A stretch of DNA of 64,000 nucleotides from Tribonema minus (lineage: Eukaryota > Sar > Xanthophyceae > Tribonematales > Tribonemataceae). Where the stretch lies: NCBI GenBank assembly GCA_017506865.1, contig JAFCMP010000547.1:1054001-1118000 (forward strand), in the 5' to 3' direction. The notes under the pieces are model-generated. The model was given only the letters and a program-made list of their open reading frames with translations. It did no database searches and was not told the DNA's origin. Made by a program: the position numbers and the translations under genes. Below are positions 1 through 64,000 of the stretch, one piece after another; within the stretch, counting starts at the first letter, position 1; each line of letters starts with the position of its first letter.

Positions 1-970
1 TACAGTAGCCATAAGCTGGAGTGGGCGCTGATGTCTGAAGTAAAGGTATTGTGGTCAGTGGTCAGTGTGCGTCATGTCGGTCCTAGCAGTAGGTAATGTG
101 CCACCAGCCATCGCACACCATCGCGGTCACAAGACGCGATGTGATGGCAGTGAGTGCGTTTCAACATACCATCATACTTTGTAGCAACTCTGTCCAGCTC
201 AAAGGTAAGGGCGCGGTTGCAGACACGACTGTCCGTGCCCGGGCGGACAGCAAATACATGGCGGGCAAGTAAGGGTGGCCATATAGCGGAGGTGGGGGAA
301 GGAAAAGGCTGACCGCCACAGCGGCGCGCTGAGCTCGTCTCGGGTGTTTGTCCCTTTTGTACCGGAATCTTACGGGCAGCTGGCGGCGCAAGGGCGCAGA
401 AGTGTTAAGGACCTGGCATGGCACTCAGCACTGTGCTCAAGGGGCACGGGGGCACAGGTAGCGAGCAAAGCTGCAGCCAACAAGGAACAGATACTGCGGC
501 GCTGAGCAGGTCGCTAGCATAGGAGCCGAGCAAATCATGCGCATGTACCCGGAGCAGCGATGCTCGGCAGTGCAGCGCGCGCCCGGTAGCAGCTCTGCTC
601 GAACACGACTCTGCTGAACTGTTACAGTGTCACCCACAGATTTTCGATGTTTGCACCAGACATTGTCGAGTCTGCATACGTACCCTCTGAGTACGAGTTT
701 GGAGGACAACTTCCAATACCCTGTGAGTATGTACCGAGTAAACTCGCAGTGGCAAGACCGACGATTACGAGTACAGCCGCTCGGCCGAAAAACCGAGTCC
801 GAGCTTTTACTCCACCACTGAGTGTTTGACCATATGACTCCAGGCAAGTTTAGGCCGAGTATGGCGAGTATTGCATGCAGGCGTCACTCCACAACACAAT
901 GTCGAGGTAACAGTAGTGTCAAATGCTGGGCGCTGGAACTTGGTGTCTGCGCTGTGCTCTGCTGAGCAGC

Positions 971-1012
<42 letters not shown>

Positions 1013-1390
1013 GGAGGAAACACGGTGCTGAGACTCGGTCAGTAAAGCCAAAACGGGTAGTTTTTGATGCCCTCCTGTGCAGACCGAGCAAGTTCACACC
1101 GAGTATACTCGATACGTCTGAAACACAGAGTTTAGCTTGGTCAGACTCTAGTACAACCTCATAATAATAAAAGTACAAACTCGGTGTCAGGGAAGTATTC
1201 GACAATGTCTGGTTTGCACAAAAGATGACCGGCCTCGCTCGGGCCCTTTTTGGTACGAAAGTATTATACTTAATTGAGGTCAAGGAATCACTTTGTTGGA
1301 GTCGTCACATGCCAAAGAACAGAAGCGACCGCACTGTGCACCGTCTCACGCCTCACATAATTGTCGTCTTCTCGGACCATGTTGATACCC
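1..1390. other. no supported gene; CTG/CTC repeats
   Basis: Open frames here are short, overlap on both strands and lack recognisable family features. A CTG run of about 14 units lies near 970-1010. The 3' untranslated part of the minus-strand membrane-protein gene probably reaches into this stretch. Confidence 0.5.
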
Positions 1391-2646
1391 TCAATGCTGT
1401 CCTGCCCGACGTCTGCGCACAACATGCTCCGTGTGCAGGGCACTGGCAGTGGCGTCCTCCTGCACGCATCAGAACATGGCTAAGTACATGTGGTGCGGAA
1501 GAAGAAATGATGTGGTAGTAGCAAACCTGCCAGTGCCAGCACAACTGTCGAAACACCAACAACATGATACTCACATCATCTGAGCCCGATGAGTCTGTCG
1601 CTGCCGCTATGACCGCTGCAGCCGCTCCTGCAGCTGCGCTGACCAATGGTGCCATGTAGCTGTTGTCAAGGCCAGGGCCGTCGTCCATGGCCGCCACAGG
1701 TGCGCATGCTTGCAGGAGCAGTTCCAGCAGTAGATGGGCATGGCTCATCGTCGTGCCGCCGCCACCGAAGCGCGCATGCTGCTTGTAGGAGCTGATGGCC
1801 TGTCCGCCAGCGACACCAGCCAGTGTATAGAGGGGCTTGATGTCCACAGCTGGCACGATGACTCGCATAGCTGCCAGCGCCGTTGCCGCAGAGATAGCAC
1901 CGCGAACAAACTGTGCCATGCAGCGTACGAACATCACCTTCGCGTGCTCACGCAGCGCCTGTGAAACACACGTATGCAGTAGGTCAGGTTGTGTGATGCA
2001 TTCGTGATGCTGCTAGCCATGGCACGCAAGGGCTAGGCTGCGTACCTTGAGCACCAGTGACCGCAGTAGGGGTGGGGTGATGGGGTCTTCAGTGGTGCTC
2101 GTGCGGCTGAGGCGCCTTGCAAATGTCCACTGCATGAGAGCACAACACATAGTAAAGCAAATGAGTGTGCAGTTTGCACAAGGTTTGGTGGCTATCAACA
2201 CGATGCATGTATGCGCTTGCAAGGCAATGCACATGTAAGCTGTGTCGGCGCACGTGTATTCTCACCTGAGCAGGCATGCGACGGCGACACTTCTTGGCAC
2301 GGCCGATGGTGGCGGCAAAGATGGCATTGGCTCGCTTGCGGGTGCCCCCGATCTGCCTGAACAGTGGGCCACGGGGCGTGTCCTGTTGCAAAGTTACATC
2401 ACGTTTTGCAGTTGTTAGCGACACATGCCACAATGTAGGCTACATAGAGGAGTTGTAAGCACTGCATGCAGGCATACGAGGCGGCGTAACAATAGCATTT
2501 ACGTGCTCCATCATGACTTGCCACAGCCCGGCCACCACTAGCAGCACCACATGCGGCGTCAGGCTGCACGGGGTCGCCATGACAATCCAAGGGAGGAGGA
2601 ACACCAGAATGGCCATGTAGGCCATGAGTTTCTTGAACGTAATCAT
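1391..2646 (-). CDS. multi-exon predicted membrane protein, family not recognised
   Basis: Five coding exons on the minus strand join with all junctions in phase 0: 2646-2503, 2382-2266, 2129-2046, 1958-1575 and a proposed last exon 1459-1391, about 265 residues. The first four have clear GT donors and CAG acceptors. The last exon (ending RRRRAGQH then stop) is less certain. The N terminus holds two hydrophobic stretches (about residues 8-25 and 31-46, with a conserved-looking PWIVMATPCS turn), then a basic segment (RAKKCRRR). An Ala-rich hydrophobic stretch follows near the C terminus. An acceptor-like CAG lies just upstream of the chosen ATG, so a 5' untranslated exon is likely. I do not recognise the family. 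The consistent phases are the main support. Confidence 0.6.
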
Positions 2647-2944
2647 GGCGCCGCTGCGCCTGCAAGTCAAGTGGGAAGTGTGAGAGAGGATGAGCAGTGG
2701 GCAAGCAAATGTCAGCTTATAACGCATCCTCAAACTTGTTGATGTACTATACATGTCACTGGAGTCATGGCACAAGTCATCATGTATGGCCCATGCTGTG
2801 CATTAGGTTTGTGATTCTTTGCGGTCATTGACGTGCTGATAATATGTGTGCAAAGCAACAAGACTGTGAGCACTCCATTCACTTGTCTTCGCGCAAGGCC
2901 GTCAGGTCATACTGGCAGAGCGCAGACAAGTTTAGCACGCAACA

Positions 2945-3616
2945 ATGCAACGGCTATGCCTGGTTTATAGGTGTGGGAAGCAGCGGATTGATCGCTTCTT
3001 CTGTTTGGAGCACCGGTTGCAGTCGGCAGTTAAGTACGACACGCCTGACAATGACATGGACTGCAAAGAACAGGAGAGTTCAAGCACCGTGGCCAATGCG
3101 TGCTGTGACAATGGATGCAGTGAGTCAGCAAGTGTGTGTAGCAGTGATGTGCGCAAGGGCTTAGAAGATGTAGCAAGTGACGGACGTGCAAAAGAGCAGT
3201 GCTCTGCAACTCACGCGGCTATTGCTGTAGATGAGGAAGAGAGCAAGAAGGCGCAGACAGGTGCTGAAGTGGCGATCGGCACAGCTGCTGGCAACGACAT
3301 TGGGTCGCTACTGCCCCACATTGAGCCTTCCATCATACCTGCAGCCATGCAGAAGCCATGCTTGGTTTACAGGTGTGGAAAGCAGCGGATTGATCGTTTC
3401 TACTGTTTGGAGCACCGGATGCAGTCGACGGTTAAGTATGACGCGCCAGTCGACGACATGGACTGCAAAGAGCAGGAGAGGTCAAGCCTCACACTGAGCC
3501 TTCTGCATTGCGTTATGGCTGGCACTGAGTTAGAAGAGTCAACATATTTGGGTGACGCCAGTGCCTTGGACGTTGCCTGTGCCCAAGTAGCTGCGCTGCA
3601 GCACACCTCGCTCTGA
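2945..3616 (+). CDS. Cys-rich protein with a duplicated zinc-finger-like module
   Basis: Intronless ORF of 223 codons. A module of about 43 residues occurs twice (about residues 4-47 and 138-181): CLVYRCGKQRIDRF-aromatic-CLEHR, then VKYD and DMDCKEQE. Spacing C-x4-C-x8-C-x2-H could bind zinc. The two copies are also close at nucleotide level, so the duplication is fairly recent. The stop lies 42 bases before the ATG of the HNH-like gene on the same strand, so the two may be one transcription unit or a split gene. Both are intronless, unlike the well-supported genes of the window apart from the J-domain gene, and may have come in together. Function is unknown; DNA binding is a guess from the cysteine pattern. 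Confidence 0.5.
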   Translation: MQRLCLVYRCGKQRIDRFFCLEHRLQSAVKYDTPDNDMDCKEQESSSTVANACCDNGCSESASVCSSDVRKGLEDVASDGRAKEQCSATHAAIAVDEEESKKAQTGAEVAIGTAAGNDIGSLLPHIEPSIIPAAMQKPCLVYRCGKQRIDRFYCLEHRMQSTVKYDAPVDDMDCKEQERSSLTLSLLHCVMAGTELEESTYLGDASALDVACAQVAALQHTSL

Positions 3617-3658
3617 GCACAGTCTGAGACGTCTGACCCCGTGGCAGCTTTGACACAT

Positions 3659-4759
3659 ATGGACACAAAAGTCTGTTTTCAGTGTCTTGCCAGGAAGCCT
3701 ATCAGCTCCTTCTACATGAGCAGCCAGAGCAGGTCAACCAAGGATGGGCTGCAGTCATACTGCAAGGAGTGCTACGCGCTCAATAATAGAGTGCGGTCTC
3801 ATACGCGCGAGGGGTTTATCGGTGGTCTTGTTGCGGGATCCAGGTTGCGATCCAGGCGGCGTGACATGCACCAGAATGAGCTCACCTCTGCTATCTTTGA
3901 TAGCATTTGCCGTGCTCAAGACGACCGCTGTGTCTACAGCGGGCTTCCAGTGAAGTTCGCTCCCATGTCAGACTGGCAGGCCAGCATCGAGAGACTCAAT
4001 GACAATGAGGACTATATCGTTCACAACAGCACGCTTTGTGCGCTTGAGTTCAACGTGAGAGCTGGTTGGACTGTTGCAAAGGCAAAGTATGCCGCCACAC
4101 ACACGGACAGCGTGGACACTGCTACTGTGGCGGCCGTTGTGCACAAAGCGCTGTCTACTCCTACTACAAAACATAAACGCCCCAGCCCCATGCAGCAGAA
4201 GGAGGTAGATGGCAGCAACCTGACTCTCTGCAACATATGTTGCATATGGAAAGTGCATGGCGACTTTCATGAAAGTAATAAGACGCTGTGCAAGAAATGC
4301 ATGAAAGACAGCTCAGAGAAATATGCTGCCACATGGCGTGGAGCATTTTTCATTTTGGTTAACAATGCGACAAAACGGTGTCAAACGCGCACTCGTGAGG
4401 CTCGCGGACTGGTGTGCGACATCACATTCGAGGACGTTGTCAACATGTATCAAGAGCAACTTGGTGGTTGCCTGTATAGTGGGATTCCGTTGACCACCAA
4501 AGGCGACTGGAAAATGTCACTTGAGAGAAAAGATGTGCATGTGGGATACACTCGTCAAAACTCTTGCCTTATAGCAATGGAGTTTCAGTCAGCAGACCAC
4601 ACAGCATGCACAACGTATGGCGGTACTGGGAGTGGTGGCTGGTCAAGGGAGAAGTCTCTGTTCTTCAGGGCCAACTACAACCCGGCCTATGTACCTGTGC
4701 GTCAGCTGGCGCCACCCCGTGAAGTGTCAGCGGCTGACACACTGGAGATGATCGAGTGA
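3659..4759 (+). CDS. HNH-like endonuclease family protein, large-DNA-virus type
   Basis: Intronless ORF of 366 codons from the ATG at 3659; a longer version would need GTG at 3641. Two zinc-binding pairs come first (CFQC near the N terminus, then DGLQSYCKECY), as in many phage and giant-virus HNH proteins. Two nuclease-like repeats follow: CVYSGLP...W-ASIERLNDN...EFN and CLYSGIPL...DWKMSLERKD...GYT-RQN...MEF. A second CxxC pair (CNICC, then CKKC) sits between them. The YSG-x-P / W-SLER-D / GYT-x-N / EF pattern is what I recall of algal-virus and mimivirus HNH families; no homology search was possible. A poly(A)-type AATAAA lies just after the stop. Absence of introns fits capture from a virus or mobile DNA. 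The frame is whole. Confidence 0.6.
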   Translation: MDTKVCFQCLARKPISSFYMSSQSRSTKDGLQSYCKECYALNNRVRSHTREGFIGGLVAGSRLRSRRRDMHQNELTSAIFDSICRAQDDRCVYSGLPVKFAPMSDWQASIERLNDNEDYIVHNSTLCALEFNVRAGWTVAKAKYAATHTDSVDTATVAAVVHKALSTPTTKHKRPSPMQQKEVDGSNLTLCNICCIWKVHGDFHESNKTLCKKCMKDSSEKYAATWRGAFFILVNNATKRCQTRTREARGLVCDITFEDVVNMYQEQLGGCLYSGIPLTTKGDWKMSLERKDVHVGYTRQNSCLIAMEFQSADHTACTTYGGTGSGGWSREKSLFFRANYNPAYVPVRQLAPPREVSAADTLEMIE

Positions 4760-4762
4760 ACA

Positions 4763-4771
4763 TAATAAACC
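4763..4771 (+). terminator. candidate polyadenylation signal
   Basis: An AATAAA hexamer lies a few bases after the stop codon of the HNH-like gene. It is placed unusually close to the coding end, so it is only a candidate. Confidence 0.3.
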
Positions 4772-5239
4772 AGCCAATGCGCTTTGCATCAATTGTTGCA
4801 CCTGCTGACATTTGCAGATGGGGCTGGTATGATTCATGTACTCTGCACTGCCGCTGTGCATAGGAAGACTATCTAGCAGCCAGCTCACCTGTAAGCAGTG
4901 CCCTGCCGTGCTGTCCTGGCTCTGTGTTTGCTTGTTTCGTCACTGGGGCTGCGCAAGGTAGAGCAGCAGCAGAAGTATCAGCAGCACACCAGCACTTGTT
5001 GGTGCCTGGTGCAGCGTTTGAGAAGGGCTCCTGCTAGCGCAGCACCAGGACACAAATGCACCAAAGGTAATAGTGTAGTCCTACACTGACATGTCATGCA
5101 TGCATTATCCCTGCATGGTGAACATCCAGCAGTAAGCCTGCAACGTGCAAGCACCACAAATGCTGTGATTGTGTGAAAACACGCAGCATTAGCCCTGTGT
5201 GGTAAACATCCAGCACTCAGCCAGCAAGGTGCAAGTGCT

Positions 5240-5525
5240 GTTTTTGAGTAACCATCAGCCGTGCGCAGCAGTAGCAACCTCAGCAATAATAGCAGCAGCA
5301 ATAGGTTGACAGCAAGCAACGGCAGCACCCCTAGTAGTAGCAACAGTAGCTGCGATAGTGCAACCAACAGCAGCAGCGACAGCAGCAATCCGCTCTGCAG
5401 CATCAAAATAACAGCCGCAGCACCCCCAGCAGCAACAGTAGCTGCAACAAGTGCAACAGCAGCAGCACTCCCAGCAGTAGCAACAGTAGCTGCAGCAGCA
5501 GTCCGCTATGCAGCATCACCATAAC
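5240..5525. repeat. degenerate AGC/AGT trinucleotide-rich tandem repeat
   Basis: The stretch is built of AGC, AGT and AAC triplets. Longer units also repeat imperfectly: CAGCACCCC-AGCAG-AGCAACAGTAGCTGC and CCGCT-TGCAGCATCA-CATAA recur. It is open in several frames on both strands only because of its composition, so I do not call a gene here. Confidence 0.7.
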
Positions 5526-5578
5526 GACAGCGGCACCCTCAGCGATGGTTTGTATCGCTGTTTGCAGAGCGGAGACAC

Positions 5579-5947
5579 CTAGCGCTGGCTCCGCAGACTG
5601 CAAACATGTAGTAATAGCTGTGTAGTGTGCAAGTGTTTACCGATGGCCTCAGTGTCAGCATAAGCCACGCTAGGCTGAAGAGTGTGGATAATCCACTGCC
5701 GCTTGGGCGGGTCAGTGTCTTGGTTAGAAGCCTGTACATTCAAGACTGCAGATAAGTCAAATACTACAGCTAGGTCAAAGCTAAGATCAAACACGCGACG
5801 GACCTGAAGTGCTGGGTCAGCAGCTTGTGCATCAAAGACCACAGATAAGACAACGGCGGCAGCTGAAGAAGAGCTCCAGCTCTTTCCAGCGCGCTTTGAT
5901 CCGCCAGCACTTGCGGTAGCAGAGGGGCCGGGTAAGTTCTCGCCCAT
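5579..5947 (-). CDS. weak minus-strand coding segment, unassigned
   Basis: A 122-codon open frame that contains VVFD and VFDLS repeats and ends LHVCSLRSQR. A possible donor GTAAAC lies inside it, after AYADTEAIG. A further minus-strand open segment (6213-5983) with a GTGTGTG donor lies upstream, but the frames do not join cleanly. No domain was recognised. It may be an exon of a diverged gene or chance. Confidence 0.22.
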   Translation of the reverse strand: MGENLPGPSATASAGGSKRAGKSWSSSSAAAVVLSVVFDAQAADPALQVRRVFDLSFDLAVVFDLSAVLNVQASNQDTDPPKRQWIIHTLQPSVAYADTEAIGKHLHTTQLLLHVCSLRSQR

Positions 5948-6213
5948 CTATTGCGTGTGGTAAAGACTGCAGGTAGACAAGGCTACGCCGACAGTAGTCC
6001 TAGCACAACACAGATCACACACCTGATGAGTTGGGTCTTTACGGGCAGGCCTTGGCGTGATGTGGCGCTCTTGCCAACGCGCGAAGATGTGCCAGCACTA
6101 GCCGCCGGTGGCGTGATGGGTAGAGCGCAGACTGGTTGCCGCAGCGAGCAAGTCTGTGGAGTAGTGAACGCCGCAAGGTGCAGTAGTGCATGCGCTTTCC
6201 GTTGACTGGCCAA

Positions 6214-7640
6214 CTGATCTGTGCATTATATTGCAGCGGATATGCAAGACGCCGCACTAGTGTCATGCCACAGTCCCATCTTTTTGCCGCCACAGCTGTT
6301 CAAGTCCCACAACATCAAGCGCCACCCCCAAAACCCCCAACTCTGACCGACGTGTCCCTGTGTTGTTATGCTAAAATAACAAGAGGCCAGTTTTAGTGCG
6401 CACAATCAGGCGCAAGCGCAATAACCACCGCGCACTTGCGCATGTGCCGGCCGTCCCATATTGCTGTACATTTGCAATGATTGTGTGCACATCATTTCTT
6501 CAACGCATAAACTTGAACTTTGTAAACTTCACCACATGCAGGCGCGAAGTCTATGCACAGTACAGCCACCATCATCATGAGTTCCGTGCTGCACTCACAC
6601 CATGTCTGCTAACTTCAAGTGCAAGCCAGCACGTTTTTGTGGCAATCGTGGACAGTGATGTGCAAGCTCTTGCGCGCGCATGTCACGATCAATTGTTTGA
6701 CGCATGTTTCTGTCCACACCTGCAGCACGCAGCACCTTGCCTGCTTCACACATGCTGCCAATGTCACAACAAGTCGAGAGTCATTGACAGGTGCAACGAG
6801 GTAGACACAGAGCTTGCTGGGGCCACTGATAGAGCTCTCATTGAGCCTGCATGGGCGTTCATACCCTAGGCGCGTTCCCCTTCACTAGGCTGCTACTAAC
6901 CCTGCGGCTGTGGTATGTACGTATAGAGATGCATCTGCACTTGCTCGTCGACTGCATGCAGGCTGAGTATGACCATGGCTGCCAAGCCAACTGTACTGGC
7001 TTCCACCATTGCCTGTGCGCGCTCAACAGGGCATGCCTTGCGCAGCAGCTCATCCAGCTACACGGTGCTGAGCGTCACCACTGTTCCCCACTTCTTCGCT
7101 GGGCCCCCTAGCTGGCCGGCGTCAGCCCCGCACAGCCGCTAAGTCCCTAGTGGCCGCCTGTGTTGTCGGCTTGGTCGTAATCAGCGCTAAGCCTTGTGGC
7201 GCCCCTGTGCCGCATCCGCGCCAGATCCCCGGTCAGCCTCTGCACTCTCATCTGCCAGGCATTTGCGCATTGGCAGGTCATCGACTGCGCCTGCCCATGA
7301 TGCCATCATTGTCATATGAACACGCACTTCTCCGCGCAGTCATGGTCTCTGAAGTCGCTGCTCGCCAGTCTCCAGCAGTCACAACACACGTGATGTCTGC
7401 GCACTGTAGAAAACGTTGTGTCATGCGCCCCAGGAACGCTCTCCGAGAGCACCACGTCAGCTGCCGTCATGCACCCTTATTTCGCCCTGCTACATGAAAC
7501 AATGGCAGCAGTGGTGGCAGCGGCCAAACATGCAACATCATCGGTGGCGTTTTTGTCACCAACATAGCGCTGCCTTGTGACGCGCGTTGCTGTGACGTAG
7601 TGCACCCTCTGACTCGTGGCCGTAAAGAAACTCCTGTGGC
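6214..7640. other. no supported gene
   Basis: The longest frame (6396-6869, plus) gives a His/Cys/Leu mixture with no recognisable domain and no convincing splice sites. Scattered short frames on both strands do not connect. Confidence 0.45.
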
Positions 7641-8045
7641 TCACCATCCACATGCGCTGCAACCTTTCAAAGAATTGCTCCGCAGGCATTTCAACATCGA
7701 AGTACAGAAAAGCACTTCCCGCACCTCCTCACGGAAGGCTCTCACCAGTATGGACCTACTAGCCAGAGAACCACGGGTGTCAGCGCTCAATGTGAACCTC
7801 ATGAGCAACATCACTTGCCAATTGCAAAATGCCCGAGGGTCCTCTAAGTTCACCATTTCTTACGCAGCTTCATGCTTGGTATCAACGCCTGTATAGCTGT
7901 TTAACTTAGCTTCTTGCATTTGTGCACACGTGCCCTGATCGAAGAGATCTTGAGCAGTCTTCCAGTGCTCAACCTCGCTGAGATCGCAGTCAAAATGAGG
8001 CAGATCAAGATTTGTCTTGTGTTTCGTCTCAGTGGGTCCTTTCAT
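7641..8045 (-). other. possible coding remnant, minus strand
   Basis: Residue composition on the minus strand looks protein-like (segments such as EVEHWKTAQDLFDQG and REEVREVLF) but no family could be named and no splice sites support a gene model. It may be the relic of a mobile element or of a host gene. Confidence 0.25.
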
Positions 8046-8190
8046 ATGCGAGGTTCACCGCTCTGTGTGCTCCGCGCATCGCAGGGGCTGGCCAGCGCGA
8101 CATAACCTTGCGCCCTATTTGGGCTGAAAGTAGTAGTCTAACAGCCATCGGCGCTTAAGTGCGATTGGTATGTGAGCATAAAGCGCGCTG

Positions 8191-8222
8191 CACACCTCCC
8201 TCTCTCTCTCTCTCTCTCTCTC
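8191..8222. repeat. CT dinucleotide microsatellite
   Basis: About 13-14 uninterrupted CT units (CTCTCTCTCT) lie in otherwise unremarkable sequence. Confidence 0.9.
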
Positions 8223-9692
8223 ATGTGCATCTGCTAAACCTGTGCAGCGTCCCTGCTTCGGGCATCCGCGCACTGCCCGGGAGGCACATCACGATGCTTC
8301 CTGCCTATGCAAGGGCACCATAATGCATCTTCAAACCTGCCCGAAAGGACACAGTTCCATGAAAAGTAAGTGATGTCCTACTTCAAGCGGCCGTCGTATA
8401 CAGATGCTATCTCTTCTTCCTTGAGTGTGAACTGATCTCCTACTGACATGTGCTCAGATATGCCTGTAGCATACTGGTCCCACACCTGTATGTACATATT
8501 ACATATGATCACTTCTTCCTGCGTCAAGCGCCAATCTTAAAGTAAGCGTATGGCTTCCTTGCGTGCTGCAGAGGAATTGAAGACGGCGTTACTCGTACTG
8601 CTCACGGCCTGCGCAGGTCTTTGAGCTGCTCAATCCAGTTTGCACCCGCAGTGTATCACATGTACATGCTATACAAATACGAGGATTAAACTACGAACAG
8701 GTCCGTATGAGTGGCACGCACCGCGTCAGCACTCCTTCCGCCTCCTGAAGCGGCACACCAGGCACCCGTGCCCCTCTGACAGAGTCGTGAGCACGTTTCA
8801 GCGCAGTTCTTCATGATGGCTGAGCTTGACCAGCTGTCAGTACCGCTTAGACACAGGGCGCAGCACTCGTCTCACGTGCACGGTTACGCGGCGGGCACCG
8901 CCCAATCTGCCGCATCAGCAACACGATGGCAGAGAAGAAACGACAGCAAGATGAACACCATAATGTGCAGTACCTTCAGCAGCGGGCACTGTGACTTGGA
9001 AGTTGGCTCAGGTCAGCCTGAGTGAGCTGCAGCAGAGGAGGCATTCTGCCATAAGAACAAAGGCGAGTAGCAGCACAAATCAATAATCTGAAGTGAGCAT
9101 GTGTGAAAGGGCAGTTCCACCCTACTGTTTTCATAATTAAAATCAGGTTGTGCTAATGCACTTTTGCAGTAGTGAGGCTTGTTGCGCCGACCCTCACATG
9201 TGTGGCAGGAAGGGGAAGGGGGGGGCAGGGGCGTGTGTGGCTGGGGGGGGGGGGGGGGGGGGGGACTCGGAGGGGGGCTGCTCATCGCCACACAGTCACT
9301 GTGATGCCATCTGCGTTGCAATAACTCCAGAGTCATGAAAAACAACTTCAAGGTATCCCATTCTTGTCAGTGCATGTGGTCCTTGACGGACCTGCTGCTG
9401 TGGCTTGTCCATCTGTGCTGCCCATGCCTTTATTATAGCGAGGCTCGTTCATCATCACCCACTTGCTTCTCTCTCGTCCCCACCCATGCCACGTTTCATC
9501 CACCTGTGGACCATAGACTCGACAGGGTGAACGTGTGTGATACCCCAGTGACTTAGGCCATGTGGTGCAATAATTTAAATCATATGCAGCCATAGCAAGC
9601 TTATGGGCATCACTGCACTGGCGTGATGTGTGTGACACCAATTGCACATTTTGTGTGCTGCATTCATTGCGGCCAGATGCTTCCTCCACAAT
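8223..9692. other. gene-poor stretch with a G-run
   Basis: No coding exon can be supported. A run of about 21 G lies at roughly 9243-9264, followed by another purine-rich tract. Confidence 0.5.
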
Positions 9693-9881
9693 GCTTCCTC
9701 CACAATAGGGCAAGGAGGGCTTGAGAGGCTCAGCGGACCAAGAGTCACCTTCAACGCTTCCTCCACAATAGGGCAAGGAGGCCTTGAGAGGCTCAGCGGA
9801 CCAAGAGTCACCTTCAATGCTTCCTCCACAACAGGGCAAGGAGGCCTTGAGCGGCTCAGCGGACCAAGAGTCACCTTCAAC
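9693..9881. repeat. 63-bp tandem repeat, three copies
   Basis: Three head-to-tail 63-bp copies start at 9693, 9756 and 9819. Each begins GCTTCCTCCACAA and contains GAGGCTCAGCGGACCAAGAG. Copies differ by only a few bases. The unit is a multiple of three and is open on both strands, encoding SSTIGQGGLERLSGPRVTF-type units on plus. A partial copy of the unit start lies just before copy 1. Confidence 0.9.
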
Positions 9882-10023
9882 ATAGCATCTCACTCATCCC
9901 CATATGACACATCATCACCCCACCATCATGCTTTCATTCCATATTGGCATGCTGCGCATGGCCGGTGGCAACAATTGTCTAAGAGCAGAAATTGAAGTTG
10001 CATATGCCCAGGAACTGAGGGAA

Positions 10024-10041
10024 TTAGGGTTAGGGTTAGGG
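10024..10041 (+). repeat. interstitial telomere-type repeat (TTAGGG)3
   Basis: Three perfect TTAGGG units in a row in intergenic DNA. Confidence 0.9.
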
Positions 10042-10892
10042 AAAAAACGCAAAACAGTTGCGAATGGCAATCCATGCATGCAGCAACTTCAAGTTGCACA
10101 CGTGGTGATGAATGCGAAGGTGCGTGCAGGTATTGTTCATACAATGCCATGCATGCATCATCCTGGAACCTGTACAATACTAGTGCACGACTCTAGTGCC
10201 TTACAGGTACCAACTAGAGTTGTCAAGGCACCGACACACAAGAGTCGTATTGGTACCCAGATGCATTGTACCGACAATGCTGCGCGCATGTGATGCATGT
10301 GCCACATGTGGTGTTGCCTGCATGTACTTTGATTTAGGTCGCATACCTGGCCCAGAGTGCCAGGTTGCACAAACTGTGTCTTGGTGATGGACTCCTCCTT
10401 CACTATGTGGCAGCACGCCAGCTGCAGCACGGGTTTGATACCCCGTGGTACCGGCGGTCATGCAGACATGCTCGTAGCTGCCGTAATCGCCGCAGAGCTG
10501 CATGCAAGCATAGCAGGACAGCATACACATGAAAAGTGTGACCAGAAAACTGTACTATGAAGTATTTGAATTGGCAAACGGCGATGTGAGGGGGGGGATT
10601 GGGGGGGTGGGGGGCTGCAACTCCAGATTCTTCTATTTATAAGTATGTGATAGGTGTGAGTAGATCGCATGTAAATCCCCCTCTGACATGTGCAGTAGCA
10701 CACACTCAGGCAAGGCAGCGCATGGACAGCAAGCGCTCTCTGATCACTTTTGTTTTTGTTCTTTTGGCAGGTGAACCTGGGTCACCAATGGCAGGTTATG
10801 GCCAGGGTCACCAGGCTGCTCGCGCAGTGTACTAAAGGAACATCACTCACTGTTGGTATCTCAACGAAATAAACACATCTGCACTGACCCAC

Positions 10893-11134
10893 CCTTTTGA
10901 TGTTGAAAGGGCCCTGAACCGACGAGGAGTCGTTCATGCGCAGCTTGGCCAGCTGGAACCTCCAATATCTGCCCTCAGGCTGGGGATGTAGCCTGCATGG
11001 CGCAGGGAAGGCATCCACATTCATTGACAATGGCAACGTTACATCTTGAAAACAGCGCTGAAGCCAGCTTTGCAAGCGCTCGTACATCCAATCAAGCTGT
11101 GTAATGGGTCCAAGGGTCTGCACGTTGGAAGACA
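10893..11134 (-). CDS. candidate internal exon, unassigned minus-strand gene
   Basis: On the minus strand a good acceptor (CTTGGCAG) and donor (AAAAGG then GTGGGTCAG) bound a 242-base open segment. It encodes QLDWMYERLQSWLQRCFQD, then PCRLHPQPEGRYWRFQLAKL and QGPFNIKR. Further possible exons on the same strand lie near 12340-12220 (ELRSQLQQSLARFCWALVVP) and 13035-12745 (LSGPAITLTLLGRNITHE). I could not join them in consistent phase. The family is not recognised. Confidence 0.4.
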
Positions 11135-13357
11135 CTGCCAAGAGCGCGTCAGGTGCGTCTGCAATGCAGCTCTATGCTTCACTGGCGCCAGAATGCGCAC
11201 AGCCCGCGATGACATGACATCAGTGCCCTGCTGTGCTGCCAGTGTACGCTACTAATATTTCTGCTCTTGAAGCCATTGTTGAAGTTGCGCTGATCACAGG
11301 GTCACACTGGGTCCACAGATACTGCCTCTTGAATTGTCAATGGTAGCTCGCTCTTAAGCAGTACAGCTGCATATGTACTTCAGGGGCTTGAAGTTGTGTC
11401 AATGCTCTATAGGCCTCATTCATGATTTCAAACTCTGAAGTAGCTGCTTGTAGAGCTGAGTCACCTCAGTAGACGAAGTGCTAGTCCGCAATCAAGTTGC
11501 ATTGAGGCAGCTGCAGCCTGAGGCCGGTACCCAGCTATCCCACAAAACACTCTGTGACCGTGACCCAGGACAGTGCATGTATGTGCTGTGGACTGATGAT
11601 GGCTTGTACAAAAGCTGCACTACAGCTACGCCCACAACAAGTTTTTTCAGCCTCAGCATCTGTGACCAAAAATCATAGTCTAATCATCAGCATCACCAGA
11701 AACAGCTTATCTGCTCAAAGGTTTGTGGGAAGGCGCTTTGGCGGTGACAGTTCCTTGTACACTGCCCGTCAGTGACTGCGCAAAAAGAGGTACTGATGCA
11801 TACCTCGAAGTATGCTGTAGGGTGGTGTACTAATAGAAGAGAATACAAAAACACCACAAGTAGACTACTTGTTTCAAACTGCTTTTGTACACATGTACAT
11901 GGATTTCGTGTCCGACACATCCAGATGGACACAATAAGCACATCCCAGCGCAACCTCAACTCAAACATTGAGGGTGATTTGGATGCAATGACTATGCTTG
12001 GCGCCGGCGTCTTCATCAACTATTTCCCACTCACGTGTTATCAACGCTGCTGTCCACCAGGCATCGCTCTGCCGTGCAAGCGACTGGCTCATCAACGCTC
12101 AACAGCTGCTGGCCCCACACAGCTGCTGGAGCTATCAGCAGTGCGCGGCAATGTTTGGCAGGTCAAAACGTACCTGAAGTCGAGATCATGACAATGACAT
12201 GCGCATTGTGCACCCTGCAGCTGATGTCAGTGGCAGAGGGTCTCCAGGTACCACCAGAGCCCAACAAAACCGTGCCAGCGACTGTTGCAGCTGGCTCCGA
12301 AGCTCTGCGACGATTTGCATGCGGCGACATCGGTGAGGTAAGCATGCGAAACATGATAGTACTGATGCTGCATGTAAGGTGATGACATTCGATTCAGCAA
12401 CGAGCATCACGACTGATTGCTGTGACCTCTTATGGCGCCAACTCACGCGCGGTGGCTGCTGGAACATGTCGCTGAGGCATGCTGCACAGGGCGTCGGGGG
12501 CGGTCCGATGTGTGTAGCGCGCAGTAACGCTAGTAGCGTCATGCTACTGCCTGCTCAGGGCGCTTGCATGTATGGCCAGCCATGCCGGGGCAGCAGCGAC
12601 AGCCCAATCACCGTGCACGATCATACCATATATTGACCTGACTGACTACTGCCCTTCATTCTATGAAAAGGTGCACAGGCATGCCATGTTTTAGACTGCC
12701 GGATGTGAGCATGCCCCATCACACAATTCGTTCATGCTCACCCCTGAATAAGTCGAACAAAGCACAATGGGGAAGACCACCAGCATGTGGTGCTGAAGTG
12801 TAAGCCTGATGCCACTGGCAGATGCAGGTCTGTGTGACACGTAGATCGCTGGTGCCAGATAGAGATGTTTCTCCCAGCAAACACGGCAAGCAAGCGCTGG
12901 CGCCGTGCGCGAACTTCAATATTCGTCATTCGCGAGTAAGACACAGCGACGATGAGGCTCTCATGCGTGATGTTGCGACCAAGAAGGGTTAACGTGATTG
13001 CAGGACCAGAAAGGCGAACGATTTGACTGCGCACCTGCTGCTTCCCGCTTGGCCTGACCTGATACAGAAGCCGCCATTGTGCCTCCTAGTTTCAGCTTAT
13101 ATACAGCCTGATCGCCTGCATGAGCCTCGTCCGCACGGCGGATCCTCGTCATCAAAGCCTTGAAGCGCGTTGTGGCGTTCGGCATGCATCATCGAGGAGA
13201 GGTGTTTATTCCGCGTAAAAAAAAGATGAACTTCAACTTTTTTCGTGATTCGGTTCCAAGCAGGTTGCCCTAGGGCCTCGCTCTTGATGGCTGTTGTCCA
13301 ACCATGCACGAATATATTGTGCATGTACTCTTCTATTTCTTCTCTCAACCAACTGCC
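11135..13357 (-). other. possible exons of an unresolved minus-strand gene
   Basis: Open segments with plausible splice signals occur on minus near 12220-12340, 12745-13035 and 13100-13348. The last reads REEIEEYMHNIFVHGWTT and ITKKVEVHLFFTRNKH. Frames shift between them and no domain was recognised, so this is only a pointer to where a gene may lie. Confidence 0.3.
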
Positions 13358-14189
13358 ATGGCTTGTTGTTGCTGCTGCCTGTGCTTCCTCTTGTCCTGTT
13401 CAGATCCGACCTCGGCAGCTCAAGCCATTGAGCCGACGCGACGCCGCTGCTGCTGGCACCCCGATCCCATGAATCTCCAGCAGGACAATGAAGCAGAGGT
13501 GAGGAAGATTGTCTTTTTGGCGCCGCAAGGAGTCGTGGCACTGATTGACAGCCATAGAGCAACCGCAGTCTGCAGTAATTGAGACTTTGGGAATGCCCTG
13601 CCTGTACACCTCTTTCTTGTTTGGTCACGACTCATGTCTCACTGCACCTGCGCCACAGACGCAGCCAACCGCCAAGGCAGTGGAGCTGCAGGTTGGTGAG
13701 CTTACTGCTGCTACGGTAGGCCTTAGCGAGCCCATTGCTCGCAGGCTGATGGAGACGCTGGCTGCCAACCATAACGCCACGGCTCAGCTGCAGGCGCGGC
13801 AGCAGGAGCAGCAGCTGCTGCTGCAGGAGCAGCTCCTGGTGCTGCAGCAGCAGCAGCAGAAGGAGCAGCAGCAGCAGCAGCAGCAGCAGAGGGAGGCAGC
13901 CGCAAAGCTCGCTGCCGTGACGGCGGCACTGGCGCCGGCAACAGCCCGCACTGGCCAGATCGCCGGCGGCTGCCGCGGCGGTGGCAACGGCGGTGGCGGT
14001 GGCGGTGCATCCAGCATCGAAGCTTGTGGGGGCGCCGTCGACCAGCCGCTCATGGTCATGCAGCCTGTTGGCGAGACAGTATCTGCAGGCAGTTCAGACG
14101 ACACAGCGCCACGCCGGAGTTCAGAGGAGAAGCACAAAAGCGCCAGGCTTGAGGGCGAAGCGCCGCAGCTGGGCTGCGGCAAGGTTTAA
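13358..14189 (+). CDS. Gln-rich coiled-coil protein
   Basis: Two exons join in phase 0: an upstream exon ending at 13498 (QQDNEAE, then GTGAGG) and 13659-14189 after a CGCCACAG acceptor. The second exon encodes an amphipathic stretch (ELTAATVGLSEPIARRLMET) and a long Q-rich coiled coil (QARQQEQQLLLQEQ, then nine Q in a row) encoded by nearly pure CAG. A Gly-rich linker and an acidic/Ser tail ending LGCGKV follow. The start is uncertain: the ATG at 13358 gives a Cys-rich N terminus that looks unnatural, so an unseen upstream exon is likely. The composition resembles a transcription co-regulator, but no domain is recognised. Confidence 0.45.
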
Positions 14190-16623
14190 GCCGGAGGAGA
14201 TGAACATCAGTCAGTGACTGACGATGAGTCGGAAGGTGAGTCATGTCTGCGCTTTCGGTACTATCATTGCAGTCAATAACAGTCAACGCACAATGTCATG
14301 CCTCCGTGACCGTCGTGCCGGCAGCCTTGGTTAGGGTTTCAGCCATTTCGGATTTCTGTTAAAACACTGAATATCTCGGGCAATGGCGCACTGCGACACT
14401 CCAACTTCAGTTAAAGTTATAATTTGTCAGATTCCGGAAAGAGTTCAGAATCTGAAGAAACTTGATAAGAAGGCCTGAAGTGACATGCTGCTTTCCGCCT
14501 GGTCCAGGACCATATGATACATGTGATGCAACATATCCCACCGCAGGTCCACCTGCTGGTGGCGCCCAAGCCCTTTAGGTTTCTCTATCATAGTTCGTGA
14601 ACTGTATGAGAATACCTCTTCCTTGAAGTTCTTGTGCCACGCCACCTTGCTTGTACAGTGCCTGACAGCGTGTTTCAACAGTGGCTTGAAGTACCAAAAT
14701 GTCATCTGAAAATGTTGTTGTAGACCTCAAGCTGCAGTCACTGTGGTTCTATACTCACTGACAGGCTGGTACATTACTGCACTGGTTGAGCTTCTTGAAA
14801 ACAGTGCGTTGCGCGGCAAGAGCAACCCCCCCTTGCTCACTCATGACGTTGAACTTGAACTTGTTGCCGGCAAGGACTGCAGGCGCGTACATGACAAAAG
14901 ATGGCTGTACCACACGGCGCCAGAGCGACATGGAGAAAGTCTGGCTTGATTCTGGATTCTATTACGCATAGCACGTAATTAGCAAGCGCTGCGCAGCGCT
15001 GAAAGACCTCCTTGAGACTCAGGCAGAATAACGCTTGGCGGGGTAGTGAGAGGAACGGGCCACCGCCGAGCTTGTCATTGATGCGCTTAAAGGCGAGCGG
15101 TATGTGCGTCTCTGCGCGTAATGTTGCGGCGTTGCGCTGACAACGAGCGGCAGGGTGCCTGAGCATCCACTATGGGGATGGTGAGAGTGGAGCATGCCTT
15201 GCATCTGGAAAGACTCGGGACTATTCTTGCAGACCGTAAGACACGGCAGAAAACCGGCTTCGCATGCCTGCAGGCACGGATGATGCTGTTGCTGCAGGCG
15301 CATGCACATGCGCCATGTATGGATTAATTATCGCTACCTTTAGTCAAACACCATTGTGATGTTGAATGTTGTGAGCAGCACGTCAAAGAAAGGCGTCACA
15401 ACAGTCAGAATAGATACTTTGAAATATTATTTGTGCGGTGCAGCAGCTGATTCTTGTCATTACACTCTCTGTTGCCTGTAAATCACTCGTAATCATTGAC
15501 ACATTGATGGCGGTACTGCATCAACACCCGCTGCTTGCACCTTAGGCACTGCCACATTGGAAGTCCTTCAAGCCAGGCTCCTTGCGTGCCGCACACTGTC
15601 TCATTGTGAATATGCACCGCAGCCGCACCATTCTTGACCAATGCGGACAGGCTTGGCCTGCAGGGTTTTCCATGGTGTGCACACACAAAAATGCTGTGCT
15701 GTTTGCAGGTCCCTTGTGCATACAACTTGTGGTGCTTGCTGGGTATGCGTGTACTTTCAAGTTATGTCTGGGGCTGCACGCGCACACCATGGACCGGTGA
15801 GTGTGTACAATAGGTATGCACGTGCTGTGAAGTTATGCCTGTACTTTTTGAAGTGTGACGCTGATCCACAGAATGATCTGACACAGGCCCTCTGCATATT
15901 AAGCATGCTTGAGCAAGGTATCAGGGCAAGCGGCATCATCCATTGTCACGTCCAAGTGTGATGTTTACTGAAACACCAACTTTCATCTAGAGGTCAAAGT
16001 TAGGGTCGACACTGTCCCCCTCAGGCTGGCACCCCTCTACATACCCGCCATAGGGGGGCGTCCAGGGGCGAAAAACGGGAAGGGGAGGGGCCTGGAGGAT
16101 AAGGGGAGAGTACCTGCAGGAACATGCATCATGAGCACCTGTAGCATGTGGTGTTACTCGTGAGGGTTATAGTTAGGGTTAGGGGTAGGGTTTTGGGAGA
16201 AGATCTGGGCTGTTTTGCGTCCTTAAAAGCAAGGCGGGGGGCATCCGTACGTTTCACGGATCTTGTGCCCCAAGCAAGAGCCCAGAGCCATTACAAAGAT
16301 CCCAAATGAAGGTCTGTGAGCTTCTAGCTTTAGTCCTATGCAGCAACCTAGCAGCTTGCAGCTGCAATACTGTGGTGACTGTATGCACTTGACTACTGTC
16401 CAGTCAGGAAAGTACGCCGCGCCAGGTGTTGACTCCAATGGAGTCAGGAGAGTACACTGCGCTAGGTGGTCATCATCATCATCATCATGAACTCTGGCCG
16501 AGTCTCTCGGTGACTATTAGAACTCACGTTCTAGCAGGTTGATGTTGATGTTTTTGTTGAAGTTTAAACGTAACGTTACACGGAGCCTATCATATAGATG
16601 CGAGCGACGACGCAGCAGGGGTC
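14190..16623. other. no firm gene; possible minus-strand exons
   Basis: Protein-like minus-strand segments occur at 14705-14445 (FKPLLKHAVRHCTSKVAWH) and 15166-14837 (FLSLPRQALFCLSLKEVF), without a workable gene model. A TTAGGG-type array lies at 16173-16190. An imperfect duplication around 16390-16475 repeats AGTCAGGA-AGTAC and the sequence after it, and ends in a CAT run. Confidence 0.35.
16173..16190 (+). repeat. interstitial telomere-type repeat
   Basis: Two TTAGGG units followed by a degenerate GGTAGGG unit. Confidence 0.75.
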
Positions 16624-18189
16624 ATGGTGCATGCAGAAGATGAGGCAGTCGCTGTTGACGTCAGAGAGATCTGGGGCCTTGCTTCGAAGTCTGCTGCGGC
16701 AGGCCACCTTCACGAAGCAGTGCTGTGGCTTATCAGGCTCAAAGCCATTCTGGCGGCAGGCAACGGCGTGCCGTCAGTGAGCAAGGCGGTAGCGCTGGTG
16801 GCGGCAGAGTTGGCCTTACAGATCGGCTTTTTGAGGGAAAATGCTTACGTGGCCATGCAAATAGATCCAGCGCTCTGTACGCCTGCTTTCGTCAAGAAGC
16901 GCTACAAGCGCCTGGCCCTGGCTTATCACCCTGATAAGAACTTGGGTGTGGACACCACGGAGCTCTTTGGCGTGATTCGCGATGCATTTGACGTCCTACG
17001 CGACGCTGGGGCGCGCACATACATGCCAGCTCAATCGTACGAATCATTCATGCAGCAGCGGCAGATGTGCAGCGCTCTCTCAAGGGAGCCGAAAGCGATG
17101 GACTGCATCTCGGGTTTGCCAGCATTTCAAGGCAAAGGCAAGTCCATTTGTTTCAACAGCAGCGGAAGCGCCCACAGTGACTGCGCGGGCAATCAGCAGC
17201 AGCGGCGATCGGTGCCTGTTGTGCTGGCCAACACAGCAGCAGCTCCTCAGAGCGGCAGCCATGTGGCACAACCGTCGCGGACCAGCAGCGCCTCAGCCAG
17301 CGCAAAAGCACACAATTCAGCGCCGAGCAGGAAGGCAGCCGCACAAGCGGCGACGCCGTCACGCACTGCAGAGTCGCAGCCTCAGAAGCGGCAGCCTCAG
17401 TCATCGCGCACCAGCAGTGTTGCCAGCGCAGGCACCGCGCTAAAGACTGCCGGCATTGCCGTGTCAACAGCGCGGTTGCGTGAGCTGGAGCGCCGCCTCG
17501 GCGGCAGCAGCCGTGGCAACAGAGCAAGCGCTGGGACACCGTCTGCGTGCAGTAGCGGCAGCAGCGGCGCCAACAGCGGCAGCAGCGGCGGCGTGAAGGA
17601 AGCGGCGGCGCTGCCGCCTGATGCACCGTGCCAGACTGCGGTGGAGCAAGGCGACGACGACCGTTGCAGCGGAGAGGCGGCCGAGGGCGCCGACGCCAAC
17701 GCTGACGCTGCGTTCAGCTATCCGTACCATGACGACAGCGACGACGACAGCGATAGCGATAGCGAGGGCAGCAGCTGCAGCAGCAAAAGCGACGGCTGCA
17801 GCAAGCAGGCAGCGCACAGCGCTGCCGCCGCCGCCGCCGCCGTCAATGCCAGCTTGTTGCTACCGCTGCGCATCAAAAAGCTGCCGACTGCCGCTGCCGC
17901 TGCTGCCGGAGCAAGAAGCAACCGAGGGTGCGACGGAGACGATGCACCGTGGGAGTGGACCTGCACGCCCCGCGGAACTCACCTCATACCGCCCCCAGAA
18001 ATGCACGGGCTGCAGACAACGCCGCCGCCACCAGGCGCGCCGAGGCACCAGCACAGTGGCGGCTTTGTGCAGCAGCTGCGCGCTCGCGTGTCGCCACCGA
18101 GCAATGGCGGTGGCGATGGCGGCGGCGGCAGCGATAGCACAGCATGGTTCTGGGGCGGCAGCAGCGGCGGCGGCGGCGGCGGAGCGTGA
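16624..18189 (+). CDS. J-domain (DnaJ-like) protein with disordered C-terminal tail
   Basis: Single-exon ORF of 521 residues. A J domain lies at about residues 72-132: AFVKKRYKRLALAYHPDKN with the HPD signature at 102-104, then TTELFGVIRDAFDVLRD as helix IV. The N-terminal 60 residues are Ala-rich helices (HLHEAVLWLIRLKAILAAG) resembling a tetratricopeptide-like hairpin. The J domain would stimulate Hsp70 ATPase activity; the client is unknown. No Cys-rich zinc-finger or type I C-terminal domain is present, so it is a class C J protein. The remaining two thirds is Ser/Ala/Gly-rich and disordered, with an acidic DDSDDDSDSDSE patch and a Pro/Gly-rich end. The ATG at 16624 is the first in frame. 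A spliced upstream exon cannot be excluded. Confidence 0.8.
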   Translation: MVHAEDEAVAVDVREIWGLASKSAAAGHLHEAVLWLIRLKAILAAGNGVPSVSKAVALVAAELALQIGFLRENAYVAMQIDPALCTPAFVKKRYKRLALAYHPDKNLGVDTTELFGVIRDAFDVLRDAGARTYMPAQSYESFMQQRQMCSALSREPKAMDCISGLPAFQGKGKSICFNSSGSAHSDCAGNQQQRRSVPVVLANTAAAPQSGSHVAQPSRTSSASASAKAHNSAPSRKAAAQAATPSRTAESQPQKRQPQSSRTSSVASAGTALKTAGIAVSTARLRELERRLGGSSRGNRASAGTPSACSSGSSGANSGSSGGVKEAAALPPDAPCQTAVEQGDDDRCSGEAAEGADANADAAFSYPYHDDSDDDSDSDSEGSSCSSKSDGCSKQAAHSAAAAAAAVNASLLLPLRIKKLPTAAAAAAGARSNRGCDGDDAPWEWTCTPRGTHLIPPPEMHGLQTTPPPPGAPRHQHSGGFVQQLRARVSPPSNGGGDGGGGSDSTAWFWGGSSGGGGGGA

Positions 18190-18464
18190 CTGGGGTTGTG
18201 GCGAAGGAGGGAGCGGCTGCGTTGGTCAAGACGGCACACGCAGCTTCAGCACCAGCAAATTGGCACTGCAGTGCTGCCATGCGCTGACCAGTTTTGCATT
18301 TGGCGGGAGCGACAGCAGCCGGGGATGGTGCTGCCGACGCCAGCAGGCGAGTCACATGCCCCAGAGCGGCTGCGCGGGTTGCGCAGCAGCTGTTGCGCAT
18401 GTGCGCACACGCTTGCACTCAACAGCAGCACCCAAAGAGCGAGCAATCACAACGCATCACATGC

Positions 18465-18733
18465 TCATGTGGTGTGAGTTGATGAATAGCAGAGCAGTGC
18501 CACAAGCAACAGGCCATGCCGCATCAGGGCCGTATATTCAGAAGGCTTGCTGAGTTTCTGCAATTGGCACATTATACGAGCAAGAGCAAGGTGCCCATTG
18601 GTAGCTGCCGCCTCGTACAGTGTCAACACGGCCTCAGCATGCGCAGCGACATTGTCCCAGTAACCAACGAATGCGACGACAATCTGCTGCTCGACTGCGG
18701 CATGCCAGAGTTGCTGGGCCAAGGCAAAAACCT
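18465..18733 (-). CDS. candidate minus-strand exon (ankyrin-like?)
   Basis: After a TCTATGTAG acceptor an 89-codon open segment runs to a stop: FALAQQLWHAAVEQQIVVAF, then LYEAAATNGHLALARIMCQ, which has an ankyrin-like feel. No upstream exon with an ATG start could be fixed. It lies just downstream of the TBCCD1 stop on the same strand. Confidence 0.25.
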
Positions 18734-18990
18734 ACATAGAAGACCGCTGGCGAGCACACAGTGCAGAGTGACGCACACCAGCAGATGCGCACAGACGGGC
18801 ACAGAGCACATAGCACGCACCACCAGCAAAGCACACAAAAAAGCACAACGCACAGCCACCGACCCACGCATGGCCCAAATACAATGATCGCTACATTGCG
18901 ACAGCGCTGCGCGTCCTGCTTGCACTGCCTCGCCTCCCTCTCCGCATCGCTCGCTGCCGCTGCTGCCACCGCCGCCGCACGCGCGCGCCG

Positions 18991-21900
18991 TCATTCGGTG
19001 CCGATGTCCGCAGCGGACACGTTGGCGGCGCCGCCGACGCCGCTGCTGACGCTGACGTTGCCGCCGAGGCTGAGCCCCGTGCGCTCGAGCTGGACGAGGT
19101 CGAGTACCTGGCGCAGGTTGCCGGAGGACAGGAGCCACTCGGTGAAGCGCCCGCGCACCGCCTCTTCGAGCTCGCGCTGCTGCCGCGGGAACAGGTCCGA
19201 CTGCTGCACCAGCTGCGCAGCGCGGATGAGGCAGGGGGGCAGTAGAGTGAGGACTTGCGCGCGCTTTGACGTCGCGTGTGAAGCTTGCGCTGTTGCTGCG
19301 TGAGCAGATCTGAGCGCTGCACGCGAAATGGACCCTTTTGAGGTCGCGCTGCTGCCGCGGGAATAGGTCCGACTGCTGCACCAGCTGCGCGGCACGCGCG
19401 GCAGGTTGAAACAGGGGTGAGCCTCACGTGCATTGTTGGCGTCACACAGCAGCAGCACACTTCCTGTTTCAGCCTGCACTATTGATGATCGATTTTTAAG
19501 AGATTATAGTGTGTACAGCGTGACTTGAGCGCCCGCGCACCGCCTCCTCGAGCCCCCGCTGCTGCCGCGGGAACAGGTCCGACTGCTGCACCAGCTGCGC
19601 AGCGCGGTCGCCGAAACGGGGGGACATGTGAGTGAGGACTTGTTTGCTTTGACGTCGCATGTAGCATTCGCTCGCGGTCTGTTCTTACACTGTTGCTGTA
19701 TGAGCAGGTCTGAGCGCTGCACACGAAATGGACCCTTTTGAGATCGCGCTGCTGCCGCGGGAACAGGTCCGACTGCTGCACCAGCTGCGCAGCGCGGCCG
19801 CCGAAACAGGAGGGCATCGGAGTGAGGGCTTGCGCGCTTTGACGCTGCGTGTGGCACCCGCTCACAGTGTGTTCCAGCTTGCGCTGCTGCAACGCAGCGC
19901 AATGTCAGAACACAACCCTCTGGCTTATAGAATGCCCAGGCTGCTGGCACGACAGTCCGTGCACCAGGTGGCTCAAAGCTGCCAGAGTGACAGTCATAGC
20001 TAGAATCTCAACAGCGCTCAGGTTCGCGACCTTTACAAGAATACAAAGGTTCCGATTCAGCCGTGTCCCCACAGTATGCCTGAACTCAAGGCGCCCAACA
20101 AGGTGGAAGGCTCCAACATAGAACCGAAACCACAGTGTACGTCAGTAAACCAATATCAGGATGACTCCTCACAAGTGCGACATCAAAACAGCATGATGCT
20201 GCCATGCACAATGATCAACAAGGCAAGCACCTTGTGGCCACACTCGCAAGGTTGTCAACAGCCAGGCTTCACCGAATTCACGCTCAGAGAGCTGTCGACA
20301 AGAATCAAGAGCTGTCGACAAGAATCAAGACACTACGCACACCTGTTCGAGCTGCGCCAGCTGCGCCTCGCGCTCGCGCAGCGCCGCCGCGTACTCCGCC
20401 GGCAGCGGAAACGGGTTCACGGCAGCAGCGCCCCCCTGCGCCCCCCCCTCACCAGGGTTAGCACAGTTAGGGTTACTGCCCTCCTCCGCCTCATTGCTCC
20501 GCGGCGCCGGCACCGTGATGCAGTGGAACGCGTCCGGAGGCATCAGCGACACGCTGGAGTTGCCGCCGCCGGCGCCGCCGCCGCTGCCGCCGCTGCTGCC
20601 GGCGGCGTGCGGGAACTCCTCGTTCGCCAGCGCCGCTGCACGCGGCGACATGGCGACGCGCGGCGATGCTGCTGCCGCGGCTGCGCTGTTGGCGCCGCCG
20701 CCGCTGCCGCCGCCGCCGCCGCGCACCGGCGCGGCGACCGGGGCGTTGAGGTCGAGGGGGTAGCACCACATGTTGCGCGGCGGCGGCGGCGGCGGCGCGG
20801 CCTGTGAGACCGGGGGGGCTGCGGGGGGGGCGCCTGAGGGACGAGGGGGGGTGGGGGGGTGGGGGGGTGGGGGTGTAAGCAATGTGGGGCGTTAATGGCG
20901 CTGGAGTGTTGGCTGAGGTATGCATGCAATCGCTGCAACGCATGGCAGAACGCATAGCAGGCCGTGAAGCAAGGCTCTGGCAGTGGACACAAACTGAAAG
21001 TCAACTGGAGACAAGCCGAGACGGCAGCGGTCTCACCTCGCGGCGGCAGCAGCAGGTCGCACGCGAGCCGCTGCCGCAGGCACAGGTACGCAGCTCTGCT
21101 GACCGTATACTACACGACAAGAGTGTGAGTGTGACCTTCAGAAACTTCTCGTACCTACAGTCAGCACCAGATTTCGAACGAAGACACAGGGCGGCGGCGG
21201 CGGCTTAGGGTTAACCCTAACCCTAACCTAACCCGCTCACCTCACAGCGCCAGCAGGTCGCACGCGGCGAGGTAGCGCCAAAGGCGCAGGTACGCGGCTC
21301 TGCTGTACCATTATACACATCGACTAAAATGAAATACGTGTGCAGCCTCCAGCTACTTCTAACACCTGAAATCAACACCAAACTTCAAGCGGCGCGGCGG
21401 CGGCGGCGCTGACCTCGCGGCGGCGGCAGCAGGTCGCACACGGCGAGGTGCCGCCGCAGGCGCGGGTACGCGGCTCCGCTGTACATATATACAAGTACAC
21501 AAAAAGAGTATGTGTGCGGCCCTCGGTATCTTCTGGTACTTTGAACACCCAACTTCAACTGGTGACAAGGGCGGCAGCGCTCACCTCGCGGCGGCGGCAG
21601 CAGGTCGCACGCGGCGAGGTGGCGCCGCAGGCGCGGGTACGCGGCGGCGTTGTACGGCGCGACGTGGCACGCGCGCGTGTCGCCGCAGAACAGCGGGCGC
21701 GCGGGCGTGTACGCGTGCAGCGCGCACTCGCAGCAGTTGACGGCGCACACGCGCCGCGCCGCCGCGACGAGCGTGACGCGCGCGCAGTCCTCGACGCGCA
21801 GCGCGCCGCGCACGGCGCCGACGACGATCGTGCAGTCCGTGCAGCTGCGATTGTGTGCGTGTGACAGCAAGGGAGAAGGGGGGTGAGTGTGCATGCACAC

Positions 21901-24900
21901 TTGATAGCGTGCCGCGCTGCGATGGCACGCGTTTCGGTGCGACGGCGGGGGAGGAGGAGAAGATAATAAGTATGCGCGCTTTGTAGCGCGTGGCGAACAA
22001 TGCTGACTGCAGTTGAAGTCGGGATGCGCAGAGCGCCACGCACGGCGCCGACGACGATCGTGCAGTCCGTGCAGCTGCGATTGGGTGGGGCCGGGGGGGG
22101 GGGGGGGGGGGGGGGGGAATGAGTTTTAGTACACGCATATTGTAGGCGCCGACTGCAAGCAGCTGCGATGGCGCACGTGCGGGTGCGACGGGGTGGGGGG
22201 GGGGAGGGGTGTGAGCGCGCGCACTGGGTAGAGTGCGGCGCACGACGCTGACCACAACTTGAGGTCAGAATGCGCAGCTGCGGTTGCGCGTGTGGGCGAG
22301 GAGGGAGTGGGGGGTAGCAGGGGAAATGGGTGAGTGCGCTCAGCGCACGTTGGCGGCCGCTGTTGTGAAGGGCGTGCAGCTGCGCAAGGTGCGTGTGTGT
22401 GGGGCGGCAGGGGGGGCATTGAGCGCGGGGACGTGGGGGCGCACGGGCACAGCGGTACTGCTGCTGGCAGGTTCTACGGAGGGGCATGCGATGCATGGAA
22501 ATAGCGCCAGAATTGTTGGCAGTGATGACGAGTATGACGCGTGGTTTGGGGGGGGGGGGGGGGGGCAGTCCTTGAGGTTATGTTCAGTGTGATGCCACAA
22601 CGCTCAGCGCTTCGTCGGCTTCCCTTCGCGCGTGGTCCGCACACCCACCATGCAGCTGTGTGCATGCGAGCAGTCAATGACATAACTTCAGTCGCCTGCG
22701 TTCATCGCTTCAGTTCGCTCTGTACGCATGAGTGGCAGGCGATGACTCTCCCACTATTAGCGCGCCCAGTATTACTAGCTCAAGCAGGGGAACCCCTATA
22801 GCGCTACTGACCTGGCGTTGACCGGCCTGCTGCTGCAGCGCCACGCCAATACCTTGCTTCTAAACCTTCAACACAGAAATTTTTGCACCAAGCTTCATGT
22901 GCCACAGCTGCACAAGACGCGGCCACGCACCGCCGCCGTGTGGCCAGGCCGCAGCAGCTCAATACTTGAAGTCCGACGTACTTCACGTCATGACTCGCCC
23001 CACAATCATCGCAGGCGCCAGCACCATACAGGACATCCTTCAAGTTGTGATTCATCCCATGCACGTGTCATACTTCACTTTAAGGTACTGCAAGAAGTGA
23101 CTCGCCCACGATCGTCGCGTGCCGCAGCGGCGCGAGCACGTCTAGGTACGACTCATGGCACCGGCTGACCTGCAGCTGGAGCGCCGCCGCCGCTCTCAAC
23201 ACTTGAAGTCAGACATACTTCAAGTTGAGACTCACCCCACAATCATCGCGTGCCGCAGCGGCGCCACCAAGCACAGGACGTACTTAACCTTGAGAGTTGC
23301 TACTTCAGGTATATATTACTTCTTGATATACTTCGAAGTACATCAAGTTTGTGACCCACACCCACCCCGACCGTCGCGTGCCGCAGCAGCTCAATACTTG
23401 AAGTCAGGCATACTTCAAGTTGTGACTCACCCCACGATCGTCGCGTGCCGCAGCGGCGCCAGCACGTACATGTACGACTCGTGGCACTGGTTGATCTGCA
23501 GCTGGCGCGCCGCCGCCGCGCCAGCCGCCGCCGCGTGCACGATCGTCGTCTTGTGCGCGCCGTTGATGACCAGCGGCAGCGCTGCGCCGCCGTCCGGCTC
23601 CGCCAGCCGCAGCGGCTTGGAGATGCTGCCCTTGCGCTGCGCTGCTGCGCCGCCGCCGGGGGCGCCCGGCGACAGGAAGTCGTCGTCAAAGGCTGTCGTC
23701 GTTGCGCGCAGGGGGGGGGGGGGGGGAACGCGGCAGAGAAGAGGAGATGCTCAGCAGCGGTCGCGGCGATCGAGAGGTGCTGCGCTTCGCGAGCATTTGC
23801 AGGCGTGCAGCGACACGCGTTGATGTCGTGTGTCAATGTGCTCCTCTCCGACATCGCCATGGACACATGCGCCTGCCGCCGCTCGCCGTCGTTTTTGAAC
23901 GCCGGGGAGGGGGGGGGGCGTGGACGCGGCAAAGAGGAGGAGATGCTCGGCAGCGGTGGCGGCGATCAGACGGTGCTGCGCGCCGTGCATGCGCCTCTGC
24001 AGTGGCAGGCGCTGACCGCATGCGAGGACACATTCATCTCTGATATGCTTCGGGTCCATGGCATATGACCTTGAGGCCCGCCAGAAGTGCGCAACAACAC
24101 CCGTGGCGCAGCGGCTACAGCAGGTAGCGTCGTCGCTTGTGTGCGCAAGCGGCGGTGATACGAGAGACGAGGCTAGTCTGAAGTCGTGCGGTACAGCGGA
24201 GCTCAGGTGTGCTGCGCTGGCACACCGACGCTGCGAGCGCATGCACGACGCGGGAGCGGCGTTCATCGGCGTGCATGCCAAGCACAGGAGCAACGATACA
24301 ATGCACTGCAAGACCGCAACAGCAGAGCTCAAGTGTTGCGCAGCAGCAGGCAGCGGCGGCGCTCACCGGCGTGCGTGCCGAGCACGGCGTCCGCGACGGA
24401 CAGCGACGGCGCCGCCGGCTGCGGCGGCGCCGCGTGCGCGTCCGCGAGCGCCTGCGCCGCCGGCGACGGCGGCACCGGGTACAGCACGTCGTTCACCGTC
24501 AGCGCCGCCGCGACCCACTCGCACACCTCGCCCCACGACCCTGCCGCCGCGTCCGCGTCCGCCGCCGCCGCCTCCGCTGCCGCCGCCGCGGCCGCCGCCG
24601 GTGCCGCCGCCGTGCCCGCCTGCACGTGCCGCAGCGCACACAGGTCCGCCAGGTCCCAGGGTCCGGGATCGTCGAGTGCATGGCCGCCTGCTATGAGGAA
24701 GCCGAGGGAGGAGAGGTCGCCGCGGGTGGCGTGCGGCGGCGGCGGCGGCAGCGGCGCGGCGGCGGCGCCGCCGTTGACGGCGGCGGTGCTGCTGCTGCCG
24801 CCGGGCGCGTCGCGGTCCGCAAGGAGGCGCAGCAGCGCGGCGACGTGGCGCCGCACGAAGGCGAGCCGGTGCGCCTGGAGGGGCACGGGGGCGAGGAGAG

Positions 24901-27900
24901 AGCGTTGGCGCTGTTGAGCACTGGGGACGGTAGGTATGTAGGCAGCGCTGACGTGCGTGCGGGGGTCGGCAACAACGTCCATAGTAAGGGCGCTTGAACA
25001 GGCGGGAGGAAGGTGATGATGAGCTGTTCATGGTGCACTGGCACAAAGGCGAGCCGGTGCGCCTGGAGGGGCACGGGGGTGAGGAGAGAGCGTCGGCGCT
25101 ATTGAGCACTGGTGATAGTGACTGTGTGATGCAGCGCAGCAGCAGCAGTGAGGGGTGTCGCGAGGGCGACAGCAGCCGCAACGCGGCGGCGCACAGAGGC
25201 GGGCCAGTGCGCTGAAAGCGACGGGGCGAGTTGAAGTGTTTGTGGTGCTTTGTTCATGGTGCACAGCTGCACTGCCACGCCAGTTGAATATTGCGAGGGC
25301 TAGTGACAGCAATAGTGTACACCAAGAGGCGGTGGTGCTTTTAAAATGCTAGGGGTACGTCACGATGCCACATGTGGTAGCGGAGGCGGTAGCGGCGGCA
25401 GAACGGATGAGCACTGCTGGCAGCTGTGCGCCGGAGGGCAGATGCCGCGCTGATGACGTGGCTATTGGGGAGATTGCCCGCTCATCTCTGTCCTCTTTAG
25501 CGCCGCCCTCTGACTGCCCCTGATGATAAATTCTGGCACAGTAGCACGCGACAGAGCATAATGAAGAAGTTCCACTCCTGGCGAGAGCCGCGCCGCGCAT
25601 ACATACTTCGAAGTAGCTGCCTGCAGCTCGGTCCAACACCCCCCTCCCCCCCCCCCCCTCACCCTTCTTGCAAGCACCTCAACGTCCACCCCATGCATCA
25701 CGCATACGGCAGCATACCTCCGGTGCATTAGGCAGATTGAACCCGACTCCGCCGCCAACTCACGGGCAGTGCTTAGGACCGCATCGATCATATCAGCGGC
25801 TGTACAGCGCCGCCCCTCCCCCCCCCCCCCCCCCCCCCTTCCACACACGCACGATATGTGCGCCCCTGCAAGCCCTCGCCACTGCCTCCTCGGTCACACA
25901 TCACCCGCAGCCCCGTCGCGCCTCGCGCATCAGCTCCAGATGATGCCCCGAGAGAGCGGGGCTGACTGGCCCCTTCAGGATCACGCCAACCGCCCCCCAA
26001 GCGGCGCTGCCGCGCCTTGCGTATCAGCTTCAGATGACCCCCAGCAAGAACACGCCTGACCAGCCCCTTCAGGCTCCCCACCCCCCGTCACTACTGGACG
26101 AACCCCCCCCCCCCCCCCCCCCGGCACACTACGAGCAACAACAGCAAGCAGCATCGCTCAACGCCACCACAGCAGCGCTCACCTCGTCCGCGCTGCGCGT
26201 GTGCAGCCGCAGCGAGCGCGAGCGCCGCGGCGACATCGGCCCCCCCGCGCCCCCCCTGCCCCCCCCGCCCCCCCTCCCCCCGCGCCCCCCGCCGCCCCTG
26301 CGCCGAAAAACACGCCCGTCCTTCCGCCAGGGGAGTGCGGCATGCCGTGTCGTGCGGCGCCGTGCCGCGTTGGCGAGTGCAGACCGTTGCGCGGGGAGTG
26401 CGCGGCGGCGCTGCGCGGGCTCGGCGCGTCTTCCGACGGCCACACGCTGCAGCAGAGAGGGGGGGTTTGAGAGGCGTCGCAAGTGCGTTTGGTCAGAGGT
26501 GATGTCATTTGGTAACATGGCCTCTTGGAGATGGAGATGTCTGCCTGAACGACAGGCTTGATTGGCGGCATCCGAGGGCCCCACGCTGCAGCAGTGGGGG
26601 GATGGGGGAGGGTCATATGAGGTGCGCCGCCAGCAAGGTTATGGATGCTACGAGCCTGCCGTTGGGCGCCAGCCAGTTTACGGACGCTGAAACCGCCTGT
26701 CGTTGGGGGCGAGCCACTGTGCAGGCATGCGCAGAGTGAGCACGCTTGCGCGCGCGCACGCAGACAGAGCGTATCTGAAAATAAACGTGAACACCGGCGC
26801 GGCAGCATGCCATGACGGGCGCAAAGCACGTATGAGTTCAGTATGCGGTACTGTACCTACGTACCTATCCGCGTGCAACCGTGCCGCCGACGCGGGCGCC
26901 TTCTGCACCAGCGCGTCCGGGTGCAGGTGCAGGAACAGGAACAGCAGCAGCGCGGAGATGGGCACCTCCACGGGCTGCAGCATGGCTCAGCAGGCAGGCA
27001 GCAACTTCAAGTCAGCAACTTCATGCCAGTAGCCGGGTGCTGGGCAATGGGCGACATATGTCAGAGTAGCGGTCACGCTAAGGTTTGTTAGGAATTGATG
27101 CAAGTGAGTTCTTTGAAGTTGGCTGCAGCATCAAGCACTCGTCGGCGCTTTCAAAACGCTCACAAAGCTGAAGGAATTGAAAAGCACTGAGCACGCAGGG
27201 TGATCCCAGCACATTCGTGCAGCCAGATCTCAGAACTGACCAGTGCATAGAAGGGCACTGCTCTGCGCTATCAGATGCCAATTGGCGGGCGACATATTAT
27301 GAAGTGGGGCTGGAGAAATGTGTTGAGATCAGTTCTTCTCAGTTGGGCTCACAAAGGCCGTGGGGCCGTGCTGGAGCACTCGTCAGCAACGTGATCTCGC
27401 GTTAAAGCAGGTTGGGACCACGAGCAACACAGAGCGCTGTCGCATTGTGGCCTGCACGCTGCTCAAGTTTCCGCACCGGCATAAGAACACACAGATTATG
27501 TCGGACGCTTCAAAGTGAACGTTCAAAGTGTACACGCGTGGCGACAGGTACTGAACGACAGGTTTGTAGACAGCACGGCGAAGATTTCAGACACCTCTCC
27601 GCGCCATGGGACTGTAGGCCTCTGCTATTCTGGTGCCACATTCAGGACCACTGATGCCGCAGGTTACCCCTCAGTGAAGTGTGTGCAAGCCGCCAGCTAC
27701 TGAATCCTCAACAGCCTGCAGCTCACGGCAACCCCAACTACCCCTGACGCGAACCCCTCGACCTGCTCAGCAGCGTGTCGACTATGATGCTGCCTACTGG
27801 GGTGATGCGCATCGTTCACGCTGGCAACCAGTGGCCTTCTTCGCACGGCGGCACGTCGCAGTGTAACATCTGCTTTGTTCGCCAGGGCAGGGGCTCACAC

Positions 27901-29667
27901 CTTCTAGCTTACGACTCACGAGCGGCAGTACGACTGACCAGAGCTGAATCAGCATGCCTCAGATGCATTCACCTGCTGGCGAAACTCTCTCGTAGTGCAA
28001 CTGCTGCAAGTTCACGACAGTCGCACCAGCAGTTCTCAATAACTTTGATGACAACTTCAACTTCAACTACAACTTCAAGCAACAGGAGGGAAGAAGAGCC
28101 ACAATGGCTCCTCAGCGTACATGTTTAGTGTAGTAGAAGAGCCACAATGGCTCCTCAAAGTACATGTTTAGTGTAGTCGAATATATTGACGTCAGCGACA
28201 GACATAGCATGCACAGTGCTGACCGCACTCGCCACGCTCTTTTCCCTGCCTGAGACATCAAGCTACCGGCCTGCAACTCTCACGTCTGTCGATGGGGTGT
28301 GATATGCCATCAGATACATGTACTACGCCGCAGCCTCAACATCCATCATTTCTATGCATGCACAACCTTCACTTCCATGATAGCTGTCATCAGTTCAGCA
28401 CCAGCGTGAAAAGGCAGGCTACCCCTCCCCCTCCCCCCCCCTCCTGCTACTAAGGAGCCTGCTCCACCTCCGCAATGATTGCAAGTAGGTGTGGTAAGGT
28501 TCGCCAACGTGACCATGGACTGGGCGGCTGAACAGTACACGGCTGGCGCACATGTACATGTAGGCAACTACATGACGTCAAGTGGGCCCTCGTGATTGGT
28601 TCACAACAGAGGCGGCTCCGCTGAATGCGCACAGGTGTCACTGCCCGAGTGCCTCGTGTACAGCTTATTACAGTGCTTTGTGCGCTGAACAAGAAGCATC
28701 TAGGAGTGTGTGGCAGCAGTGCACCATGCCTGCCAAAGTCAGCATCCATGTGAGCAAGGACGCAGAGTCCATGTCATCCGTTCTATGGATGCACCAAGTT
28801 CGTCATTGCTCATTTCCCTCAACCGCCATTAGCAGCCGGTAGCTAGTACGGCAGTACAGGAGTACAGGCAGAGCGGCGCAGCAGTGGCGCTGCTGCGGCG
28901 GCTGGCAACGACGGTACCAACTGTCGCCTGCGCTGCGGCGTTCACGGAGTCGATGCTCGGCATCAAGAGGCCAAATGTGTGCACATGGCAAGACAGCCAG
29001 CTGCCTAGCGACCATGCTGAGCTGCATGTATTGCGCTGGTGATTGTCATCAGCATCAGCGGTCATGCTGCCGCAGCGAGCCGCCGCAAGCAGCCCCTGGC
29101 TCAAAAGCGTGAACTGTGTTCAGGATACTGTCCTAGGCCACCAACAGCCAGAGCAACCCAGGTGGAGGATTGCATCTATGCTGGTCTGTTGCGCATGAGC
29201 TCAAAGGTTGTGCAGCACCTCCAGGGAGCTCTGAGCACATGTTGAGAAAGTGCTCACATACGCGCCAGGTGGAAGCCGGCCAAGCCGAAGTGCCTGTTAC
29301 TGATCTATTGACTGTTTAGAGTGGTCATCACCTGCGTGGGTCCTCGCCTGAGCTTCTCCCCTCCTCCGCTGCTATCCTGCTCCACCGAGCTGCTGTCCTT
29401 TGTGTACAGCAGCAGCATCTCCCAGAACAGAGTTGTCTGCTTCAGCTGCCAATGCAGCACTCTCCAGCCCTCTGCGACCCACGTGGTGTAGGCAACCATG
29501 GTGGGGTGTTGGCATCGGAGCGCCTCAGCGAGACTCGCCAGTGTGGTCATGATGGCGGCGTCCGAAGTGGCGGGCAGCTGAGTTGCCATGCCGTGCACCG
29601 ACCCCATGGTGCGCAAGGGCAGCACTCCCTCGAAAACCTCATTCCTCAGCCACAGCTGAACCACCAT
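18991..29667 (-). CDS. TBCCD1: TBCC domain-containing protein 1 (TBCCD1)
   Basis: Eight minus-strand exons: 29667-29332, 26974-26865, 26446-26183, 24874-24367, 23692-23431, 21844-21585, 20833-20343, 19212-18991 (stop), about 815 residues against about 557 in human. The extra length is low-complexity Ala/Gly/Pro. Landmarks follow known TBCCD1 order: LWLRNEVFEG...WRVLHWQLKQ, ALLLFLFLHLHPDALVQ, SLGFLIAGG, HKTTIVHA...CHESYMYVLAPLRHATIVG and CTDCTIVVGAVRGALRVEDC. Then come TPARPLFCGD...APYNAAAYPRL, NMWCYPLDL, LPAEYAAALREREAQLAQL and RGRFTEWLLSSGN. The beta-helical TBCC/C-CAP domain is encoded by exons 5-6. TBCCD1 acts at centrosomes and basal bodies (Chlamydomonas ASQ2), placing centrioles and the Golgi. 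Phases agree at every junction except around exon 3, where a G-rich tract leaves the frame one base out. Introns are full of copied splice junctions. Confidence 0.92.
19338..19796 (-). repeat. three extra copies of the TBCCD1 exon 8 head with acceptor
   Basis: Copies at about 19338-19393, 19535-19605 and 19737-19796 repeat the 3' splice site and first 45-70 bases of exon 8 (true copy 19160-19220), spaced about 170-210 bases. On minus each reads CTGGTGCAGCAGTCGGACCT after a GCGCAG or similar. After the exon head each copy diverges. The middle copy keeps the most coding sequence. Confidence 0.88.
20288..20327. repeat. 18-bp direct tandem duplication
   Basis: GAGCTGTCGACAAGAATCAA occurs twice in direct succession inside TBCCD1 intron 7. 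Confidence 0.8.
21034..21490 (-). repeat. three extra copies of the TBCCD1 exon 6 tail with donor
   Basis: Copies at about 21034-21105, 21236-21306 and 21408-21490 repeat the last 60-70 bases of exon 6 and its GTGAG donor (true copy 21579-21655). The encoded YPRLRRHL-ACDLLPPPR motif is still readable. Spacing is about 170-200 bases. Confidence 0.88.
21205..21234. repeat. head-to-head telomere-type repeat
   Basis: TTAGGG meets CCCTAA units through a TTAGGGTTAACCCTAA palindrome, followed by two more CCTAA-type units. It lies inside TBCCD1 intron 6. Confidence 0.8.
22025..22120 (-). repeat. extra copy of the TBCCD1 exon 6 head with acceptor, then a G-run
   Basis: The minus strand repeats the acceptor ATCGCAG and about 50 bases of the exon 6 head (CTGCACGGACTGCACGATCG). 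It is bordered by a run of more than 20 G on plus, a C-rich pyrimidine tract on minus. Weaker CTGCGCA-type acceptor echoes follow at about 22150, 22265 and 22375. Confidence 0.8.
22994..23390 (-). repeat. extra copies of the TBCCD1 exon 5 tail with donor
   Basis: About four partial copies (near 22994-23025, 23096-23145, 23221-23262, 23350-23390) repeat the CGGCACGCGACGATCGTGGG tail of exon 5 and the GTGAGTC donor (true copy 23421-23470). Each is associated with ACTTGAAGT/ACTTCAAGT inverted repeats. Confidence 0.85.
23700..23995. repeat. about 190-bp imperfect tandem duplication in TBCCD1 intron 4
   Basis: A unit with a G-run, then AACGCGGCAGAGAAGAGGAG or a close variant, then GATGCTC-GCAGCGGT and GGTGCTGCGC, occurs at about 23710-23795 and 23905-23985. 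A further echo of the exon 4 tail and donor lies at about 24250-24285. Confidence 0.75.
25041..25230 (-). repeat. extra copies of the TBCCD1 exon 4 head with acceptor
   Basis: About 25041-25118 repeats the exon 4 acceptor and head (true copy 24857-24932), including GCGAGCCGGTGCGCCTGGAG on plus. A weaker third copy lies at about 25184-25230. Confidence 0.85.
26986..29331 (-). other. TBCCD1 intron 1, no other gene supported
   Basis: Exon 1 and exon 2 join in phase 0 across this 2.3-kb intron. It contains a 40-bp tandem duplication near 28094-28175 (unit with AGAGCCACAATGGCTCCTCA) and AACTTCAA runs near 28055-28080. Short open frames here do not resemble known families. Confidence 0.5.
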
Positions 29668-30109
29668 TGGGCAAACGTCGGTTCGAGCGAGGTAACAGAA
29701 AAAAGCTTTCTTCAGCTTCGAGAGCCCCTTTAGTGTCTACAGGCTGCGTCCATGGCACACAACTGAACCCTGCTGCGAATTGCGGCTATGCGGAGACCAT
29801 CGAGGCTGCTGAGGCCGCTCTTCCATGCACCAGACCAGGAGATCACAGCTTTTTTCATTTCTATTTTTCTAGTTGGCGGCCTGCTGAGCATCACCAACTC
29901 GGAATCGTGAAGTTTTGTTTTTGTATTGTACCTCGAGCTCGCAGCGTTGCAAGCAGCTTCCCACAGCTGCTGTTCGCGGCCTGGTATGTTGGCAACAGCG
30001 ACACGCAGATAACTGGTCTCACAGTGACTCATTCGACTAAACGAGCTACACACTTCCCGTAAATCTTCAACAGTCACTTCCAGCTCCTGTGAAGTACCTG
30101 TAGTCCACA
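29668..30109. promoter_or_regulatory. shared 442-bp region between divergent TBCCD1 and ASH2
   Basis: The ATG of TBCCD1 (minus, 29667) and the ATG of ASH2 (plus, 30110) face away from each other. Any promoter elements for both must lie here or in untranslated exons. No convincing TATA box was seen. The shared use is inferred from layout only. Confidence 0.5.
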
Positions 30110-32526
30110 ATGGCAAGGCCTTTTGCAGTGGCAGATCCGGAAAGCAGCGGCACACCCAGTCCTGCACCGACCGCCGACGGAGCAGAGCTGCGTCAATCAC
30201 CTCAGCACCAGCACCACCACCACCACCAGCAGCAGCAGCAGCAGCAGCAGCAGGGCAACCCCATCAGCCGCCCTCTGCCTCACAGCAGCCTTCTAGCGCA
30301 AGACAGCGCTCGCAGCTCGGAGGCGGCCTCCCCCGTCCCCACCGCCCAGGGCGGAGCCGGCCTCAGCGAGACGGACGCCGACTCCCGCGCGGAAGGAGAC
30401 TACCCCCCCCCCGTGCGCACCAAGGGCGACCGCCAGCGCAAGCGCAGGCCCCCCGCGGACGACGGCAGCGGCGGCAAGAAAGGGGGGGGCAAGAAGCGGC
30501 GCGGGCCGGGGGGGCGCGCGGGCGGGCTGCTCGCGGAGAAGGTCGCGGCGTGGGAGCCCCCGGGGGTGGCGCTGTCGCGGACGGACTGCGCGCCGCAGCT
30601 GATGCTCAGCAAGGACCAGCTCACAGTGACGGGGGAGAAGGGGTTCAGGATGGTGCGCGCGACGGCGGGCGCGAGCGAGGGCGCGTGGTACTTCGAGGTG
30701 CTCGTGCTGCCGCCGGCGCGCGCGGACGGGCACGTGCGCATCGGCTGGTCTACCGGCGCCGGTGACCTGCAGGTATGTATGTACACGTGTACAATAAGTG
30801 ACATATACATAGAGTCTGCGGCGGCTTGGTTGCTGTGTGGAATTCAGACCTGCGTTGCCAGACGTGCGGTGCAATGCGCGATGTTGAAGTTGCTGCAGGG
30901 GTACCTTGCGAGCGCCATGCTGCCAAGCGCTGCGTAGACAACACCCACCTCTAGAAGGCGATGCCTTTGTGCATGAAACAGTTGACCATCAACGCTGTGC
31001 ACAAAGTCTGTGTGCAATTCACATGCGCACCGTAATCTCCAAAGATGACGCTTGTGAAACGTGCGCGTCAGGCCGCCGCGCCGGTGCATCAACGCACCGC
31101 GACTGCAGCGGACCCCCTTCTCTCATGCACAACCTCCATGCCCTATACCACGCGCCTGCCTTACCTGCCATGCGCCCACATCGCTCACACATACGCATTG
31201 CGTTGCGCGCGCCAGGCGCCCGTCGGCTACGACCGCCACTCGTACGCGTACCGCGACCTCGCGGGCTCACGCGTGCACGCGTCGCTGCGCCATGCGTCTG
31301 CCTCACTTTTCATGCGTCCACATCACCCACACACACGCAAACGCGCATTGCGCCACGCGCGCAGGCGCCCGTCGGCTACGACCGCCACTCGTACGCGTAC
31401 CGCGACCTCGCGGGGTCGCGCGTGCACGCGTCGCTGCGCCACGACGGCTACGGCGCGCCGTACGGCCCGGGCGACGTCGTAGGCGCGCAGATCGTGCTCG
31501 CAGGCCCTTCCGACCCTAGCGGCGCGCCCACCAGCGCCATCCGCTTCTTCGTGAACGGCGTGGATCAGGGCGTCGCGTACACCGCGCTCGCGCCCGCGGC
31601 GTACCTGCCGGCGGTCTCGCTGTACATGGGCGCGCGCGTGCGCGTCAACTTCGGGCCGCGCTTCGTGTGCGCGCCGCCGCCGCTGCGCGCGGAGGAGTCA
31701 CACGATGCGCCGCCGCGGCCGCCGCGCGCGATTGCGGAGCTGCGGCCGATGGCGGCGGACGCGCTGGAGGCGCAGGCGGCGTGGGCGCGGCAGCAGCGCG
31801 CGGAGCGCGAGGAGGTGCGCACGTGGCGTATGCACGCAGCGCTTGAATGCGCTTGCCTCAGTGGACATTGTGCGTGGCGACCAGCGAATGTTATTCCCTG
31901 GAACGGAGCGTATGCACTGCGGTTGGATATGTTATCGACTAGCAAGTTGACTCTGTGTGCATGGGCATCGGCGAATGGTGTTGCGCTGGACCGTAGTGTA
32001 CGCACAGCAGTTGGAGATGTACTTGACTACGAAGTTGGCTCTGTGTTAATGGGCACCGGCGAATGGTGTTGCCCTGGAGCGCAGCGTACGTGCAGCGGCT
32101 GAATGCGCTTGACTATGAAGTCGACGCTGTGTGAATGGGCATCAGCAAATTCTGTTGCCCCGGAGCGCTCAGCGTACACAGCGCTGTAGATAGCACCATG
32201 TATGAAGTTGCCATTGACAGTGTAAAGCGCAGCTGCCGTGTCGGTTCGCCATTGCACTGAGATCCCTACGACGCAGGATGGCTATGCTCGCTAGACTTGC
32301 ATCGCGGCAACTGGGCCTCTGCGGGCAGGCAAGCGATGGCGGTCGATGACGACGGATGTGCTGACCATGTCGACGTCATCGTGTGCTGACAATGTTGCAG
32401 GCGCTCAAACAAAAAGCTAGCGGAGAGGAAGGCATCGGCAGCGCAATCAAAACGGAGAGCGTCAAGGTGGAAAGGGCGGCGGCGCAGGGCGGCAAGGACA
32501 GGGGGGTAAAGCGTGAGGGGAGCTGA
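30110..32526 (+). CDS. ASH2: ASH2-like SPRY subunit of COMPASS/SET1 H3K4 methyltransferase
   Basis: Three exons, all phase 0: 30110-30772, 31365-31814, 32401-32526; 412 residues. The SPRY core matches ASH2L closely: CAPQLMLSKDQLTVTGEKGF, then MVRATAGASEGAWYFEV, IGWSTGAGDLQAPVGYDRHS, YGAPYGPGDVVGAQI, IRFFVNGVDQGVAYTAL and YLPAVSLYMGARVRVNFGPR. ASH2 with WDR5, RBBP5 and DPY30 activates SET1/MLL-type H3K4 methyltransferases in the nucleus. The N terminus here is disordered, with His and Gln tracts (HHHHH, then nine Q) and a basic KKGGGKKRRGPGG patch. No PHD finger or winged helix is visible, unlike animal ASH2L. The last exon is a short basic tail. It is divergent from TBCCD1. Confidence 0.93.
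31213..31291 (+). repeat. extra copy of the ASH2 exon 2 head with acceptor
   Basis: The bases around CGCCAG-GCGCCCGTCGGCTACGACC, about 77 bases of exon 2, are repeated almost perfectly upstream of the true exon (31363-31440). The intron before each copy is also related, giving a unit of about 150 bases. The copy has an acceptor but no matching donor. Confidence 0.9.
31840..32200. repeat. about 100-bp imperfect tandem repeat in ASH2 intron 2
   Basis: Roughly four units repeat GGGCA-C-GCGAATGGTGTTGC, a GAGCG-AGCGTA element and TTGACTA-GAAGT. Units have drifted. Confidence 0.7.
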
Positions 32527-33600
32527 TTGGGGAGGCAGGGGGAATTCAGCAACTGCAACAACATTGAACCTGAGAGATTGAGGTTATAACATCTCAAGAT
32601 GACAATCAGATCTTTTGCAGCCGCCAAAGTTCAGACGTCGTCATCGGCGGTGGTGGCGCTCGTGGCGCTGCGGCCGTGGCTGTGAAGAATCGCAGGGACG
32701 CGACGCATGGCCCGCGTGCACTCACTGGCGCGCACGCGTCAGTGCAAGCGGAGCGATGCGCGCGGCAGACAGATGCCCACTTGTCGCGACCGCGGCGATG
32801 CAGCGCTGACGCTTAATAGTGACGTGCTCAAGAGCGAGCGCCGCGCCCATGTCCGACGCCGAGACGCCGGCATTGCGCGCTGGACTAGCACACCGACATG
32901 CGTGGCGCCACACACAGTGAACTGTGATGCATGTCCGAGGCAGAATGGGATGGCCTATGTTGCTGTGGTTCAAAGCCGCCGTCAGGTGCAGCCAGCGGCG
33001 ACCTGATCATCAGATGATCACTGACCAGGCAGCAGCGGCAGGCATCAACAGAGCTGAGCTGTCGTGATCGAACGAGGCATTGCAACAACATACAATGAAC
33101 ACCATGGCGGGAGTATCAGCTCATGTATGGGTGGTGTTCGGCCGGTCCATAGCATACTGTCTGCAACAGTGTCACAATTGCCATCTTTTGTTCCAACTTG
33201 TGTTTGATGCTAGCCTGTCTCATGCATATGCATATGCATATATTGTGTGCTCAGTCTCTGAGCCATGAACTGTGCTGCCATCAATCACGCAGTGGAGCTT
33301 GGGTGAACCATTGGACCTGTAACAAAATCAGAGTATGTCAGAAAGTCTGGGTACATCTTTGCACTCCACTGCATGACTCCTGTGGCCACATGTATGGGTG
33401 ACATTGCGCTTTATTGGTCGGCACGACTCTTGGACGCCATCTAGCTGAAGCCTCAAGATGGCCGAGCTGTGGTGCCATTGCGCTTTACTGGCCGGCAACA
33501 CTAGAATGTCTTGTGGGTTCACGCCCTCAACGATGTGACTGCTGAATCATGAATGAAGTCACTTTCACTTCATGAAATGACTTGAAAGCAGCCGAATGTC
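32527..33600. other. no supported gene
   Basis: This is downstream of ASH2. Only short, unconnected frames were seen. A GCATAT run lies at about 33225-33242. Confidence 0.5.
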
Positions 33601-33609
33601 GGCAAAATC

Positions 33610-34030
33610 CAACAACGCGCAATAACGCGTTAAAACGCGCTGCGAACGCACTCGATGCGTTATTGTGCACTTCTGCCACACGCTCGCGTGCACCTTTCCA
33701 CATCTTTGTGCGTTGAAGCGAGCTTTCAAACGCGTATAACGCGTTTCCCGGAAAAAAACGCACTATAATGCGCTTTGCCCGTGTGAGGTTTTCAATCCTG
33801 CTGAGGGTCAAAGACGCACTTTAACGCGTTATAACGCGTTCCTGGCAGTGGAATGTGCCAGAACCCCGCTATGATGCGTTTTGCCGTTGTGTGCAAAGTG
33901 CACTATTGCGCGCTATAACGCACTATAATGCACTATAACGCGAGAAGAATGCACTATTGCGCGCTATAACGCACTATAACGCGCTCGAAGTGCGTTAAAG
34001 CGCGTTAAAGTGCACTGTTAAAACGCGTGG
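33610..34030. repeat. dense patch of AACGCGTT-type palindromes
   Basis: About 420 bases carry more than fifteen short elements built from TAACGCGTTA, ATAACGCACTATAA and their complements, many self-complementary. One longer unit, CACTATTGCGCGCTATAACG plus its continuation, occurs twice in direct order (about 33900 and 33950). No frame is open for long. Confidence 0.85.
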
Positions 34031-34157
34031 TCGGTTTTTGCAGTGGTGCCAAAGCAGCGGAGTCCTGGGTTGTAGACCCAAACCCGGGATTGTGTGCGGC
34101 TGAGCAACGCGCTGCTGTACATCGCGCTTGACTTTGAGGGGCGCATACAAAAAAATT

Positions 34158-34940
34158 TCATGCAGAGCATATGCAATAAAGACACAATATCATGAGCGAC
34201 GGCTCCCAGAGCACAGAGGGTGTGCCTCTGTCTAAGCGCATCCCATTCCCACAAGCGCATCCCATACCAACCAAACTACAGCTACGACTATGACCACTGC
34301 ATACCCTCCCGTGCAGTTGCGAACTCCCAGCAACCACTGTCATCAAGCTCCAGCATACATGTCCGCCCTCAGCTTGCGGGCAACACTTCAGCGCCATTGT
34401 GGTTGCAGCAAGCCACAGTTGGGTCCGGCAAAGCTGCTGCTGCTGCTGCTGCTGGCAAGCGCGCAGCCTTAACGTGCTCAGGTCCCCCCTTGCATACTGA
34501 TACGGGCAACACTCCAAAGTAGAACTCATGGGCACCATTAGGCCCCAAGAAAGTGCCTCTGCATGCAGGTGAGGAATTAATGCAGGTCCTGCTGCTGCTG
34601 CTGCTGCTGCCAACGAGTCCGCAAGCCCGCTCCAATCCCTAGCGCCGCCCTGAGCGCTGCTGTTGCTAGCAGCAATCCCACAAGCGCGCACCGGCCCCTT
34701 GCGCTGTCCTCCGCATCTGGCACACTCTCGGGGAGTGGAAGTAGCAATCCGGCTTTTTCCCCTCGTGCCGAGGCACGCGGCGGCCGCAGACGGCGGCGAC
34801 CCCAGAGGAAATTCGCCAGTCCCCCACGCTATCGCCCAAGCCCCAGCCGCCAGCGCCTCTCGGCCTGCGTCCCTAAAATCGTTCTGCCACCGTACCAAAC
34901 TCCTGGGTCTTCGACCCAGGAAAGTGAACTTGAGATTGGT
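34158..34940. other. open frames on both strands, coding strand unclear
   Basis: The minus strand is open for 246 codons (34898-34158, with poly-Ala and poly-Gln from a repeated CTG/GCT tract). The plus strand has Ser/Ala/Pro-rich segments (for example SGSGSSNPAFSPRAEARGG, then RRRRRPQRKF) in different frames. The plus strand looks more like a disordered protein, but needs splices or frame changes I cannot place. It is divergent from or upstream of the gene at 35010. Confidence 0.25.
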
Positions 34941-35009
34941 TGAGACTCAAAACATTCCACAATCCCAAAGGCGATCTTCGCTGCGTAGCCACTCACACCA
35001 CACAGCAAA

Positions 35010-38000
35010 ATGAGGGATTACGAGCAGGGTCAGCTGAGCGGCGAGGCCGTCCCGGCACAGGCGACGCAGTATGGAGCGCTGCCCGTGGACGTGGATGTTA
35101 TCGAGGAGATGCCCCCACGCAACTCCCTCCGCAACCGGAGGGCCAAGGTGGCTGCCGCTGGCGCCCTGGCGGCTCTGCTCATTGTGGGCCTGATGAATGT
35201 GGCGGTGCCCTCGTCGAACGCCACATCCCCGGTGATGGTGGCACCCGTGGCGCTCAGCGAGGAGGGAGATGTGATGTTCTGCCTGCAGTCTGGCTGCAGC
35301 AAAGTGGTGAGTGTGTGCTGACTGACGGTGCATTTTCTCAGTGCGCAAGAACATACCATAGTGCTTGTCCCATAATTACCGCTGCGAATGACGCCTTGAG
35401 TGTTGTCGCCCTCCTTGTTCGAGTTGGCAAGCTGTGTGCTTGCGCCAGCGGATATTTAGGCTCTGAGGCAGTTGGGATTGCCAGACATGCCACAGGCGCA
35501 CAACAAGCGCGGTTAACGGTGTGCAATGTGCCGCTTCAGCACTGCAGCCTACTTAACCTCGTTGCTGGATCACAGGTTATGCCCCATCAAGTTGCTTTCC
35601 AGAATATCGCTAATTATCGCTGAATCCGGGGTCTCCATGCGAGGGAGATGCACTATGGCTGGAATGCAATTGCAACTTTGTATGACTGCTCGAACAGCAG
35701 CTGATCCGGAGTTACACCACGAAAGTCACGAGCAACCTGCCTGTTGCTGCCGTGTTTCAACCGAAATGCTTCAGCGAAGACCCCGAGCTCGCATAGTCTG
35801 TGTAGTCAGTGTATGACATGCACCATGTACGCCTGTAACACCCAGGGCTGACGTGGTTCGAATATCAAACATTTACATGACAAGCCTCAATGGTTAACCG
35901 CAAATTAAAATCCTTGCCGTCAAGTTCAAAGTACATTTCAACGCCAACAGCATGCACTACTTTCTGCAGAACTGATCGCTAGTTAGCTGCAGCGATACAG
36001 CAACAGTTTCGACAGTTGGACTACCTTCTGCCGATTTGCAGCCACCGGTACGAGCGCCAGTGCGGCCAATTTGAAATGTAACGGCAGTAGAATTCATTCA
36101 GATGCTACATGCACAGACCTGGGCGCTTGCGCACAAATTACAAAAGCTCAAGGTTGAGTGCCTAGGCTGGTGATGATTGTCGCCAAATCACCGCGAGGTG
36201 AATGGTGGCACCGATCCTTGCGCAGGCAGATATGCAACTTGCGTTCTGTACCTTTCATGCAAAGGGGGGCATGGGTGAAGTCTTTTGGAAGCGCCACACC
36301 TGTTGCGGTGCCTTCGTACGTGAAGCGAGCCCACAAGCAAATGTGTCAGGGGCGTTGCTGCTTTTCTTGGAGGGGGGGAGGCATTCACATGCTGACCACT
36401 ACGATTTGCTCAATCGATGCTCACGCGTCCATGTCCAACAGCTGTATGTAGTACTTTCTTAGCATTAATACGGCTCACAATTGCGACCAACATATTCACA
36501 TGCGCTCAAGCATATGCGACTGAGCACCGGTCACACAGCCGGCAAGCTCATGTTGAGCAATGCTGGCTTTGCGCAAAAGGCACCCTCACCCTGTCGCTAT
36601 GCGTGTGAACACTTATACGCATCGCGTCAACGTGCTGCTGTTGAACAGCGCCAACCTCAACAGAGCACTTTCACAAATGCCGCGGCTCTCCAATAATGCA
36701 GCAATTGACAGGATACAGTGCGTGACGTTTGACCGATGCCAGCAAGTTGTCTGCAGCGACTGTACCTCAACCTCTCCTCACGAACACTCTTTCATTTTAT
36801 GTCATGATGCGATCGTTCTCAGGTGGGCGAGCTGATGATGAACGGCGCCAACCCCACTGTGCGCGCCCTGTCCGACTGCCTGGACGATGCCGGAGCCGAC
36901 AAGGCCCTCGGCGGCAAGTGCCTTGCGCCCCCCGCCGTGGACGACCCCTTCCGGTGAGCACCGATGTTGTGTGGACCCTTCCCTGTACAACAGTCTTTTT
37001 CTGGTGAGCACTGCTGTAGTCCGAGAGCTGCTTTAAGTGCCCTTTTCGCCCTAGACACCCCTCTCCTGCGAGCAACACCCCTCTTCTGCGAGCACTGCTG
37101 TAATGTGGTCGCTGAGCACTGCTGCAAGTGCCCCCCTCGCCCTCAAGTCCCCTCTCCGGTGAGCACTGCTGTTGTGTCATTGCCGAGCGCTGCTGCAAGC
37201 GCCCCCCTCGCCCAGGACGATGACGCGCAGCCTGCTGCTTCAGTGTTGTTGCATGTGGTGTAGTAGCTGAGCGCTGATGCAAGAGAGGTTGCGCCCCCCC
37301 CCGTAACCCTAGATGTTGCACCCCCCCCGTAACCCTAGATGTCTGGCTTTGGCGAGCACTGCTGTAGCGTGGTCGCTGAATGCTGCTTGCTGCAAGCGAC
37401 CCCCTCGCCCTAAGACACTCCTCTCCGGCAAGCACTTATGTAGTGTGTGGACGCCGAGCGCTGCTGTGAGCGCACCTCGCCCAGGACAACAACGACGCAC
37501 GCCCCGGTGCGTTGAGCGCTGCTGCACATGTGACGCATCAGCTGAGCGCTGATGCGATAGAGAGGAGACCCCCTTGTAGCCCTAGATGTCTCGCGCCGGC
37601 GAGCACTGCTGTATCGTGATCGCTGAGCGCTGCTGTAAGCGCCTTGTCGCCCTGGACGACCCACTGCACTGAGCACTGTTGTTGCGTGATTGCCGAGCGC
37701 TGCTGTAAGTGGTGAGCGCCAACTTCAACTTTGAGCAACGGACGTGGCTCCGGCATAGATGGTGGCTGTGCGCTGGTTGGCAGCATCGCATGGCTGCGCG
37801 GCTCTATGCTGAGCGCTGCCTGAACCTCTGCATATGGCTGTAACTGCACCAGACATGCGTTCAACCGGATCGTTGCCGGACAGCGTCAAACTCAGTGCTG
37901 TTCATACATCAGACCAGACCGCCCTCACTCATCGCTGAGCGCATGCGTGTTTCGCCGCTGTGCCCGCGCAGCAAGGAGAAGATGAACCTGCGCGTGTGCG

Positions 38001-39830
38001 GCCTGTGCAACAAGTGCGTGCGCGGCGGCAGCCCCCCCAAGGCGCGCTGCGACTCCGTCGTGGGCACATACGCGCAGGCGTACGCCGCACCCAGCATGGC
38101 CGGTGCGTAATTGAAGTATGTACTTCTTGAAGTATACATGTGCACACGCAAGCGCGCGAGCCTCAACTCTCTATACTATGTAGGCCGGTGCGTAACTGAA
38201 GCACCGCTGGTGCGCATACATGTGCGTGAGTCTTGACATCCTATGTTCTTGCAATATCAAGTACTTGATTTGGTGTATGATGCGCCCAGCATGGCTGGTG
38301 CGTATCTGAAGTATGTACTGCTAGTGCGCATACTGCGCTCATGTGCTTGCGCGCAGCAATATTGTTGTTAAAGTACGCCAACACTTGAAGGTTGCCATGT
38401 TGTATGCTTTACCCAGCATGGCCGTCACGTTGCCAAAGTAATTCATGCAGTTGTGCGCGCCTCACTCTTAAACACATTTTGTAAACTCGCGTGAATAGGC
38501 CATTGGGCCCCACCAGTCACCAAAACCTGCAGTGACCTAAATTGAAGCAAGCGCATTCTATTGTATGCTGTTAAAGTTCACTTCTATCATGCTAGGTTCA
38601 CATCATATTCACTCATTGATGCATATTCAGCGTGCCACGTGCGATATATGCGGCGCAGCCGCCGCTGCCCTTGCCTCAAACAGCTGCAATAAACCTGCAA
38701 TGAACAGCATGCTGACTCCAGCTCACTGTAGATCAGGCCCCGTCTAAAGCGCGCCTCACGAGTCCTCACCCCCCCCCCCCTCCCCCCCCCGCTCGCCTGC
38801 GCTGCGCAGTCGACGTGACCAAGAGCCACGCGAAGACCTCCGCGTTTGCCAACTTTGCGACATGTTGGACCATCTGGTGGTGCCCTACCCCGGCCCCCAC
38901 TAGCTCGGAGCCCACCCCTGCGCCTACCCCCTGGCCCACCCCCTCGCCAACCCCCGCACCCACCCCGGCACCGACACCAGAGGTACAAGCAGCAGTCAAC
39001 GAAATGGGATGCTGGTGTTGTTGGTGTCAGTACTGCTAGTAGAAAATGTCGCAGCGGCGCGCTGTAGATGCTCGCTCCGTGTACTTCAAAGCGGTGTTGA
39101 GGAGCTGGTGAAGTGCTGTTGCGGTGCTGTGAAGTTGGCTGTGCAAAGTGTGTGCATCAACCGAGCGGTGCAGGTCAGGACGCGCACATGCATCAGGAAG
39201 CTGGAGTTCGCAGAGCATCCCTCCGCATACCGCCACTTTAAAATCCCCTTATACTGCAACGACCTCGCTGTTTACCCACTGAACCAGAACCCCTTGGGAC
39301 TGTTTACTGGGGGGGTTGCTGGTGTCTTCAAGCACGCGAGCGGGTCGCTTTGAGCCCCTCTTGCAATCTGAGTCTGCAGCGCACACTTGACCCATACATA
39401 CCCCCCTCATCTCAGCGCGTCCTGCCCCCCGCTTCGCGTGCAGCCGACCCCGGAGCCTACTGCGGAGCCCACTACCGCCGAGCCGACCGCCGAGCCCACT
39501 CCTGAGCCCACGGCTGAGCCCACCTCAGAGCCCACTCAGGAGCCCACAGCTGAGCCCACTGCTGAGCCCACCGCCGAGCCCACTGAGGAGCCCACCGCCG
39601 AGCCCACTGCGGAGCCCACTGCCGAGCCCACCGAAGAGCCCACCGCCGAGCCCACCGAGGCGCCTACTGACAAGCCCACCAAGAAGCCCACTAAGAAGCC
39701 CACTGCGGCGCCGACTTCGGAGCCTATCGCGGAGCCCGAGCCGGAGCCGGAAGTCGAGCCTGTGCCAGAGGTAGAGCCGGCAGTCGAGCCGGCACCCGAG
39801 GAGCCGGCACCGGAGGCGGCAACCCCCTAG
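35010..39830 (+). CDS. signal-anchored Cys-rich protein with Pro/Thr/Glu repeat tail
   Basis: Five exons with agreeing phases: 35010-35306, 36823-36953, 37972-38102, 38810-38982, 39444-39830; about 372 residues. An N-terminal cytosolic segment ends in basic RNRRAK, followed by one hydrophobic helix (about 47-66, AAAGALAALLIVGLMNVAV), so a type II anchor or uncleaved signal. A Cys-rich region follows (MFCLQSGCSK, LSDCLDDAGA, RVCGLCNKCVRGG, CWTIWWCPTP). The C-terminal half is PTP and EPTAEPT repeats ending in acidic EPEPEPEVEP. Such tails are common in secreted or wall proteins of diatoms, oomycetes and other stramenopiles. No enzyme domain is recognised. Introns 2 and 3 contain copied exon tails. 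Low-complexity PT sequence may allow length variation. Confidence 0.8.
36955..37720 (+). repeat. minisatellite grown from exon 2 tail and donor
   Basis: Intron 2 of the Pro/Thr tail gene is filled with roughly ten degenerate units of about 55-110 bases containing GTGAGCACTGCTGT, GCTGAGCGCTGCTG-AAGCG and CCCCTCGCCC. Many units end in a version of the exon tail (CCCCTCTCCGGTGAGCA against CCCCTTCCGGTGAGCA at the true junction). Confidence 0.85.
38178..38430 (+). repeat. extra copies of exon 3 tail and donor
   Basis: The true junction CCCAGCATGGCCGGTGCGTA (38090-38109) is echoed at about 38180, 38285 and 38412. Each of the first two is followed by CTGAAG- and GTGCGCATAC-type sequence. Confidence 0.8.
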
Positions 39831-41381
39831 ACGCCCCTCGCAGGGGGGGGGGGGGGGTGGGGGCCCCGTAAAGGTCCGAGCTTGAGCTTACATGCGCCCC
39901 TGGCCCAGGATTGGTCCTCGTAGACATCGTCGTCCCCGCACACGGGGTTCACGACCGGGGGCCATGGGTTTTGAAACAATCAGTTGAACAGGCTAGGCCG
40001 GCAACGCCGCTGCTCGCTGGCTGCTGTCTCGCCGGCGTGGGCGCGGTGTGCGCGAGCATTTTGTCCCCCTGCCCGGGGTCCGTGATGACCCGAAGGGGGC
40101 GGGGGGCACATTCATTTTTACCGGCCCCGCCCGCAGCAGGCTCAGGGTATCGATGACGTGACTGCATGGCTGTTGCCTGTGTGCTGCGCGTGCTTGTTCT
40201 GGTGATGGGTAGGGCTAGCGCGCTAGGTTTTGGTATAGGGCTTGAGCGTGTCGAATCCTGCGCCGATGATTTGCACAGCGGCGTAGGGGAGGCAGCAGGC
40301 GGGCTGGCAAGAGAGCTGCTGGCTGCTGCAATTTTGGGTCTTGCCTCATGCGAGGGGGGGCATGGCGTCACTTTTTTCAGCGGTACAAGCACTGAATTAT
40401 AACCCAGACATGACTGCACCCGACTTTGTCCTTGCTTCCCCCTTTTGTTTTGACACTAGTCATGAAGAGCATGGTTGCTTTTCGTAGTATACAGCAAGGC
40501 GACATGCAAGTTGAGAAGCGGTAACGAATGTTCTGCCAGCAAAAGCAACAGCACTGCCACCAGCACGTCATTGTAGAACATCCTTTCGCCACACACTGAT
40601 TGAATATGAACACACAATTAATTGAAAGTCACAACTGTATCCCGTTACACCAGCTGCATGCAGCAATGAAACTCGGTCAAGGGGCGCAGTGCACCCAATG
40701 ATGTTCATATCCGGAGATGTTGTAAAGTATCCTGAAGCAGCTTATATGACACTCATCATGCGTCATAGTGTGGAGCCCTATGGCTGGTGGACATGGTGCC
40801 CGTCCACTGACATTTGCACGATGCTGGAGTTGATCAGGACACTCAAATTGACGACAGTGAATCTTTGCACACGGCCCTCAGGTGAAGGTGTGTACTCCGC
40901 ATTCAGAAACTGTCTGCTCGCGGCGCGAGCACCCCCCCCTTTTTTTTTTGACCCCCCTCGGCCCTCGAGATCGGCCACTTTTGCAGATAGCAGACGCGCC
41001 ACTGTGCACACACACTCACCGGGAGACACAGTATTTTCTACGGCGGTGCATAGCTGGTGAGTGCTCGGCCGGGCTTCTGATCACTTGCCGGCGTGTTGGC
41101 AGTGCAAGGTTTGTGCTGTTTTCGATCGAGATCCAGTTCGAGATCCATTTGGCTCCGTGCTGCTACGGTCGACGTCAACTGTCACTAGCCCGTCCGCGTC
41201 GTTCACTGTGTCGTTCACTACGCGCTGAGTGCAACGACTCTTGTCGGCACCGCCTTCTCACAAAAAACACTTCCTTGATGTAGTCGCTTCTCTCATCAAT
41301 TTTCATCCTTGCCATTTTGTGCATGCTTGTGCTCCCCGCGCTCCTTCCGACGCTCTCTCTGCACTGCTTGTGCAGGCAACC
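39831..41381. other. no supported gene
   Basis: A G-run lies about 12-30 bases after the stop of the Pro/Thr gene. The rest, up to the WrbA start, has only short frames. A CAG just upstream of the WrbA ATG suggests a spliced 5' leader in this region. Confidence 0.5.
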
Positions 41382-44300
41382 ATGGCTCCCAAAGTATACG
41401 TGATCATCTACTCCTTGTACGGTGAGTGGCATTTGAACACCGACCGCGTGCATTGCTGTAGATCTGCCTTGCCTTGACATGACCTCAAAGGGCTAGCGCA
41501 AGATGAAGTGCTGTCCATATTGTTTTTTCAAATTCGTTGGCCGCCCGCAGCTCAGGCGCCAAAGCATGAGCAGCTCGAGCACCAGTGTTCAGCTCTTGTG
41601 TGCCAGATTCTGCTAGGACTGTTGTGCTTTGAAAGGAGTGTGATATGTAGCCACAAAGTAATCGCTGCTTGTCACACACAGCACTGAGCGCCTGTCTGCC
41701 ATGATAGTTTTCGGCTTCATCAACAAGTTGACCTGCTATAGCAACTAGTAATAACAATGCAGCATTCATCTGTAGAAACGCTACATCGAACCATCGCCTC
41801 CTGACATGTAGTATATGCCCAAGGTTCATTAAGCTCCATGCACCCTCCTTCATGAGAATCGTGCATGTCAGCATGTTGTACTGTTTCTGTCTCTCCATAC
41901 TGTCCGCATCAAGGCCCTATGCAAAGCTCACAGCAGCGCGCAGCATCGGTCACGTGTGCCGCTGCTGCATGCTTCCCCACTGTTGCAGACACGTAGCGTG
42001 TCGGCAGGATGGAGAGGGGGCGCTTCTGATGCGCCCCAGCACCGGACTTGGCTCGCCCTTTCTTCAAGCTACATACCCCTACATACCGCCACTGATGGAG
42101 TACCTTGCCAGCAGCGCGTGGGCGCTTCCCATGTCCCCAGTGAATCCGAGTCACCCTTCCTTCCTCACTGCTGCAAGCCGCACGCTGAATACCCCCCACC
42201 CTGCCGTGTGACGCAGCGCGCAAGCAGCGCGTAGAGAAAACGTGCCTGCGATACGCTTGACACTGGACTCAACCCCCCCCTCTTGCTGAGCGCTGCTGCA
42301 GGCCACATCGCCACGATGGCCAAGTCCGTGGTGGAGGGGCTGGAGGCGGGGGGGTGCGAGGTCGTGCTGTGCAGGGCGCCGGAGCTGCTGTCTGACGAGA
42401 TCCGGGAAAAGATGTGAGCATTGTCCGTTTCTGCTGTGGTGACTGATGCATAAGATTTCTTTGAGAAGTTGAATCTTCTGCATTCAGGCCACAGGCGCAT
42501 TTAGGCAGGAGGGTGTGAGGTCGTGCTGTTCTTGGCGCCGGAGCTGCTGTCCGACGAGATCCGGGAAAAGATGTGAGCATCAGTTTCCTACAGTAGTGAA
42601 CGGTGCACGAAGCTTCTTTGAGAAATGTGAATCTTCTGCATTTAGGCCATGGGCGCATTTAGGCAGGGGCGGTGCGAGGTCGTGCTGTTCTTGGCGCCGG
42701 AGCTGCTGTCCGATCAGATCTGGGAAAAGATGTGAGCATTAGTTTCCTGCTTTACAGTAGTAAACGATGCACAAAACTTGTTTGAGAAATGTGAATTTTC
42801 TGCTGCATTTAGGCCATGTGCGCATTTAGGCAGGGGGGTGAGAGGGTGTCATGTTTATGGGGCTGGAGCTGCTGTCGGACGAGATCCGGGAAAAGATGTG
42901 AGCATTCTCTCTCTCTCTCTCTGCTGTCGTGAGCGATGCACACAACCTGTTTGAGAAATGTGAATCTTCTGTGTCTGGGCCAGGGCGCGTGCGTGCTGGT
43001 CCAGAGCTGCTGTCGGATGACATCTGGGAGAAGATGTGATGAATTTTGTTTGTAGCTTCTGTGAGAGGGATTCTCCTGACAAGAAATGGGCATTTGTTTG
43101 AGCTATGGCCAGCACAATGCCACCGATGCGTCATCAGCGCCTGTGTCGATATCGCTCCGTAGTTGCGGTCGCGGTAACAGTTTTGCAAGGTAATGATTGT
43201 CACTCACTTGTCCTGCAAAGCATGCACGTGGCTCTGTACGTTGGTGTGTCCGACACAGCACTATCTGAATGCTGCAGGAAAGGACATGAGTGCATCAGGC
43301 TCAGACTGCACACAGGGTGATTTGCACCTCTTCTGGTCCCGGGGCGTGTGTCGGTTGGGATTCATGTCTCTCTTGAGTGCCTGCTGCCATTGTTAATGAT
43401 GATTACTGCATATCAGGACTTGTGTGCGCCGCTGCATGCTCACACGCACGCATACATCATGTCCCTTTCTGTCCCCCTCTGCGCCCCGTCCAACTTGAAG
43501 TTGCAAACCGGCACTTCACCTTCACAAAGCGCGACTACACCCCCCCAGCCCTTCAGTTGAACCACATTCTGAAAGGCCTGTTGGACTGTATCCCCCCCCC
43601 CCCCCCCCTCTTGCAGGCACGCACCCCCCCAGGATGAGTCCATCCCCATCTGCAATGTGAAGGACCTGCCAGAGGCGGACGGCTTCATATTCGGCATCGC
43701 CACGCGTTTCGGCATGTCCAACGCGCAGATGAAGTCGCTGTGGGACTCCACCGGCTCGCTCTGGCAGGTATGTATGCATGCATAGTGTTGTGATGATGCC
43801 CCGCGCTCGACAAGCTGTACATACTCCGATGATGCTCAATGCGCAGGTAAGGTACGCTTGCGGGACTTATGCGGCTCGCCCTGGTAGGTATGTCATGGCG
43901 CAGTACTGCATGCAGTGACGCTCAGCACGGATGGCGTCCCTCTGCGTGACTCCACCGGTTGCCTCTGGCAGGATTTGTACTTCGAAGAAGTTTGTGTACA
44001 GTACTGCGCTGAACCTCCGCAACTGCCCGTTTCGACCATCAAGTTCGCCCTGGTAGGTATGTATGGCACAGTACTGCGCCCAATGATGCTCAGCGCGGAT
44101 GACGTCCCTCTGCACGACTCCACTGGTTTCCACTGGCAGTTTTTTGTATGTGTACAGTTCCGCCTTGAACCTCCGCAAGAGCTCATTTCGACATTTTTAT
44201 GATGCTGTGTTGCCGTGTCTCCGCTGCCGCAGGCTGGCGCATTGGCGGGCAAGCCTGCCGGCATCTTCGTGTCCACCGGCACACAGGTACTGACATGGAC

Positions 44301-46387
44301 CCTAGTAGCTCGCTGACTGATGCAGTGTGACCAAGCTTGGCATGCAGTAATCGCCTTGCCGTACGAGGACGTAACTTTTGCAGGAAGGGGTTGATTCTTG
44401 TCAAAAGTTGAAGTTGGTGATCTGGCATGTTCACCTTGTTTCTGAAGTAGTTGGGCGCTGATGGCGCCTCTCCAGGCTGACGGATTGTTTGGCGCTTGTG
44501 TCCGCGCATCACTGTTCTTGTGCGGTTAGGAGTACGGTGATATGCAGGCCCAAAGTAGCTTGTTGGTTCGTACAGTACTTGGTCCGAGCTTCCCAGCTTG
44601 GGTGTGTAGAGGGTCGGTACATGATGCTTTCAAGGCCCTGCACTCGCCATCACTCGACCACAGTTATGTCTTAAGGTGCGTACGTTGTCCGAGCTTTCTA
44701 TCTAGCGTATGCAGGTCATCCGCAGCCCGCAAGGTGCTCAAGGACCTGCGCTCGCCATCGGTCGATTACAGTTAGGATACGTGGCCACCTGCCTGTTCGT
44801 CTTGCCGTAACTGCGTCGCTCATTGCATCTGGGCCGCGGAATTCCTTTTTCTGCGCTGACAGGGCGGCGGCCAGGAGACCACTGCGCTCACGTGGGTCAC
44901 ACAGCTCACGCACCACGGCATGATCTTTGTGCCCCTGGGCTACACCACGCCGCTGCTGTTCAACATGGACGAGGTGAGGTGTCGTTTCAGCTTGCTACTT
45001 CAACATTGAAGTATTGTATCATCCTAGCTTATGCACCACGGCATGATCTTTGTGCCCCTGGGCTACACCACGCCGCTGCTGTTCAACATGGACGAGGTGA
45101 GGTGTTGTACGCTCGTGCAAACTGTCAGTGTTGGAACGCTCGTGCAAACTGCTACTTCAACTTTGAAGTATCATTGCTCGTGGAGTAGCGTCTAGTTGAC
45201 GCACCACGGCATGATCTTTGTGCCCCTGGGCTACACCACGCCGCTGCTGTTCAACATGGATGAGGTGAGGTGATGCGCGCTCGTGCAGTTTGCTACTTCA
45301 ACATTGATGTATTGGTACATCGGCATTGAGGTAGCTCGTGGGTTGGGTGCTGGTCTTTTGTCTCAGCGCGCTTTTTAAAGGGCGAGCGAAGTGCAGTTCA
45401 GGCATGCTTGGGCTTGGGTCTTGGCTAACTCCAGTCCTGATGCGCAGAGTCATGCCCAATGTCCTAAATGAGTACATATATGAAGCTCGTTTAAGAATGT
45501 CAAGTAGCCGCTGCCCTGAGCGACGCAGCCTGTCGAGCGCAAACACATGCTTTGCAGGGCATTCTAGCATGCGTCCACACCGAAATCACCTACGCAGCGC
45601 AACGGCTCACTCCGCGTGTGCAGCGTGCGCGTCGCCAATATCGTCAGCGACTGTGCCTCATTGGCTCGTGCAGTGCTTTCACACAGGTCCTCACCGCCTT
45701 TTGCGCGTGTCTTGCACCTGCTGCTGCTGCTCTCTCCTGCGCAGGTGCACGGCGGCTCTCCCTATGGCGCAGGTGCGTCAACTTGAAGTTTTTTGCTTGC
45801 AGTTTGCAGTCAGGATCTGCATCCCCCCCCACCAATTGTGCTGGGATGGACTGTGGCTATTGTCTGTCGCCACCGCTGCTGAAGACTGCCGCAGCGGTCG
45901 ATGCCTTCACACGGCAATCGAAAAGAGTGGAAATGCTTTTGCACAAAGTCCGGAAGTCATCCACAGATGCACTTCGTGACCGATCGGTAAGATCATTCCC
46001 AGGTTTCGGCCCCCAACATCTGACACTGCTGAGCTCGCTGCTTGTGCAAGCAAGGCAATATGGCACACGCGCAAGACCTTTTGGCCCGGCCCTGACTCGC
46101 ATCACAGATGAGCATTGCCGCACCTGCAGAAACCGCAATTCATTTGAAACCCCGGAAATGTCAAAACCTTTCCTTCTTGTGAGTGAGCCTCTGAGCTAGT
46201 GACAAAGGCATGCAAATGACTAGACGCTGACGATGCGCTGCTGCTCGCTGCCACCACCCCCCGTGCAGGCACCTTTGCCGGCCCCGACGGCTCGCGCCAG
46301 CCCACGCAGCTCGAGAAGGACGTCGCCAAGCACCAGGGCACGTACTTTGCGGGCGTTGTCACCGCCCTCAAGAACGGCAAGGCGTAG
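41382..46387 (+). CDS. wrbA: WrbA-type NAD(P)H:quinone oxidoreductase
   Basis: Seven exons with agreeing phases: 41382-41421, 42302-42413, 43617-43767, 44233-44286, 44863-44973, 45745-45772, 46269-46387; 204 residues, the usual family length. Flavodoxin fold: [12 protein letters not shown] with the FMN phosphate loop, [14 protein letters not shown], then [72 protein letters not shown] and [20 protein letters not shown] follow. It reduces quinones by two electrons with FMN, limiting semiquinone formation, normally in the cytosol or at membranes. Introns 2, 3 and 5 hold copies of neighbouring exon edges. Exon 6 is only 28 bases. Confidence 0.95.
42511..43040 (+). repeat. four tandem copies of the WrbA exon 2 tail and donor
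   Basis: Copies at about 42511-42578, 42671-42738, 42841-42905 and 42990-43040 follow the true exon end (42358-42418) with a period near 160 bases. Each keeps GAGCTGCTGTC-GA and the AAGATGTGA donor region. The intron part is also repeated (TTTGAGAAATGTGAATCTTC). Identity falls with distance from the exon. Confidence 0.92.
43834..44142 (+). repeat. decayed copies of the WrbA exon 3 tail and donor
   Basis: Copies at about 43834-43898, 43920-43973, 44038-44066 and 44091-44142 echo GACTCCACCGGCTCGCTCTG and the GGTATGTATG donor of exon 3 (43718-43775). Confidence 0.8.
45023..45274 (+). repeat. two near-perfect copies of the WrbA exon 5 3' two-thirds
   Basis: The last 69 bases of exon 5 plus GTGAGG recur at about 45029-45103 and 45199-45271 with one to three differences. 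Each copy is preceded by CTAG and followed by GTGAGG. Read from that AG they are open for 23 codons in phase 0 ([20 protein letters not shown] and [20 protein letters not shown], then MDE). Confidence 0.93.
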
Positions 46388-48123
46388 ATGCCCTCGTTAC
46401 ATACCAGCGCGCACGTTGCACAGCGGCGGCGGCCGCGCTGCCCCACCACACACCGGGCGCCACGCTGGCGCGCCCCCCCCCCCCCCTCCCTGCCTGCGCG
46501 TTTTTCGTTATCACCACCACAGCGCATGCGTGTGCACGACGTGCTCGCGCAGCCGCGGCAGCGCTGCTCAGTTGTGAGGTCCTTGTGGGTTCAGTCTTTT
46601 GTGTGCGATTCGGTCGTTCTTGTTTGCCCAGTAGTCGGCACATAAGGAGCAGCGCGTGTCAAATGTACGCATGTCACACACACCGAGGCAGTACACGAGC
46701 GCGCCTGTGCCTTTCATGCGTGCCCTGAAGACATTGCGCATGGTTGCAGCATGTGCGTGTTCGTCCAGCATGCAATGTCAAGCTGAAGTTGGCTGCGTGC
46801 TGACCACGCATGCAAAGGCGCCACGCAGCATGCGACCACTGATGTTGTGATCATCTATTGGCAGATGATTTTTGCGGAGCTTGCTTGCTGCGCACCTTGT
46901 TTGTGTCAGTATGCGCGCCCTCTGTAGACTTCATGGCAAATGATCAACAGTGTTGAACCCAGTTGTACTGCACACTTGGCATTGTTCGCCCTAACCCTAA
47001 CCTTAACCCAAAGACACAGCAGTGCTCAGGCGCTCGCCAGGGGCGGCTGCTGCGCTGTGCCAGGGCAAGAGGTGCACCGCCTGGCACGCGCACAGCAACA
47101 CTAGGCTCACTTGCGCAAGCGCCCGGCAACGTCAAGCTGCCCGTAGCAAGTACACTGGCTGTGCAACCCACAATCCTACATATCGTCAACTTGACACAGC
47201 TGCCATGAATGAAGCTGTGATCATGTGCTATGCTCCTGGCACCATGACTTGATGTGATTAGATACTGTACCCTACAATTTGTTGATGCCGCAATTTGCTG
47301 CACGAAAGTGGCTTGCGCTTCGTCCACAGGCCTGATGAGTGCATGTGTGCTGAAACCGGACCATTTGTAACACTGGTGTTGCAGCCATGTGAGCATCAGC
47401 TTGGTGCCTCTATGGCCCTGGTAGGTACGGTAGTGCTGCTTTTTACATGACTGTTTACTAGTCAGTGGCTACCCAGGCGTAATGCCACAAAGCGAAACAC
47501 CCCCATGGTCTACTTGCGTCACCCAGGAAAATGTGTGCACGCACTGCCAGGTGAAGTGCAATTTGCAACTTTGGCCACAGTGCCCAGTGCAGGTCTTAAA
47601 TACATCCAATCAGCCCATGGCCTATGGCGCAACACATCATATCAGGCATTTTAACGCCAGATAGCAAGTGCAATAAAGACCAAAGCTGATTGTGCTGGTC
47701 TGTTTACGGCCACAATTGAGGTGGGTGCACAGGCGGGCGAATGCAGGCAGCCATTCGCACAGGAGATGTGCGTCCTTTGCCCTTCCCATGAGATGTTGAC
47801 GTGATTTCACAACTGACATTAGCTTCTTGGCAATACCAGGGATTCCATGTGGTGATTGCTCACATCTGGGAGAACTTTACAGCAGGCACAGAACATACGC
47901 GTACCATGTGCCGGGTCAGCCATCCTCGCTGGTGTTGCACAAGCCACCATTACAGCCACACCAACTCACACATATCAAGCGGCTGAGGCAGGCAGCAATG
48001 CAACAAAGCAGATTCCTCTGCAGTGCAGATTATGCTCATCAATAGATGCGTGCAATGCCATCGCACCAGGCGGACACAGCTTAGTGGGCCAAGATACCAG
48101 TTTTGTGTACGTCTATTAACAGG
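46388..48123. other. intergenic; no supported gene
   Basis: This holds the 3' ends of WrbA (plus) and TMEM258 (minus). A C-run lies at about 46471-46486 and a CCCTAA array at 46989-47002. No exon could be supported. Confidence 0.5.
46989..47002 (-). repeat. interstitial telomere-type repeat
   Basis: CCCTAACCCTAACC followed by a degenerate CTTAACCC. Confidence 0.75.
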
Positions 48124-48463
48124 TCATACATACAGTCCTGCCCAGAGCATCGCAAACAATGCTCCGAAGCCTAACAAAAAGCTGGAGACTATCGCTAGTG
48201 GCAGTTCTACTGACAGAGATCTTGTTGCCTTCGAGGCCCCCATCTCATATGTGAAAAATCTGGCCATCACCATTACTCCTATGCTCAGCAGCGCGAATGC
48301 CAGCGACCCGTACAGCTGCATCGGCACTGGACTTGCGTAAGGTACCTGCAGCAGTGCGACACAGCCGATCAATCATTGACATCGTCAAGACAAGTGGGTG
48401 CGTCGTTGGTACAGAGAGGATCTTTGATCGTTGAGAATATCCAGCGCGACGTACCTGAGCCAT
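48124..48463 (-). CDS. TMEM258: TMEM258/OST5, oligosaccharyltransferase small subunit
   Basis: Two exons on minus: 48463-48455 (only ATG GCT CAG) and 48345-48124, phase 0, 76 residues against 79 in human. The sequence matches the family along its length: YASPVPMQLYGSLAFALLS, then FFTYEMGASKATRSLSVELP, then SSFLLGFGALFAMLWAGLYV, with the typical GFG..F..LW.G.YV ending. Two transmembrane helices in the ER membrane. The protein is a small subunit of the complex that transfers glycan to Asn in N-glycosylation (Ost5 in yeast). The nine-base first coding exon is unusual and would be missed by ORF callers. The start is divergent from the KH gene, 257 bases away. Confidence 0.9.
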
Positions 48464-48720
48464 GATTTCAACGGCGCCAGGAACCGTGTGAGGTGTCCCA
48501 GAGATCCACGCCGAGCTCACCAGGCGATTGATGTCCTGTTAGGATCGCTGCTCCTTCCTCTTCCCTCGCTTCAACGCTCGATATACAGTCAACTATCGAT
48601 GATAAGCGGTGATTCTCAGCAAATCCTTTTGTTTGTTGGTGCAAACGCTGTTCTCTTGCCATAGGCGAGGAGGCGCGTCGGTGAGCGTGGGGGCAGTGAA
48701 CAGGAGTTGTAGCTAGATCG
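48464..48720. promoter_or_regulatory. 257-bp divergent intergenic region of TMEM258 and KH gene
   Basis: The two ATGs (48463 minus, 48721 plus) point away from each other. Control sequences and both 5' leaders must fit here unless leaders are spliced. No specific motif is claimed. Confidence 0.5.
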
Positions 48721-51700
48721 ATGGCTGAACAGGACTCCATTGCGCGGGCAAGGGCTGTCGCTGCTAGCTTAGAGAATCAGCTTGCTCAGAGCAACGGCAC
48801 CGAGGCATCGGAGCTAGGGAAGCGCAAGGAGAGGGATACAAGCAACGGCGAGGATCCATCTCGCAAAAAGCATAAGATCGTAGTGCCGGAGGAGGTCAAG
48901 AGGGCCTGCAACATCGTAGGTGTGCTGCTTGGCCCCAAGGGATCCACCCTCCACGCTCTTCAGGACAAATCCGGAGCCAAGCTCAGCATCCGGGGTGCGG
49001 GCAGCAGCAAGGACACCAGCAAGGCCATCGACCCCGATCAGCCACTGCACGTGCTCATCGAGGGCAGCGACGAGGCCATTGCCGCAGCCTCCGCTGACAT
49101 CGAGGCGATCTTCCGCGACCCCGGAGAAGCCCAGAAGCTCAGCCGCTCCATCATGAAGTCCCACAAGATCATGATCCCCGACAAGATGGCCCACGACATG
49201 AACATCCTGGGCGTCCTCATCGGCCCCAAGGGCACCACGCTCAGGGCCATGCAGGAGAAGTCGGGCGCCAAGATCACCATCCGGGGCAAGGGCAGCAGCA
49301 AGGACACCAAGACGGACCTCGACGGCGACCAGCCCCTGCACGTGCTCATAGAGGGGGCGCCGCTCTCCATCGAGGTCGCCAAGAGGGACATCGAAGGCAT
49401 CCTCAACGACCCCGCCCAGGCCGCGCGCCTCAAGCAGCAGCAGCTCAGCGACCTCCACAACATGAAGCAGCAGCAGGCCCGCTTCGGCAACATGGGCCCC
49501 GGCGGACCCGGCGGGCCCATGATGGGGGGCCCATTCGGCCCCATGGGGGGAGGCCCCTTCGACGGCCCCCCCGGGCATTTCTTCGACGGCCCGATGATGG
49601 GCCCTGGTCCCATGGGCCGGCCCCCCTTCGGTATGGGGGGGATGGGGATGGGGATGGGACCCCCCGGGATGCACGGCCCCCCTGACATGGGCCCCGGCGG
49701 GCCGTACGAGGTCACGTTCATGGTGCCCAACACGATTGTCGGGCTCGTGGTCGGCAAGGGCGGCGCCAACATCCAGCGCGTGCAGCACGAGTTCGGCGTG
49801 CACATGCAGGTGAGCAGCGTCGCTCAGGAGTGTTGAAGTGCGTAGTTCAAGTCTATCGGTGAGCCGGCGCGAGAATTCCTGCGCTGGCGCTCCCAGCAGG
49901 TGCGCTCATAGATGGCCGATGTTCGGCTTTGAGGGCTCGCAAAAGCAAATCGTCCATAGCGAGGGTGAGCTAGGGTAAGGGTTAGGGCTACGAACATACT
50001 GCTGTTCTTGCCTAACACGAAAGTGAATGGCCGCCTCGTCTCACTGTAAGCCGCAGATACGAATTGTATTCGAACGCATTGCAGTGAGTGTGTGCTGTAC
50101 AGTGGTTTCAGGAGACTTGTACGCCACTATGTGGCGCAGCAGTGCCCGCATTGCGAGCGCGCAGTGCCTGCAAGGCTTGCGGGTAGGACTGCTCAGCGCT
50201 CTATCATGTACCTAACGTATTGTACGGTGTACTCATCAACAGTGCATGGCGACGTCGCCAGCACTCGTACACACCAACAGCCGTTGAACTCAGTGCTCAG
50301 CACTCACCTGAGCAGCATCCTGCGGTGGTTACGCTCGCAAATGTCGCTGCGCCGTCTGTGTGGTGCGCTGGAGCAGTCCGAAACAGTCATTACTTTCAAC
50401 AATGTGTACAGTACAGTGTACTCATCAACAGTATGGCCGCGTCACGCCTCTCGGGGCACCGCTCCACTGGCTGACAACGTCCGATCTTTGGAGGCACGTC
50501 CATGGCACCGCTCTCTGTACGAACCATACTCCTGCTATTTGCACGTAGTCGGCTGGTGCGGTACTTTCAGTTTCAAGGCGGCCGCATGCATGTCAGTGAG
50601 ATCATGGACATGGAGCCATACATACTCGCGGCGTGCAGCTCATGTAGGATCGTGGCTACGTGCATGCTGATGTTATCCCCCGAACACAAGTGCATCTGTT
50701 GGCGCACACACACGTAACTCTCTTGTACATGGTAGTGAGACAGCATGGGTATCATGGTCTCATGCAGCCGGTTGCACTACAGCACTATGCAAAGTTGGGT
50801 GTTATTGAACAATCCGAAGTGTGTGAGCACTTCAACATCATGATCAACTTCAACATGGCTATCAGGGGTTTGGAAGATAAATATCATGCACTTCTTCAAC
50901 GCCGCCTTAGAGATAGCAACTGCTGTTCATATACCTTTCCAGCTACAAGTTGTCATGATCAACTACTGTGTTTTTGCCAGCCAGTTACCAGAACAGTATT
51001 GAAGATGCGTTACTTCGCTGTAGACCGTGCGGCATTGCAATTACATACATATATCAGCTATAGCTGGAGGCACTTCAGACGCACGTGTTGCAATACATCA
51101 AGCTGCTCGGGACACGCGCTTCTTGCGAGGCCGCCACGTGTATGTACAGAATCCAATACCATTGGGACCGATTCGTGCCAATGCTCAGCAGGTGCTTTGA
51201 TGCCACTCAACCAAAACCACCCCAACCCAAACCCTAAGCTTGCCCTGACGCGCCGACAAAACTGTTATCAAACATGGCCTCATCCTATTGGCACTAAACA
51301 CCAGCGCCCTCTGTACCAGCTGCCATTGACTGTAGAAGGCAACGCTCACGCCTACGCCCCCCCCCCCGCATTGGCATCATTATACTAGCGCCCAAACGTA
51401 CCAGCTGCCCTTGACTGCAGAAGGCGACGCTCACTCCCCCCCCCCCCCCCCCCCCCCTCCCCTGCTCATCCTCCCCCCCGCCAGGTCATCCGCCCCGTAC
51501 CCCCCCCCCTCGCCAACAACTACATGGTCCCCGTCCTCTGCCGCGGACCCCCCGATGCCGTCGAGGCCGCGCGCCGCCACGTCATGGAGGTCGTTGAGCA
51601 TCGCCAAGCGCAACTCGACGCGGAAGCCGCAGCGGGCGGCGGCGGCGGCGCGATAGGCCCTACGGGGCCCCCCGCCGGCGGCGCCGCCGCCGGCGCCGAC

Positions 51701-54041
51701 GCCGTCAGCCAGACGATCGTCGTGCCGAACGACCGCGTAGGGCTCATCATCGGCAAGGGGGGGAACAACGTGCGCAACCTGCAGCTACGCACGGGCGCGC
51801 AGATCAAGATACCGCCGGGCCCCGATGCCGGGGACCCGGAGCGGCGCACGTTGACCGTCGTGGCCGCGAGCCGCGGCGCCGTGGATGCTGCGCTCGCGGA
51901 GCTGACGACGCTCGCGGCCGCGGGCCCTCCGCCGGTACGTTTCGTTTGACTGCATTAAGCACACTGTTTTGTACGACTTTAGTCACTCCAATTAGTATGA
52001 CGCGCTCGCGATGCTCGCGGCGGCGGGCTCACCGCCAGTGAATATGTGGAGGGCGCGCTGTTCGGTATGACTTCAGTTAGTATGACTTCACTGTTCAGTG
52101 CGACCTCACTGTATAGTGCGACTTCAGTTGGTATGACGCGCTCGCGGAGCTCACGGCGCGCTCGCTGCGGCGGGCCCTCCGCCGGTACGTAACGTTTGCG
52201 GCTACCCATCCCTTGTCACCTAGAGCTGTACAATCTTTCGATTCGCCTCCACGTACCGTTTGAGTTTTGTGTGAAGGGTGCGCTGTTCAGTACGACTTCG
52301 GTTGTTGTGACGCCGTGGCGGGAGCTCTGCTAGCGCGTAGATCTGCATTCATGGAGAGCACTGTTCGGTATGACTTGTGTTGGCATGACAGACCAGCTTG
52401 CGACGGCGCCACAGAGTATGTGTTTTGTCTCTATACTTTTGTGCGGTGATGCTGGAGAGTGGCATTTGAGTGTTGACGGCATATATATGAGGCACGCGAA
52501 GTGTCGGCGGCAATTATGCGAGGCACGCATCGCCGACTCCACGCTAAAGTGCGCCCCTCCCCCACCCGCCGCGCGCGACCAAACAGGGCCCCGGCAGCGG
52601 CGGCGGCGGCCCCACGCTCACCATGTCGATCCCCGCGGAGCGCGTCGGGCTCGTGCTCGGCAAGGGCGGCGCTACGGTCAAGGACATCCAGGCGCGCACG
52701 GGCGCGACCGTTCGCATCGACATACCGCAGCCGGGGGACCCCGCGGCGCTCGCGCCCAACAGGAGCGTCAGCATCCACGGGCCGATGGACGGCGCGCGCC
52801 GCGCGCAGTGGGAGATCGACCAGATGCTCGCGCTCGGCCGCGAGGTGCCAGGAGGGAACTACGAGGAGGTGATGGGGGGCGGGGGCGGGGCGGCGGCGGC
52901 GAGCTACGCGGGCCCCGGGCTCGTGGACCCGTACCGCAACCAGTACGCGCAGCCGCCGCCGCAGCCGCAGGCGCCGCCGCAGCAGCAGCAGCAGGCGCCG
53001 CCGCAGCAGCCGCCGCAGCAGCAGCAGTACCCGCAGCAGGGGGGGTACCCGCCGCAGCAGCAGGGGTACGGAGGGCAGGGCGGCTACCAGCAGCCGCCGG
53101 CGCAGGGGCCGCCGCAGCAGCAGTATGGCGCGCCGCCGCAGCAGCAGGGGTATGGGCAGGGCCCGCCGCCGCAGCAGCAGCAGCCCCTGCAGCAGCAGCA
53201 GCCGCCCCCCCAGCAGTACCCCCCTCAGCAGCAGCAGCAGCAGCAGCAGTACCCCCCGCAGCAGCAGTACGCCCAGCCCGCGCAGCAGCAGGCGCCGCCT
53301 CAGCAGCAGCAGCAGCAGTACAACGGCGGCGGGTACGCGCCCCAGGCGCCGCAGGCGTTCGGCGGCGGCGGCGCGCCCATGCAGCAGCAGGCGCCGCCGC
53401 AGCAGCAGCCCCCGCAGGCGTACGGCGCGCCGCAGCAGCCGCAGCAGCAGTACGCGCCGCCGCCGCAGCAGGCCTACAGCGGCGCGCCTGCGCAGCAGCC
53501 GCAGCAGCAGCCGCCCTACAGCCCGCAGCAGCAGCAGCCGCAGCCGCAGTACGGGTACCAGCAGCCGGCTCCGGCAGCGGCGCCGCAGGCCGCCGCCCCG
53601 CCGCAGCAGCAGTACGGCATGCAGCAGCCGCCGCAGCAGGCGGCGTTCGGCGGCGCGCCTCCGCAGGCGCAGCAGGCCCCTCCGCAGCAGTACCCGCAGC
53701 AGGCCCCGCCGCAGCAGGCGCCGCCCCAGCAGCAGCAGCAGCAGTACTACAACCAGCAGCAGGCGGCGCCGCAGCAGGCTCCGCCGCAGCAGCAGCAGCA
53801 GGCCCCGCAGCAGCAGCAGCAGTCGTACGCGCAGGCCGCGCAGCGCACCGCCGCCGCGCCCGCGCCCGCCGCCGCTGGTGGCGCGGACCCCACGCAGTAC
53901 TACCAGCAGTTCTGGCAGTATGCCGCGTACTATGGAGAGCGCGTTGCACGCGAGCAGTATGGTGCGTGGTCGCCGCCGCCGGGCACTGCGCCGCCCCCGG
54001 GGATCACCATCCCGCCCCCCGGGCAGGAGCACCGCGCGTAA
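48721..54041 (+). CDS. five-KH-domain RNA-binding protein, FUBP/KSRP-like, with Gln/Pro-rich tail
   Basis: Three exons, all phase 0: 48721-49809, 51485-51934, 52587-54041; 997 residues. KH1 (about 51-131) and KH2 (147-228) have SF1/branchpoint-protein-like loops (LLGPKGSTLHALQDKSGAK; LIGPKGTTLRAMQEKSGAK with IRGKGSSKD). A Met/Pro/Gly linker follows. KH3 (329-405, split by intron 1), KH4 (439-510) and KH5 (524-594) have GxxG loops VVGKGGANIQ, IIGKGGNNVR and VLGKGGATVK, as in FUBP/KSRP. Residues about 600-950 are Gln/Pro/Ala/Tyr repeats encoded by CAG/CCG, prion-like. The end, YYQQFWQYAAYYGE...YGAWSPPPG, recalls the Tyr-rich tail of FUBPs. It likely binds single-stranded RNA or DNA in the nucleus for splicing, mRNA stability or transcription. 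Confidence 0.9.
49810..51484 (+). other. intron 1 of the KH gene
   Basis: It contains a TTAGGG-like patch at about 49970-49989. A 28-base element, GTGTACTCATCAACAGT with flanks, occurs twice (about 50217 and 50404). An 87-base tandem duplication at about 51310-51440 repeats GTACCAGCTGCC-TTGACTG and GAAGGC-ACGCTCAC. Long C-runs precede the exon 2 acceptor. Confidence 0.7.
51990..52335 (+). repeat. decayed copies of the KH gene exon 2 tail and donor
   Basis: GACGCGCTCGCG...GCGGCGGGC(T/C)C...CCGCC at about 52000-52040 and 52133-52200 copies the exon 2 tail (51890-51940). The second keeps CGGGCCCTCCGCCGGTACGT almost intact. A weaker echo lies at about 52305-52335. TATGACTTCAGTT elements separate the copies. 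Confidence 0.82.
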
Positions 54042-57000
54042 GGCGGCGGCGGCGCTCGCTGGCGCCGCTGCGTGGCGCGGTGAGCTGGGGGGCGGTGGGC
54101 GCGGGGGCATTAGACGCGCTGCCGGGATGTGCGTTGGGACAGGGAGCGGGTAGCTGTCCAAAGCTAGTGCAAGGTGCACACGGGGGAGGGGGGGGGGTGA
54201 GGGGGTGTTGAGCTCAAAAACAGCAACAAATACAAACAAAAATGACACGGAGTAAAAGGAGCTCACACGAGGCGCGGGGGAGGGGGGGGGGGGGGGTGTC
54301 GGGGGAGCGAAGGTCACAGGGGGAGGGGGGGGGGGCAGCAGGTAATCCGGGGGAGGGGGCGCTGGAGAGCAGCAGCGGGACGCCAAGAGCGGAGCGGTGC
54401 ATGGAGCCAGCGGCAAGCTAGGGAGCAGGAGCGGAGCGAGTCGCCGTGGCGAGTCGTCCAACACGGTGCTGCAGTGATAATGTCACCCACAACCGTCTCC
54501 CCATGCTGACCACGGCTGAACAACAACCACAGAATGCAACACGGTCATTCACAGAGAGAGAGAGAGAGGCAGTGATTAAAGGAGAAACAACAGACAAAAA
54601 GAGAGAGAGAGAGAGAGAGCGGTTTTATGTGAGCGAGAACCCATGTAGTGTAGCAAAGCTGTTGTCGGTCAACCTTCACTGTTGTGGATGCTGAGCGGGA
54701 AGTGTACTGCGCAACAGCTTGACAATCGAACCAGTATCGGAGTTGCGAGCGAACAGAACCCAGTCCAAAGAGAAGAACCGCAACAGAACGAACTCAGCAA
54801 TGGCTGGCATAACTCTGCCGTGGCATACGTGGGACTCACAGTGAGAGCGGCAACGAGCACTCACCACCTTCAAGAGTACGCTTGTGAACCCTTTTTTGCA
54901 TTGACCTCAAGTAGCACCCAACAAGCTACAGAGTCAGCACCCTCTCAACAGTCCCACCTACCTGCAAAGCAGTAACAATCAATCTACTCACATACATATT
55001 CAACCATCTCAACCGTTTCTCGTCCATTCTGTTTTGCTTCTCACAAATATCTGCACCGCCCATTACACTCGCTGTGGGGCGCTGACCACTGTGATTTGGC
55101 ACCAAGTGGGGTTTTCATGTGGTTGTCTATGCAATGTAATGTAATGTAGAAGCACTGGCACATGCAGTTTATGCACAGTATATTGAGCTGGTTCAGTACA
55201 GTCTGTGTAGACCATGCCAAGTGGATGTATATGTCTTTGTCTATGCATGTCTATGAGCTGCTAGGAAGTGTGTATACTGAGTGTTTGACCTTCAAATATG
55301 CCATAGTGTAGCATGCTTGTTGGCATGCATGCTCAAGGCACATCAGTCAGGTTGCATGTTACCGTGTTGATCAAGTAAATGGCCATCGAGTCATTCCATG
55401 GCAACTTTGACGAATGTCAGTGCTCATCAGCGCCACAGCCCTGTACTGGTATTGTCATGTTGGCATTGGTCGCATGATGCTGTCGAGTGATCGTCAAGAA
55501 TGCCTCTGTGCATGGGGCTGAGACGTGAGGCCTCGTGTACCAAGTGTACCAAGCGCATGCCTACCAATACACCATAAATAAGTCAAGACACACACAAGGG
55601 GCAATGGTCAAACATCACTACAACGGTGACACAACTTCAAGGTCCAAGTGACGCAGCTGCCCATGCATGATCATTGATCAATGATGGGCATCCTGCTTCA
55701 TCAGTGCGACGTACATTGCATCTTGCTGCAAGTACCACTGAAGGTTGTGCTACAAATGCTGTAAGTGCGTCAATTCTTGTTGTGGTTTCTGCAAGCAAGC
55801 ATCACAGTTGCCTTTCCGGCAGTTGACATATATCCTGGGAGGAGTTGAACTTGTGTACTCATTTACTGATTCTTGCACGCATCACAATCAGTCACTGCGG
55901 TATTGCTTGCAAGCATGTAGAGGGTGGTGTATTACCAGTGAGTTTTTGCATGTTGAACTGCTATGTATACTCCAGCGCCAACATGTTCAGACCAAGCATT
56001 GTTGGTGACTGCACTTGTACATAGGTGCCAACATGACATCTGAGACTGCACTTGAGAAATTGCCTGTGTATTATTTGTGCTATTGCTGGTGCCATCTGCA
56101 CAACGAGTATGCATGGGTGTGGGACTCAGGACTTGAACTCGATGCGTGCTTTCTGTAGCATTGCCAAACGTTTAACAAGCATCATCATACAGAACATGCA
56201 CTATGCAGCTGATGTGTCAGCTGATACATTTTCGATTTGACTGGTTTGCTGTGGAGAATGATGCGTTTTGCAAAAACACAGGGTGTTGTTGGTGCATACC
56301 AATGCTGCTTGTAGTATACATTTCTTAATGCCACATGAACAGCATTGCCAGCAATCTGAATTCACTCTGCTCACGTTACTTGTCTTATCAACAGCTGTAA
56401 TGGATGTAGAAGTACACACCTTACAGCTAGATGCCAATCATCTGGGCTTTTTCGCGCCCTGAGCGAGAATTAATAAAAAGTACTTGGAGGTATGGGCTTT
56501 GTATGTCTTCAGTAGACATCGTCTGTCAATTGGCTCTGTTGTTATGTCAAGCTTGCCACCAGAGTTTACGTGTATGTTGTGATGATCTTCAGCCGCACTT
56601 GCAAGTATGCCAAACAGCTTGACAGCATTGTCCTGTCAGCTGTCAAACTTGGTGAGAAGGGAGCATAGGTGATCATTCAAGTAGAGGTCACCTGCCTACG
56701 CTGCACACGTGTGAACTTCAAACTCGCTGATTGTGCAGATGGCAAATGCAAAACATGCTACCAGGCTATGTGCGCTCTCTAAGCTTTTGTGTATCTAACG
56801 ACGTGACTGTATGGGTGTGAGGCTGTCGTCAATGCGTACTTGAGTGGTCGCAGCCATGACAATGACTTGATTGAGACAAGCGCGTGCCTTCTGCAAACAT
56901 AACAAATCATGTTAGGAGGAGCTGTGATAAAAAAATACAGTGCTCAGCGGGGCTGTAGGTGGCATATATGCACACACTTGCTCTGCTGCTGCCTTAGCGT

Positions 57001-58750
57001 GCAAACAGCTGTGCACTCAGACGCACCACGTGCTCTCAGGCGCGCCATGCGGTTGCAAATTTGAATGTCCCTGTTTGCGCCTTGCCTGTCCCTTCCTGCC
57101 CCTTATGTTTTTTTGGGGGGGGAGGTTCTGCCAACAGGTTTGTTGGAAATTGTAGCACATGCCATACTGGACATCCACCATAAGAGCGGTGAGCATGATA
57201 TACTACTGACATGTGACAATGCATGATGTGTGCTCTCGAGCTTTTGTCAATTGTGCCCAGCATCTCTCATGTAACATTGCGCATGCTGGCTCAAGAATTT
57301 TCGTGCTGCAGGCTCCCATTTCATCAGATCTCGCTTACTTACATGGTGTGTACAATGTGTGCAGGCTGCAACCGGGGATTGTCATGTATGCACTTTCAGG
57401 ATGTCCACACCTGCTTTTGGACATGGTGCCATTGGTGAATGCTACCGTACTGGCATCGTTTGTTCTCCAACAATGTGGTCAAAACATGCCTGCATCTGCC
57501 GTGCAGGTGACGACGGTCAAGGCGCGAGTTTCGTGCCTGGAGCACGCAATCCTGTGACTTGAGTAGCAAGCTGAGAACGCGGCCAAGTCTAGTGGCAAGC
57601 TTTGCGGGTCACAATAAAGCAGCAGACATGTTTGACTCAATGGTGTCTACAACAATCTGGTCTTGATGGTGTCATCTGTTGCTTTGCATGCCATCGCACT
57701 TTCTGCACCAACAATGGCTGTGCACGCAGCAGTTGCTTGCCTGCCAGAAGAGTGTTCATGCATTCTGTATGCTGATGCAATCCTACTGCCAGTTGTCTGG
57801 TGATGGGTAAGATGTGCGTTCATTGCGATATGACTGCATTCTGAGTGTCCCTATAGCAATGTGCAGGCAGGTAGCCCTCAGAGCTCGTTGCGATGCCTTG
57901 CATGCATGGACCTAAATAGTGTACTTCAAACCACGGTGACACACTGACGGCATGTTGTGACGCTTTCTGATCAACGCAGGAGTGAGTATTTAGCACATCT
58001 CTAGACAAGGATCGTGTTGCAAGTGCGGCGCTGTATCCTGTTCTTGTGAAATGTGTTGAAACATCATCGCAACTCAGCATGAACATAGTTGTGGAACATT
58101 GTGCAGAAGGCCAAGGCCCCAAGCAAGGCCACCTACCTAAGCCAGTGGCAGTGGATTTGTTGCAGCATCAAGGTCAGCTGCATTCACTGTGCTACACGCC
58201 AGCATATCCGCTTCAACTGGGCGGACGGGCATATGCCTCGCTGCTGTAATGTTGAGTTCTTGCGCCTTGCACCAGACACTTCATTTGGAACACAAAATGA
58301 TATCAGCATATTGTGACCAGGTACAGCGTACCCCCCCCCCCCCCCCCCCCCCCTCCCCCATTCCCCCCCAAGTCCAAACTGAGTGCACCACCAGCTAAGT
58401 TGGTGCACCACCAGCTATAGCTACGCTGACACTTCCAGGGAAATGTAGGACTCTGAAGTCGAGCAAACATGTGAAACAAATTTCGCAGATGAATCCATTT
58501 ACCGTCCGTCACCAGCTCACACAGCGCCACTGTAGGTGCAACAGCATGTCATGTAGTTCTGATTCAAACACCCAGCACAATACTCAGAGCACATCCAGAC
58601 TTGGGAACAAAGCCACAACTGCAACTCAGGAGCAGTGTGCACACTATGCATGATGGACAGCCAATGATTCTTGAGATCGGTTGGGCTCGAGGAAATCTCG
58701 CCAACAGGTTCTGTTGGATGGCTTATTTGTGAGCCTTTCTGCAGGTACAT
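54042..58750. other. long stretch without a defensible gene
   Basis: After the KH gene come G-runs, GA microsatellites (about 54556-54572 and 54600-54622) and an AT-richer region. Frames such as 57213-57557 (plus) read protein-like in part but have no domain, start context or phase-consistent partners. A C-run of about 24 bases lies near 58330-58353. Confidence 0.45.
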
Positions 58751-58929
58751 GATAGCATCAACTGTAATAATTGGCAACACGGCACAGGTGGGCTGCACCG
58801 TGCTTCGCAATGTCTCGGCACCGAGCGTCATGCATTCGCCGCGATCTGCTTTTGAATAGGATCACACAAATCGCACTGCTCACTGTTTTGCCTGCAAGGC
58901 AGTGCACAACACGCGACGTTGTTGCCGTG

Positions 58930-59600
58930 CAACTCATGGCTGCACGCGCAGGCGAGTCTGACCGGCGGCGATGCGTGACTTCCGTGGCTGATGCTTTACC
59001 CCTCGTGTGCGGCCAGGCAGGGAGTGTGCGCAGAGGATGGCAAGCGTCGGTCGCCGAGCACTGCGGCACCGCGGCAGCCGGCAGCCATGTGGCCGGATCA
59101 GCGGGCGCGCTGCACGTGTGGGGCCTCAAACGAGCACGAACACGTGTGCGTGACCCCGCACAATGACGCGGCGTATGGCTCGCTGCGAAACCCTTTCTCG
59201 AGGGGCAGTACTGCGAGCGCACGGGCTCAGTGCAGCTCGCAAAGGCTCGCGGTGCCTGTGTCACGTGTCCGCAGCCGCGCGCTGCGTCTGCGGTCTTCGT
59301 TGCCATAGCAGCATTGCTCATCATGCCCACGCACGGCCCACGTTTGTCTGCGCAACGGCCAATGCATGCTCTAGCGCAAGGCATGATGGAGCTTTCGACC
59401 CTGGCCTTACGGCTGAGGCAGGCAGGAGCACTGCTGGCGTTATGTACCCAATGGCGAGCGCTGCTGTGTCTGACGTCGATGGCGAACTGCGCCTTTGCCG
59501 CCGTGTTGCACCGCAGCGCATGCATGCAAGCCGCCACCGCAGTCTGGCTGCAAAGTAGCCACTACGTGCACCGACCAACGCCAAGGTGGACGTGTCAGCG
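58930..59600 (+). CDS. possible diverged coding region, Cys-rich then membrane segment
   Basis: Two plus-strand frames read sensibly next to each other: CTCGASNEHEHVCVTPHNDA, then (in another frame) EGQYCERTG...ACVTCPQPR and AVFVAIAALLIMP. A Cys-rich module before a transmembrane helix is possible. The change of frame near 59205 is not explained by clear splice sites, so this may be a decayed host gene or chance. A 259-codon antisense frame overlaps it. Confidence 0.22.
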
Positions 59601-59617
59601 GCTGCTAGCTGCTCTGC

Positions 59618-59895
59618 CGCGACAGAGAGGCACGCCACATATGCCCGCGCGCGGTGCAGCAGGAGCGACTGAGCACTTGTTGACGCAGACCCGACTGACG
59701 CGTTGCGGTGATCTGAAGTGCCAGGGTCGGGCTGCTGATCACTTGCTGCGCGTCACAGAGGGGCACGCCACGTACGCCCCCCGCAACACGCGCGGTGCAG
59801 TAGGTGCGACTAGGCACTCAGTGACGCAGACCGACTGGCGCGCTGCGGCGATCTAAAGTGTCGGGGTCAGGCTGCTGAGCAGTGCTGCGCGTCAC
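59618..59895. repeat. about 134-bp tandem duplication overlapping the SH2-gene 3' end
   Basis: The unit GACAGAG-GGCACGCCAC-TA, then CGCGCGGTGCAG, then GACGCAGACC and GTC-GGCTGCTGA occurs at about 59620-59752 and 59755-59893. Its last bases abut the stop codon of the SH2 gene. Confidence 0.8.
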
Positions 59896-62800
59896 AGCAG
59901 GTCCACGCCGCCAGCGAACTCCGAGCCGACGTCCCAGCTCGGAAGGACGCCCTGAGAAGACGTGAAGGGCGCCCACACCTGCTCCTTGGGGTAGGTACAG
60001 CCGTCGCGCGCCGCTACCCAGCGCAACTGCTGGCAGCTCATGAGGAGGTCTCCCTGCGCAGCGGCGTGGCGAGCGAGCAGCAGTTTGTGAACAGTTTGGT
60101 TTGAGTGGGCTCAGTATGCAGTCGTGACTGCCTGTGCGGGATGGGGCGTACAGCAAGGTTAGCGAGCAGCTGTCAGTTGACGTTCCAACTCGTTTAACCT
60201 CAGTGTGCAGTTGCAAGCGGCCCTTGCAGGATGAGGCGTACAGCAAGGTCAGCAGGCAGCTGTCAGTGGACGCTTCAGTTCGAGTGTGCTCGGTATGCAG
60301 TTGCACGCTGCCCTTCCCTTGCAGGATGTGTATGCCCTGAGCAAGTTGTTGCCCATCCCACGGGTGGCCGCAGGAGTAGCGATGGCCAGCCGTCGCATTG
60401 AGCAAACGTAATTTGCAACAACATGAACATGCGTGCGCACTTTGCCTCTAACAAGAGGAACTATCAGTCACCAGTCAGGCATACAAGATCATGCCACGCA
60501 GGCTCATGGAGCGACAGCCTCAGGCCTGCAATGTCTTACTGTGACAAATGTACTTAAACTCACGTTACGTACTTGACTTCGGATAATCTGCCGTCGCACA
60601 TCGTACGCGCGTGTTGCGCGTAGGAGAGGACGCCACCTTGCCGATGAAGTACCACTCACCAGCTGAAGGTCACAATTTCAAAAGTACGTACTTCACCTTT
60701 GAAGTACCACTCACCAGGCATGCGTAGTCGCGCCGCACCGTCTCGCCGCTGCCGCTGCCGCCGCCCTCCGTGTCCGGCAGCGCGATACTGCAGTTGCCGT
60801 GCCGCAAAACCTGCGGCGCAATGCCAGCAGAAGCCATGTAGATGCACTGAGTATGAGAGTAATGAGAGCCATCGTGTATTGCTAATCGCTGACTACAAGG
60901 ATAAATAGGGTCCGCATGTATTGCTGAGCGGTCTGCTGGGATTCGGCTGCCGTGCTGCAGGGCCTGCTGCACAGACGCGTGCAAGTCCTTCCCCCCTCCC
61001 CCCCCGGTGTCACTCTGTTGCTTGAACTCTTAGTGCGCGACATGCATATCTGCAGATGCCGTGACGCAGAACCTGCAGCGAAACATTCATTGAGAATCAT
61101 GTAAATTTATTGAGTATCAGGGTGAGTTGGCGTGCGTTGCTGAGATGCAGCTAGCTGCCGTGCTGGCAGCCCGCTGCAGAGTAAGACCGGAGGTCCCTGC
61201 GAGTCCATTTCATCATGAACTTCCAGTGCGTGACACACCAGTAATTCAAGTGTGGAAGCTTCGAGCCCTCAGGTGGCTCAGCTACATGCGTCACTCTCCA
61301 GTGCATGGCACGTTGACACGCACTGCCATGACGCGTTCATGTGTAATGTCTGCAAGTCGCCCCCCCCCGTTCGTCACTGAGCTACAAAATGCAGGGTCTG
61401 CAAGTGCCGACAGTCTTCATGCAATGTCTTTCAGAGCTAGGCGATGCCTATCTCACGCCAAAACCGAAGGGTGAGGGTCATTTGTGAGCTATGAGATCCT
61501 CCACAAGCATTCCAAGCCGGTCACAGCTGCATGGAGTGTGCAAACTCAACTTTGAACTTGTGCTGTCAGGGACGCAACTGCCGTCCAACGCTTCGCTCAA
61601 GTTCATACATCAGGCTTGGTGCATTGCGCACCACCTATCGCTGGCGTGCACTTGTATGTGACCTTTGCATTCGGGGGTGGGCTGCGCCGGTGTTGAGCAC
61701 TGCTTCGCTTCCCTGTCACCATCACGGGGATGCGCGACCGACGCGAGCGGGGTCACCAGAAACAGCTACGCCCCAGAAATATCTGTAGTAGGGCATCTAC
61801 GCTGTGTCTTCTTGTGCCAGTGGAGCAGGCGTGCGAGACAGGCGCCTCTTCAATGACTCAATGCTGCTATCAGACAATCGTCAGTGGGAAACGCTGCTCA
61901 GGTGCATTTGCGAGGGCTGAGTAAGGCGGCCAGGCACACGGTCTAACCCTAACCCTAACTAATTTAAATAAATAAAAACAAAGGTCCCCGCAGGCTCCTA
62001 CGTAGAATAGGATACACTGGGAAATTGACGTAGACGTACCAGAGTGGAGCCAGAAACAAGCAAAGGTTGTTGTACGCACCTTGACGATGACGTGGAAACA
62101 CCGGCTGACGCCGCCGACAACTCCTGCTGACGAGATCACCAGTGAGTCCGTGTTTTTGCCGTTCAAGCGCAGGATGAATGAGCCGGGTTCGCGCCCCTGC
62201 AGGCGGTCCTCTGCCTGCGCCCTGCGCTCCGCAAGTGCAAGTACAAGTTGAAGTTCAAGTACAAGTTGAAGTGCATGTGCCGCACGCGTTTGCCTGCACT
62301 CGGATCATGAGAGTGAGTAGGTCTGCCTGCGCGATACTCAAGTGCCAGTGTAGGTTCAACTTGAAGTGCACGAGCACTTGCGCTTGTGTGTGCAGGTATA
62401 GAGTATTGAGCGAGTGTGACTCGTGCGTACACAGAACTTGCACCTTGTGGTGAGCGGCACATTTACATCGGCACAGAGCGCTGATGCAAAACAACGCTGG
62501 GGGATATGCAAGGTTTGCAGCTTATAATCCTCACACCTCAATAGGTGGCAGTGCTCATGAGGAGTGACGCACCTGTCGAGAAAACCCTGCAGCAGGACGG
62601 GGCTGCGCGCGTTCCACTGATTGCAAAAACTGCACCCGCACCTGCTCAAACCTCACCAAGGTCTACTCGTACCTGTTCTTGAAGTTTCAAGTTCTAGTGC
62701 TCAGAGGAGGAGTGACGCACCTGTCGAGAAATCCCTGCAGCAGGACGGGGTTGCGCGCGTTCCACTCGTCGCGCAGGCGCCCCAGCGTTGCGAGCGTCGG

Positions 62801-62914
62801 CGCCCAGATGGCTACACAAAAGGCGCCGTACTGCTGCAGCTCCACCGTCGCGTCGGCGCCGACGCTGCCGCCGCCGTCAGAGGAGCGTGCGCAGAGACGT
62901 GAGACAGGTGGCAC
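59892..62914 (-). CDS. STAT-type linker-SH2 domain protein, 3' part
   Basis: Four minus-strand exons join with agreeing phases: about 62864(or 62914)-62721, 62221-62080, 60810-60715 and 60053-59892 (stop). The first seen exon ends RLRDEWNARNPVLLQGFLDR, like the STAT linker. The next gives AQAEDRLQGREPGSFILRLN and RCFHVIVK, an SH2 core with the Arg of the phosphotyrosine pocket (FILRLN). Then VLRHGNCSIALP...RRDYACL and GDLLMSCQQLRWVAARDG followed by CTYPKEQVW, matching the end of STAT SH2 domains. STAT-type linker-SH2 proteins are known from amoebae, plants and algae. Binding of phosphotyrosine is inferred. The 5' end is not resolved and may lie beyond the window. Confidence 0.72.
60105..60330. 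repeat. about 95-bp imperfect tandem repeat in the last SH2-gene intron
   Basis: GCGTACAGCAAGGT-AGC-GCAGCTGTCAGT-GACG followed by a TCAGTGTGCAGTTGC-type element occurs twice, with a third partial copy on each side (about 60105-60330). Confidence 0.75.
61943..61959 (-). repeat. interstitial telomere-type repeat
   Basis: CTAACCCTAACCCTAACT in the SH2-gene intron. Confidence 0.8.
62227..62276. repeat. CAAGTTGAAGT-type short direct repeats
   Basis: AAGTGCAAGTACAAGTTGAA is followed by a second AAGTACAAGTTGAAGTGC, immediately upstream (on minus) of the SH2-core exon acceptor. Confidence 0.8.
62566..62612 (-). repeat. extra copy of the SH2-gene linker-exon tail and donor
   Basis: The plus-strand sequence GTGACGCACCTGTCGAGAAA-CCCTGCAGCAGGACGGGG of the true junction (62712-62755) is repeated about 145 bases away with two or three changes, then stops matching. 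Confidence 0.88.
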
Positions 62915-63240
62915 GTGAGCCGCGAGCGAACTATGTACTTCAAAGTAGTGAACATGTGGGTTGTGCGTTGACGCTAGGTGCCGGTCGTGCGTGCGCCGCC
63001 GGCAGAGCTACACCGTCGCGTCGGCGCCGCCGCGGCCGCCGCCGTCAGAGGAGCGTACGCAGCGGAGATGCGTGGCGTGAGAGCCGTGAGCACATGCAAA
63101 CCATGTGACAAACACATGGGTTGTGCGCTCGTCGTGAGGCATGCGTGCGGCGTGCGTGCGCGTGCCGCCGGTAGAGCTTGGCGGCAGCAGTGGCGCGGCG
63201 CTGCTGCCGCTGCCGCCGGTGCACCCCGCACGGGCACATG
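62830..63240 (-). repeat. tandem copies of the SH2-gene linker-exon head
   Basis: CACCGTCGCGTCGGCGCCG, then CCGCCGTCAGAGGAGCGT (plus strand) occurs at about 62846-62890 and 63010-63057. A weaker CCGCCGGTAGAGCTTGGCGG copy lies near 63165-63240. Period is about 140-165 bases. Confidence 0.78.
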
Positions 63241-64000
63241 AGACACGTCCCGTGTGAGCTGTGAGCATACGTGGCTTGCTCCACCGGGGTGCATGTGCAG
63301 TGAAGTGCACGCGCTTACGATGCGAGACGAGGTGTGCAGCTTGCAAACTATAAAGGCAAATCTTTTTATAGTGCTGAAGCTAGTTGTTTGTGACTGTTCA
63401 CATTGTGCTTCCCGTAGGAATTGAACTCGCGTTCAAGGCCTTATTGGCCCCACAAGTGCACAGCTTAACCACTCAGCTGTCAGACTTACAAACTTTACCG
63501 AGCTGATCCGAGCTGTACTTGAGCCGTGCTTAACATCGAAGCCAAATGTCATAAAGGAATGACATACTTCACATTGTGTGTTTCAAGTGCTGCGGAGCAC
63601 ATAGGTATTAGAGCAGGTTGCACTGCGCTGCTGTACTGCTCCGCTGCTGCGTCAGCTGCCGCTGACACAAACGCGTGAGCCGTCCGCAACGCGACTCCAG
63701 AGCGCCAGCGGGGCAAGTGTGCACCCCCAGTCGCTGTGGCGCACATGACCACCCTCACCCCAATTCTGAGTACAAGCTAACTAACTCACAAGTGCCCGCC
63801 GCCGGTCACCAGCTGCCATATGAACGAAGCGCCGCCGAGGTGGACGCGACATGAGCACTGCTGTTGCTAGGCTCGTATACGCACATACCCCATTGGTTCA
63901 AGCAAGGGATACCTGCCTACACCCCAGTCCTACCCTATTCACCTGTGCATAGCTACCCCCCCCCCCTATCGTGTCTGAGAACCGGGAACAAGCAAACCCA
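63241..64000. other. no supported gene
   Basis: No exon could be supported to the window end, apart from a tRNA-like remnant. Upstream exons of the SH2 gene may lie here or beyond. Confidence 0.45.
63410..63488 (-). pseudogene. tRNA-like remnant (Ser/Leu class features)
   Basis: On minus, AGCTGAGTGGTTAAGCT could form a D arm and matches an A box. GGCCAATAAGGCC forms a hairpin like a long variable arm, and GAGTTCAATTCC matches a B box. The acceptor, anticodon and T stems do not pair well, so a working tRNA is unlikely. It may be a decayed tRNA or the head of a tRNA-derived SINE. Confidence 0.3.

Follow-up and report, generated by a model that had tools for sequence, protein, structure and literature searches.

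Introns of the yellow-green alga Tribonema minus carry local direct duplications that cross exon-intron borders: in three genes known from deposited proteins and in two predicted ones (KH and Pro/Thr-tail), one end of the repeat lies 21-89 nt within an exon, and the repeat runs through the donor or acceptor into the intron. Such junction-crossing copies are real and recurrent, both in the stretch of DNA under study and beyond it, though the former is denser in them. This stretch, hereafter the window, comprises 64,000 nt (C544:1054001-1118000) of a genome of 158.2 Mb in 554 contigs. We regard a general process of local duplication in introns, tolerated across the borders and combined with a longer survival of border-crossing arrays, as the best reading of the data (probability roughly 0.55). 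In this reading, the introns of T. minus would gather direct duplications of roughly 60-280 bp, either adjacent or with a spacer, and units straddling a splice border by chance would copy the exon edge, the splice site and the intron edge into the intron. Such copies would be tolerated because the outermost (original) splice site would still yield the same mRNA, and copies deep within exons are rarer, presumably through selection against them. The copies would then decay nearly neutrally, and the arrays straddling a border would outlast the wholly intronic ones, so that older arrays pile up at borders.

Copies across splice junctions

Three deposited T. minus proteins (P0001, P0121 and P0126) matched the window letter for letter; their alignments, in which GT/GC donors and AG acceptors were obligatory, were completed without mismatch. 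P0001 bears the name "flagellar associated protein" in its deposited record, and P0126 (SPRY) is partial, with 180 aa encoded by 2 exons. The KH and Pro/Thr-tail gene models are our own ab initio predictions with no deposited protein behind them, and the gene finder fuses genes and may take border copies for exons. The original prediction had named six genes with copies across their borders, and five of them were recovered, three by a deposited protein and two by prediction only (Table 1). The sixth, an SH2 gene, is poorly modelled: its Pfam SH2 match reached 15.8 bits versus a cut-off of 21 bits. Elsewhere in the window, an open frame with a DnaJ domain was found at 16561-18189 (E 3.4e-9), and a 147-nt segment (CLVYRCGKQRIDRF.CLEH) has a second copy at an offset of 402 inside an open frame (2939-3487).

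Table 1. Genes and border-crossing repeats in the window (window coordinates)
Feature	Coordinates	Strand	Basis
TBCC-domain (TBCCD1-like) gene, P0121	18994..29607	-	857/857 residues mapped, 13 exons; TBCC E=9.8e-21
Acceptor and exon-head copies preceding last exon, 67 nt exon overlap	19146..19874	-	self-comparison, junction probe, array test
Three border copies taken as exons in P0121: 19334-19384, 19541-19594, 19734-19784 (51, 54, 51 nt)	19334..19784	-	protein mapping, mismatch test
Array across donor, intron 7, 71 nt exon; includes copy read as exon 21414-21473	21001..21655	-	self-comparison, protein mapping, array test
Array across acceptor, intron 6, 52 nt exon	21793..22277	-	self-comparison, array test
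Array across donor, intron 6, exon part up to 89 nt	22948..23519	-	self-comparison, junction probe, array test
Acceptor and 22 nt exon head, copy 188 nt off, 93% identical, intron 4	24853..25115	-	self-comparison, junction probe
Short repeat across acceptor, intron 2, 21 nt exon, offset 139, 37-nt alignment	26426..26601	-	array test
ASH2/SPRY gene, part covered by P0126 (exons 30563-30772, 31365-31694)	30563..31694	+	protein mapping, Pfam
Acceptor and 77 nt exon head, duplicated, offset 142 (ASH2/SPRY)	31148..31441	+	self-comparison, array test
Array starting 43 nt inside predicted exon, Pro/Thr-tail gene	36911..37709	+	array test; predicted model
WrbA-like (flavodoxin-fold) gene, P0001	41382..46384	+	204/204 residues mapped, 7 exons, six introns
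Array, intron 2: last 70 nt of exon 2, donor and intron head, several copies, offset ~159 (WrbA-like)	42344..43039	+	self-comparison, array test
Diverged array, intron 3, starting 49 nt within exon 3 (WrbA-like)	43719..44192	+	array test
Array, intron 5: last 71 nt of exon 5, donor and intron head (WrbA-like)	44903..45314	+	self-comparison, junction probe, array test
Repeat across donor, 45 nt exon, KH gene	51890..52198	+	self-comparison, junction probe, array test; predicted model, Pfam KH domains
Repeats (62550-62766 and 62838-63218) either side of predicted exon 62721-62864, SH2-like gene	62550..63218	-	self-comparison and gene prediction

Self-comparison of the window with the low-complexity filter on yielded 45 pairs of repeats, each 40 nt or longer, all direct and at offsets of 70-572. 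Over 25 sequences (296,769 nt), 155 local repeat pairs were direct and 3 inverted. A local direct repeat spans 9 of the 28 junctions of the deposited window genes (4/14 donors and 5/14 acceptors), counted without the four copy exons of P0121 discussed below and two junctions of a 17-nt exon. Junctions were likewise spanned in the KH and Pro/Thr predictions (2/8) and outside the window, where kinase-centred stretches of 10 kb (n=22) gave 13 spanned junctions out of 163 predicted ones; these stretches constitute a non-random sample with mostly predicted introns. When 80-nt probes over the junctions were used, copies were found in the adjoining intron at 22 of 179 junctions but at 0 of 179 with shuffled introns; thus, the junction copies exceed chance. 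Outside the window alone, 12 of 124 probes had copies, and the recurrence of tandem copies across exon-intron borders, as originally claimed, is therefore confirmed within and beyond the window. With the genes of the paralogs (see below) included, a nearby copy was detected for 24 of 200 splice junctions (7/28 in the deposited window genes, 1/16 in the deposited paralogs outside, and 16/156 in predicted genes including KH and Pro/Thr). Similar copies span stop codons (3/34, two of them in deposited genes) and predicted start codons (3/34), the positions of the latter being uncertain. Rows with exons shorter than 25 nt (40 nt in the junction-probe, position, overlap/period and mismatch tests) or introns shorter than 100 nt (200 nt in the mismatch test) were excluded, as were exons covered by repeats to 90% (junction counts and coverage) or 80% (array tests).

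The fundamental periods were broad, with 94 of 116 rows in the range of 60-200 (with some arrays counted once per strand) and no sharp peak in the period distribution of the array rows. Introns with arrays were longer than the others (median 751, n=41, versus 434, n=73), a difference to which the arrays themselves add. Repeats covered 13.6% of introns, 5.7% of exons and 4.8% of the sequence outside genes. The intron/outside ratio was 2.9 (1.4-4.2), the interval reaching down to 0.99 when the window and L020 were left out, and the "outside" class includes unpredicted genes; we consider the intron specificity of the repeats only suggestive.

Placement, age and decay of the arrays

The original prediction held that duplication is systematically seeded at exon borders. 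In the position test, copies were found at 18 of 154 junctions and at 115 of 1012 positions in the intron interior (60 nt or more away from any border), with a ratio of 1.03 (95% over genes 0.59-1.51), and at 23 of 384 positions in the exon interior (at least 60 nt inside). Copies no more common at borders than inside introns were what the original prediction itself had listed as counting against it. The position test is blind to anchoring because the arrays extend over hundreds of bases. At the level of arrays, 25 of 37 cross a border (23 of 35 omitting a doubtful array in L024), including 11 of 13 in deposited genes. A first null, in which whole spans were placed, was superseded by one that places a single unit in the intron as before expansion, with the arrays detected without exons. 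With the exons hidden in this way, border crossing was seen for 17 of 33 arrays versus 8.5-9.9 expected (p 0.001-0.0035). The corresponding values were 10/18 outside the window (3.7-4.4 expected), 9/12 in deposited genes (3.8-4.3 expected) and 7/15 in the window only, the last being not significant (4.7-5.4 expected).

The arrays were further divided into halves at the median value of their best-alignment identity, a split in which age is confounded with copy number. With the exons hidden, 11 of 16 arrays in the older half cross a border (4.6-5.8 expected) versus 6 of 17 (0.35) in the younger half (3.9-4.1 expected), where the excess is not significant. As young arrays are at chance and old ones in excess, longer survival at borders is favored over seeding; the numbers are small, and the old-array excess looks more like survival. 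Random duplication, decay and deletion were simulated under three settings on a small set of 26 introns free of arrays (median length 381 nt); the fraction of arrays crossing a border was 0.33-0.42 when young and 0.24-0.29 when old. The excess among old arrays is beyond the simulated range, and the survival step is thus assumed rather than explained by our reading. The identity was 80.5 for crossing arrays and 84.1 for internal ones (p 0.07).

Duplication seeded at the borders themselves, for instance by R-loops, splicing-coupled breaks or replication stalling at splice sites, would be consistent with the array-level excess in the whole set, with exons hidden and in deposited genes. Nevertheless, we judge seeding to be fairly unlikely, as it fits poorly with the younger half of the arrays, with the lack of any excess at junction positions and with the stop-codon borders that are spanned as well. 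What stands of the seeding claim is the array-level excess (17/33 versus about 9), whereas neither the positions nor the younger arrays bear it out.

Repeat coverage amounted to 10-12% at the junction and went down to 0.3-1.5% at 75-100 nt inside the exon. Exons still hold repeats farther in, the coverage recovering to 2-3% in the segment 100-200 nt away from donors and to 3% in that 200-400 nt away from acceptors. The arrays reached slightly less far into exons than a uniform distribution would have them do (mean x/P 0.34 versus 0.44, p 0.025; KS p 0.004; n=20, including one row whose overlap of 254 nt is implausible). The effect is weak, and selection may be behind it.

Between original and copy, 142 of 1674 positions (8.5%) mismatched in the exon part and 270 of 1651 (16.4%) in the intron part; the former value would be expected to be the lower one if only the original exon is constrained, the copy being free. 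Between copies, the mismatch was 97/753 (12.9%) for exon-derived and 141/691 (20.4%) for intron-derived sequence, the exon-derived divergence being below the prediction of plain neutrality. In intron 2 of the WrbA-like gene, the two parts differed alike between copies (33/210 exon-derived versus 31/190 intron-derived). The bases of the splice dinucleotides were retained in 62 of 66 cases (donor G 16/16 and T 14/16; acceptor A 17/17 and G 15/17), and the decoy splice sites in these 16 donor and 17 acceptor copies bear a sign of neither removal nor preservation. Altogether, the copies decay nearly neutrally.

Paralogs and copy exons

P0003 (WrbA-like) and P0122 (TBCC), which are paralogs of P0001 and P0121, respectively, are encoded adjacent to each other on C132. 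The fully mapped P0003 has acceptor-crossing repeats at the fourth and last exons, of which the stop/junction probe detects only the former, and one repeat over the stop codon; the arrays of P0001 cross donors. In P0122 (mapped from residue 67 on), no splice-border array but only a repeat over the stop codon was found, and its introns of 607, 1081 and 718 nt correspond to array-bearing introns of P0121. The location of the arrays at different borders in the paralogs indicates independent origins after the paralogs split. The TBCC and WrbA-like genes occur close together in the window (18994-46384) and adjacent at C132:176902-187872 and on C275; the sharing of this pair is probably due to an old segmental duplication. 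C275 has the same arrays as C132 in the P0003 gene, and the two contigs, 99.97% identical at the WrbA-like paralog and 99.98% in the TBCC part, represent either alleles or a redundant assembly of one locus. Separately, C90 and C179 (L029 and L030) are ~92% identical over 10 kb and ~70% at one end, being diverged alleles or a segmental duplication; a tandem-duplication indel was found in 0 of the 5 gaps of at least 8 nt between them.

The deposited P0121 model contains four copy exons of 51, 54, 51 and 60 nt, which may represent mistakes in the annotation or exons newly gained. Some copies could be functional, if copies of an acceptor and exon head gave rise to putative in-frame exons and new introns, with birth still in progress. 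The four lengths, each divisible by 3, agree with this idea, as do the array of the first three copy exons, in which original and copy mismatch at 8 of 163 positions in the exon part and 25 of 143 in the intron part, and the precedent from potato in the excerpted text of PMC4974935. On the other hand, the motif of each copy exon is present once in P0122, the donor at two copy exons is GTCCAT, unlike the GTGAG consensus from gene prediction, and the exon- and intron-derived parts decay alike in intron 2 of the WrbA-like gene. We hold such exon birth to be distinctly unlikely. Caution is warranted more generally, as copies of a border inside an intron can be annotated as exons, and the deposited TBCCD1 model may be such a case. 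A wider claim, that borders are preferred for duplications to form or to persist, that about 1/8-1/10 of junctions have been self-copied, and that some acceptor copies are now in-frame exons, would imply a recurrent supply of exons and introns; taken as a whole, it seems doubtful to us.

P0122 lacks equivalents of introns 7 (20834-21584) and 5 (23693-24366) of the TBCC gene. These two could be taken for introns that arose when an exon segment containing AGGT was duplicated in tandem, but either gain or loss would leave this pattern. In none of 116 introns did the donor and acceptor contexts show in-register homology, nor did they in the mismatched-pair control (0/116). The kinship to AGGT-duplication intron birth suggested in the original prediction is unsupported for standing introns, and we rate this origin as very improbable. 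That the arrays are an assembly artefact is hardly credible: a perfect 283-nt two-copy tandem duplication (L022:1000-1566) is either very recent or such an artefact, but the mean copy identity is 71-94% in 36 of 37 arrays, too diverged for mis-assembly, and the arrays in the WrbA-like paralog recur on C132 and C275, though these may be one locus assembled redundantly.

Comparison with known systems

No work on intron repeats of T. minus was found among the literature matches listed. Intronic minisatellites are tandem repeats within introns. The T. minus repeats resemble them as local direct repeats with units of about 60-280 bp, but differ in that a repeat end is often located within an exon and in that the copies are few, strongly decayed and in part spaced. 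Among 14 repeat pairs with at least 88% identity over at least 60 nt, the copies adjoined or overlapped in 7 (gaps from -18 to 7) and were spaced by 59-194 nt in the other 7. Introner elements are repeated DNA associated with introns, and intronic elements in dinoflagellates are reportedly the subject of a paper. The T. minus repeats are tied to introns as well, but they copy their own locus: 45 of the 45 listed window pairs are at most 600 nt apart, and no sequence family shared by many introns was found within the window.

In the Rogers/Hellsten model, as summarized in the excerpt of PMC4974935, introns are gained by AGGT tandem duplication. This model and the T. minus case have in common a tandem genomic duplication in genes that leaves the protein unaltered. 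In contrast to the model as given there, the T. minus duplicates cross an existing border, and the donor and acceptor contexts are non-homologous.

The closest case is the RdRp gene of potato, in which a boundary-crossing tandem duplication made a new intron (Ma, Lan and Niu 2016, PMC4974935). The duplicated unit, according to the excerpt, consisted of the 3' part of an intron together with the 5' part of the exon that follows, and copies with an acceptor and exon head are found in T. minus as well. A unit spanning an exon-intron border was present at 9 of the 28 deposited-gene junctions, and a spliced intron between copies is implied only by the deposited P0121 model. While the excerpt describes one potato case with a new intron, the T. 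minus duplications concern several genes, include copies of the donor type and are known from DNA alone. The T. minus duplications are events of the kind described in potato, but recurrent in one genome. If boundary-crossing duplication recurs in this way, its rate, the survival of the copies and the outcome for splicing become measurable.
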